From contig CAJQNR010000033.1 in the NCBI GenBank assembly GCA_905479715.1, positions 1 to 41,427 of the forward strand: a DNA stretch of 41,427 bases, given 5' to 3'. Positions 1-41,427 of the stretch are shown here, piece by piece. The stretch's first letter is position 1; each line of letters opens with the position of its first letter. A program made the translations under genes and the position numbers. The notes under the pieces are model-generated. The model had not been told where the DNA came from. It ran no database searches and saw only the letters and a program-made list of their open reading frames with translations. The stretch comes from an uncultured Sphingorhabdus sp. (lineage in GTDB: Bacteria > Pseudomonadota > Alphaproteobacteria > Sphingomonadales > Sphingomonadaceae).

Positions 1-602
1 GAAAGATAGACGCAATCCTTGTGAAAGCCGAAAATCATCTCGGCCAGCGTGGCAATACTGTTCGGACCGGCAATATCCTCATCTTCCGGCAATGGTAGTT
101 TTACGCCCTTGGGCTGGCCGGTGGTGCCGGATGAGTAGAGCATGTCGATGCCCGCGCGTTCATCGGCAATCGGCGTCTCCGGCATCGATTCGAGCGCCGC
201 TTCCATGTTCCGCTCGTCGTCCGCGCCGTAAACCAGCTGTTCGATATCGGGGTTTAATCTGCGCAACTGATCGACAATCGGCAGCATCTTCTGCGAACTG
301 ATCAGCAACTTGGCACCGGAGTCTTTCAGAATATAACTGATTTCGTCGGCGGTCAGGCGGCTGGATATCGCAACCTGAAACAGACCGGAACGCTGCGATC
401 CCCAGGTAACGGGAAAGAATTGCGGATGGTTTTCCATGCAGATGGCGACGGTATCGCCAGTTTTCAGGCCGCGGGACCGATAAAGCTGGGCGACTTTATT
501 GGAGCGCTTATCGAGCTCACCATAAGTAATGACTTCGCCCGATCCGGCCATGATAACAGCAGGCTTGTCGGGATTCTCCTGGGCATGCAGATAGGGATGC
601 AT
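1..602 (-). CDS. Acyl-CoA synthetase / AMP-binding ligase, N-terminal part (truncated by window edge)
   Basis: ANL-superfamily adenylating enzyme that would activate a carboxylic acid to its acyl-CoA through an acyl-adenylate. The 200 visible residues begin MHPYLHAQENPDK at an ATG at 602, preceded by GGAGAG. The P-loop signature YSSGTTGQPKGVK sits at residues 156-168, the usual place. The rest of the protein, including the C-terminal lid, lies before position 1, so substrate class cannot be judged. A TTAATCG-type palindrome at 666-681 lies 64 bp upstream of the start. The same motif precedes three other acyl-CoA units in the window, which suggests shared control. The family assignment is secure; the substrate (fatty, branched or cyclic acid) is unknown. 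Confidence 0.93.
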   Translation of the reverse strand, partial: MHPYLHAQENPDKPAVIMAGSGEVITYGELDKRSNKVAQLYRSRGLKTGDTVAICMENHPQFFPVTWGSQRSGLFQVAISSRLTADEISYILKDSGAKLLISSQKMLPIVDQLRRLNPDIEQLVYGADDERNMEAALESMPETPIADERAGIDMLYSSGTTGQPKGVKLPLPEDEDIAGPNSIATLAEMIFGFHKDCVYL

Positions 603-665
603 AGGTTGACGCTCTCCAATTAACCGATCACCCGTCCGGGCGATTCGCAATGGCAGCATCATGGT

Positions 666-681
666 TTAATCGTGCAGTTAA
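666..681. promoter_or_regulatory. TTAATCG-type palindrome, operator candidate A
   Basis: TTAATCGTGCAGTTAA differs from a perfect TTAATCG-N2-CGATTAA palindrome at two positions of the right arm. It lies 64 bp upstream of the acyl-CoA synthetase start at 602. It is the weakest of four related sites (others at 9617, 16527, 23617), all at starts of acyl-CoA genes. A TetR-type repressor site is inferred from size and symmetry. Confidence 0.55.
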
Positions 682-728
682 ATCAATGGATAGTCACAAC
701 AATAGTTGGTGCAGCGCTACAAAAAGCC

Positions 729-1478
729 CTAATTTTCTACATAGATATCCACCGGAACAGCCAAATCGGCGAAAATCCGGCCGATCGGAGCCATGCTGGT
801 GGCGCCCTGTTCAATTTCCGTTTCCAGCAATGACTGGTTTTCGGCACCCTTGAGCAGGACGATTACCGTCCGCGCTTCACAGATCGCGGCCTTGGTGAGG
901 GTCACCAGCGGCGTATCGCCATCGTCGGGAAGCAACCCGACCACCAGTTTTTCCGGCGGACCATCAAGCGCTTCTTCCATATCCGCGCTTTCCATAATCC
1001 CGGCAGTGCTGCCACCCTCGCCCATGCCGAGCCAGACCAGATCCGCAGGCCATTTGGTATCGCGCAACCGCGCATCGGCGGCGGCTCCAGCCATATGATA
1101 ATCCTCGTGATCCGGTGCCAGTGGCAGCACCCGCGCACCGCGGGTCAGAAACAGTTGCGCCAGTGTCTTGACGTGACTGCGCGGATCATCGAGCGGTATC
1201 AGCAAGTCATCGGTCGGGATAATCGTGACATGTTTCCACTTGATCTGCTTTTCTGCCAGCGCCTCAAGCACCGGCATCGCTTCGTCACTAACAGGCAAGG
1301 CGAGCAAGGCATCGCCGCGCGCATCAAGAGCGCTTTCGATAATGAACTGGATGTCGCTGGCAATTGCCTCGATCATCTCGGCGGAATCATCAAAATCCCA
1401 CCATTCGAGCATCGATTCCTCGTCTTCCGGCATGTCATCCATGTCAAAATTTTCTAATGCATCTTCGAGTTTGCTCAT
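729..1478 (-). CDS. 6-phosphogluconolactonase-like protein with altered active-site motif
   Basis: Resembles 6-phosphogluconolactonase (SugI/NagB-like fold), which hydrolyses 6-phosphogluconolactone in the oxidative pentose phosphate and Entner-Doudoroff routes. The protein is 249 residues from the ATG at 1478; a GTG one codon upstream is also possible. Family landmarks are LPVSDEAMPVLEAL (61-74), the WKHVTIIPTDD block (81-91, normally ending DER) and LGMGEGGSTAG (150-160, normally GMGxDGHTAS). The histidine regarded as catalytic in the family is replaced by Ser157. The first ~30 residues are an acidic extension. It stands alone between the synthetase and purU. The fold looks right, but lactonase activity is doubtful; it could be a divergent paralogue or a sphingomonad variant. 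Confidence 0.75.
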   Translation of the reverse strand: MSKLEDALENFDMDDMPEDEESMLEWWDFDDSAEMIEAIASDIQFIIESALDARGDALLALPVSDEAMPVLEALAEKQIKWKHVTIIPTDDLLIPLDDPRSHVKTLAQLFLTRGARVLPLAPDHEDYHMAGAAADARLRDTKWPADLVWLGMGEGGSTAGIMESADMEEALDGPPEKLVVGLLPDDGDTPLVTLTKAAICEARTVIVLLKGAENQSLLETEIEQGATSMAPIGRIFADLAVPVDIYVEN

Positions 1479-1604
1479 CACAATATCCAGATCTGTATCA
1501 ACTATCCCGCGCTTCTAATCGCTGCACACATCAGCACAAGGGAAAATCCCGCTTTTCAAATTCGAAACTTTGCGCCAATTGGGGCCGGAAAAGGCGATTT
1601 ACAT

Positions 1605-2465
1605 ATGACTGACAATTATATTCTAACCTTCACCGCAGAAGACCGGGTCGGCCTCGTTGCTGCCGTGGCCGGATTTCTGGCGGAGTATGAAGGCTTCATT
1701 CTTGACAGCCAGCAATATGCCGACCTTGACCAGAAACGCTTTTTCATGCGGGTCGAGTTCACGAGCGCGGGCGAGAAATTTCCGTCGAGCCTTGATGCGC
1801 TGACCGAGAAATTTTCGGTGATCGGCAAGCAATATGCGCTCGACTGGACCCTGGTGAGCGGCGCGGTGAAACCCAATATCGTGATCGCGGTTTCAAAAGG
1901 CAGCCACTGTCTCAACGATCTGCTCCACCGCTGGAAAACCGGCGGATTGCCCGTCAATATTGTCGCCGTGGTCAGCAATCATGAAAATTTGCGCGACCTG
2001 ACGGAATGGCATGGCGTATCGTTCCATTATTTCCCGGTTTCCGACGAAAATCGCGCGGAACAGGAACAGCAAATATTGGATATCATGGATCAAAACAGCG
2101 CGGAATATCTTATTCTTGCGCGCTATATGCAGATCTTGTCGGACAATATGAGCGAGAAGCTGGCCGGACGCGGCATCAATATTCACCACAGTTTCCTGCC
2201 CGGCTTCAAGGGCGCGAAACCCTATCACCGTGCCCATGCGCGCGGCGTCAAGCTGATCGGCGCGACAGCCCATTTCATCAGCAAGGACCTCGATGAAGGA
2301 CCGATTATCGAACAGGCGGTTGACCGCGTCGACCATCGGGCCAGCGTGGAAGACATGATCCGGATCGGCCGCGATATCGAGGCACAGGTTCTGGCCAAGG
2401 CGGTCAAATGGGCCGGCGAACATCGCATATTGCTCAACGGCAACCGGACTGTGGTGTTTCGCTAA
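1605..2465 (+). CDS. purU: Formyltetrahydrofolate deformylase
   Basis: Hydrolyses 10-formyltetrahydrofolate to formate and tetrahydrofolate, balancing one-carbon pools and supplying formate for purine synthesis. The 286-residue protein is of normal family length. An N-terminal ACT domain (about 5-85, opening ILTFTAEDRVGLVAAVAGF) is followed by a formyltransferase-type domain (about 90-280). The catalytic triad of the GART fold is recognisable as Asn192 and His194 in NIHHSFLPGFKGAKPYHRA and Asp230 in DLDEGP. The ATG at 1605 has only a weak AAAGG upstream, but the ACT domain starts immediately, so no other start fits. It is monocistronic, with a short gap to the next gene. The assignment is secure. 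Confidence 0.95.
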   Translation: MTDNYILTFTAEDRVGLVAAVAGFLAEYEGFILDSQQYADLDQKRFFMRVEFTSAGEKFPSSLDALTEKFSVIGKQYALDWTLVSGAVKPNIVIAVSKGSHCLNDLLHRWKTGGLPVNIVAVVSNHENLRDLTEWHGVSFHYFPVSDENRAEQEQQILDIMDQNSAEYLILARYMQILSDNMSEKLAGRGINIHHSFLPGFKGAKPYHRAHARGVKLIGATAHFISKDLDEGPIIEQAVDRVDHRASVEDMIRIGRDIEAQVLAKAVKWAGEHRILLNGNRTVVFR

Positions 2466-2569
2466 CCATGCCGCCGCGGGCCATGATTGACGAATAGCCC
2501 TCACACTGATATAGTGCATTAATACAGCAACATAGCTGTGGTCTTTTTCTATGGGGGGAGGATAGAATC

Positions 2570-3316
2570 ATGCAGGACATGATATGGACAATGGCAATAT
2601 GGTGGACGCCGATTGTTATTCTCGCGATATTGCTTGTCACGACCAAAAAGGCGGTGGTCTCACCAGTCTGGCTGGCCGTCTCGATTGGCATTTATGCTGT
2701 CTACACCGGTGCAATATTCTCCGGCATTGATCTGCCGGGCATTTCCGGCATGTTTGAAGACCAGCAATATAACTGGTCTGGCAAAATACTGGCGATCACT
2801 GCCAGTCTGGTCATGATCGCGGCTGTCGTCATTCCGACCCAACGCCTCAATCTGGCCGATGCCGGACTGACCCTGAAGCAGGAGAAAGGATCCGTGATCC
2901 CCTCGCTCATCGTCATGGCGGGGATGATCGCTTTCATTGTCGGCCTCCAGCTGCTGGCAAATGACGGGCCCAATCTGGACGCGGAAACGCTGATCTATCA
3001 GGCGACCATTCCGGGTATCGATGAAGAGCTGATGTTTCGCGGCCTGCTATTGCTCACATTGTCACTGGCCGTGTCGGGCCAGGCCTGGAAGCTGAAGGGC
3101 GCAACCATCCCGTGGGGAGCGGTTCTGGCGACGCTGTTCTTTGCGCTGGGACACAGTATATTCGTTCAGGACGGCGCGGTACAGGCAGACTGGGTTACGC
3201 TGGTCATTACCGGCCTGCTTGGCGGCGCGCTGATGTGGATCAGACTGCGCACGGGCAGCATAGTGCTGCCTATAATCGCCCATAATGCGACAAATCTGGC
3301 CAATCAGTTTTTCTAG
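2570..3316 (+). CDS. CPBP family intramembrane metalloprotease
   Basis: Membrane protein of the CAAX-processing/bacteriocin-processing (CPBP, Abi) family, related to Rce1-type glutamate-dependent intramembrane proteases. The 248 residues form several hydrophobic helices starting at the N-terminus (MIWTMAIWWTPIVILAILLV). Conserved motifs are all visible: DEELMFRG with Glu152-Glu153 and Arg157, FALGH with His195, and HNATN with His238. The start has a strong GGGGGGAGG Shine-Dalgarno 8 nt upstream. It ends 11 bp from the convergent gspI. The substrate is unknown; family members process prenylated proteins or peptides or act in bacteriocin immunity. No peptide precursor gene is visible nearby. 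Confidence 0.88.
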   Translation: MQDMIWTMAIWWTPIVILAILLVTTKKAVVSPVWLAVSIGIYAVYTGAIFSGIDLPGISGMFEDQQYNWSGKILAITASLVMIAAVVIPTQRLNLADAGLTLKQEKGSVIPSLIVMAGMIAFIVGLQLLANDGPNLDAETLIYQATIPGIDEELMFRGLLLLTLSLAVSGQAWKLKGATIPWGAVLATLFFALGHSIFVQDGAVQADWVTLVITGLLGGALMWIRLRTGSIVLPIIAHNATNLANQFF

Positions 3317-3326
3317 ACCGGTGGCC

Positions 3327-3728
3327 CTAGTCAGCCGGTGGCGGCGGCTCGACCGTGCGCAACATCCCGGCCGGTCGCAATATGGTCAGCGAAGCGGGAG
3401 CACCACTGGTCTTTTCCCGGGCCGTGATATCGACTTGCACGAACCGGCCATCGTCAGCCATTCGTGCGCTTTGCGTCCAGGTCCAGTCAAGACCGCCATT
3501 TTCTTCCTGACCACTGCTCTCGCCGAGACTCGGCGGGCGCGGATCGGTGAGAATTTCGACTGCCCGGTTACGGGCCACCGATTGCGCGACCACGCGCAGT
3601 TCGAGTTCGGCAGCATTATGTGTGGTAAAGGCCTGCAGCCGGATCAAGGCCAGCGCGGCGAGGCTGAACACCGACAGCGCCACCAGCATTTCAATCAGGG
3701 TAAAGCCGCGCTCGCCAGATTTTCTCAC
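3327..3728 (-). CDS. gspI: Type II secretion minor pseudopilin GspI
   Basis: Minor pseudopilin of the type II secretion system, part of the tip complex GspH-I-J-K in the periplasm. The 133-residue product has a short prepilin leader MRKSGERG, then FTLIEMLVALSVFSLAALAL: a prepilin-peptidase cleavage site with Glu at +5 of the mature protein and a hydrophobic helix. The C-terminal domain carries the family's WTWT/ITAREK region. Translation starts at a GTG that overlaps the TGA of gspH (GTGA overlap), implying translational coupling. No gspJ or gspK follows: the next gene is the convergent CPBP protease. Confidence 0.88.
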   Translation of the reverse strand: MRKSGERGFTLIEMLVALSVFSLAALALIRLQAFTTHNAAELELRVVAQSVARNRAVEILTDPRPPSLGESSGQEENGGLDWTWTQSARMADDGRFVQVDITAREKTSGAPASLTILRPAGMLRTVEPPPPAD

Positions 3729-4204
3729 GGTACCGCCCCGGCCAGTTGCACGTCACCCATCGGCGCAATCAATATCCGGCGGCTTTGCTCTTCGCCCTGC
3801 AAGACAAGTTCCGCCTGATCACTCGGCAGGCCGGTGCTTTCAAAACTGATCATCATCGGTCCGGTGTCGCCGGTTGCCGCGCTGACACCGCGGGACCAGT
3901 TGGTCGACACAAAGGGCTTGTCCTCGATCACCGACCAGCTGCCCTTCCGCCGCTCGAGGAAGCTGTAGCCGGATGGCGTGACCTGCACGGCCATCGGCCG
4001 CGATTGCAATATCGCATTGTCGCGCAGCGCTGCCGTGCGCGCGGCAAAACGCTGGGCATCTTCTTCCAGAGCGCTGCTGCCGGAGGGAAAGGAGAAGACG
4101 ACGACCGACGCCATCAATCCGATGATCAATAGCACGACCATCAATTCCACCAGGGTGAAGCCGGCTGCATTATCGCTAGAGTAGGGATCATTCTGCGGGA
4201 TCAT
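3725..4204 (-). CDS. gspH: Type II secretion minor pseudopilin GspH
   Basis: Pseudopilin of the GspH/FimT type, incorporated into the type II secretion pseudopilus. The 159-residue protein starts at the ATG at 4204 (MIPQNDPYSS). It carries a prepilin leader of about 15 residues ending AAG, then FTLVELMVVLLIIGLMASVV, and a beta-rich C-terminal domain. The open frame continues upstream to 4309, but that extension would put about 50 residues before the cleavage site and overlaps the promoter of the divergent crotonase. It is first in a two-gene unit with gspI. The core secretion genes (gspC-G, L, M) are not here, so these two must act with components encoded elsewhere. Confidence 0.85.
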   Translation of the reverse strand: MIPQNDPYSSDNAAGFTLVELMVVLLIIGLMASVVVFSFPSGSSALEEDAQRFAARTAALRDNAILQSRPMAVQVTPSGYSFLERRKGSWSVIEDKPFVSTNWSRGVSAATGDTGPMMISFESTGLPSDQAELVLQGEEQSRRILIAPMGDVQLAGAVP

Positions 4205-4320
4205 TGATGTCCATTTAGCGATTTGATCGGAGCGAGTCTTGCAGAATCCGTCATCCCCTGCAATGACGACGCCGGAACAAAAGACCATAAGAAAAGAAAC
4301 GCAGGGCAAAGGAATATTTG

Positions 4321-5118
4321 ATGGCTGACGCTATAGTCTACGAGAAAAATGACCGCATCGTTACAATCACACTGAACAAGCCGGATACGCGCAATGCGCT
4401 GTCGACGGATCTGTGCGAGGCGATCGTCGATGCGATCAACAAGGCCGATGCCGATGCCGGTGTCAGCTGCGTCGTGCTCGCCGCCAATGGCAAAAGTTTT
4501 TCCTCTGGCGGCAATCTGCACGAGATCAAGGCGATGACGGCCGAACAGAAGATGTCGCCGCTGGAAATCGAGAACTGGTACAAGACCGGTATCCAGCGCA
4601 TTCCGCTGGCTTTCTCGCAAATTTCCGTTCCGGTAATTGCGGCGGTCAACGGCCATGCGATCGGCGCGGGCAATGATCTGACCACCATGTGCGATATCCG
4701 GATTGCCGGCGAAGACGCGATATTTGCCGAGAGTTTTCTGAGAGTCGGCCTCATTCCGGGTGATGGCGGCGCATGGCTGCTACCGCGGATTATCGGACAG
4801 GCACGGGCCAACCAGATGCTGTTTACCGGCGAATTTATCGATGCCGCCAAGGCACTGGACTATGGGTTGGTCTCGGAAGTGGTGCCAAATGAAAAGCTGC
4901 TCGAGCGGGCCTATGAACTGGCCGAAATGGTCATAGCCTTGCCACCGCAGGCGATCCGCAAGACCAAGGAACTGGTCCGCATGGCCCAGAGCGTGACATT
5001 GAAAGAAAATCTCGATCAGGCGGCCTTGTTCCAGGGCGTGTTGCAGCAGCTTGACGATCATCAGGAAGCGATTGATGCGATCCTGGAAAAGCGTAAACCG
5101 CTGTTCAAGGGACAGTAA
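4321..5118 (+). CDS. Crotonase (enoyl-CoA hydratase/isomerase family), atypical active site
   Basis: Crotonase-fold protein of 265 residues acting on an acyl-CoA thioester. The start is the ATG at 4321 with AAGGA upstream; the preceding in-frame TTG is less likely. The oxyanion-hole segments are present (NGKSFSSGGNL at 57-66 and HAIGAGNDL at 112-120). Compared with classical hydratases, the two catalytic glutamates appear lost: the GGGCE position carries Asn118 and the PE position falls at Phe139 in ESFLRVGLIPG. It therefore may be an isomerase, dehalogenase, hydrolase or other crotonase activity rather than a 2-enoyl-CoA hydratase. A structured leader separates it from the co-directional alkylsulfatase gene. 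Confidence 0.87.
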   Translation: MADAIVYEKNDRIVTITLNKPDTRNALSTDLCEAIVDAINKADADAGVSCVVLAANGKSFSSGGNLHEIKAMTAEQKMSPLEIENWYKTGIQRIPLAFSQISVPVIAAVNGHAIGAGNDLTTMCDIRIAGEDAIFAESFLRVGLIPGDGGAWLLPRIIGQARANQMLFTGEFIDAAKALDYGLVSEVVPNEKLLERAYELAEMVIALPPQAIRKTKELVRMAQSVTLKENLDQAALFQGVLQQLDDHQEAIDAILEKRKPLFKGQ

Positions 5119-5140
5119 GCCTTGGTAACAGTGATTTAGC

Positions 5141-5212
5141 GTCCGGACGGGAGTCCGGACCCGTCTCCCAAGATCAATAATGATTGGAGACGCCCCCCGA
5201 TTTTGCAGGGGG
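5141..5212 (+). promoter_or_regulatory. Structured leader with competing hairpins ahead of the alkylsulfatase gene
   Basis: Four pairings are visible in the gap before the start at 5234. GTCCGGAC at 5141-5148 can pair with its copy at 5153-5160. GACGGG at 5146-5151 can pair with CCCGTC at 5160-5165. CGTCTCC at 5162-5168 pairs with GGAGACG at 5186-5192. CCCCC within 5193-5198 pairs with GGGGG at 5208-5212. Pairings two and three share bases and exclude each other. This could terminate crotonase transcription or act as an attenuator; there is no clear U-tract. Confidence 0.4.
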
Positions 5213-5233
5213 AACAAGAGGGAGATGATTGAC

Positions 5234-7198
5234 ATGCGAAGGACCAATGCTCTTCTAGCCGCAGCCGCAACGCTGCCTTTGCTTCTGGCGAACACCCCAC
5301 CCGAGGGTGTCGCGACCGAAGCGACCAGGGCTGCCAATGCCGAAGTCGCGGCGAGCCTGCCGATTGCCGACCAGACGGATTTCGAAAATGCCAATCGCGG
5401 CTTCCTCGCCAAAATACCGGGCGACAAGATTCTTAACGAAGACGGCTCTGTTGCATGGGATTCACGCCAGTTTGATTTCATGCAGGGCGATGCGCCGGAT
5501 ACGGTCAATCCCTCGCTCTGGCGGCAGGGCAAGCTCAACAGCATCCATGGCCTGTTCGAGGTCGTGCCCGGCATCTACCAGATTCGCGGCTATGATCTGG
5601 CGCAGATGACATTGATCGCCGGCAAGACCGGCTGGATCGTCATCGATCCGCTGACCACAGCGGCGCCGTCGAAAGCCGGACTGGAGCTGGCCAACAAGAC
5701 GCTTGGCAACCGGCCGGTCGTCGCGGTGATCTTCACCCACAGCCATGGAGACCATTTTGGCGGCGTTGCCGGTGTCGCTTCGCCCGAGGACATCCGCTCG
5801 GGCAAGATTGAGGTCATCGCGCCGCATGGCTGGCTGGCCGAGTCGATCGGCGAGAGCGTCATCGCCGGAACCGCAATGAACCGGCGGGTGCAATTTCAAT
5901 TTGGCACAGCACTCCCGGTTGGCGAGACTGGCCATGTTGGCGGCGGTCTGGGCCAGAAATTGTCGAGCGGCAATGTGTCGCTGCTGCCGCCGACCCGATC
6001 GATCAGCAAGGATGGCGAAATCCTGACGGTCGACGGCATCACGTTCGACATCATGGACGCCGGCGAAACCGAAGCGCCGGCCGAAATGATCTTTTACCTG
6101 CCACAGTTCAAGGCATTGCACAGCGCAGAAGTCGTGACACGCACATTCCACAATGTCCTGACCCCGCGCGGCGCGCTGGTCCGGGATACGCTGAAATGGA
6201 GCAAGGTGATCGATAAAATGCTCGCAAAATATGGCGCGAAATCGGACGTCATGCTCGCCTCCCACCACTGGCCGACATGGGGGCCTGACAATGTCCAGAA
6301 GGCCCTCAGGAACCAGCGTGGCATCTATCGCTATGTCCATGACCAGACGATGCGGCAGGCCAATCAGGGCGCGACGATGGACGAGATTGCCGAGAATATC
6401 GGCGAACCGGATTTTGCCAGGACCGACTTTGGCGTGCGCGACTATTATGGAACGCTCAATCACAACAGCAAGGCGGTCTATCAACGCTATTTCGGCTGGT
6501 GGGATGCGGTTCCGGCCCATTATCACCAATTGCCTCCGGTCGAAGCGTCGAAAAAATATGTCGCGGCCATGGGCGGTGCAGACAAGGCGCTGGCGGTTGG
6601 CGAGAAGGCTTTCGAGGCCGGTGACTATCGCTGGGCAGCGACCGTCTTCAACCATCTCGTCTTCGCCGACCCGAGCGATGAAACGGCCAAAAAATGGCTC
6701 GCCTCCACCTATGAACAATTGGGATTCCAGTCCGAGGCCGGCACCTGGCGCAATATCTATCTGGTTGGCGCCAAGGAATTGCGCGAAGGCAATAATGTCA
6801 AGAATTCGATCAGCACGGCCAATGAAAAAGTGCTGAGCGGGATCCCGGCGGTTGACCTGTTTGACGCCATGGCAACCCGTTTCAACCCGGCCAAGATGCA
6901 GGGCGATGGCGGCATCATCCGCTTCTGGTTCCCCGACCGGAAAGAAGCGGTGAGCATCGATCTCGGCAAGAGCGTGATGTTCCCGCGCAAAGAAGATTAT
7001 ACCGCCACGGCGGATGGCTCTGACACGCAAATTACCGTCAGTCGGGCCCTGTTCACCAAAATTTTGATGCGGACGGCCAATCCGCTGGAACTGATCCAGA
7101 ACAAGGAAATGATCGTCAGCGGCAACGCAGCCTTGATGGCCGCCATGTTCGGCGCGCTTGACGAGGTAGACCCGCAGTTTGATATTGTGACACCATGA
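5234..7198 (+). CDS. SdsA-type alkyl sulfatase (metallo-beta-lactamase fold)
   Basis: Type III linear primary alkylsulfatase homologue (SdsA1/YjcS-like), expected to hydrolyse alkyl sulfate esters to alcohol and sulfate with a binuclear zinc site. The 654-residue protein has a likely signal peptide (MRRTNALLAAAATLPLLLA), so it is probably exported. The zinc motif THSHGDHFGG lies at residues 168-177; further ligand regions are HSAEVVTRTFHN and LASHHWPTWG. A helical dimerisation domain and a C-terminal SCP2-like domain follow, as in SdsA1. The start is taken at the ATG at 5234, 9 nt after GGGAG; the in-frame ATG at 5225 sits too close to it. The released alcohols could feed the surrounding acyl-CoA genes. 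Confidence 0.92.
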   Translation: MRRTNALLAAAATLPLLLANTPPEGVATEATRAANAEVAASLPIADQTDFENANRGFLAKIPGDKILNEDGSVAWDSRQFDFMQGDAPDTVNPSLWRQGKLNSIHGLFEVVPGIYQIRGYDLAQMTLIAGKTGWIVIDPLTTAAPSKAGLELANKTLGNRPVVAVIFTHSHGDHFGGVAGVASPEDIRSGKIEVIAPHGWLAESIGESVIAGTAMNRRVQFQFGTALPVGETGHVGGGLGQKLSSGNVSLLPPTRSISKDGEILTVDGITFDIMDAGETEAPAEMIFYLPQFKALHSAEVVTRTFHNVLTPRGALVRDTLKWSKVIDKMLAKYGAKSDVMLASHHWPTWGPDNVQKALRNQRGIYRYVHDQTMRQANQGATMDEIAENIGEPDFARTDFGVRDYYGTLNHNSKAVYQRYFGWWDAVPAHYHQLPPVEASKKYVAAMGGADKALAVGEKAFEAGDYRWAATVFNHLVFADPSDETAKKWLASTYEQLGFQSEAGTWRNIYLVGAKELREGNNVKNSISTANEKVLSGIPAVDLFDAMATRFNPAKMQGDGGIIRFWFPDRKEAVSIDLGKSVMFPRKEDYTATADGSDTQITVSRALFTKILMRTANPLELIQNKEMIVSGNAALMAAMFGALDEVDPQFDIVTP

Positions 7199-7216
7199 AC
7201 CGGTCTTCGCCGATCA

Positions 7217-7280
7217 CCGTTCGTGCTGAGCCTGTCGAAGGACGCTTGCCAAGATGCTTCGACGGGCTCAGCACGAACGG
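7217..7280. repeat. Dispersed inverted repeat, copy 1
   Basis: Near-perfect inverted repeat with 24-bp arms at 7217-7240 and 7257-7280. The left arm begins CCGTTCGTGCTGAGCCTGTC and the right arm is its reverse complement with a one-base difference. It lies between the alkylsulfatase stop and the next start, so it may also end transcription. Related copies lie at 8482, 15154 and 18847. Confidence 0.85.
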
Positions 7281-7303
7281 GTCTGCTGTAATAAGGATTA
7301 TCC

Positions 7304-8458
7304 ATGCAAAGATTTAACTTCCCCGTCGTCCAGCCCGATCCGGCGCTTGAAGAGTTGCGCAGGGAATTGCAGGCGTTTCTGAAGGAAGAGCGCGAGGCCG
7401 GCAATTTCCGGCCAGAACCGGAATGCTGGATGGCCTCCGCCGATCCCGAATTTTCCAGAAAAATGGGCAAGCGGGGATGGATCGGCCTGACCTGGTCCTC
7501 AAAATATGGCGGCCAGGACAAGAGCGCGCTCGAACGCTATATTGTCACCGAGGAAACCCTCCGGTCCGGCGCGCCCGTTGGCGCCCACTGGATCGCCGAT
7601 CGCCAGCACGCACCGATGCTGCTCAAACATGGCACCGAAAAGCAGAAGCTCGACATATTGCCGCGTATCGCTGCCGGTGAATGCTATTTCGCCATTGGTC
7701 TCAGCGAGCCGGGCGCGGGTTCCGATCTTGCCAATGTCAAAACCAAAGCCGAAAAGGTCGCAGACGGCTGGAAAATCAACGGCCAGAAAATCTGGTCATC
7801 CGGCGCGCAAATTTGCCATTATATGGTCGCCTTGCTCCGCACCTCACCCGCCGATGGCCGCAACCGCCACGTCGGCCTGTCGCAGATCATGATCGATCTC
7901 AGCCTGCCCGGCGTCACCATCAAGCCGATTGTCGACCTGTCGGGTGACGCGCATTTCAACGAAGTCTATTTGGAGGATGTCATCGTACCCGACGACTGCC
8001 TGCTCGGCGAAGAAGGCAGCGGCTGGAAGCAGGTGACCGGCGAACTGGCAATGGAACGCTCCGGTCCGGAACGCTTCCTCTCCAGCTATATCACGCTCGA
8101 AACCGCGCTGTGGCAGCTAAGCGGGAAAATGGGATCGGACAGCCATGCGCGGCTGGGGAAGCTGATTGCCAGTCTGCGCACGCTGAAAGGCATGTCCTGG
8201 GGCATTGCCAATCTTCTCAAACAGGGTGTTTCGCCGGATACCGAGGCGGCGCTGGTCAAGGATCTCGGCAACCGGCTGGAAAATGATCTGACCCAGCAGG
8301 TCCGCGCAATGCTCAACGATCTGCCGCCCGAAGACTGGAGTCCGGATATGCGCCGGATCATGAATATGGGTGTGCTGCGCTCTCCGCCGAACACCTTGCG
8401 CGGCGGGACAACCGAAGTCATGCGCGGAATCACTGCGCGGCAATTGGGACTACGCTGA
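7304..8458 (+). CDS. Acyl-CoA dehydrogenase, large-type subunit (pair 1)
   Basis: FAD-dependent acyl-CoA dehydrogenase, 384 residues, introducing a 2,3-double bond into an acyl-CoA. Family signatures are the FAD/substrate segment CYFAIGLSEPGAGSDLANV (about 127-145), KINGQKIWSSGA (about 157-168) and the C-terminal RGGTTEVMRGI (366-376). The position that carries the catalytic Glu in medium-chain enzymes is Gly here, so the base would have to come from elsewhere, for instance the ER-containing helix near ELAMERSGPER. The start at 7304 has AAGGA upstream. It is followed by a second, shorter dehydrogenase-like gene, the arrangement of heteromeric alpha-beta dehydrogenases known from steroid side-chain catabolism (FadE26-FadE27 type). 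Substrate unknown. Confidence 0.93.
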   Translation: MQRFNFPVVQPDPALEELRRELQAFLKEEREAGNFRPEPECWMASADPEFSRKMGKRGWIGLTWSSKYGGQDKSALERYIVTEETLRSGAPVGAHWIADRQHAPMLLKHGTEKQKLDILPRIAAGECYFAIGLSEPGAGSDLANVKTKAEKVADGWKINGQKIWSSGAQICHYMVALLRTSPADGRNRHVGLSQIMIDLSLPGVTIKPIVDLSGDAHFNEVYLEDVIVPDDCLLGEEGSGWKQVTGELAMERSGPERFLSSYITLETALWQLSGKMGSDSHARLGKLIASLRTLKGMSWGIANLLKQGVSPDTEAALVKDLGNRLENDLTQQVRAMLNDLPPEDWSPDMRRIMNMGVLRSPPNTLRGGTTEVMRGITARQLGLR

Positions 8459-8481
8459 TGTCAGACAGCATGCATATCAAT

Positions 8482-8552
8482 CCGTTCGTCCTGAGCCTGT
8501 CGAAGGACAACCACGGGCAACAGCCGCATTTCGACAAGCTCAGTGCGAACGG
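8482..8552. repeat. Dispersed inverted repeat, copy 2
   Basis: Arms at 8482-8504 (CCGTTCGTCCTGAGCCTGTC and on) and 8529-8552 (ending CAGTGCGAACGG) form an imperfect inverted repeat of the same family as copies at 7217, 15154 and 18847. It fills the gap between the two dehydrogenase genes of pair 1. Confidence 0.82.
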
Positions 8553-8576
8553 CTCTATTCGAGGCATCCTTTTATC

Positions 8577-9620
8577 ATGATCAACACCGAAGGCATGGTC
8601 GCCGAAACGGCCTCTAAAATTTACACCGACCTATGCGGTCGTGAAGTCCCGCACGAAGCTGAAGCGGGCCAATATCCGCAGGCGCTGTGGGACGCGCTCT
8701 CCGAAAATGGCCTGCCGCTAGCATGGGTCAGCGAAGCCAATGGCGGGTTTGGCGCAGATTATGACGAGACTTTCGGTGCAATCTGGGCCTCCGCGCAGGC
8801 GGCATCACCGGTTCCTTTTGCCGAGACTTTGATCGCCAACTGGATGCTCGACCGTGCCGGGCTGGCCCCGGCCGATGGCAGCGCCAGCTTCGCGCTCAGC
8901 GGCCATACACCGAGCGCCGACATTCCCTTTGGCATGCACGCCGACAAGATTGTCCTGTTCGACGAGGCGCATCACGAGATTGCCCTGTTCGACAATCGCG
9001 TCGCCGTCCGCTCTCCGGAGGAAGCCCTCTCACCCGACGGCATGACGCAATTTGTCTTTTCCGGCCATGTCGCGGAACAGTCCGCGAAAACCGATCTGTC
9101 CCGCCGTGCATTCGAAGCGCTGATCCTGACTGTCCGCGCGGTACAGATGGCAGCGGCGATGGAAACAGCGCTCAATCTCTCGATAGACTATGTCTCGCAG
9201 CGCGAACAATTCGGACGGCCGCTGTCGAAATTTCAGGCGATCCAGCAGCAGCTGGCTGTTGCCGCTTCCGAATGTGCCGCGGCGACCATGGCCGCGACCC
9301 AGGCCGCAAGCGCGATCACGCGCCATCGCGATGATCCGGAACAGGCCTGGCACGAGGCCGTGATTGCCAAGGTCCAGATCGGCCACAGCGTCGAGGCCGT
9401 CACCGTCCCTTTCCATCAGGTTCACGGCGCGATGGGCTATACCCAGGAATATGATCTGCACCACTATACCCGGCGGCTCTGGGCCTGGCGCGATGCGCTG
9501 GGGAACGAGCATCACTGGTCAAAACGGCTCGGGGAAGAGCTGGCCGTGACGTCACCCGACCAGATCTGGAAAGGCGTGACCACAGGTGACTGGACGGACG
9601 GCAATCGGGTTGCTAGTTAA
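8577..9620 (+). CDS. Acyl-CoA dehydrogenase-like small subunit (pair 1)
   Basis: Shorter, divergent acyl-CoA dehydrogenase family protein (347 residues from the ATG at 8577, MINTEGMVAETA). The N-terminal helical domain is recognisable, the middle beta-domain is shortened, and the C-terminal four-helix part keeps the flavin-contacting SQREQFGRPLSKFQAIQQQLA and the terminal HQVHGAMGYTQEYDLHHYTRRLWAWRDALG. The last motif is typical of the partner subunit in two-gene dehydrogenases. The frame is open from 8370, but an upstream start would translate through the inverted repeat, and GAGG lies shortly before 8577. It probably forms a hetero-oligomer with the protein from 7304-8458. Confidence 0.9.
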   Translation: MINTEGMVAETASKIYTDLCGREVPHEAEAGQYPQALWDALSENGLPLAWVSEANGGFGADYDETFGAIWASAQAASPVPFAETLIANWMLDRAGLAPADGSASFALSGHTPSADIPFGMHADKIVLFDEAHHEIALFDNRVAVRSPEEALSPDGMTQFVFSGHVAEQSAKTDLSRRAFEALILTVRAVQMAAAMETALNLSIDYVSQREQFGRPLSKFQAIQQQLAVAASECAAATMAATQAASAITRHRDDPEQAWHEAVIAKVQIGHSVEAVTVPFHQVHGAMGYTQEYDLHHYTRRLWAWRDALGNEHHWSKRLGEELAVTSPDQIWKGVTTGDWTDGNRVAS

Positions 9621-9632
9621 TCGCGCGATTAA
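9617..9632. promoter_or_regulatory. TTAATCG-type palindrome, operator candidate B (perfect)
   Basis: TTAATCGCGCGATTAA is a perfect 16-bp palindrome overlapping the stop codon of the preceding gene and ending 59 bp before the nitronate monooxygenase start at 9692. It defines the consensus for the four-site set. Its location at a new transcription unit supports an operator role. Confidence 0.72.
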
Positions 9633-9691
9633 AGTGATTCCGGACGGAAGCAAACATGCTTCCAGATCTTCCAAAAACAGGAGCTAACCCT

Positions 9692-10669
9692 ATGAAAACA
9701 CGCATTACAGAGCTTTTCGGTATCGAGCATCCAATCATTCAGGGTGGCATGCATTATGTTGGATTCGCCGAACTCGCTGCAGCCGTATCCAACGCTGGTG
9801 GTCTCGGCATCATCACCGCATTGACCCAGCCTTCCGCTGCAGCGCTGGCCGATGAAATCGCCAAATGCCGCGAGATGACCGACAAGCCGTTCGGCGTGAA
9901 CCTGACCTTCCTGCCGGTGGTCAACGCGCCCGATTATGAAGGCATGGTCAAGGCAATCATTGATGGTGGTGTGAAGGCTGTGGAAACGGCCGGTAACAAT
10001 CCGGTGCAGGTGCTGCCCGCGCTGCACGACGCCGGAATCAAGGTGATCCACAAATGTACCGCCGTCCGCCACGCGCTGAAAGCCCAGAGCATCGGCTGTG
10101 ACGCGGTTTCCGTCGACGGCTTCGAATGTGGTGGCCATCCCGGCGAGGACGATATTCCGAACATGATCCTGCTGCCCCGCGCCGCCGACGAACTGGATAT
10201 TCCCTTCGTATCTTCCGGTGGTCAGGCTGACGGTCGCAGCCTCGTCGCTTCGCTCGCCATGGGCGCGGAAGGCATGAACATGGGCACCCGCTTCATCGCC
10301 ACCAAGGAAGCACCGGTGCACCAGAATGTGAAAGACGCGATTGTCGCCGCCAGCGAACTCGATACCCGCCTCGTCATGCGCCCCTTGCGCAACACCGAAC
10401 GCGTGCTGACCAACTCGGCGGTCGAAAGACTGCTTGAAATCGAAAAGGAAAAAGGTGCGGATCTGCAATTTTCCGACGTTATCGAGCAGGTCGCAGGCGT
10501 CTATCCGAAGATCATGAAAGAAGGCACAATGGACGCCGGCGCGTGGAGCTGCGGCATGGTCGCCGGTCTGATCAACGACATCCCGACCTGTCAGGAACTG
10601 ATCGACCGGATCATGGCCGAAGCGGAAGAGATTATCAAAGTCCGTCTGGAAGGCTTTCTGGCGGCCTGA
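9692..10669 (+). CDS. Nitronate monooxygenase family FMN enzyme
   Basis: TIM-barrel flavoprotein of the nitronate monooxygenase / 2-nitropropane dioxygenase family (related to FabK), 325 residues. It starts at the ATG at 9692 with AGGAG upstream (MKTRITELFGIEHPIIQGGM). Family features include the N-terminal PIIQGGM phosphate-binding opening, SVDGFECGGHPGED with the family His, and the FMN-phosphate loops PFVSSGGQADGRS and GMNMGTRFIATKEA. Members oxidise alkyl nitronates, but many in acyl-CoA clusters have no proven nitro substrate and may act as enoyl reductases or on other CoA esters. The gene begins 2 bp before the next SDR and sits behind a perfect TTAATCG palindrome, implying co-regulation with acyl-CoA genes. 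Confidence 0.92.
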   Translation: MKTRITELFGIEHPIIQGGMHYVGFAELAAAVSNAGGLGIITALTQPSAAALADEIAKCREMTDKPFGVNLTFLPVVNAPDYEGMVKAIIDGGVKAVETAGNNPVQVLPALHDAGIKVIHKCTAVRHALKAQSIGCDAVSVDGFECGGHPGEDDIPNMILLPRAADELDIPFVSSGGQADGRSLVASLAMGAEGMNMGTRFIATKEAPVHQNVKDAIVAASELDTRLVMRPLRNTERVLTNSAVERLLEIEKEKGADLQFSDVIEQVAGVYPKIMKEGTMDAGAWSCGMVAGLINDIPTCQELIDRIMAEAEEIIKVRLEGFLAA

Positions 10670-10671
10670 CC

Positions 10672-11457
10672 ATGGAGCCCTATCAACCTCTTAGCCGTTC
10701 CATTGCCGGCAAGGTCGCAATCATAACCGGTGCGGCCAGCGGCATGGGACGGGCGACCGCCCATCTTTTCGCATCGGAAGGCGCGCATGTCGCGGTGACC
10801 GATCTTGATCAGACGAAATGCGATGCCGTAGTCAATGAAATTGCGGCGGCGGATTATAGCGGCAATGCCGAAGCCTGGGCGCTGGATGTCAGCAAACCGG
10901 ATGTCATAAAGGCGGTTGTCGGGGAAATTGCCCGGTCTTTTGGTGGCATCGACATTCTCGTCAACAATGCGGGATTCGCGATTCCCGCCGACATCGCGGA
11001 AGAGAGCTATGAAGACAGCTGGGGACCAACGCTGGACGTCATGTTGTCGGCCCACCAGCGGATGATCCGCGCTGCCCTGCCCCATTTGCGCAAGGCGGAG
11101 CACCCCCGGATCGTCAATATCGCCTCGACCGAAGGACTCGGCGCCTCGCCGGGCAACAGTCCCTATGTCGCGGCAAAGCACGGCGCGATTGGCCTCACCC
11201 GCGGCCTCGCCGTGGATCTCGGCCGCGAAGGCATCACGGTCAACTGCATCTGCCCCGGCCCGATCCGGACCGGCATCACCGACGCGATTTCCGAAGAGCA
11301 CAAGACTATCTATGCCAAGCGCCGTGTTCCGCTCCGCCGTTATGCGATCCCGGAAGAGGTCGCGCATGTCACCCTGTCCTGCGTATTGCCGTCAGCGAGC
11401 TTTCTCACCGGTGCGGTAATTCCCGTCGATGGCGGGCTGACGATCAAGAACGCCTGA
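10672..11457 (+). CDS. Short-chain dehydrogenase/reductase
   Basis: Classical SDR of 261 residues. Cofactor motif TGAASGMG (19-26), Asp44 after the second strand (suggesting NAD preference), NNAG (98-101), and catalytic Ser152, Tyr165, Lys169 in NSPYVAAKHG. The C-terminal GAVIPVDGG is standard. Start ATG at 10672 follows the nitronate monooxygenase stop by two bases, so the two are probably translated together. A plausible role is oxidation of a hydroxyacyl-CoA or hydroxyl intermediate in the same pathway; the substrate is not evident. A strong bidirectional terminator follows. Confidence 0.93.
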   Translation: MEPYQPLSRSIAGKVAIITGAASGMGRATAHLFASEGAHVAVTDLDQTKCDAVVNEIAAADYSGNAEAWALDVSKPDVIKAVVGEIARSFGGIDILVNNAGFAIPADIAEESYEDSWGPTLDVMLSAHQRMIRAALPHLRKAEHPRIVNIASTEGLGASPGNSPYVAAKHGAIGLTRGLAVDLGREGITVNCICPGPIRTGITDAISEEHKTIYAKRRVPLRRYAIPEEVAHVTLSCVLPSASFLTGAVIPVDGGLTIKNA

Positions 11458-11459
11458 AA

Positions 11460-11494
11460 CAAAAGCCCCCGGAAGCGATTCCGGGGGCTTTTGT
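11460..11494. terminator. Bidirectional intrinsic terminator
   Basis: Stem AAAAGCCCCCGGAA pairs with TTCCGGGGGCTTTT around loop GCGA, with T-runs in both directions. It lies between the converging SDR (plus) and RcnB-like gene (minus) and serves both. Confidence 0.9.
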
Positions 11495-11515
11495 TTGTCT
11501 GTTGATCTGTCGATC

Positions 11516-11956
11516 TTAGCGAGCAATCGCGTTGCCGATAACCGCTCCGATAATGCCGCTGGTGACCGCGATCAGGATCGCATCATTGCCCGACCGAACC
11601 CACTGATAACCGCGTGGCGCATTGGACAGACGATAGGCACGGGGGTTGTCGATCACCCGATAATTGGTCGCATAGCGCCGGTCGAACCGCTGGCCCTTGG
11701 CCCAGTTTCTATTGTTCGTCTTCACGGCAACCGAAGTTCTGGTGTAGCGAGCCGGAGCCGCCTTTTGTACCGTAACAGTCCTGGTAACAACGCGCTTGTT
11801 TGCGGCAACCTTCTTATTCGACTTCTGGGTCGTTTTCTGGACCGTCTTGTGATTGGATCTTTCGACCGTATTGCGGGGAGCGGCCTCGGCCTGCGCGGTA
11901 ACGATCGGTGACACTGCCATTGTCGTCACTGCCAAAGCCATCAGAAACTTTTTCAT
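11516..11956 (-). CDS. RcnB-like secreted protein
   Basis: A 146-residue exported protein: signal peptide MKKFLMALAVTTMAVSPIVTAQAEA, then a Lys/Arg/Thr-rich low-complexity stretch (about 27-75). The C-terminal domain has the pattern WAKGQRFDRRY ... YRLSNAPRGYQWVRSGNDAILI, characteristic of RcnB (Ni/Co homeostasis) family proteins. It ends with a hydrophobic Gly-rich segment, AVTSGIIGAVIGNAIA. Start ATG at 11956 has AAGGA 9 nt upstream. It is monocistronic. A metal role is known only for E. coli RcnB; in sphingomonads these proteins are mostly uncharacterised envelope proteins. A second RcnB-like gene lies at 31530. Confidence 0.8.
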   Translation of the reverse strand: MKKFLMALAVTTMAVSPIVTAQAEAAPRNTVERSNHKTVQKTTQKSNKKVAANKRVVTRTVTVQKAAPARYTRTSVAVKTNNRNWAKGQRFDRRYATNYRVIDNPRAYRLSNAPRGYQWVRSGNDAILIAVTSGIIGAVIGNAIAR

Positions 11957-12106
11957 CTTTCATTCCTTTTTCTATCCGGCGCCAACTGCGGCGTCACAAA
12001 CAGAAATAGGGGAAAGCTGTCGCAGACATTTGTCAGATTCCAGCTATTTTGTACTAGATTGTCGCAAAACCCGATTTGGTTCATCTGGCGATCAGCTAGC
12101 CGAGCC

Positions 12107-13084
12107 TTATTCCCCCCAAAGCGCCAATATCGACCGCAATGCCGTTACCAGAGCCAGCGGTTGATCGAGCATCAGATGATGTTCTGCTTCGGGTATGGCG
12201 ATCAGCGGCAGATGGTCACCGCCCAGTTCGCGGAGATAGGCTGCGCTGTCGGCGTCGAACAATTTGCTGTTCTCGCCATAGACGATCGCCAGCCGATGCG
12301 GCAGATCGACGATGCGCCGGGGCGTGTGTTCCCATTTCGCCATATCATTTTCATTGCGATGGAAAACCATCGGATCAAATTTCCATGACCAGCCCTGTTG
12401 CTCGCCCTCCTGCACAGGACGCAAGGAATGATAGGCCATATATTCCAGCAGGAACGGTTCCTGGGTCGCCTGCGGCGGCGACAGGACAAAACGCGCGCGG
12501 GCGCTTTCATAATCCGGGTAGACTTTATTGGGCCGGTTCGAAATCCCTGAACCGGGAGGCCCGCCGCCGGCTTCAAAATGGGCTACCAGCTTCTCCGGTC
12601 GCATCATCATCAGATCGCAGATGATCAGACCGCCAAAGCGCTCTCCCGCCATTTCCATTGCGGTGAGGGCAACGCCGGAGCCAAAGCTGTGCGCGATAAT
12701 CTTCGGTTTTACCGGACCGGCGAAGAGATCAAGCGCGTCCGCCAGCGCAATCATGCCTTCGGCGCGCTTGTCACCATCGCAATCGGCAGGAATTTCACTT
12801 TCGCCCATCCCGGCGAGATCATAAGAAACAATGTCATAATTTTCGGCCAGAAACGGCGCGATGAAAGCGAAGCAGCGGGCATGTGCGAGAAAGCCGTGGG
12901 TCATCAGCAGCGGTGGCTTGCCACGCTCGCCCCAGCGAAAATAATGGACTTTGCTTCCGTCCACTTCGACGAAGGCTTCCTCACGCGGCATCGCCATTGC
13001 CTGCACGAACCAGGTCGGCAGATCCTGATCGCCAGCCCAGATATCGACGATATCCGGGCTGCCCGTTTTCCTATCTTCACTCAT
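12107..13084 (-). CDS. Alpha/beta hydrolase
   Basis: Alpha/beta-hydrolase fold protein, 325 residues, no signal peptide. The oxyanion segment MTHGFLAHARC (61-71) is followed by the nucleophile elbow AHSFGSG with Ser133, and a likely catalytic His lies in EAEHHLMLDQP near residue 300. A cap region rich in Pro and Gly (about 172-215) lies between them. It starts 8 bp after the stop of the enoyl-CoA hydratase upstream, so the two form an operon. The family covers esterases, C-C hydrolases, epoxide hydrolases and acyl-CoA thioesterases. The context favours a CoA-ester or ester hydrolase, but this cannot be settled from the sequence. Confidence 0.88.
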   Translation of the reverse strand: MSEDRKTGSPDIVDIWAGDQDLPTWFVQAMAMPREEAFVEVDGSKVHYFRWGERGKPPLLMTHGFLAHARCFAFIAPFLAENYDIVSYDLAGMGESEIPADCDGDKRAEGMIALADALDLFAGPVKPKIIAHSFGSGVALTAMEMAGERFGGLIICDLMMMRPEKLVAHFEAGGGPPGSGISNRPNKVYPDYESARARFVLSPPQATQEPFLLEYMAYHSLRPVQEGEQQGWSWKFDPMVFHRNENDMAKWEHTPRRIVDLPHRLAIVYGENSKLFDADSAAYLRELGGDHLPLIAIPEAEHHLMLDQPLALVTALRSILALWGE

Positions 13085-13092
13085 CGAGAAAA

Positions 13093-13851
13093 TTACTTCC
13101 CTTGCCAGTTGGGCTTGCGTTTCTCGGCAAAGGCGACGGAGCCTTCGCGTGCATCTTCCGATGTGAAAACCGGCGCCATGATTTCAGCCTGCTTCTTCCA
13201 GGCTTCTTCGCTGGTCCAGTCATAGCTTTCGTTGATGATCTTCTTGGTCGCTTTCAGCGCCAGCGGGCCGTTGGCCGCAACCGTGGTTGCAAGTTCGATC
13301 GCCGCATCAATGGCCGCACCTTCGGTCACGCGGTTGACGAAGCCCACTTCATAGGCACGCTGGGCGGTGAAGAAATCTCCGGTCAGAGCCCATTCCATCG
13401 CGACGCGCTTGCCGACCAGTTGCTGCAGCTTGAGAACGCCACCAGCCCCGGCAACCAGACTACGCTTGACTTCGGGAATGCCGAATTTCGCCTTGGCGTT
13501 GGCGACGCACAGATCACAGGCCAGAGCCAGCTCAAGACCACCAGCCAGTGCATAGCCTTCGACCGCAGCGATCAATGGCTTTTCCGGTCCCTTTTCGGTG
13601 ATGCCACCAAAGCCATAGCCTTTTACGGAAGGCGTTTCGCCGCGCAAAAAGCCCTTGAGGTCCATGCCGGAACAGAATGTTCCGCCGGCGCCGGTGATGA
13701 TACCCGCGTTGAGGCTATTGTCATTGTCGAGCTGCTCCATCGCCGCACGAATGCCTTCGGCTGCTGCCTTGGTCATCGCGTTTTTGGCTTCGGGCCGGTT
13801 GATGGTGACGATGATAAAGCCGTCCTGAACCTCGGTGAGTACTTCTGACAT
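13093..13851 (-). CDS. Enoyl-CoA hydratase (crotonase family)
   Basis: Enoyl-CoA hydratase of 252 residues adding water to 2-enoyl-CoA. Unlike the crotonase at 4321, both catalytic glutamates are in place: Glu107 in AGGLELALACDL and Glu127 in GIPEVKRSL. The oxyanion-hole segment TFCSGMDLKGF is at 58-68. Start ATG at 13851 has AAAGGAGA upstream; the open frame extends to 13905 but lacks support there. It is first gene of a two-gene unit with the alpha/beta hydrolase. A palindrome CAAATTT-T-AAATTTG lies about 50 bp upstream at 13903-13917. Confidence 0.93.
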   Translation of the reverse strand: MSEVLTEVQDGFIIVTINRPEAKNAMTKAAAEGIRAAMEQLDNDNSLNAGIITGAGGTFCSGMDLKGFLRGETPSVKGYGFGGITEKGPEKPLIAAVEGYALAGGLELALACDLCVANAKAKFGIPEVKRSLVAGAGGVLKLQQLVGKRVAMEWALTGDFFTAQRAYEVGFVNRVTEGAAIDAAIELATTVAANGPLALKATKKIINESYDWTSEEAWKKQAEIMAPVFTSEDAREGSVAFAEKRKPNWQGK

Positions 13852-13902
13852 AATTCTTTCTCCTTTATAATGAATCCAGCGAGAGCCGGGTCCGCATTCG
13901 GT

Positions 13903-13917
13903 CAAATTTTAAATTTG
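13903..13917. promoter_or_regulatory. AT-rich palindrome upstream of enoyl-CoA hydratase
   Basis: CAAATTT-T-AAATTTG, a perfect 7-bp inverted repeat around one base, ends 52 bp upstream of the hydratase start at 13851. It could be an operator or UP-like element. It does not match the TTAATCG palindromes. Confidence 0.35.
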
Positions 13918-14009
13918 TCACGCGATAGCGCAAAGAGATATTTCTTCGTGGCTTCGCGTCTTCGCGTGATAATCTATCTTCCTTTTTACCCCGCCACCGC
14001 GGTCAATGT

Positions 14010-15134
14010 TCAATCGAACAACAGATTCGCCAGTTTCGACCGCTGATAGGCCGCATCGCCGATCAGCGCGCCGCCCATGATCGCCTTGCGCCGGTGCAGC
14101 TGTGCATCACAGTCATGGGTGAAGCCGAAACCGCCGTGGAACTGGATCGACCGGTCGGCCGCCGTCGCATAGCTGCTGTGCGCCTGCGCCGCCGCCATCA
14201 GAACGGCAACCTCGCCGCGGCCCTGCTCGCCCCAGCTATGGGCCGCACTGTAAAGATGCGTCCGCGCTTTTTCATATTCGACATAATTGTTCACGGTCGG
14301 ATGTTTCAGCGCCTGATAGCTGCCGATAATCTTGCCGAACTGCTTGCGGGTCTTGAGATATTCGAGCGTATAGTCAATCACCGCCTGCGCGCCGCCGGTC
14401 ATTTCTGCGGCGTGAATCAGTCCTGCCGCCAATTCGATCTTCTCGAGCGTCTCGCGGGTCCGGTCAGCATCGAACAGGGCATCGGTCGAGACAGTCACGC
14501 CATCCAGCGTTACTTCATAGCTGCGCGTTGTTTCGTCGATCACGGTTTCGCGGCGCAATGCACCATCCGCCAGCGCCGACCGCTCGATCAGGGCGAAGCG
14601 CACCATGTCGTCGATCTTCACCGAAGCGATGATCAGGTCGACACTAGCCGCCCACTGAACCAGCTGTTTTTTGCCCGACAAGGTGACCGTGTCGCCGCTC
14701 ACCGCGCCGGTAACGTCAATATTGGACAGATCCCAATCGCCATTCTCTTCGCGCAAGGCGAGCGTTGCTGCCGTGCCTGCCGCAATTTTCGGGAGCCATT
14801 GCGCCTGCTGGGCTTCGCTGCCGCCTGCGAGCAAGGCCTGTGCGGCGAGGGTCGTCGATCCAAACGGCGTGCTCATCAGATTGCGGCCCATCTGCTCGGC
14901 AATCGGCACGACCTCCGCCATCGACAGGCCAACCCCGTCATGTGCTTCCGGTATCGCGATCGCCAGCCAGCCGAGTTCGCCAATTTCTTTCCAGATGCCC
15001 GGATCATAGCCAAGATCATCGTCGATCAGCCCGCGAACCTTGTCGACCGGACTTTTGTCACGACAGAAATTTGTCGCCACGTCCAGCAGTTCAATCTGCT
15101 CTTCGGTTGTCCCGATTGTGCCTAGATTATCCAT
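14010..15134 (-). CDS. Acyl-CoA dehydrogenase-like small subunit (pair 2)
   Basis: Acyl-CoA dehydrogenase family protein of 374 residues. The N-terminal helical domain ends in WLAIAIPEAHDGVGLSMAEV and the middle domain is shortened (LREENGDWDLSNIDV). The C-terminal domain keeps YLKTRKQFGKIIGSYQALKH and ends IQFHGGFGFTHDCDAQLHRRKA, the form typical of partner subunits in two-gene dehydrogenases. Start ATG at 15134 has GAGG upstream. It follows the larger subunit gene (15233-16447) after a 98-bp gap that contains an inverted-repeat copy. It is predicted to form a heteromer with that protein. Confidence 0.91.
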   Translation of the reverse strand: MDNLGTIGTTEEQIELLDVATNFCRDKSPVDKVRGLIDDDLGYDPGIWKEIGELGWLAIAIPEAHDGVGLSMAEVVPIAEQMGRNLMSTPFGSTTLAAQALLAGGSEAQQAQWLPKIAAGTAATLALREENGDWDLSNIDVTGAVSGDTVTLSGKKQLVQWAASVDLIIASVKIDDMVRFALIERSALADGALRRETVIDETTRSYEVTLDGVTVSTDALFDADRTRETLEKIELAAGLIHAAEMTGGAQAVIDYTLEYLKTRKQFGKIIGSYQALKHPTVNNYVEYEKARTHLYSAAHSWGEQGRGEVAVLMAAAQAHSSYATAADRSIQFHGGFGFTHDCDAQLHRRKAIMGGALIGDAAYQRSKLANLLFD

Positions 15135-15153
15135 CTTATCCTCGTCTCTCGTT

Positions 15154-15216
15154 CCGTTCGTGCTGAGTTAGTCGAAGCACCTTTCGAAGGCCCTTCGACA
15201 AGCTCTGGGCGAACGG
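15154..15216. repeat. Dispersed inverted repeat, copy 3
   Basis: Arms at 15154-15175 (CCGTTCGTGCTGAGTTAGTC and on) and 15193-15216 (ending TGGGCGAACGG) match the repeat family at 7217, 8482 and 18847, with several mismatches. As in pair 1, it lies between the two subunit genes of a dehydrogenase. Confidence 0.8.
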
Positions 15217-15232
15217 GTTTCTGTCCTGGTTT

Positions 15233-16447
15233 CTATCTCGTTTTCGGCAATCCGAGCGCATGTTCTCCGACAATATTGCGCTGGATTTCCGAAGTGCCTC
15301 CGCCAATCGTGGCGGAGAAGCTGTTGAGATAACTGCGATGCCAGTAACCGTCATCGACCGCATTTTCGTCGCCGACATAATAGCCGGCCTTGGTGCCCTG
15401 GAAGGCGAGCGAAAATTCGGTCAGTTCGCGGATCAGTTCGGTGCGCGCCAGCTTGTTCATCAGCGGTAGCCCCATCGGCCGGTCCTGCATCAGTTGCGGC
15501 ATCCGGCGGCGGATATTGTTGAGATTGAGCGCCTGGATATCGATCATATATTGCGTCATCTTGTCGCGCATCACCGGATCATCGAGCAAAGGCTTGCCGT
15601 TGCGGAGCGACGTTTTCGCCAGCTCGACAATTTCCATCACGTCGAGCTCCTTGACGAAGAAACCGCCGACCGGCTTGACCTTGGCGCCGCGCTCATATTC
15701 CAGCGTCTTCATCGCCATCGACCAGCCATTGCCTTCGCCGCCAAACAGGCAGTCGGCGGAAATGCGCGCATCGGTGAAGAAGGTCTGGACGAAGCCATAT
15801 TCGCCGGTCAGTTTCTTGATCCGGCTGGTGGTGATGCCGTCGATCTTCATCGGACTGAGAAAGAAGCTGAGGCCGGCATATTTGTTCGGCGCGTCGAAAT
15901 CGGTGCGCGCGAGCAGGATCATATATTTCGCACGGTCGCCAAGCGAGGTCCATATTTTCGAGCCGTTGAGGACATAGTCGTCACCGTCTTTTACCGCCTT
16001 CAGCTGCGCGTTGCCGAGGTCCGATCCATTTTCCGGTTCGGAGAAACCCTGACACCAGATATCTTCCGCGCTCAGCATCGGCTTGATATATTTCTGCTTC
16101 TGCTCTTCCGTGCCGAGATCGAGGATCAATGGTCCTGCCCAGCCGTTGCCGATCGCGTTGAGCATGATCGGCGCGTCATATTTTTTCATCGCCCGAGTCG
16201 CCGCGCGCTGATAGTCGCTGTGGAGACCGCCGCCGCCATATTCCTTGGGCCAGCTGGCACCGAGATAGCCCGCCTCATAGACCTTGCGCTGCCAGTCGCG
16301 GAGAAAGTCAAACTGCTGGTCAGTCGACACTTCCATGAAGGTCAGGGGCAGCATGAAGCCGGGATCCCGCACGGTATTTTCCTTGAACCAGGCATCTGCC
16401 TGTTCGGTATAATCCTTGAGTTCCGCTGCACTCGGTTTGCCTGCCAT
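15233..16447 (-). CDS. Acyl-CoA dehydrogenase, large-type subunit (pair 2)
   Basis: Full-length acyl-CoA dehydrogenase, 404 residues. Motifs: the N-terminal GYLGASWPKEYGGGGLHSDYQ, the FAD/substrate segment IWCQGFSEPENGSDLGNAQ, YVLNGSKIWTS, and C-terminal GGGTSEIQRNIVGEHALGLP (382-401). A YER motif in LEYERGAK may carry the base used by long-chain and heteromeric enzymes; this is inference. Start ATG at 16447, with GGGAG upstream. It is first gene of the pair 2 operon, divergent from the molybdopterin oxidoreductase. The shared 147-bp promoter region contains TTAATCG-type site C, so both directions may answer to one regulator. Confidence 0.93.
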   Translation of the reverse strand: MAGKPSAAELKDYTEQADAWFKENTVRDPGFMLPLTFMEVSTDQQFDFLRDWQRKVYEAGYLGASWPKEYGGGGLHSDYQRAATRAMKKYDAPIMLNAIGNGWAGPLILDLGTEEQKQKYIKPMLSAEDIWCQGFSEPENGSDLGNAQLKAVKDGDDYVLNGSKIWTSLGDRAKYMILLARTDFDAPNKYAGLSFFLSPMKIDGITTSRIKKLTGEYGFVQTFFTDARISADCLFGGEGNGWSMAMKTLEYERGAKVKPVGGFFVKELDVMEIVELAKTSLRNGKPLLDDPVMRDKMTQYMIDIQALNLNNIRRRMPQLMQDRPMGLPLMNKLARTELIRELTEFSLAFQGTKAGYYVGDENAVDDGYWHRSYLNSFSATIGGGTSEIQRNIVGEHALGLPKTR

Positions 16448-16526
16448 CGCTTTGCTCCCAAATTCTTATCAATAGGGCCAGTGGCACGACCCCTTTGCCT
16501 GCGATATTGCTTGAATCAATAGCGGG

Positions 16527-16542
16527 TTAATTGAACGATTAA
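16527..16542. promoter_or_regulatory. TTAATCG-type palindrome, operator candidate C
   Basis: TTAATTGAACGATTAA has one mismatch between the arms. It sits in the divergent promoter region, 79 bp from the dehydrogenase start (16447) and 52 bp from the molybdoenzyme start (16595). One bound regulator could control both. Confidence 0.65.
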
Positions 16543-16594
16543 ATTGCAAAAAGCAATGGTCTGCCCCTGCTAAATTTAACATGTGGAGAGAAAT

Positions 16595-18826
16595 ATGGTC
16601 AGCGAAGCGTTTACCGGTCAGAAACATGTGATGTGCCGGGCCTGCCATGCCCATTGCGGATTGATCGTGGATTTCGAGAACGGCGTTCCGGTGAAAACCC
16701 ATGGCGACAAGGACAATCCCGAATTCGAGGGCTATAGCTGCATCAAGGGCCGACAACTGGCCAATTACCACAGTTTCGATACGCGGTTGCTGACCAGCTA
16801 CACCGGCATGAAACAGGGCGATAAACAGGCGGTACACTGGCGCGATGCTGCGCGCGATATCGCCGTCCGCCTCGAACGGATTATCGACGAACATGGCCCC
16901 GATGCGGTCGCCTCCTATGTCGGCACCTTCGGCTATAATAATGTCAACGCCCATGCCTTCATGCTGGCGCTGATGGAATCGATCGGATCGACGTCGGTCT
17001 ATGACAGCGTCACCATCGACCAGCCGGGCAAGGGCATTGCCCGCGCCCTGATCGGACCATGGCTTGCCGGTGCGCCGCGTGTCGGCGACTGGGACGGGCT
17101 GATGCTGATCGGCACCAATCCGGTGGTGTCGATGAACGGCGGTCTCGGCATGAATCCGGCAAAGAAACTCCACGATGCGAAAAAGCGCGGCATGCAGCTG
17201 ATCGTCATCGATCCCCGCGTCACCGACAGCGCAAAGCAAGCCGATATTCACCTGCAATGCCGCCCCGGCCAGGATCCGATTCTGCTCGGTGCTATCGCCA
17301 AGATCGTGATCAACGAAGAACTGTACGACAAGGATTTCGTCGCCGCTGATGTCGACGGGTTCGAGGCGCTCAAAAAAGCGGTGCAACCGTTCGATGCCGG
17401 ACCAGCAGCCGAGCGAGCAGACGTGGCGGCGGAAGATATCGTGCGCGCGGCACGGATGTACGGCAGCTGGAAAAAAGCCAGCATCAGCGGCGGCACCGGC
17501 ACCAATATGTCGGGCGGCGGCAATATTACCGAATATCTCAATCTCGCGCTGACCTCGATCATGGGCCATTGGCTGCGCGAAGGCGACCTCAACCGCCGCA
17601 CCGGCGTGTTCACCAAGCCAGCGCCGCCGATCGCCGCGACGCCCGGACCGATCCCGGCTTGGGGTTTTGGCCGCAAGCTGCACAGCCGCGATCTTGAACA
17701 GAGCATTTCCGGCATGCCGACTTCGGCGCTGCCCGACGAGATACTCACTCCCGGCGACAAGCAGGTGAAGGCGCTGATTGTGCTCGGCGGCAATCCGATG
17801 CTCGCATGGCCCGACCAGCTGAAGACCTTCGAGGCAATGAAGGCGCTCGATCTGCTCGTCTGCATCGATCCGCGCATGTCGAAAACCGCCGAACTCGCCG
17901 ATTATGTCATCGCGCCCAAGCTTCATTATGAAGTGCACGGCAATACAGCAGCACCGGAAATCTACGGCGGCTTTGGCGCGGGCTGGGGCTTTGAAAATAA
18001 TTATGCCCAGACCAGCCTGCCAATCATGGATTCTCCAAAAGGTTCCGATCTGTGCGAGGAATATCAGTTCATCCACGCGCTTGCGTCCGAGATGGACAGG
18101 ACGATCAAGGTCAAATCCTGGGCGCTGCTCGCCCATCCCGATGAGCGCGAGGAAAAGGCCACGCCATTCCCGCCCGGCGAAACCCCCGATCCAATCAGCG
18201 CATGGAGCGCATCGCTGAACGGCTGTCCGGCGGATATCGCCACACTATACGAAGATGAAGAGGTGCAGAAGGGCGGGATCGTTGAAGCACAAGCGCTGCT
18301 CGTGCAACCCAAACCCGCTGGCTGGGAAGGCAAGCTGTCGGTCGGCAACAGCGCGATGATGGAAGAGCTTTCAGAATATGCTGCCAAACTGGGGGAGCCG
18401 GTCGAGGACGGCGACTTCCCGTTCCGGATGATAGGACGGCGGATGACCGCGATTCACAACAGCAACTGGCACGAGGATCCGGTGCAGCGCAAACGCGTGC
18501 CGCATCACCCCGCCTTCATGAACCCCGCCGACATGGAGGCACTCGGCCTGTCCGAGGATCAGCCGGTCGAACTGGAATCCGCCCGCGCTTTCATCAGCTG
18601 CGTGGCCAAGGCCGACAAGACCGTTCGCCCCGGCTGCGTTTCCACGCCGCACAGTTGGGGCACCAACCCCGACGAGACAGAAGATCCGCTCGGCGCAGGC
18701 GGCAATACCGGACGGCTGTCCTATAACGACCGCGACTTCGACAAACGCACTGGCATTCCTTTGATGAGCGCCATTCCTATTCGGGTCAGAGCGAAGCAGG
18801 CGGCAGTGCTGGAGGCGGCGGAGTAA
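16595..18826 (+). CDS. Molybdopterin-dependent oxidoreductase with 4Fe-4S site (DMSO reductase superfamily)
   Basis: Cytoplasmic member of the MopB/DMSO-reductase superfamily, 743 residues. It starts at the ATG at 16595 behind GGAGAG; a GTG four codons upstream is the alternative. N-terminal cysteines Cys14, Cys17, Cys21 and Cys49 give a C-x2-C-x3-C-x27-C cluster motif. No twin-arginine signal is present. Several MGD-binding segments are visible, such as DGLMLIGTNPVVS and KALIVLGGNPMLAWPD, and a C-terminal MGD domain begins near FPFRMIGRRM. No Cys or Sec stands at the usual molybdenum-ligand place; the region reads VYDSVTIDQPGKG (135-147), so Asp, Ser or another ligand is possible. No electron-transfer subunit gene is adjacent. 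The reaction is unknown, but position and the operator tie it to acyl-CoA metabolism. Confidence 0.9.
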   Translation: MVSEAFTGQKHVMCRACHAHCGLIVDFENGVPVKTHGDKDNPEFEGYSCIKGRQLANYHSFDTRLLTSYTGMKQGDKQAVHWRDAARDIAVRLERIIDEHGPDAVASYVGTFGYNNVNAHAFMLALMESIGSTSVYDSVTIDQPGKGIARALIGPWLAGAPRVGDWDGLMLIGTNPVVSMNGGLGMNPAKKLHDAKKRGMQLIVIDPRVTDSAKQADIHLQCRPGQDPILLGAIAKIVINEELYDKDFVAADVDGFEALKKAVQPFDAGPAAERADVAAEDIVRAARMYGSWKKASISGGTGTNMSGGGNITEYLNLALTSIMGHWLREGDLNRRTGVFTKPAPPIAATPGPIPAWGFGRKLHSRDLEQSISGMPTSALPDEILTPGDKQVKALIVLGGNPMLAWPDQLKTFEAMKALDLLVCIDPRMSKTAELADYVIAPKLHYEVHGNTAAPEIYGGFGAGWGFENNYAQTSLPIMDSPKGSDLCEEYQFIHALASEMDRTIKVKSWALLAHPDEREEKATPFPPGETPDPISAWSASLNGCPADIATLYEDEEVQKGGIVEAQALLVQPKPAGWEGKLSVGNSAMMEELSEYAAKLGEPVEDGDFPFRMIGRRMTAIHNSNWHEDPVQRKRVPHHPAFMNPADMEALGLSEDQPVELESARAFISCVAKADKTVRPGCVSTPHSWGTNPDETEDPLGAGGNTGRLSYNDRDFDKRTGIPLMSAIPIRVRAKQAAVLEAAE

Positions 18827-18846
18827 TCGACTTTACATCAACTCAA

Positions 18847-18933
18847 TTCGTGCTGAGCCTGTCGAAACATCTGGTTTGGCGCGAGAGGCCGTTCACCTTC
18901 GGTGGCCTGCGGCTCGACAAGCTCAAGGCGAAC
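18847..18933. repeat. Dispersed inverted repeat, copy 4
   Basis: Arms at 18847-18866 (TTCGTGCTGAGCCTGTCGAA) and 18912-18933 (GCTCGACAAGCTCAAGGCGA and on), with a longer spacer than the other copies. It lies between the molybdoenzyme and the SDR. Confidence 0.75.
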
Positions 18934-18952
18934 GATACATTTTAGGAGACCC

Positions 18953-19720
18953 ATGATGACCAACCCACTATTCGATCTCACCGGCGAAGTCGCCGTTATC
19001 ACCGGCGCGGGACGGGGCATTGGCGAAGGCATGGCCAAAACGCTCGCCGATGCGGGCTGCAACGTCGTCTGCGCCTCGCGCAGTATGGAAGAGATCAGCC
19101 GGGTAGCGGACGAAATCAACGCCGGCAACAGCAGCGGACGGGCCATCGCCCATGCCGCCGACGTGACCAGCGCCGAAGATATGGAAGCACTCGCCCAGCG
19201 CGCGGTTGATGCGTTCGGCAGGCTTGATATCTGGATCAACAATGCTGGCGGCTCGCTGATCTCCGCGCCTCTGACCGAGCTTGACGAAGCCGAGTGGGAC
19301 AAGACGCTGGCGACAAACCTGACTTCGGTCTTCCATGGGGTCCGCGCCGCCTGCAAGCATTTCGGCGAGGGCAGCCGGATCGTCAACACCAGCTCGCTCG
19401 CCGCTGAGGAGCCGTTCCCCGGCAGCGGCCATTATAGCGCCGCCAAGGCCGGCGTGCTGATGCTGACCAAGACACTCGCCCACGAACTCGGGCCGAAAAC
19501 GCGGGTCAACGCAATCCTTCCCGGCTTTGTCCCGACCGACACGGTGAAAAAAGCGCTGGATATGACGGATGAGGATTTCATCGGCTTTGAGGACACGCTT
19601 GGCTTGCCCGCCGGACGACTGGGCACGCCGCAGGATATCGGCGCACTCACGCTCTACCTTTGCGCACCGGCTTCGGAATGGGTGACCGGCCAATGTATCA
19701 GGATTGCCGGCAAGCCCTGA
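18953..19720 (+). CDS. Short-chain dehydrogenase/reductase
   Basis: Classical SDR, 255 residues from the ATG at 18953; an adjacent ATG at 18956 is equally possible, both following AGGAG. Cofactor motif TGAGRGIG (18-25), an ASRS segment after the second strand with Arg43 (hinting at NADP), NNAG (96-99), catalytic Ser148, Tyr161 and Lys165 (HYSAAKAG). It resembles the FabG/7-alpha-hydroxysteroid dehydrogenase group in overall pattern, but its substrate cannot be assigned. It is separated from the molybdoenzyme gene by an inverted repeat, and it converges with the phosphate transporter gene. Confidence 0.91.
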   Translation: MMTNPLFDLTGEVAVITGAGRGIGEGMAKTLADAGCNVVCASRSMEEISRVADEINAGNSSGRAIAHAADVTSAEDMEALAQRAVDAFGRLDIWINNAGGSLISAPLTELDEAEWDKTLATNLTSVFHGVRAACKHFGEGSRIVNTSSLAAEEPFPGSGHYSAAKAGVLMLTKTLAHELGPKTRVNAILPGFVPTDTVKKALDMTDEDFIGFEDTLGLPAGRLGTPQDIGALTLYLCAPASEWVTGQCIRIAGKP

Positions 19721-19741
19721 ACCAGACCGGTATCGCCCAGG

Positions 19742-20743
19742 TCAGAACAATCGCGTGAGCCAATAGAAGATGGCGCCCACCGCCGCGCTGGCCGGGATAG
19801 TTATGAACCAAGCCATGACGACCCGGCTGGCGACGCTCCAGCGTACGGCCGAGGCCCGTCGTGCCGCGCCGACGCCGACCACGCTGCCGGTGATGGCATG
19901 GGTCGTCGAGACCGGGATTCCCATTGCCGAGGCACCGAATACGACAAGGGAGCCTGCCGTCGATGCACAAAACCCGTTATGGTGATTGAGTTTGGTAAGC
20001 TTGGTACCCATGGTTCTTATGATCCGCCAGCCCCCGGAAAGCGTCCCCAGCGATATCGCCACATAGCAACTGATAACCACCCAGTTGGGGACATAAAATT
20101 CACTGCCGAGATAGCCGGTCGAATAGAGCAAAACCGCGATAATCCCCATTGTCTTTTGCGCATCATTCGCGCCGTGGCTGATCGAATAGGCCGCCGACGA
20201 GATCAGGTGAAAGACCTTGAAAACACCTTCTGCCTTGCGCGGCTGTACGGGGCGGAACAGCCATGCCGTCACCAGCATCAGCACCATTGCGATCAGGAAG
20301 CCGATCATCGGAGAAAGGAAGATGGCAACCAGTGTCTTGATCGTGCCGGACGATTCGACCGCGCTGAATCCGGCATGCGCAATGCCGGCGCCGAGCAGAC
20401 CGCCAATCAGGGCATGGCTTGAGGAAGAGGGAATGCCCTTGAGCCAGGTCAGTACATTCCAGAACATGGCGCCGATGAGCGCGCCGAACACGACCGTCGG
20501 CGTGACGACATCCTTGTCGATAATGCCTTTGCCGACGGTTTCCGCCACATGCAGTCCGACCAGCCAGTAGGCAGCAAAATTACCGAGTGCCGCGAAAATC
20601 ACCGCCGCAACCGGCGACAGCAGACGGGTCGAAACCACGGTTGCGATAGAATTGGCCGCGTCATGCAGGCCGTTGAGAAAATCAAAGGCGAGCGCGAGCC
20701 CGACAAGCCCGAAGAGGAGCGGGAAAGCGATGCTGTTATCCAT
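19742..20743 (-). CDS. pit: PiT-family inorganic phosphate transporter
   Basis: Low-affinity phosphate (metal-phosphate) symporter of the inner membrane, 333 residues with about ten hydrophobic segments. The two inverted PiT signature repeats are clear: NGLHDAANSIATVVSTR near residue 24 with GIPSSSSHALIGGLLGAGIA, and SISHGANDAQKTMGIIA with GIPVSTTHAITGSVVGVGAA. It starts 14 bp after the stop of the Nudix-DUF47 gene and is surely in the same operon. DUF47 (PhoU-like) proteins are commonly encoded with PiT transporters and thought to modulate them. Confidence 0.95.
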   Translation of the reverse strand: MDNSIAFPLLFGLVGLALAFDFLNGLHDAANSIATVVSTRLLSPVAAVIFAALGNFAAYWLVGLHVAETVGKGIIDKDVVTPTVVFGALIGAMFWNVLTWLKGIPSSSSHALIGGLLGAGIAHAGFSAVESSGTIKTLVAIFLSPMIGFLIAMVLMLVTAWLFRPVQPRKAEGVFKVFHLISSAAYSISHGANDAQKTMGIIAVLLYSTGYLGSEFYVPNWVVISCYVAISLGTLSGGWRIIRTMGTKLTKLNHHNGFCASTAGSLVVFGASAMGIPVSTTHAITGSVVGVGAARRASAVRWSVASRVVMAWFITIPASAAVGAIFYWLTRLF

Positions 20744-20757
20744 TATCCTGAACCGCT

Positions 20758-21888
20758 TCAGCCGTGGTCAATCACGAGACCATCAATCTCGTTCGCAACA
20801 TCTTCAAACCGGTCGACGACGCGTTCCATATGCTGGTAAAGTTCCCGCCAGATGATGAAACGCAGCGTGTCCTTTTCACCATGTTCCTGAAACAGTTTTT
20901 TAAGTCCCGCTGCGTGAATTTCGTCAGCATGGCCCTCCATCCGGACCAGTCGCTCGGTGAGTTCATGCAGGCGATCACCATTGTCGGCCACATCGCGGAG
21001 CAGCGGCATCGCCTCCGCGGTCAGACGCGCCGCATCGACGATGATCGCCGCCATATCGATCATTTCCTGATCAAAGCTGGTGACATCATATAATTCAATG
21101 GCACCGGCGGTTTTCTGCATTTCGTCAATGGCATCATCCATCGAAGCGATAAGGTCGGAGATGGCGCTGCGATCAAAGGGGGTCAGAAAGGTCCGGCGCA
21201 CCGTGTTTAAGACTTCGCGGGTAATTTCATCGGCATCATGTTCGCGTTCGACAATTTCACGAATATGGTCGCCCATTCCCTTGCCGCCCTGAAGCAATCT
21301 TGCAAGCGCATCGGCCCCCGCCACCAAAGTCGCGGCATGCCTTTCAAACAGGTCGAAAAAATTCCCCTGATGCGGGAGCAGGCGTTGAAACCAGGCAAAC
21401 ATAATATTGACCCCTGTTTTTTGTGCGACGGTATCGATGATATTGGTGGATCGGGTGGCGGCCCAGAAATCGGCTGCGCCGAAGGAACGGATCAGGTTGC
21501 GCAAATCCTCCTCATCAACCGCTTCCGCTGCATCCTCCAGCGAAAACCATCGACGCTCGCGTTCATGCTGCTCGTCCCAGGTTGACAGTTCCTCGGTCAC
21601 CGCAAAGGGAAAGACGCTGACATCGACCCAGACCGATGCGCCGTTGCGTTTCTTCTTGCGATAGCGATAGCTGCCAAGCGGCGTCGGACAGGTTGCGCCC
21701 AATATTCCCGCCTCTTCTTCTGCTTCCTGTGCGGCGGCACTGTGGGGCAGTTGGCCCGAGCCGATATTGCCCTTTGGTATGATCCAGCGTTTGGTTTCGC
21801 GGGAGGTGATCAGCATGATCCGCGCGGGCGCATTGACGGCGGGATCATCGGTTTTATAGGGAAGCGCGGCGATCTGCCGTATCGACAT
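20758..21888 (-). CDS. Fusion: DIPP-like Nudix hydrolase + DUF47 (PhoU-like) phosphate transport regulator
   Basis: A single uninterrupted 376-codon frame. Residues 1-135 form a Nudix hydrolase with box GNIGSGQLPHSAAAQEAEEEAGI (40-62). The canonical first Glu and the Arg of REUxEE are Gln, a variant seen in diphosphoinositol-polyphosphate-phosphohydrolase-like bacterial enzymes. Residues 163-376 are a DUF47/PhoU-like helical domain opening FAWFQRLLPHQGNFFDLFERH, which in stand-alone homologues begins exactly at this Met. An ATG at 21402 with GGGGT upstream could give a separate DUF47 product by internal initiation. It is directly upstream of the PiT gene. Whether one or two proteins are made, and whether the Nudix part acts on an inositol- or nucleoside-polyphosphate signal, is open. 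Confidence 0.85.
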   Translation of the reverse strand: MSIRQIAALPYKTDDPAVNAPARIMLITSRETKRWIIPKGNIGSGQLPHSAAAQEAEEEAGILGATCPTPLGSYRYRKKKRNGASVWVDVSVFPFAVTEELSTWDEQHERERRWFSLEDAAEAVDEEDLRNLIRSFGAADFWAATRSTNIIDTVAQKTGVNIMFAWFQRLLPHQGNFFDLFERHAATLVAGADALARLLQGGKGMGDHIREIVEREHDADEITREVLNTVRRTFLTPFDRSAISDLIASMDDAIDEMQKTAGAIELYDVTSFDQEMIDMAAIIVDAARLTAEAMPLLRDVADNGDRLHELTERLVRMEGHADEIHAAGLKKLFQEHGEKDTLRFIIWRELYQHMERVVDRFEDVANEIDGLVIDHG

Positions 21889-22202
21889 TGCAAATTTTCC
21901 CCAAGCTTTTCCGGCCCCGTGACAGTTGCAAACGACTTAGTCGAGCGGTGTGAATCATGCAAGGAACTCTGTCTTATGAACTGGTTGCGCTATAAGCGGG
22001 ACCTGCGCAGCGTTGCCAGCCAAACCGATTGCCACCATTTCTTTTGACCACGCTAAACATATCTGCAAAACCTAATATGTCGCTCGCTTTCCCGGTCACC
22101 ATTTTCCATTCCTGAACCGATATCCTGGAGCATGAAGGGAAGCAGAAAAAAAGGACCCCGGAACCAGTCCGGAGTCCTCGATTCCATGATCTGCTCGTCG
22201 GC
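21889..22202. other. Intergenic region between Nudix-DUF47 and MaoC genes
   Basis: About 314 bp without a supportable gene. The left part should hold the promoter of the Nudix-DUF47-PiT operon, though no clear -35/-10 pair stands out. The right part holds the terminator at 22145-22177. A 23-codon ATG frame at about 21975 (MNWLRYKRDLRS) has no convincing ribosome-binding site and was not called. Confidence 0.5.
22145..22177 (-). terminator. Intrinsic terminator of the MaoC-SDR operon
   Basis: Read on the minus strand: stem GGACTCCGGA, short loop, TCCGGGGTCC (one G-T type mismatch), then a run of seven T. It lies 26 bp after the MaoC stop. Confidence 0.85.
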
Positions 22203-22661
22203 TTAACCGACCACGATCATCACCAGTGATGTCGCGATCAGTGCCGGCGTTTCGATGCCGTCAATCTCGACCACGACATTATAGGTCAGGAGCCAGCGGC
22301 CCGGCTGCTTCTCGACCGCATCGACCAATGTATGACGGCCACGAACCTTTGAACCGGCGCGGACAGGATTGAGGAAGCGGACCTTGTCAAAGCCGTAGTT
22401 GATGCCCATCACCGTGCCTTCGAGACCGAGCGTCGTGCCGTAGGACAACTTCGGCAGCAGCGAGAGTGTCAGCAATCCATGCGCGATGGTGCCGCCAAAG
22501 GGCGTTGCCTTGGCTTTTTCCTCGTCAACATGGATGAACTGGTGATCCTCTGTGCAGTCGGCAAATTTGTTGATCCGGTCCTGGTCGACGAGAACCCAGT
22601 CGGACACACCGACTTCCTTGCCCTTCCAGGATTCCAGTTCGCTTGCTTTGATCGTTGGCAT
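22203..22661 (-). CDS. MaoC-like (R)-specific enoyl-CoA hydratase
   Basis: Single hot-dog-fold hydratase of 152 residues. The catalytic signature is present: DCTEDHQFIHVDEEKAKATPFGGTIAHG with Asp39 and His44. It closely follows the bacterial MaoC pattern NodN/MaoC in length and ends without a second domain. The gene lies 25 bp downstream of an SDR that resembles the dehydrogenase part of peroxisomal multifunctional enzyme type 2, so the pair probably performs (R)-specific hydration and oxidation in beta-oxidation. Start ATG at 22661 is preceded by AGGAGAAAT. Confidence 0.92.
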   Translation of the reverse strand: MPTIKASELESWKGKEVGVSDWVLVDQDRINKFADCTEDHQFIHVDEEKAKATPFGGTIAHGLLTLSLLPKLSYGTTLGLEGTVMGINYGFDKVRFLNPVRAGSKVRGRHTLVDAVEKQPGRWLLTYNVVVEIDGIETPALIATSLVMIVVG

Positions 22662-22686
22662 ATTATTTCTCCTGTTTGCGGGTCTT

Positions 22687-23601
22687 TTAGCCCTTCATGA
22701 CTTCCTGCATCCGGCGGAAGAATTTGCCGCCCTGGCCACCGCCATTGGCATATTCCTGCATGCCGGTTTCGTCGAGAATCTGGTCGATATTCTCGGCGAT
22801 TGCTTCGGCGCTGCGCTTGTCTTCAGGCAGCCAGATACCTTCTGTTTCGAAGATTTTCGCAGCGGCATAGCCGCCAGCGCCGGCGGTCAAAATGGTCTTC
22901 GACGGCGCGCCATCGCTGCACAGATAGACCACGGCAGGCGTCACCGCTTCGGGAACCAGCATTTTCAACACGTCTTCCGGCATGATGTCCTCGGTCATGC
23001 GGGTGGCAGCAACGGGAGAAATACAGTTGATATGGATGCCCTTGCCAGCCCCTTCCTGGTGCAGGCTGTTCATCATGCCAACCAGAGCCATTTTCGCCGC
23101 GCCATAATTGACCTGGCCGAAATTGCCATAGAGACCGGTCGAGGATGTGGTCATCACGATCCGGCCAAATTGGCGTTCGCGCATATGATCCCAGACGGCC
23201 TTGGTGCAATTGGCGCTGCCGGTGAGATGGACGTCCATGACAAACTGGAAATCTTCCATCGACATTTTGTGGAAGCTCTTGTCGCGCAGGACACCGGCAT
23301 TGTTGACGAGAATGTCGACATGGCCCCATTTGGCAATCGCGTCGGCGACCATTTTCTCAACCGCCGGCATGTCGGTAACGCTGCAACCCGCGGCCATGGC
23401 TTCGCCGCCTTCGGCTTCGATTTCGGCAACCACCTGCTCGGCTACGGTCGCAGAGCCACCGGTACCATCGCGCGCGCCGCCAAAATCGTTGACGACAACT
23501 TTCACGCCGCGACGCGCCAGTTCCTTGGCATGTTCGCGGCCCAGACCGGCGCCAGCGCCGGTGACAATGGCGACGCGGTCGTTAAATTCTACTTTGCTCA
23601 T
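22687..23601 (-). CDS. SDR of the MFE-2/HSD17B4 type, (R)-3-hydroxyacyl-CoA dehydrogenase
   Basis: SDR of 304 residues with the features of the dehydrogenase domain of type 2 multifunctional enzyme. TGAGAGLGREHAKELA (14-29) is followed by an NDFGG segment (39-43) and the insertion ARDGTGGSATVAEQV; catalytic Ser153, Tyr166 and Lys170 lie in TTSSTGLYGNFGQVNYGAAK. The C-terminal extension past residue 255 is usual for this group. Start ATG at 23601 has AAAGGGA upstream. Palindrome site D lies 15 bp upstream, overlapping the likely promoter or leader, so repression there would be effective. It is first gene of the operon with the MaoC hydratase. Confidence 0.92.
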   Translation of the reverse strand: MSKVEFNDRVAIVTGAGAGLGREHAKELARRGVKVVVNDFGGARDGTGGSATVAEQVVAEIEAEGGEAMAAGCSVTDMPAVEKMVADAIAKWGHVDILVNNAGVLRDKSFHKMSMEDFQFVMDVHLTGSANCTKAVWDHMRERQFGRIVMTTSSTGLYGNFGQVNYGAAKMALVGMMNSLHQEGAGKGIHINCISPVAATRMTEDIMPEDVLKMLVPEAVTPAVVYLCSDGAPSKTILTAGAGGYAAAKIFETEGIWLPEDKRSAEAIAENIDQILDETGMQEYANGGGQGGKFFRRMQEVMKG

Positions 23602-23616
23602 GACGAGTCCCTTTTG

Positions 23617-23632
23617 TTAATCGAATGATTAA
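23617..23632. promoter_or_regulatory. TTAATCG-type palindrome, operator candidate D
   Basis: TTAATCGAATGATTAA has one mismatch between the arms. It ends just 15 bp before the SDR start at 23601, very close to the ribosome-binding site, which fits steric repression. Confidence 0.68.
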
Positions 23633-23678
23633 CCGAAGCGATGCGCAATCAGGCCCGATGAGTCAAGCCTCAAAGCCG

Positions 23679-25220
23679 CTAATTCCTGCTTGTTTTCGTA
23701 CGACTCCTGCCTGCCGTAGCGGCAGAGGAAGCAACTCGTTTTTTGGGTTTTTTCGGCTGCTTGGCCTTCTTTTCCTTGGTCTTTTGCGACGCCGCCGATT
23801 TCGCGCTGGCTGCCGCTGCCAGCAAGTCGGAAAAACTTCGCGCAATGCAGGTCGCGTAAAATTCCGGATCGGGCATGATATTCCGGTCCGCGAGAAAGGT
23901 CAGGATGACATTGCCATTATAGCTGGTCACGACATGGAACAGCCCCTGTCCCTCGGCCAGTATTCCCATGCCAAAGCTCTTGACCAGTTGGGCACCGGCG
24001 AAATACATCGGCACCATCGGCCCCGGAACATTGGTAACCACCGTATTCACCGCCGGATTGAGACGATCGACGATACCGGCGCGGACCATCATCTTGGTCC
24101 CGGCTGCGGTCAAGCCGGCGGGCATCGCACCGGACAATTCCATCAGCGTCTTTGCCCCCATCGCCTGGGTCATCGCCTTGGACCGGCGGGTTTCCTCCAT
24201 GATGAATTTCAGCCGCTCGCCCGCATCGGCCAGATGCGTACCAACGCCGACCTGCATCATTGTCACCTGATTGCCGGCGCTATCCTTGTCATCGTCTGTC
24301 CGCACCGAAACCGGAGCGCCGATTTTCATTGTCTTGTCGGGAAGGTCATCCTTGGCTTCGAGATATCCGCGCATCGAACCACTGACCACCGCGATCATCA
24401 CGTCGTTGACGGTCGCACCGGGAAAGGCTTCACGAATTTTCTTGATGTCCGACAGGGCAAATTCCTGTCCATCAAAAACACGGTGCGGACTGAGCTTCTT
24501 GTTGAAGCGGGTCTTTGGAATACTGCCCTTTGCATCGTCACGCTGGCGAAATTCGCGCTGCACGTCGAACAACCGCTTCGGCATCGGAATCAGTTTTTGC
24601 AGATTCTGCAGCCCCCGGACCGGATTGGCAATATTGTTGAACTGCGCCTTGGCGAGCAAGGCGAACGGATTGGGATCTTTTTCTGGTTCAAACACCATAT
24701 CGAATTTGCGCGGTTTCATCTCCGCGTCGAGATCGTGCAGCGCAAGCGTCATTTGCAGACCCGACTGGCCATCAATCGCCGCATGATGCATTTTGTGCAG
24801 CATCGCGAAACTGCCTTTGGGCACGCCCTCGACATTATCGAGTCCCTCGATCACCGTATATTCCCAAAGCGGCTTGTTCATGTCCATTGGCCGGGCATAG
24901 ATGCGCGCCGCCTGGATGCACAGTTGCCGCCAGTCGCCCGGCTTCGGCAAGGCAATATGGCGAACGTGAAACTCGAGATCAAAATTCTCGTCATTGATCC
25001 AATAAGGATGATCGAGGTCGAGCGGGACCCGCACCAGTTTTTGCCGGAAAAGCCGCGCGCCGTCGAGACGTCCTTCAATGTAGCGGAGGATATCCTTGAA
25101 CCCGACCTTGCCACCCGGTGCGGTCGACGGATCATAGATCAGCAATTGCCCGATATGCATCGGCGTATTCGGGGTTTCCGTGTAGGCAAACATCGCATCC
25201 AGTGCGCTAAGCTGTTTCAT
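23679..25220 (-). CDS. Wax ester synthase / diacylglycerol acyltransferase (WS/DGAT)
   Basis: Bifunctional WS/DGAT acyltransferase, 513 residues, esterifying acyl-CoA onto fatty alcohols or diacylglycerol to make storage lipid. The active-site motif HHAAIDG is at 145-151 (HHxxxDG), and PLWEYTVIEGL, NDVMIAVVSGSMRGYL and the C-terminal TNVPGPMVPMYFAGA are all family landmarks. Start ATG at 25220 has GAGGA upstream. The last ~46 residues (468-513) are an Ala/Ser/Lys/Arg-rich tail absent from the conserved core. It is transcribed toward the MFE-2 SDR but separately from it. Its position beside catabolic genes suggests acyl-CoA can be diverted to wax esters or triacylglycerol. Confidence 0.95.
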   Translation of the reverse strand: MKQLSALDAMFAYTETPNTPMHIGQLLIYDPSTAPGGKVGFKDILRYIEGRLDGARLFRQKLVRVPLDLDHPYWINDENFDLEFHVRHIALPKPGDWRQLCIQAARIYARPMDMNKPLWEYTVIEGLDNVEGVPKGSFAMLHKMHHAAIDGQSGLQMTLALHDLDAEMKPRKFDMVFEPEKDPNPFALLAKAQFNNIANPVRGLQNLQKLIPMPKRLFDVQREFRQRDDAKGSIPKTRFNKKLSPHRVFDGQEFALSDIKKIREAFPGATVNDVMIAVVSGSMRGYLEAKDDLPDKTMKIGAPVSVRTDDDKDSAGNQVTMMQVGVGTHLADAGERLKFIMEETRRSKAMTQAMGAKTLMELSGAMPAGLTAAGTKMMVRAGIVDRLNPAVNTVVTNVPGPMVPMYFAGAQLVKSFGMGILAEGQGLFHVVTSYNGNVILTFLADRNIMPDPEFYATCIARSFSDLLAAAASAKSAASQKTKEKKAKQPKKPKKRVASSAATAGRSRTKTSRN

Positions 25221-25403
25221 CGCAATATCCTCAAGCCACTCTTGTTACCTCGAGCCTAATGCAAATCTGTCCGATAAGCGAATCCGTTAAGCTTCGACCG
25301 GGGGGACTGAAGCGACCGGTAAAACACAGATCAACCCCGGCCCAGCGGAAAGGGACAACCATGAAAGAAAGCTGGTTTTCCGGACTCGGATAATCCCGGG
25401 ATA

Positions 25404-26561
25404 TCAGGCAGGCAATCCGCACCAGTCCCTGACCAGATATTGCGGTGAAATTGCGTGTCCCCAGTAAAACCCTTGCCCCTGATCCGCGCCAAGGAGCCGG
25501 GCTTTTTCAAGATGGAAGGGCGTTTCAATACCCTCGACCACCGTCGTGGCTCTTCGCATATGGCAAAAATCGATGATCGATTCGAGGATCGTGATCGGTA
25601 AACGACCCTCGCAAAAAGCCCAGAAAATTTCCTTGTCCAGTTTCAGCTCGGCAAAGGGAATTTCGGCAATCCGGTCGATATTACTTTGACCCGTGCCATA
25701 ATCGTCAATCGAAACCTTCAGTCCGTATCGCGACAGCATATGACAGATTTCGGCAACGACCTTGATATTGGCAAGCCGGTTCTCTTCGGTAATTTCCATG
25801 ATAACCGACCCGCATAAACTCCCATGCCGTTGCAAGCGGCTACACAGCGCGTCGACGAAATCCGATCGGGCCAGCAATATCGCGCTACAGTTAAACGATA
25901 CCGGCACGCATTTTCCGCGCGCCCTCAGCAAGCCTGCGAGTTTCATCACCTGGTCGATGACGTTCAGCGTTGCCTCTATTTCAAGAGGTATTTCGGTTGC
26001 TGCTGAAAAAATTGTCGCCGGACTGATCGCCCGCCTGGTCTTCACCCGCGACAAGGCTTCATAGCCTACCACGCGCCCGTCGGTCAGCGCATGCTTCGAT
26101 TGAAATTCGACGACGAGATTGTCAATCAAGCGGTTGCTGGCGATCAGGGCCGATATATATTCTGACTCCAAAATGGTTTGGTCACTGACATTTGCATATT
26201 GATCGATCAGCTTCGCGAGCACATTGGGTTCGAAAGGCTTGGATATGGTGGCAACAATCTGCGCGTTGGCCGCCTGCACCGGATCCGAGGCCTCCTGGGT
26301 CAGTGTTGGGTCTGTTCCGGTCATCAGGACGAGCGGCAATTTGGACGACATCTGGTCGAATGTTTGGATAAGGTCAGCCGCTTCATTTGCGAGTATATCT
26401 TCATCGATGACGGCGGCGTCCGGAGCAAAGGCCATGGCTCCCTTCTCATCTCCAGGTGAATAGACACAAGCCACGGATATGGCGCGCTGCTCCAGATCAT
26501 CTTGCAAAAGTCGCGTGAAGGCACTCTCCTCGTCAATGACAAGGACCCGTTTATTTGGCAT
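25404..26561 (-). CDS. Response regulator with EAL domain (c-di-GMP phosphodiesterase)
   Basis: 385-residue two-domain signalling protein. The N-terminal receiver (1-125) has acidic residues Asp10-Glu11-Glu12, a likely phosphoacceptor Asp53 (AAVIDEDI) and the SKPF lysine (107). The C-terminal EAL domain (about 140-385) retains catalytic features: GYEALSR (EAL at 167-169), Asn223, Glu255 (MEITEE), DDYGTG (285-290), Lys306, VEGIET and GQGFYWG. It should hydrolyse c-di-GMP to pGpG when activated by phosphorylation. No histidine kinase is adjacent. It sits 89 bp downstream of sciP on the same strand, so co-transcription is possible. Confidence 0.92.
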   Translation of the reverse strand: MPNKRVLVIDEESAFTRLLQDDLEQRAISVACVYSPGDEKGAMAFAPDAAVIDEDILANEAADLIQTFDQMSSKLPLVLMTGTDPTLTQEASDPVQAANAQIVATISKPFEPNVLAKLIDQYANVSDQTILESEYISALIASNRLIDNLVVEFQSKHALTDGRVVGYEALSRVKTRRAISPATIFSAATEIPLEIEATLNVIDQVMKLAGLLRARGKCVPVSFNCSAILLARSDFVDALCSRLQRHGSLCGSVIMEITEENRLANIKVVAEICHMLSRYGLKVSIDDYGTGQSNIDRIAEIPFAELKLDKEIFWAFCEGRLPITILESIIDFCHMRRATTVVEGIETPFHLEKARLLGADQGQGFYWGHAISPQYLVRDWCGLPA

Positions 26562-26650
26562 GATGTAAGGCTTTCGATCAGTGAAGGTCTGCAGGCGGAT
26601 CTTCCGTCGGGTGCGCCCCTGGCAAAGTCAGGGACATGGTCAGGATTTTC

Positions 26651-26941
26651 CTAGCTTGCCCGATTTTCGGTACGATATTTGGAAAGATAGCTGATCCGCA
26701 AACCCGGCAAGCCAGACTTGTCGATCGCTTCTTGCCATGAGAAAAATTCTTCCAGCGAAAGGTCATATCGGGTGCAGGCCTCTTCGAGGCTCAGCAAACC
26801 ACCGTTGACGGCAGCCACCACTTCCGCTTTCCGCCGGATCACCCATCGCGTGGTATTATTTTTCGGTAGATCGGCAAGGCTCAAGGCTTCGCCGAACGGT
26901 CCGATAACCTGCATTGGTTTTGTGTGCCGATGAACTCCCAT
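26651..26941 (-). CDS. sciP: SciP-like DUF1153 regulator (CtrA inhibitor)
   Basis: 96-residue helix-turn-helix protein of the DUF1153 family. The core KNNTTRWVIRRKAEVVAAVNGG and LLSLEEACTRYDLSLEEFFSWQ match SciP, which in Caulobacter binds CtrA and blocks activation of CtrA-dependent promoters in the swarmer cell. The start ATG at 26941 has a perfect GGAGG. A consensus CtrA box lies 107 bp upstream at 27048-27063, consistent with CtrA-dependent expression as known in Caulobacter. The C-terminal basic tail SYLSKYRTENRAS is shorter than in some homologues. Confidence 0.93.
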   Translation of the reverse strand: MGVHRHTKPMQVIGPFGEALSLADLPKNNTTRWVIRRKAEVVAAVNGGLLSLEEACTRYDLSLEEFFSWQEAIDKSGLPGLRISYLSKYRTENRAS

Positions 26942-27047
26942 AAAACCTCCAATAACATCCGGTTTTGCGCTTTTTCATCATGCACATGTACGGACGGACC
27001 TGATAAACGCCCCCCGTTACAGTCCCTCTTCTATAGGGAATCATAGA

Positions 27048-27063
27048 TTAAAATTTGGTTAAC
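27048..27063 (+). promoter_or_regulatory. CtrA binding site (TTAA-N7-TTAAC)
   Basis: TTAAAATTTGGTTAAC matches the consensus TTAA-N7-TTAAC exactly. It lies 107 bp upstream of sciP. Orientation is toward the plus strand; CtrA sites act in either orientation. Confidence 0.7.
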
Positions 27064-27119
27064 ATCTTCAGTTAACAAGCATAAATTATATCATTTATGA
27101 CCTGTATTTATATATAATG

Positions 27120-27133
27120 AAGAACTAGTTCTT
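27120..27133. promoter_or_regulatory. Perfect 14-bp palindrome in AT-rich region
   Basis: AAGAACTAGTTCTT, flanked by AAGCATAA at 27077-27084 and TTATGCTT at 27135-27142, which are inverted copies. This could be an operator, or a cruciform-capable element. Confidence 0.45.
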
Positions 27134-27222
27134 ATTATGCTTAAATATCTCAATATTTATAGGCATAAAATGTTAAATATATTCGAACAATACTTATAAT
27201 CGGACCAGGCGCTATATAAAAT

Positions 27223-27249
27223 AACCCCGGTGTAAGGGACACCGGGGTT
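27223..27249 (-). terminator. Intrinsic terminator of the UrcA-family gene
   Basis: On the minus strand: AACCCCGGTGT, loop CCCTT, ACACCGGGGTT, then ATTTTAT. Stem is 11 bp and perfect. It lies 64 bp after the stop codon at 27314. Confidence 0.85.
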
Positions 27250-27313
27250 GTTGGAGTTTGGTTTGGCTAGAATATGGCTGCTTGTTGGGGACTGCAGCTC
27301 TTGAAATTTTATT

Positions 27314-27667
27314 CTAGTTGCTGATAGCCATCGCCGTTTCGGTAGATTTGCCGGCTTTTGCCGCAGCCATGATCGTCACGCTGGCGCGCTGGGCCGAGGC
27401 ACTGGCCTGCTCCATGCAGGCGCTGTGGTCTTGCATTTCCAAGAGATTTTTCGAGTCATAGCTTCCACAGACCTTGCGGACAGCTCCTTTCAGGCGACCC
27501 TGCAGCGTGGACTGACCATCTTCGCTGTTCAGATCAAGATCGGCATAGCTGACTTCAACCGAACGCACGGTCCGGTTCTGGGCATTGGCGCTGGCAGAAA
27601 GACCGGTCGCAGTTATCGCGATCGCAGCGGCTGCACAAAGGGCTTTGGTAAAGATAATATTCGACAT
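27314..27667 (-). CDS. UrcA family protein (secreted)
   Basis: 117-residue exported protein starting at the ATG at 27667 with GAGGAGTGAGAAA upstream; the open frame runs back to 27796, but without support. Signal peptide SNIIFTKALCAAAAIAITATGLSASANA is followed by the family pattern VEVSYADLDLNSEDGQSTLQ, then GRLKGAVRKVCG and a second Cys (CMEQA) that may form a disulfide. UrcA-family proteins are common in sphingomonads and caulobacters and have no firm function. Monocistronic. Confidence 0.85.
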   Translation of the reverse strand: MSNIIFTKALCAAAAIAITATGLSASANAQNRTVRSVEVSYADLDLNSEDGQSTLQGRLKGAVRKVCGSYDSKNLLEMQDHSACMEQASASAQRASVTIMAAAKAGKSTETAMAISN

Positions 27668-27990
27668 TTTCTCACTCCTCAAAATTTTTCTGAGCGGTGC
27701 CGGAAAAAAGGGGGCCGGCGCTGCCCTTATGGGGTGAGGTCGGGAGCGGAATATCCATCGGGCCGGGGAAGGGCTATCTGGAGAGACTAGGGTCATGCTC
27801 CCGCCTCACCATCTTGGATAGGGGAACGATCCCGGACGAGCATCTCAACTTCGATAAACCACCATTGTAATCGGCAAACAGCAGACGGCTTCGACCAACG
27901 ACAATCGCTGATCGACCAATTTAACATCATGTAACTTTTGTTACGAATCAACTAGTTACAGATGACACCGAATCATGCTGTATTAGGACA
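27668..27990. other. Intergenic region between UrcA-family gene and thiSG
   Basis: 323 bp without a convincing gene. The part next to 27668 holds the UrcA ribosome-binding site and presumably its promoter. GTAAC-TTTT-GTTAC at 27931-27944 with a further GTTAC at 27955-27959 makes a small inverted-repeat cluster near the thiSG stop. Confidence 0.5.
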
Positions 27991-28971
27991 CTAAATCAGC
28001 CCGGAGAGCGGACTCGACGGGTCGGCATACATCCGACGTCCCATCCGGCCGGACAGATAGGCCTCGCGACCTGCCTCGACAGCAAGCTTCATCGCCCGCG
28101 CCATCCGGACCGGTTCCTTGGCTTCGGCAATAGCGGTATTCATCAGCACGCCATCACAGCCCAGCTCCATCGCGACAGCCGCATCGCTCGCTGTGCCGAC
28201 ACCGGCGTCGACCAGCACCGGTACATTGGCACCCTCGACGATCAGCCGGATCGTGACCCGGTTCTGGATACCCAGCCCCGACCCGATGGGCGCACCAAGC
28301 GGCATGATCGCCACCGCGCCTGCGTCTTCGAGTTGCTTCGCGGCAATCGGATCATCAACACAATAGACCATCGGCTTGAACCCTTCCTTGGCCAGCACTT
28401 CGGTCGCCTCGAGCGTTTCGCGCATATTGGGATATAATGTCTTCGCCTCGCCGAGCACTTCCAGCTTGACCAGGTCCCAGCCCCCGGCTTCGCGCGCCAG
28501 ACGCAAGGTGCGGATCGCATCCTCGGCATTGAAGCAGCCGGCGGTGTTCGGGAGATAGGTGATTTTTTTCGGATCAATATAGTCCATCAGCACCGGCTGG
28601 TTGCGGTCCATGACATTGACGCGACGGACGGCCACGGTGACAATCTCCGCACCGGATGCTTCAACCGCGGCAGCATTTTCTTCAAAATCCTTATATTTGC
28701 CAGTACCGACAATCAGCCGCGACCGAAATGTCTTTCCCGCCACGGTCCAGCTATCGTCTTCAGCGCCGCCGCCAACAAAATGGACGATTTCCAGTTCGTC
28801 ACCCTGTTCGACCATGACATCCTCCAGCGTCGACCGCGTGACTATATCGCGATTGCGCTCCACCGCGACCTTGGCCGGGTCCAGACCAAGCGATCGCACC
28901 AGATCTGCAATCGACTGGCCAGATGCAAGCCGGTGATCTTCACCATTCAATCGTATCTGAATTTGAGCCAT
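27991..28971 (-). CDS. thiG: ThiS-ThiG fusion: sulfur carrier plus thiazole synthase
   Basis: Single 326-residue protein. Residues 1-68 are ThiS-like ([22 protein letters not shown] ending IVHFVGG), and residues 73-326 are thiazole synthase ThiG ([34 protein letters not shown], Schiff-base Lys169 in [11 protein letters not shown], and the phosphate-site GIQN and [11 protein letters not shown] loops). ThiG builds the thiazole ring of thiamine from deoxyxylulose phosphate, dehydroglycine and sulfur from ThiS thiocarboxylate. In the fusion the Gly-Gly tail (67-68) is internal and would need cleavage to be adenylated, or function differently. The start is taken at 28971; an in-frame ATG at 28986 is possible. 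Divergent from aroQ. Confidence 0.93.
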
Positions 28972-29070
28972 TTCGATAACTTTCATGTCTTTGATCTCGC
29001 TTTTCAAAAACGAGCCATATAAAGAGGTCGCTCCAGTCGCAACCAAAAGCCTTTGGGAAGGAGCAATATC

Positions 29071-29508
29071 TTGGCGGCCAAGACCATCTTTGTATTGAAC
29101 GGACCCAATCTCAACCTGCTCGGCATGCGCGAACCGGAAATATACGGTTCGGCGACACTCGACGAGATCGCCGGACAGATTGAAGACCATGCCCATACGC
29201 TGGGTTTCGACGTCGACATTCGCCAGAGCAACCATGAAGGCCATCTGATCGACTGGCTGCACGAAGCGGCTGCGGATGATGCGCACGCGGTAATTCTCAA
29301 CGCCGGAGCATTGACTCATACATCGCTCGGCCTGTTCGATGCGATCAAGGCGATCCGCACTCCGGTTATTGAAGTGCATCTCTCCAATCCCGCCGCGCGA
29401 GAAGAATATCGGCACAAGAGTTTCATCGCACCGGTTGCAAAAGGAAGCATTTGCGGCTTTGGTGCTTTGGGTTATCAACTCGCGCTGGATGCGGCGAGCA
29501 AATTTTAA
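29071..29508 (+). CDS. aroQ: 3-dehydroquinate dehydratase, type II (TTG start)
   Basis: Type II dehydroquinase, third step of the shikimate pathway; 145 residues, normal length. Motifs: [21 protein letters not shown] with catalytic Tyr25, [16 protein letters not shown], the VHLSN substrate loop with His103, and [20 protein letters not shown]. The start codon is TTG at 29071, chosen because GGAAGGAG lies 7 nt upstream and the protein then begins [12 protein letters not shown], right where the family starts. It is first gene of the aroQ-accB-accC operon, an order common in alphaproteobacteria. It is divergent from thiSG. Confidence 0.94.
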
Positions 29509-29528
29509 CGACAGCATAGGGACAAAAT

Positions 29529-29999
29529 ATGTCTGCAAAGAAAGAAACGGGCGAAGGCATGAACGTGGATATCAAGCTGGTCCGTGATCTGGCCGCGATA
29601 CTCGAAAAAGCCGGTCTGACCGAGATTGAAGTCGAGGATGGCGATCGCAAGATCAAGGTCGCACGTGGTGGCGGAACTTATGTATCCGCACCGGTCGCCT
29701 CCGCACCCGCTCCTGCCGCGGCAGCAGCAGCCCCGGCTCCGGAAGCCGCTCCGGTTGACGATCATGCCGGCGCACAAAAATCACCGATGGTCGGCACCGC
29801 CTATCTCGCCCCCGAGCCTGGCGCCGCCAATTTCATCAGCGTCGGCGACAAGGTCGCGGTGGGCGATACCTTGCTGATCGTCGAAGCAATGAAGGTGATG
29901 AACCCGATCACCGCTGAAACCGCCGGTACGGTCAAGGCCATCCTGGTTGAAAACGGCCAGCCGATAGAATTTGACCAGCCTCTGGTCGTGATCGCTTGA
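29529..29999 (+). CDS. accB: Biotin carboxyl carrier protein of acetyl-CoA carboxylase
   Basis: 156-residue carrier of the acetyl-CoA carboxylase complex. N-terminal helical region ([27 protein letters not shown]) is followed by an Ala/Pro-rich linker (about 53-78) and a biotinyl domain ending the protein. The biotinylated lysine is Lys122 in [17 protein letters not shown] precedes the ATG. It sits 20 bp after aroQ and 10 bp before accC. It delivers carboxybiotin between biotin carboxylase AccC and the carboxyltransferase, whose genes are not in the window. Confidence 0.97.
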
Positions 30000-30009
30000 G
30001 GTTCGCAGC

Positions 30010-31365
30010 GTGACCATTGAAAAAATCCTGATTGCCAATCGCGGGGAAATTGCCCTTCGGATTTTGCGCGCGGCCAAGGAACTGGGCATCGAAACCGTCG
30101 CCGTGCACAGCACCGCCGATTCCGATGCGATGCATGTGCGGCTCGCCGATCAGGCGGTCTGCATCGGCCCGCCGCCAGCCGCCGACAGCTATCTGTCGAT
30201 CCCGGCGATCATTTCCGCTGCCGAAATCAGCGGCGCGGATGCGATCCATCCCGGCTATGGTTTCCTCTCCGAAAATGCGCATTTTGCCGAAGTGGTCGAA
30301 GCGCACGGAATTAAATGGATCGGCCCCAAGCCGGAACATATCAAAATCATGGGCGACAAGGTTGCCGCCAAGAAGACCGCCGGCGATCTCGGCATTCCCT
30401 TGGTCCCCGGCTCCGATGGGGCGGTCAGCGAAATCGAGGAAGCCAAGCAGGTCGCCAAGCAGGTTGGCTATCCGGTGATCATCAAGGCGGCTTCCGGCGG
30501 CGGTGGTCGCGGCATGAAAGTGGTCAACAGCGAAACCGAGCTTGAAACCCAGATGAAGCAGGCCGGTACCGAGGCCAAGGCGGCCTTTGGCGACGCCACC
30601 GTCTATATCGAAAAATATCTCGGCGATCCCCGTCATATCGAATTTCAGGTCTTCGGCGATGGCCGCGGCAATGCCATCCATCTTGGCGAGCGCGACTGTT
30701 CGCTGCAGCGTCGCCACCAGAAAGTGCTCGAGGAAGCGCCGTCTCCGGTGATCAGCGCCGAGCAGCGCGAAGCCATGGGCAAGGTCTGCGTCGACGCAAT
30801 GAAGGGCATGAGCTATCGCGGTGCCGGCACGATCGAATTTCTCTACGAGAATGACGAATTCTACTTCATCGAGATGAACACGCGCCTGCAGGTCGAGCAT
30901 CCGGTCACCGAAATGATCACCGGTTTCGATCTGGTCCGCGAACAGATCCGTATCGCCGACGGCCGCGATCTGTCGGTAAAACAGGAAGACCTGGTGTTCA
31001 GCGGCCATGCCATCGAATGCCGGATCAACGCCGAAAATCCGAAGACCTGGGCACCGTCGCCCGGCAAGGTCACCAGCTATCATGCGCCCGGCGGCATGCA
31101 TGTCCGCGTCGATAGCGGGCTCTATGCCGGCTATTCGATCCCGCCTTATTATGACAGCATGATTGCCAAGCTGATCGTCTATGGCCGTACCCGCGACGGC
31201 TGCATGATGCGACTGGCACGGGCGCTGGACGAGATGGTCATCGAAGGCGTCCAGACCACGATCCCGCTTCACCAGAAACTGGTCCACGACAAGGAATTCC
31301 AGTCCGGCGAATATACAATCAAATGGCTGGAAGAGTGGCTGGAGAAGGATAATCTGAAGGATTAG
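30010..31365 (+). CDS. accC: Biotin carboxylase subunit of acetyl-CoA carboxylase
   Basis: ATP-grasp biotin carboxylase of 451 residues carboxylating biotin on AccB with bicarbonate and ATP, the first half-reaction of fatty acid synthesis. It begins at a GTG (30010) shortly after the accB stop. Motifs: [20 protein letters not shown], the ATP-binding [46 protein letters not shown], and [18 protein letters not shown] with catalytic residues. Full length and intact. The product supports synthesis, in contrast to the catabolic genes in the first half. Confidence 0.97.
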
Positions 31366-31392
31366 GCCTTGTCCCCCTGCGCGGGAATGGAT

Positions 31393-31452
31393 TGAACTGA
31401 CCTGTTTTGTTCAGATTCAACCTACCTTTCCTGAACATAACAGGTCAGTTCA
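31393..31452. other. Long near-perfect hairpin between accC and the RcnB-like gene
   Basis: TGAACTGACCTGTT (31393-31406) and its exact reverse complement (31439-31452) form the outer stem. After one T-T mismatch, TGTTCAG (31408-31414) pairs with CTGAACA (31431-31437). That gives 21 paired bases around a 16-nt loop. There is no T-run after it, so it is not a standard terminator. It may be an operator with nested half-sites, an RNA processing site or 3' stabiliser for accC mRNA. Confidence 0.7.
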
Positions 31453-31529
31453 GGACTCTGACAGGGTTAATAACCTATCACCTGTTGCACAGATGCGGCA
31501 CATGGAGTCGCCAGCAACAGGAGTAAGCC

Positions 31530-32456
31530 ATGCGTATATTTTTGATCACAGGTCTGATGGCGGCCACGATGTTGACGCCCGCCGCCGCATCCGCCGCCGA
31601 AATTGCCCCCCGCCTTGACTTGGCCGCCAACGCGGTCCCGGCAAATCTGACCGGCAAGGCGGCAGCGCAGCGCGATCGCCGCGCTAATCGTGGCACCAAC
31701 AGGAACAGCAGCCGCGGCCAGGCGCGAGCGCAGAATAACAACAACCGCGGATCGGCTCAGGTCAGCCAACAAAGCCGGACAGAAAGCCGCAGCGCGCGCA
31801 GCGAGACCCGGAGCAACCGCAATGTCAGCAATGATGCCCGTTCGCGCACGACCCAACGGACCGCGACACAAAATCGGCAAGCCGCGCAACAACGCAATCG
31901 CAATGTAACGCAGAGCCGTCAAGTCACCCAGCAGCGCGCGGCCCGACGCGGCGATAGCAATCGAGATGGCCGGGTTGATCGGCGCTTTGATCGCAACCGC
32001 GATGGCCAGATTGACCGACGTTATGATCGCAACAATAACAACCGCGTCGACCGACGGGTGGACAGCAACCGGGATGGCCGCATCGATCGTCGCTACCGGG
32101 ACAACCGCCAGGTAAGAAATAATCGCAATTCCGCGCGGAACAATCGCAACTGGAACCGCAACTGGCGCAGCAACCAGCGCTATGACTGGCGGCGTTATCG
32201 TCAGGCAAACCGCAGCTATTACCGGCTCGGCCGCTATTATTCACCCTATCGGGCACACAGCTATAATCGCTGGAGCATCGGGGTCTATCTTGGTTCCGCC
32301 TTCTACAGTTCGCGCTACTGGATCAACGACCCCTGGCGCTACCGATTGCCCGCCGCTTATGCCGGAACCCGCTGGGTCCGCTATTATGACGATGTCCTGC
32401 TGGTCGACACTTATACCGGCGAAGTCATTGACGTAATCTACAACTTCTTCTGGTAA
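31530..32456 (+). CDS. Secreted Arg/Asn-rich RcnB-like protein with EF-loop-like repeats
   Basis: 308 residues: signal peptide MRIFLITGLMAATMLTPAAASA, then a long low-complexity Arg/Asn/Gln/Ser-rich stretch (about 45-140). Next come four tandem 12-residue units at 142-189 (DSNRDGRVDRRF and variants; three keep DxNxDGxxD, one is degenerate). A Tyr/Trp-rich segment follows, and a C-terminal RcnB-like domain (YAGTRWVRYYDDVLLVDTYTGEV). The DxNxDGxxD units resemble calcium-binding EF loops, but helices are not evident, so metal binding is inference. Start ATG has AGGAG upstream. A bidirectional terminator follows. Function unknown; probably envelope-associated. Confidence 0.82.
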   Translation: MRIFLITGLMAATMLTPAAASAAEIAPRLDLAANAVPANLTGKAAAQRDRRANRGTNRNSSRGQARAQNNNNRGSAQVSQQSRTESRSARSETRSNRNVSNDARSRTTQRTATQNRQAAQQRNRNVTQSRQVTQQRAARRGDSNRDGRVDRRFDRNRDGQIDRRYDRNNNNRVDRRVDSNRDGRIDRRYRDNRQVRNNRNSARNNRNWNRNWRSNQRYDWRRYRQANRSYYRLGRYYSPYRAHSYNRWSIGVYLGSAFYSSRYWINDPWRYRLPAAYAGTRWVRYYDDVLLVDTYTGEVIDVIYNFFW

Positions 32457-32475
32457 GACAGGATATGGAAACCGA

Positions 32476-32510
32476 AAGACCCGCTGCCTGAAAGGGCAGC
32501 GGGTCTTTTT
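32476..32510. terminator. Bidirectional intrinsic terminator
   Basis: AAGACCCGCTGCC pairs with GGCAGCGGGTCTT around TGAAAG, with T-run on the plus side and AAAGA complement on the minus side. It separates the convergent RcnB-like and chemoreceptor genes. Confidence 0.9.
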
Positions 32511-32554
32511 GATACGCCAGATCAGTCGACCGGTTCAGCCAGGGGTCCGGCAGA

Positions 32555-33955
32555 CTAGTCGAGATAAAGCAATTCGAAATTGCCCCAATATTTTCCATCA
32601 AAATAGAGCGGAACGAAGACCTGTTTGCCCGCCGTAGATTTATCATCCGCGGTACGAATGAACCGGTATACCGAGACGCTGAACGGCCGGTCCCTTTGTT
32701 CAATGGCGCGTTTGGTCATATCGTCCATGAATATCCGGCGATTGCGGCAATATTTGTCATCATGCACCGGATCACCATTGGGCTCACGCGACCGCTCGCT
32801 GACATGGGTTGGCAGATAGCCGTCAATATTGGTGGCGCCGCAACTGATAATCGCGTCCTTTTTCCGATATCTGTCCAGTAGCGGCTGCACCTTGGCGTCG
32901 GCAAAGGCATTGAACCTGTTGTCGTAGCGCGTCGGATTGGAGCCGGGTATCTCGCGATATTCCCGGTCAAACAGCTGCTCCGTTGTCAATTCTCCGCTGG
33001 CCAAAGCCTGTTCGACGATTGTGACCAGTTCGTCCCTGCCGGCGATCGCCAGATCAACAAATTTTCGATCCTCTGTTGCAAAACCGCTCTGGACCAGTTG
33101 GTCGAACATGACTTTCGACATTGTTTCAAGGTCGTTCACCTTGTCTTTCGCGGATTCCAGACTGATATTATTCCGGTCCGCGCTCTCCGAAAAATGATCG
33201 AGGACATCCTGCACCTGTTGCACTTTATTGTGGATCAGGCCTGTGCTGTCGGCAATGTCGCTATTCTGCTCATCGACCTGCCAGACCAGATCGGAAATCC
33301 TGCTGACCGTTTCATCAATTTTTTGAAAATTCCGCTGGGCATCATTGCTCTTGCTGACGCCCTTTTCTATTTTCTCTACCAAGCTTTCGGCTTCGACGCC
33401 CAGCGAGTTGACCGTGGCGGATATTTCATCTGTCGCTTCGCGTGTGTTGAACGCCAGTTGCTTGACCTCTGCTGCAACCACCGCAAATGTTGCCCCTGCG
33501 GCACCGGCGCGATGGGCTTCGATCGCAGCATTCAGGGCGAGTATGCTGGTGGTATTGGCAATCCTGTCAATATTCTGGGAAACCCGGCGCACCTGGTCCA
33601 TGGCACCTGCAAATCCGGTAATATGCTCGGCAAGCGCGACGACCAGATTGGTCAAATCCCCAAATTCCTGCATCGACATCCGGATGACGCCGGTGCTGTC
33701 GTGCAGGTCATCCTTCGCCCGTTTCGACAGCATGCGTGCCTCGTTGGTGGAATCCGTGACGCGTTTCTGGTCATCGGCCAGTTTTGCAATCACATCCTGC
33801 AATAGCTCGCGGCGATCGCGCATTTCGTCGGCATTCGCCATCACTTCCTCAACGAGACCGCCTACATCGGCGCAGCCGACGGTAACTTCCCCGCAGGAAC
33901 GGGCCACCGCATCAATCAGCTTCGGGTCGGCAATATCAAACTTCTCATGCTTCAT
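32555..33955 (-). CDS. Cytoplasmic methyl-accepting chemotaxis protein-like receptor
   Basis: 466 residues from the ATG at 33955 (MKHEKFDIADPK). No transmembrane segment is present from this start; a TTG-started extension to 34015 would add a short hydrophobic stretch and is less likely. A chemoreceptor signalling hairpin lies near 129-178 (IDRIANTTSILALNAAIEAHRAGA and on), with the usual Glu of RAGE replaced by Ala. The C-terminal ~150 residues form a sensor-like region (NIDGYLPTHVSERSREP, CRNRRIFMDD, KYWGNFELLYLD) seen after the signalling part in a group of alphaproteobacterial receptors. No che or flagellar genes are nearby. The ligand is unknown. Confidence 0.85.
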   Translation of the reverse strand: MKHEKFDIADPKLIDAVARSCGEVTVGCADVGGLVEEVMANADEMRDRRELLQDVIAKLADDQKRVTDSTNEARMLSKRAKDDLHDSTGVIRMSMQEFGDLTNLVVALAEHITGFAGAMDQVRRVSQNIDRIANTTSILALNAAIEAHRAGAAGATFAVVAAEVKQLAFNTREATDEISATVNSLGVEAESLVEKIEKGVSKSNDAQRNFQKIDETVSRISDLVWQVDEQNSDIADSTGLIHNKVQQVQDVLDHFSESADRNNISLESAKDKVNDLETMSKVMFDQLVQSGFATEDRKFVDLAIAGRDELVTIVEQALASGELTTEQLFDREYREIPGSNPTRYDNRFNAFADAKVQPLLDRYRKKDAIISCGATNIDGYLPTHVSERSREPNGDPVHDDKYCRNRRIFMDDMTKRAIEQRDRPFSVSVYRFIRTADDKSTAGKQVFVPLYFDGKYWGNFELLYLD

Positions 33956-34324
33956 AACCGGAATCAATTTCCTATTGATAGAAAGGGCGACAATCCACAG
34001 TCCTAACCCAATCAAGTTAGCGATCGATTAACTGTAAATGCGACTGTTTCCGGTGACGGTATCCGATCGGTCGATCCGGTTGGGAAATATCGCCTTCTGA
34101 CAGAAGCTAACGGTTGGAATATCGCTATTTCTTGGGCCCCATAATGGCATCGGTGTCCCGTCCAGTTTCGATTTTATATTTGCCAAAAAAGAAACGATCA
34201 TTCGAGCAGCTTTTAACCGGCTCCGCAGCCTCAAGGCAAAATCGTCTTCAGGACAGATTCCTTTCTTGTTGCAACTTGCAACAGCGCTCCGCAATAAGGC
34301 CTGATAACGACGGAGAGAAATATC
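33956..34324. other. Divergent promoter region, chemoreceptor / amidohydrolase
   Basis: 369 bp between divergent starts. No supportable gene. It contains the perfect palindrome TGTTGCAA-C-TTGCAACA at 34267-34283, 41 bp before the amidohydrolase start. Promoter elements for the chemoreceptor are not clear. Confidence 0.6.
34267..34283. promoter_or_regulatory. Perfect palindrome upstream of amidohydrolase
   Basis: TGTTGCAA-C-TTGCAACA, 8-bp arms around one base. Position near the start at 34325 suggests an operator, possibly for a LacI- or TetR-type regulator; no such regulator is in the window. Confidence 0.5.
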
Positions 34325-35605
34325 ATGAAACGTGCATTTGGTTTGGCTATCGCCACTTTTGTAGCGATCACAATTTCGGGTAGTGCGTTAGCGCAAGACC
34401 AGATCATTCGCATAGGCAGTCTGCTGACCGATGCAGCCGCTCAGCCAACCGGTCCGGCCACGATCATCGTCCGCGAAGGCAAGATTGCCGAAATCCGGAT
34501 CGGCCCTGATTCTGCGCCCAACGCGGCGGCAGAAGTCATCGACCTTTCCGACAAAACCGTAATGCCCGGCCTGATCGACCTGCACGTTCATTTGACCGGT
34601 GATCCGGGTGGTGATTTCTGGAAAGAAACCACCGAGCCGGCGGAATGGGGCGTGGTTGTCGGTGCGAAAAATGCGCTGGTCACCGCCAAGGCCGGCTTCA
34701 CCACCGTACGCGAAGCAGGCTCCTCACAATATAGCGCCTTTTCGCTGCGCCGCGGCACCGCCGACGGCATCATCCCCGGACCACGCATCATCGCCGCCGG
34801 ACCGCCACTGGCAATCGTCGGCGGCCATGGCGACGTTTCGGGCTTTACCGAAGACGTCAACGCTCTGCTGACCAGCGGCTATGCCTGCACCGGCGCGGTC
34901 CAATGTGCCGAAAAAGTGCGCAAGGCCAGCCGCGCCGGTTCCGATATTATCAAGATCACCGCAACCGGCGGCGTCCTGTCCCAGCAGGGTCGCGGGCTGG
35001 GCGCGCAGTTTACCAACGAGGAAATGCAATCCATCGCCGACACCGCCCATTCGCTGGGCCTCAAGGTCATGGCCCATGCTCATGGCGCGCGCGGCATCGA
35101 AGCTGCATCTCGGGCCGGTATCGATACGATCGAACATGGCACATTTGCAGACGAGGCAGCGTTGAAAGTGATGAAGGCCAATGGCACCGCGATGGTTCCG
35201 ACATTGATGGCCTTTCAGGGCGTCAGCGAAGGGCTGGGCAAGGGCATATACACGCCGGTCGTCGAGGAGAAAATCCGGATGACGCTGAACACGGTCGGCA
35301 AGGCGGTAGCATCGGCCAAAAAACTGGGTGTGCCGATCGTATTCGGGACCGATGCCGGCGTCTATCCCCATGGTCGCAATGCCGAAGAATTCCAGCTGAT
35401 GGTCGATGCCGGCCTGACCCCGCGCGAAGCGATTGCCAGCGCCACCACGGGCGCGGCCAGAGCGCTCGACATGGACAAGGAAATCGGTCGTATCGCGGTT
35501 GGCTATTCCGCCGATCTGATTGCCTTCAACGGCAATCCGCTGGACGATGTCCGGGTCCTGGAAAAAATCGACTGGGTGATGGTACGTGGCCGCGTCATCG
35601 ACTAG
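34325..35605 (+). CDS. Secreted metal-dependent amidohydrolase
   Basis: Amidohydrolase-superfamily enzyme of 426 residues with signal peptide (RAFGLAIATFVAITISGSALA), likely periplasmic. The TIM-barrel metal motifs are complete: HVH at His87/His89 (PGLIDLHVHL), a likely carboxylated Lys in DIIKITATGG, MAHAHG, TIEHGTF and Asp in FGTDAGV. It resembles the Xaa-Pro/Xaa-Arg/Lys peptidase (Sgx9260/Cc2672-like) branch that hydrolyses dipeptides and N-acyl amino acids. GGAGAG precedes the ATG. It ends 10 bp before the hydroxylase gene, so the two are probably co-transcribed. Confidence 0.92.
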   Translation: MKRAFGLAIATFVAITISGSALAQDQIIRIGSLLTDAAAQPTGPATIIVREGKIAEIRIGPDSAPNAAAEVIDLSDKTVMPGLIDLHVHLTGDPGGDFWKETTEPAEWGVVVGAKNALVTAKAGFTTVREAGSSQYSAFSLRRGTADGIIPGPRIIAAGPPLAIVGGHGDVSGFTEDVNALLTSGYACTGAVQCAEKVRKASRAGSDIIKITATGGVLSQQGRGLGAQFTNEEMQSIADTAHSLGLKVMAHAHGARGIEAASRAGIDTIEHGTFADEAALKVMKANGTAMVPTLMAFQGVSEGLGKGIYTPVVEEKIRMTLNTVGKAVASAKKLGVPIVFGTDAGVYPHGRNAEEFQLMVDAGLTPREAIASATTGAARALDMDKEIGRIAVGYSADLIAFNGNPLDDVRVLEKIDWVMVRGRVID

Positions 35606-35615
35606 ATTGCAGAGC

Positions 35616-36308
35616 ATGACCCGGGCTTTTTCAAAAAAACAGACCAGTCTCTATGCCAGTCCCAAAAGAATAGCCGAGATGGGCCGGCGGGTTACCGAAA
35701 CATTGAATGCCCATCCCCGGGTTCAGTGGCTGGAAAGCCCGTTCGTGCAACTCTATGTCCACCAGAATTTCATCAGCGATGCCGATTGCGACCTGCTGAT
35801 CGAGATGATCGACAGTGATAGCCAGCCTTCGTCGCTCTACAAGGGCACCGAACAGGCGGGCTATCGCACCAGCTATAGTTGCAATGTCGACCCGGCCAAT
35901 CCCGATATCCGCCGCATCGACCAATCGATTTGCACATTGCTGGGCCTGCCGCAAAGCCACAGTGAAATCCTGCAGGGTCAGCGCTACCAGCCCGGTCAGC
36001 AGTTCAAGGACCATCACGACTTTTTCCACCAGGGTGAAAGCTACTGGCAGTTTGAAGGCCCCAATGGTGGCCAGCGCACCTGGACCGCGATGGCCTATCT
36101 CAACGAACCGGAAAAGGGCGGCGCGACCGCCTTCCCGCAGCTGCAATATCAGGTCGAACCGCGCCGCGGCATGTTGCTGATATGGAATAATATGAGCCCC
36201 GACGGCACGCCCAATCTCAGCACGCTGCACGCCGGAACGCCGGTCGAGCAAGGCACCAAATATATCATCACCAAATGGTTCCGCCTCAACCAGTGGCAGA
36301 AAGCCTGA
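35616..36308 (+). CDS. Prolyl-4-hydroxylase-like 2-oxoglutarate/Fe(II) dioxygenase
   Basis: 230-residue dioxygenase of the prolyl 4-hydroxylase alpha-subunit type, starting at the ATG at 35616. Iron ligands His133-x-Asp135 (KDHHDFF) and His205 (STLHAGTPV), and 2-oxoglutarate-binding Lys215 (GTKYIITKWF) are in place. AYLNEPEKGGATAFPQL is also typical. No signal peptide. The target may be a peptidyl proline or other amino acid residue. Co-transcription with a secreted amidohydrolase that may be a prolidase-type enzyme is notable. Weak ribosome-binding site, consistent with coupling to the upstream gene. Confidence 0.9.
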   Translation: MTRAFSKKQTSLYASPKRIAEMGRRVTETLNAHPRVQWLESPFVQLYVHQNFISDADCDLLIEMIDSDSQPSSLYKGTEQAGYRTSYSCNVDPANPDIRRIDQSICTLLGLPQSHSEILQGQRYQPGQQFKDHHDFFHQGESYWQFEGPNGGQRTWTAMAYLNEPEKGGATAFPQLQYQVEPRRGMLLIWNNMSPDGTPNLSTLHAGTPVEQGTKYIITKWFRLNQWQKA

Positions 36309-36440
36309 TTTCCGTAAAAGCGCGTGTACCGACCAACCGACGACCGGCCTCGACGAACGACAGTGATTAGCCAGTGAAATCGTTGCAGGTGATACTTTGC
36401 CGTGTTAGCTGGACATAACAGTTTTCGATAGGAACCCAAT

Positions 36441-38273
36441 ATGATCAAGACACCTCTCGCCCTTCTTCTCGGCACCAGCCTGCTCGCCCTCGGCAGCGTT
36501 GCGACGGCCCAGCCGCTTGCCGCTACCAGCGCAGCGGCGATGGAGCATCACGAAGAAGCGGAAATGACCGAAGGCGAGAAGCTGAAGGCGCTGTTCGCCA
36601 AGAGCGACGCGGAAAATCTCAAGCGCAATCCGATCGGCGCCCTCTTCCGCGGTGACGAACGCTATGCCGACCAGCTCGGCGACTATATTTCCGACGAATA
36701 TTTCGCGAAAGAAAAGGCCGCGGAAACAGCCGAACTCGCCGCGTTGCTGAAGCTGGACCGCAGCAAGCTCAGCGCCACCGACAAGATCGCCTATGACGTG
36801 TTCAAGCGCGACAAGGAACAGGCGCTCAAGGGCTATTCCGACGAAATCATGGCCCTGACCGTCGTTCGACCGGTGAACCATTTCAGCGGATTCCATACAT
36901 TCTATCCCGATTTTGCTTCCGGCAAGGGTGCCGCGCCGTTCAAGACGGTGAAAAATTACGAAGACAATCTCAAACGCCACAAGCAGTTCATCCTGCTCGG
37001 CGATCGTTCGATCGGCCGGTTCCGCGAAGGCATGGAAAGCGGCGTGGTCGAAACCAAGCTGACGATCACCAATGTCATCGAACAGCTCGCCACCCAGATC
37101 GGTCTGGGACTCGAGAACAGCCCGTTCATGGCACCGACCAGGAATTTCCCCGATGATTTCAGCGACGCCGACAAGGCGCGGCTGACCAAGGAATATGCCG
37201 CCGCAACCCAGGAAATTTTTGCCGGCTATCAGCGAATGCACGATTTTCTGAAGAATGAATATCTGCCGGTCGCTCGTGAAGAAGTCGGGCTTTCGAGCAT
37301 GAAGGGCGGCGCGGTTCTGTATGAAAATCTGATCGAGAACACCACCACGCTGCCGCTCAAGGCTGATTATATTCACAATCTCGGCCTCAGCGAAGTCACC
37401 CGGATCAAGACCGAGATGGAAGAGATCAAGGACGAGGTCGGCTTCGACGGCACATTGTCGGAATTTTTCGAATATCTGCGCACCGATCCCAAATTCCACC
37501 CGGAATCCCGCGAAGGCCTGACCCAGGCTTATTATGATATCGGCAAGAAGGTCGATGCCAAAATCGGCGAGCAGTTCAAGGTCCTGCCGAAATCGCCGCT
37601 GGAAATCCGCCCCTATGACGAATCGGTCGAGAAATTCCAGGCCGGTGGTTCCTACCAGAGCGGCACCCCCGACGGTTCGCGTCCCGGCGTCTTCTATTTC
37701 AACGCCTATGACCTGCCGTCGCGCAGCACCTCCGGCATCACCACATTATATCTGCACGAAGGCGCACCGGGCCACCATTTCCAGATATCGCTGGCCCAGG
37801 AAAATGACGCACTACCGGCATTCATGCGCTTTGGCGGCAACACCGCCTTTGTCGAAGGCTGGGCGCTATATGCAGAGAAGCTCGGCTTCCCGATGGGCCT
37901 CTATAATGATCCCTATCAGCGCTTCGGCCATCTCGACGATGAAATGCTCCGCGCGATGCGACTGGTCGTCGACACCGGCCTGCACAGCAAGGGCTGGAGC
38001 CGCGAACAGGCGATCAAATATATGCTCGACAACAGCAGCATGGGCGAGACCGATGCCACCGCCGAAGTCGAGCGCTATATCGCGATCCCTTCACAGGCGC
38101 TGGCCTACAAGATCGGTGCGCTGACCATCCAGCGACTGAAGAAAGAAGCCCAGGACAAGCTCGGTGACACATTCGACCCGCGTGAATTCCACGATCAGGT
38201 GCTCAACACGGGCGCGCTGCCGATGACGGTGCTCGAGACAAAGATCCGCGACTGGATAGCCTCGCAGGTCTAA
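36441..38273 (+). CDS. DUF885 family secreted metallopeptidase-like protein
   Basis: 610-residue exported protein with signal peptide (MIKTPLALLLGTSLLALGSVATA). The zinc-peptidase motif HEGAPGHH lies at 439-446 (HExxxGHH, the DUF885 hallmark), followed by GNTAFVEGWALYAEKLG, which supplies the likely third ligand Glu. The large N-terminal helical domain is also typical. AGGA precedes the start. DUF885 proteins are presumed peptidases of unclear substrate, common and multiplied in sphingomonads. Three envelope or secreted hydrolases stand in a row here (34325, 36441, 38359), suggesting peptide scavenging. Confidence 0.92.
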   Translation: MIKTPLALLLGTSLLALGSVATAQPLAATSAAAMEHHEEAEMTEGEKLKALFAKSDAENLKRNPIGALFRGDERYADQLGDYISDEYFAKEKAAETAELAALLKLDRSKLSATDKIAYDVFKRDKEQALKGYSDEIMALTVVRPVNHFSGFHTFYPDFASGKGAAPFKTVKNYEDNLKRHKQFILLGDRSIGRFREGMESGVVETKLTITNVIEQLATQIGLGLENSPFMAPTRNFPDDFSDADKARLTKEYAAATQEIFAGYQRMHDFLKNEYLPVAREEVGLSSMKGGAVLYENLIENTTTLPLKADYIHNLGLSEVTRIKTEMEEIKDEVGFDGTLSEFFEYLRTDPKFHPESREGLTQAYYDIGKKVDAKIGEQFKVLPKSPLEIRPYDESVEKFQAGGSYQSGTPDGSRPGVFYFNAYDLPSRSTSGITTLYLHEGAPGHHFQISLAQENDALPAFMRFGGNTAFVEGWALYAEKLGFPMGLYNDPYQRFGHLDDEMLRAMRLVVDTGLHSKGWSREQAIKYMLDNSSMGETDATAEVERYIAIPSQALAYKIGALTIQRLKKEAQDKLGDTFDPREFHDQVLNTGALPMTVLETKIRDWIASQV

Positions 38274-38358
38274 AATGCGCCGCTGAAAAATTCTTGCCCC
38301 CTTTTCTTGATTCTCACCTATGTTGAGTGTTGAGTCGGGAAACGGGGGAGGTTTTTTC

Positions 38359-39882
38359 ATGACACGCGCATTATTCTGCTTTTGCTCGGCCCTGATGCTT
38401 TTGGCGACGCCGGCACGGGCAGATTGGCATGAAGCAAGCAGTGAACATTTCGTCATATATGCGGATCAGGGCGGCAGCGGCGTCCAGAAATTCGCCGAAA
38501 GACTCGAAAAATTCCATGCCGCCATGGCTTTCATGCTTGGCAAAGAACCGGAATCCCCCAGCGCCTCCAACCGGGTCACCGTCTTTGTTGTCGGCAGCCA
38601 GAAAAAGGTCCGCAGACTGGCCGACCTCAAAGATAAATTCACCGCCGGAATCTATCTCCCGCGAGCGGGCAATATTGTCGCAATCGTTCCGCGTCTGCGA
38701 TCAAGCGGAAGCAAATATGACCTGTCGTCGGAAAATATATTGCGGCATGAATATGCCCATCACTTCCTGTCCAACATAAGCAGCCGGACTTTCCCGCTCT
38801 GGTTCCAGGAAGGATTTGCCGAATTTTACGCGTCTGGACGCGACAAAAGGGACGGCACGATCATTCTCGGCGGTCCGGCGCAACATCGCGCCTATGAGCT
38901 GACGGCATCGCGTGAAGTTCCGATCGAACAGTTGCTGGATACCGCCAATTATGTGCAAAACCGGTCCGCCGGATATGATCAATTTTACGGGCGCAGCTGG
39001 CTGCTGTTCCACTATCTGACCTTTGAAAAAACCCGCAAGAGCCAGATGACCGAATTCCAGAAACTGATGGCTGGCGGAGCTACCGACATTGCGGCGGCAC
39101 GAGAGGCATTCGGTGATCTCGAAGAACTCGATCGCGACCTGAAACGTTATGTTGCACGCAAGAAGCTGTCAGCCCTTTTTCTGCCGCCCAGCTGGCTTAA
39201 AACCAGTCCGGTAACAATCCGCAAACTGGGTGACGGCGAGGCGGAGATTATGCAGGTAATCATGGAATCGCGTACCGGCGTCGATGAAAAGGAAGCCGTT
39301 GAGATTGTCGCCAGCGCGCGCAAGATTGCGACCGAATATCCCGATGATGCCGCGGTGCAGGAAGCACTGGCCGAGGCGGAATATGACGCGGACAATGATA
39401 GCGAAGCCATTGCAGCGGCGGATCGCGCACTGGCGCTGGATTCAAACAGGGTGCGCGCCCAGATTCAAAAAATCTATGCCTATGCCCGGCGGGCGGAATC
39501 AGCCGACGACCAAGATGCCGCATGGAAAGCGGTTCGAGCCGAAATCGTCGCCGCCAACCGGATCGAACCCGACCACCCGATTCCGTTGATGGAATATTAC
39601 CGCGCCTATCGCGCCGCCAGTCAGACACCGCCTGACATCGCTATTCAGGGCCTGCAACGGGCGCTCGAACTGGCGCCGTTTGACTATGGTTTGCGCCTCA
39701 CTGTCGCCGCGCAATATATGGAGGACAAGAAATATTCGGTCGCTGCCGCCACCCTGCGCCCCTTGGCCTTTAATCCTCACCAAAGCGAGGCGAGCGAGGC
39801 CGCGGAGCAATTGCTTAAACTGGCAGAATCAAAGGCAGACGGCGGAAAAATTGGAGCTGCGGGTACCGATAAGGAGCTATAA
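38359..39882 (+). CDS. Secreted gluzincin-type metallopeptidase with TPR-like C-terminus
   Basis: 507 residues from the ATG at 38359, which has GGGGGAGG upstream; the open frame starts 39 bp earlier. A signal peptide ends at ATPARA. The N-terminal part carries the zinc motif HEYAH (His130-His134), and WFQEGFAEFYASG provides a third ligand Glu151, as in gluzincins. The C-terminal half (about 300-500) is helical with TPR-like periodicity (ALAEAEYDADNDSEAIAAADRALALD, LQRALELAP). Proteins with this plan (DUF1570-like) occur in proteobacteria without known substrate. Its start is 85 bp after the DUF885 gene. Confidence 0.87.
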   Translation: MTRALFCFCSALMLLATPARADWHEASSEHFVIYADQGGSGVQKFAERLEKFHAAMAFMLGKEPESPSASNRVTVFVVGSQKKVRRLADLKDKFTAGIYLPRAGNIVAIVPRLRSSGSKYDLSSENILRHEYAHHFLSNISSRTFPLWFQEGFAEFYASGRDKRDGTIILGGPAQHRAYELTASREVPIEQLLDTANYVQNRSAGYDQFYGRSWLLFHYLTFEKTRKSQMTEFQKLMAGGATDIAAAREAFGDLEELDRDLKRYVARKKLSALFLPPSWLKTSPVTIRKLGDGEAEIMQVIMESRTGVDEKEAVEIVASARKIATEYPDDAAVQEALAEAEYDADNDSEAIAAADRALALDSNRVRAQIQKIYAYARRAESADDQDAAWKAVRAEIVAANRIEPDHPIPLMEYYRAYRAASQTPPDIAIQGLQRALELAPFDYGLRLTVAAQYMEDKKYSVAAATLRPLAFNPHQSEASEAAEQLLKLAESKADGGKIGAAGTDKEL

Positions 39883-39955
39883 TTGCCAGCTTCCTACAGG
39901 GGGACAAGAGGGAAAACAGTGATACGGACGCAGGTCGTGGCAGGACAAGGAGGAT

Positions 39956-39982
39956 ATGAAACCCGTCCGTGCAACGCACTAA
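39956..39982 (+). CDS. Possible leader mini-ORF, 8 codons
   Basis: ATG at 39956 reads MKPVRATH and stops, just after AAGGAGG at a spacing close to ideal (the strongest ribosome-binding site in the neighbourhood). It lies 46 bp upstream of the start at 40029, whose own Shine-Dalgarno is weak. It could be a translated leader or a chance sequence. Confidence 0.25.
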   Translation: MKPVRATH

Positions 39983-40028
39983 CCGCATTTTAAGCATTTT
40001 CGGCTAATCGCATTCCCGAACTAGTGGG

Positions 40029-41000
40029 ATGAATGCGATGAAAATGGACGTATCGGGACTGATCGGGGACATTAAAGCAAGGCAGGCGATTAGCGCGGCA
40101 GACGTCATGACGTTGCGCAAGGAGATCTGGCCGGACGGCGTCATCAGCGCGGATGAAGCCAGTCTGCTTTTCGAAATCAACGATCTCGACAGCCACCCTA
40201 GCGAGGAATGGCTCGAGTTTTTCGTCGCCGCGATCACCGAATATGTCGTGAACCAGACAGAGCCAAAGGGCTATGTCAGCGATGATAGCGCGCAGTGGCT
40301 GATGCAGAAAATCGACCATGACGGCAAAGTCGAATCCGCTGCGGAGCTGGAACTGCTCGTCCGCACGATGGAGAAAGCCACCGGTACACCGGAAGCGCTG
40401 CAGGATTATGTGCTCAAGCAGATTGAAGACGCCATTCTGACCGGCAAGGGTCCGACCCGCGATGGGGGATCCCTGCAACCCGGCTCTGTCCACGACAGCG
40501 AAGTCAGGATTCTGCGCCGCGTCTGCTATGCCGCCGGCTCGGACGGTCCCGGCCGCATCAGCCGCAACGAAGCCGACATGCTGTTCCGGATCAAGGACAC
40601 GACGCTGGAGAGCGAGAACAGCAAAGAATGGCCGAAACTGTTCGTGCAACTGGTTGGCAATTATCTGATGGCCTATGGCGAATATGACATGCTGAGCCGC
40701 GCAGAAGCCGCGCGTCTGGAAAGTTTCATGGACGACAACAAGGCCAGCGTCCGCGGTTTCTTCGGCCGTATGAAAGATTCCGACATTAGCGGCACATTTA
40801 AAAATGTGTTTAGCTCCGATATCTTCGGCAAGAAAAATGTAGAATGCGGCCATATTGATGCGGTTGAACAAGCGCGCGAGCTGACCATCGTCGAGAACAG
40901 CTGGCTGCACGGAAAAATCCATGCAGACAAGAATATCGATCCACTCGAAAGCGATCTTCTCGATTTTATCGCCGATGAATTGGCGGGAACGGGTCACTAG
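40029..41000 (+). CDS. Protein of unknown function with internal duplication
   Basis: 323 residues, no signal peptide, no transmembrane segment. Two related units are visible: about 21-95 (ISAADVMTLRKEIWPDGVIS, then DEASLLFEIND, EWLEFFVAAITEYVV, SDDSAQWLMQKI) and about 154-235 (VHDSEVRILRRV, GPGRISRNEADMLFRIKD, EWPKLFVQLVGNYLM, SRAEAARLESFM). A shorter third echo may occur near the C-terminus (KNIDPLESDLLDFIADEL). The DGxIS-x-xEA pattern suggests EF-hand- or TerB-like helical repeats, which is inference. Starts at 40029, 40038 or 40044 are all possible. Function unknown; the next gene is a rhodanese. Confidence 0.75.
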   Translation: MNAMKMDVSGLIGDIKARQAISAADVMTLRKEIWPDGVISADEASLLFEINDLDSHPSEEWLEFFVAAITEYVVNQTEPKGYVSDDSAQWLMQKIDHDGKVESAAELELLVRTMEKATGTPEALQDYVLKQIEDAILTGKGPTRDGGSLQPGSVHDSEVRILRRVCYAAGSDGPGRISRNEADMLFRIKDTTLESENSKEWPKLFVQLVGNYLMAYGEYDMLSRAEAARLESFMDDNKASVRGFFGRMKDSDISGTFKNVFSSDIFGKKNVECGHIDAVEQARELTIVENSWLHGKIHADKNIDPLESDLLDFIADELAGTGH

Positions 41001-41078
41001 ATTACGGGTTGCTGTCGGGTTCAGCACCGGTTCAAAATATTTGACGGATATCTCGCTTCTTTGTGAGGAGAGTGCGAT

Positions 41079-41427
41079 ATGCGATATTCCGGATTGTTGC
41101 TGGCTTTCGGTGCAGTAACGGCCTTGTCGGTTTCGCCGCTGCAGGCCGCCCCCGATAGCAAGCCGCAAATTGACTATCCGGGCTTCCTCGACCTGAGCAA
41201 TGAAGTCGCCGCTGTGCGGGCGGAACGGCTTATTGATCTGGCAGAATTCCGGCAGCGGGCGGCGAAGCCGGACACGCTCATTCTCGACACACGTTCAGCC
41301 GCAGCCTTTGCCGAAGGCCATATGGCGGGCGCGATCAACCTGCCCTTTTCCGACTTTACCGATGCCAAATTGCGAGCGGTAATCGGCGACAATTTCGACC
41401 GGGAAATATTGATCTACTGCAATAATA
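41079..41427 (+). CDS. Rhodanese-like domain protein, N-terminal part (truncated by window edge)
   Basis: Exported rhodanese-fold protein cut by the window end after 116 residues. Signal peptide MRYSGLLLAFGAVTALSVSPLQA is followed by a linker and a single rhodanese domain: LILDTRSAAAFAEGHMAGAINLPFSDFTD and the active-site start LIYCNN with the likely catalytic Cys. TGAGGAG precedes the ATG. Rhodaneses transfer sulfane sulfur or bind oxidised sulfur or phosphate-like ligands; periplasmic single-domain members often have no known substrate. Confidence 0.88.
   Translation, partial: MRYSGLLLAFGAVTALSVSPLQAAPDSKPQIDYPGFLDLSNEVAAVRAERLIDLAEFRQRAAKPDTLILDTRSAAAFAEGHMAGAINLPFSDFTDAKLRAVIGDNFDREILIYCNN

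Follow-up and report, generated by a model that had tools for sequence, protein, structure and literature searches.

A conserved palindrome upstream of acyl-CoA catabolism genes in sphingomonads and the TetR-type regulator predicted to bind it

Introduction

The catabolic range of sphingomonads takes in many lipids, steroids and pollutants. In mycobacteria, the TetR-type regulator KstR (Rv3574) is reported to be autoregulated and to control a large lipid-catabolism regulon through the operator TnnAACnnGTTnnA, a palindrome with an N2 centre, of which 16 and 31 further instances were described in two species (PMC1995591). TetR-type FadR of Bacillus and Thermus and FadR_Sa have been described as beta-oxidation regulators binding acyl-CoA (PMC6449355). 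Other Proteobacteria are reported to control the breakdown of fatty acids by the TetR-type regulators PsrA and FadP, of which FadP is considered unique to Betaproteobacteria (PMC5343134). Within the sphingomonads, EdcR of Caenibius tardaugens was presented as an estrogen-dependent TetR-type repressor of a catabolic cluster, with the putative operator TnnCnnTACnAnTnGTAnnGnnA and the C-terminal domain TetR_C_11 (PMC8700777). The sphingomonad steroid papers retrieved name, in the excerpts available, other TetRs or other palindromes, and no described global acyl-CoA catabolism regulator of sphingomonads was seen among the literature matches listed, as far as their excerpts go.

An earlier note on the window considered here, the whole stretch of 41,427 nt that was analysed, proposed that a set of palindromes serves a TetR-type repressor of acyl-CoA genes. 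This proposal is supported by the density, placement and conservation of the sites and by a tetR operon with a site of its own.

Palindromes in the window and their neighbouring genes

All four palindromes listed in the earlier note were found, with two (666..681), zero (9617..9632), one (16527..16542) and one (23617..23632) mismatches to TTAATCGNNCGATTAA. Their scores range from 23.6 to 28.9 against a weight matrix built from 59 training sites at ≤1 mismatch plus the reverse complements, so that the symmetry of the matrix is built in. At ≤3 mismatches the window contains five matches to TTAATCGNNCGATTAA, versus a mean of 1.44 and a maximum of 4 in shuffled sequence. The fifth match (34016-34031) has three mismatches and scores 7.5 with the matrix, versus 23.6-28.9 for the four, and was dropped as a site.

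Putative operator site 1 (TTAATCGTGCAGTTAA) is located 5' of a gene for an AMP-binding acyl-CoA ligase (3..662, − strand; Pfam AMP-binding), of which the N-terminal 220 aa are encoded here; the gene is interrupted by the contig end and the remainder of the protein is encoded on contig C118. Putative site 2, a perfect palindrome, precedes a nitronate-monooxygenase/FabK-like flavoenzyme gene (9656..10669, +; Pfam NMO, the NCBIfam FabK model scoring under its cut-off), which is the first gene of unit 2 and is followed by a short-chain dehydrogenase (SDR) gene (10543..11457, +; Pfam adh_short_C2) given as the longest ORF, with a real start that is probably later. The same site shares 4 bp with the 3' end of the preceding ORF 8370-9620. 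Putative site 3 serves a divergent gene pair. Leftward, a 404-aa acyl-CoA dehydrogenase (15233..16447, −; Pfam Acyl-CoA_dh) is followed after a 98 bp gap by a second one on the same strand (14010..15134, −; Pfam Acyl-CoA_dh) and possibly, judging by adjacency, by an enoyl-CoA hydratase as third gene (13093..13905, −; Pfam ECH_1); rightward lies a 747-aa molybdopterin oxidoreductase (16583..18826, +; Pfam Molybdopterin). Putative site 4 precedes a 304-aa SDR gene (22687..23601, −; Pfam adh_short), after which comes a MaoC-like hydratase (22203..22661, −; Pfam MaoC_dehydratas). The gap to the ORF start is 3 bp for site 1, 23 bp for site 2, 79 and 40 bp for the two divergent genes of site 3, and 15 bp for site 4; these values are counted from mechanical longest-ORF calls, so the real gaps could exceed them by some tens of bp. 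Pfam domain content agrees with the genes that the earlier note had assigned to the four sites; operon membership was judged from adjacency throughout.

Genome-wide distribution of the sites

At ≤2 mismatches the whole genome holds 26 sites, versus 2 for a reversed control pattern, which speaks against a motif of random density. Being spread across the genome, these 26 sites rule out a purely local regulon, and the word local in the earlier note is too narrow. As to the concern that the motif might occur inside genes, 22 of the 26 sites are found 2-83 bp before an ORF for a catabolic enzyme or a TonB receptor. Families acting on CoA esters account for 12 of the targets, TonB receptors for three, and SDR, NMO or other enzymes for seven; the remaining four lack a fitting target, and 44 bp downstream of one of these four is a flagellar FliD gene. 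The targets are chiefly acyl-CoA degradation genes, as in acyl-CoA catabolism regulons of the FadR, PsrA, FadP or KstR kind. One site-carrying run consists of acyl-CoA dehydrogenase, thiolase and FadJ-like genes; a flavin monooxygenase is also among the targets, and a P450 and an AtuA-like gene are near them.

A relaxed pattern gave 27 sites versus 3 for the control in the same genome, and adds seven places to the 26. These include the tetR operon, whose site is also 2-83 bp from a catabolic ORF (beyond the 22 of 26), and an acyl-CoA dehydrogenase at 18 bp (C74:1679). Five places were not counted as targets: an AMP-binding ligase 29 bp off with a low score of 7.6 (C32), a flavin oxidoreductase at 33 bp (C69), hydrolases on both sides (C55), a carboxyl transferase ORF 238 bp off (C108) and a methyltransferase/ABM place scoring 9.3 (C160).

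Conservation in related genomes

Each of the 31 other genomes of the same genus that were searched holds 5-13 sites at ≤1 mismatch, the control giving 0-2. Promoter comparison across relatives, which the earlier note had recommended, revealed that the sites are kept upstream of orthologous genes. Site 1 is present before the ligase orthologue in all 16 loci with enough upstream sequence (19 examined, three without room). Site 2 is kept in 12/12 NMO upstream regions found, site 3 in 20/20 orthologous loci and site 4 in 8/12 orthologous upstream regions (weak in one, absent from three), the window being included in each count; some orthologue loci were part of the matrix training, so the conservation scores for training loci are partly circular. 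For 12 other window genes, none of 81 orthologue upstream regions scores for the palindrome.

The regulator gene and its operon

A TetR-type gene is located at G000:C118:8965-9591 on the − strand, outside the window and ~6.9 kb to the left of its first base; window positions 1..141 (+) are the last 141 bp of contig C118 at 100% identity. The earlier note is right that the window itself lacks a regulator gene of this kind; this absence is due to a contig break and does not extend to the overlapping neighbour contig. The gene is the last of a thiolase-SDR-hydratase-tetR operon carrying its own site, and is thus the TetR gene with its own site that the earlier note had advised looking for; an operator at the regulator's own operon is the arrangement of an autoregulated TetR regulon.

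The C-terminal domain of the protein is of TetR type (TetR_C_9, PF14514, E 1.2e-48). TetR_N reaches 17.1 bits in this protein and 22.2 and 22.6 in the G031 and G032 orthologues, all under the Pfam cut-off of 24. The regulator was missed by the TetR_N search (eight matches in its own genome) and was recovered only by protein search. In a profile search against the PDB, 2QTQ was matched with E 2.6e-97 over 204 residues, which makes PDB 2QTQ/2RHA a close relative. A literature search for 2QTQ or 2RHA with TetR returned no paper naming either entry, the sole literature match for PF14514 was a software paper, and the matches listed for the half-site letters were all unrelated.

The site is found before the tetR operon in 20/20 fetched loci and in 69 of the 70 named loci that have room for it; the reversed control gave 0/70, and 10 of 80 named loci were excluded for too little upstream sequence. 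These two counts and the further set that follows are not independent, since several named loci come from the same genomes as other sets (e.g. L259 = L303). The Sphingorhabdus and Novosphingobium loci of the 70 were outside the matrix training set. Other genera supplied 15 further close-orthologue loci. The site is strong (score >15) in 11 of them and only weak in the other four, three in genus g87 and one in G216; in genus g87 the palindrome is shifted and lies before the SDR gene preceding tetR. L256 and L259 show a weaker palindrome ~61 bp before tetR, no hydratase ORF being called there. Of five paralogue loci, G044 alone gave a match, whose score of 15.1 is at chance level. The gene caller was home-made and made errors in places (corrected at L009, L019 and L073), and it placed antisense ORFs within the operon at L202 and L209. 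Many loci also show large minus-strand ORFs next to the operon, on which none of the present conclusions is based.

Co-occurrence of regulator and sites

Among 199 genomes of the family, 25 of the 28 with a close TetR orthologue (at least 53% identity) hold 3-14 sites, and of the 171 without one, 161 have no site and 10 have one site, none having more, these counts spanning 10 genera with a close orthologue and being uncorrected for shared ancestry. In the three other close-orthologue genomes the palindrome has diverged and stands ahead of the SDR gene that comes before tetR. Five genomes with only a 36-39% TetR paralogue contain no sites, and the recognition helix of the paralogue, taken from four paralogue loci, differs from that of the regulator. 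In G004 (genus g1, 67% complete), five sites are present and a close TetR orthologue was not found.

Other TetRs were rejected as the regulator. G023 (100% complete, six sites) lacks L060, and G035 (no sites) has a 64% match to it; L064 is not discriminating, being present in 158/199 genomes; for L063, a 57% relative occurs in G033, a genome free of sites, and no relative is listed for G032. L057, L058, L059, L061 and L062 have no close match among the TetRs of G031/G032 (best 33%, L061), a comparison in which the gene caller gave no ORF at the collected loci L086, L107 and L132.

Proposed mechanism and alternative explanations

On the sequence evidence, it is highly probable that TTAAYYG-N2-CRRTTAA is the operator of one 2QTQ/2RHA-like TetR, which would repress ~23 units and be released by a ligand. 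The sites, their enrichment across the genome, the neighbouring genes, the conservation, the operon and the co-occurrence are read from sequence, and from them we infer that the protein binds the sites, that it represses and does not activate, and what its ligand is. A TetR dimer would occupy the palindrome 2-83 bp upstream of the leading gene in each of these units, which encode acyl-CoA ligases, acyl-CoA dehydrogenases, enoyl-CoA hydratase, SDRs and thiolases, together with class III CoA-transferases, carboxyl transferase and TonB-dependent receptors, and would block their transcription. Release would follow when an intermediate of the pathway binds the C-terminal domain, a CoA thioester being the likeliest ligand. 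As tetR is the last gene under the same operator, TetR would limit its own level. The most likely candidate is an auto-repressed FadR/KstR-like switch freed by acyl-CoA, and one such repressor would switch lipid-degrading genes on together across several sphingomonad genera.

Four of the 26 sites are without a fitting gene nearby; nevertheless, chance palindromes or a repeat without regulatory role are scarcely credible given 26 sites versus 2 in the control, orthologous conservation and near-absence where TetR is missing. It is quite unlikely that a different, unlinked transcription factor binds the sites while TetR only travels with its target operon. The whole thiolase operon would co-occur with the sites as its last gene does, and the screen covered the TetR family. 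However, in L256 and in L259 (= L303) the weaker palindrome immediately precedes tetR, L060 and L064 of the same genome do not track the sites, and genomes with only the paralogue hold none.

TetR-type activators exist. An activating or dual role of the same TetR at this operator is still unlikely, since at 2-83 bp from the ORF starts a bound protein would probably overlap or follow the promoter, and the TetR lipid-catabolism regulators KstR (PMC1995591) and FadR_Sa (PMC6449355) are described in their sources as repressing. An inducer of this TetR other than a CoA thioester, e.g. a free acid, a terpenoid or a steroid via TonB receptors, is a possibility of some weight, though not the one we favour. 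The TonB receptor and flavin monooxygenase targets and the nearby P450 and AtuA-like gene would suit it, and the sphingomonad EdcR is reported to answer to estradiol (PMC8700777). Against it, the targets have CoA chemistry in common and no one obvious substrate; such targets, including the acyl-CoA dehydrogenase-thiolase-FadJ-like run, would fit a common acyl-CoA signal. Because this run carries a site, a steroid-only regulon is not supported as the sole function.

For the acyl-CoA-responsive repressor, we lean towards an undescribed, sphingomonad-specific global regulator of acyl-CoA catabolism. It would act in place of FadR, PsrA and FadP without being orthologous to them, would also control the TonB receptors of the outer membrane, and would give the orphan structure 2QTQ/2RHA a function, an operator and a regulon. 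Having operator, regulator gene and target list makes the question directly testable; the solved structure 2QTQ/2RHA gains a predicted role, and the sphingomonad genes that switch together become predictable.

Comparison with known systems

As far as its source describes it, KstR resembles this system in being a TetR-type regulator with an N2-centred palindrome, autoregulation (predicted in the present case) and a large set of lipid-catabolism targets, whereas its half-site and bacterial phylum are different. The consensus TTAAYYGNNCRRTTAA lacks AACnnGTT and thus does not match the KstR operator, and no KstR label occurs among the 27 PDB matches of the profile, many labels being generic. TetR-type FadR, by the published account, is likewise tied to beta-oxidation genes, but 3whb ('Fatty acid metabolism regulator protein') reaches only E 1.2e-4 versus 2.6e-97 for 2QTQ. 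The entry 2fbq, which we take to be PsrA, is a weak match (E 0.0025). EdcR is similar as a case of sphingomonad TetR-type control of catabolic genes; in what its source reports it differs from the regulator found here, which has another palindrome than TnnCnnTACnAnTnGTAnnGnnA and TetR_C_9 instead of TetR_C_11. With 2QTQ/2RHA the regulator shares TetR kinship along the aligned length, the difference being that for this relative a structure has been solved.

Distribution of the palindrome

The four palindromes (TTAATCG-N2-CGATTAA) that the earlier note had read in the window are all present, at 666-681, 9617-9632, 16527-16542 and 23617-23632 (sites 1 to 4). Across the source genome (2.86 Mb, 189 contigs, 89.5% complete) 26 matches were found at up to two mismatches, versus 2 for the reversed pattern used as control. 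The relaxed consensus TTAAYYGNNCRRTTAA gave 27 versus 3 at up to one mismatch and picked up further places, including C118:12614 on another contig. The weight matrix rests on 59 sites plus their reverse complements, which makes it symmetric; hardly any information falls on its two central positions.

At up to one mismatch, 5–13 sites occur in each of the 31 other genus members searched (control 0–2) and 11 in G032, a genome of a second genus of the family; three further genera of the family had zero; 24 genomes of other families yielded 0–3, as did their controls. Upstream of orthologues, the palindrome recurs for site 1 at 16/16 loci with room (19 given), and for sites 2, 3 and 4 at 12/12, 20/20 and 8/12, counted over 20 loci including the window and leaving out orthologues beyond the fetched stretch. 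Above the score used for sites 2–4, no match was found in 81 regions upstream of 12 other window genes, nor in 8 upstream of the operon-internal SDR. The regulon is real and lineage-restricted.

Genes adjoining the sites

Pfam scans were made of the longest ORF that starts no more than 160 bp to either side of each of the 26 sites. A plausible gene lies 2–83 bp downstream of 22 of them. Families acting on CoA esters adjoin 12 sites: acyl-CoA dehydrogenase (5), AMP-binding ligase (2), class III CoA-transferase (2), enoyl-CoA hydratase, thiolase and carboxyl transferase (1 each). Less specific enzymes adjoin seven, namely NMO-type flavoenzymes (2), SDRs (2), a flavin monooxygenase, a metallo-beta-lactamase-fold protein and an APH/DUF6285 protein, the last with an acyl-transferase gene on the opposite side of its site; TonB receptors adjoin three. 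On contig C134 an acyl-CoA dehydrogenase, a thiolase and a FadJ-like protein stand in succession. Four sites, on C8, C14, C19 and C31, have no fitting gene among ORFs starting within 160 bp; from the control, about 2 sites would be expected by chance. The C19 site lies 44 bp upstream of a FliD gene and the C14 site 112 bp upstream of a TbpB-like gene.

Several neighbours deserve mention in their own right. The gene at 16583-18826, which would have its putative operator in common with the acyl-CoA dehydrogenase unit, encodes a single-chain, weakly formate-dehydrogenase/NasC-like molybdopterin oxidoreductase with a 38% paralogue on C112. The 3' end of a wax ester synthase/DGAT gene (23679-25220) lies 46 bp away from site 4, so that a storage-lipid gene adjoins a degradation unit (SDR) predicted to be operator-controlled. 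Downstream of the SDR-MaoC unit, and in its orientation, lie a PHO4 phosphate transporter and a NUDIX/PhoU_div (DUF47) protein (19742-21888); no connection of these two with the operator is proposed. Two TonB receptor genes that resemble each other closely (L007:1-1422 and L008:1579-3015) lie on separate contigs, each with a putative operator. In the relative G031, a site (L080:5550-5565) has a metallo-beta-lactamase-fold gene on one side and, on the other, a gene that matches the cell-cycle regulator TrcR; this second gene is oriented toward the site and is probably no target.

The probable regulator gene and its operon

TetR_N genes were listed in the source genome (8) and five relatives, and two weak matches were close to sites. 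One of these, a 228-aa protein of G031, is matched in the source genome by a protein 84% identical to it that is absent from the eight TetR_N matches there. Relatives of at least 77% identity occur in 30 of the 31 other genus members, the one without a detected relative being G004 (67% complete). G032 holds a relative of 56% identity and none was found in G033–G035; G044 and G050, both without sites, hold 35–38% homologues.

The source-genome gene, tetR (C118:8965-9591, minus strand), is last in a predicted operon ordered, by domain assignment, thiolase–SDR–hydratase–TetR. Over 141 bp the start of the window is identical to the end of C118, and one AMP-binding ligase is split between the two contigs, each holding the part that the other lacks; the overlap appears to be of the kind left by an assembly-graph break, with the window directly continuing C118. 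The earlier note correctly saw no regulator gene in the window, since tetR lies about 6.9 kb to the left of base 1, out of its view. In G010, a genome in a single contig, one 22-kb stretch holds TetR together with the ligase site (3055019) and two more sites, at 3062113 and 3068935.

The palindrome stands upstream of the operon's thiolase at 20/20 fetched loci. Among named sphingomonads (Sphingorhabdus, Novosphingobium and others; 70 loci with room), it lies 0–38 bp before a 389–401-aa ORF at the thiolase place in 69, versus 0/70 for the reversed control; in the sole miss (L286) a palindrome lies about 860 bp upstream of tetR. Two genomes (L256; L259, the L303 contig) have a weaker palindrome about 61 bp upstream of tetR itself.

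Co-occurrence of TetR and palindrome

Among 199 family genomes (the source at 89.5% completeness, the others at least 90%), 28 have a TetR orthologue (53–100% identity), and 25 of these hold 3–14 sites; of the 171 without, 161 have zero sites and 10 have one. A control TetR (L064) is present in 158/199. No probability was put on this co-occurrence, because the genomes share ancestry (the orthologue occurs in 10 genera). Five family genomes had nothing closer than a 36–39% paralogue, and all five lacked the site; at five fetched paralogue loci one match, in G044, scored 15.1, the other four having none above 9.

The three exceptions, G120, G185 and G235, belong to one genus. Since they carry TTAGCCGAGCGGTTAA or TTAAGCGTTCGGCTAA upstream of the SDR gene preceding tetR, the putative operator seems, by sequence, to have drifted there. 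Fifteen close-orthologue loci of other genera comprised 11 with a strong site close to tetR and 4 whose site there was weak (these three and G216). The genus of the three exceptions, g87 (L294, L295, L296), has a shifted palindrome upstream of an SDR-tetR pair, with the recognition helix unchanged, likely an example of operator drift. TetR is strongly supported as the regulator of the regulon.

Proposed mechanism and relation to known regulators

TetR carries the TetR_C_9 domain (PF14514), and its nearest relative by a wide margin is PDB 2QTQ/2RHA, which we take to be a structural-genomics entry from Novosphingobium aromaticivorans; in the literature searched, neither entry is named together with TetR. 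Our best guess is that TetR would bind the sites and repress its targets, and that an acyl-CoA would release repression; binding, direction and ligand are all inferred. This reading is favoured because the sites lie near ORF starts, the operon of tetR has its own site, and there is a resemblance to KstR and the TetR-type FadR. The regulon belongs to an already known kind of regulation, not to a new one.
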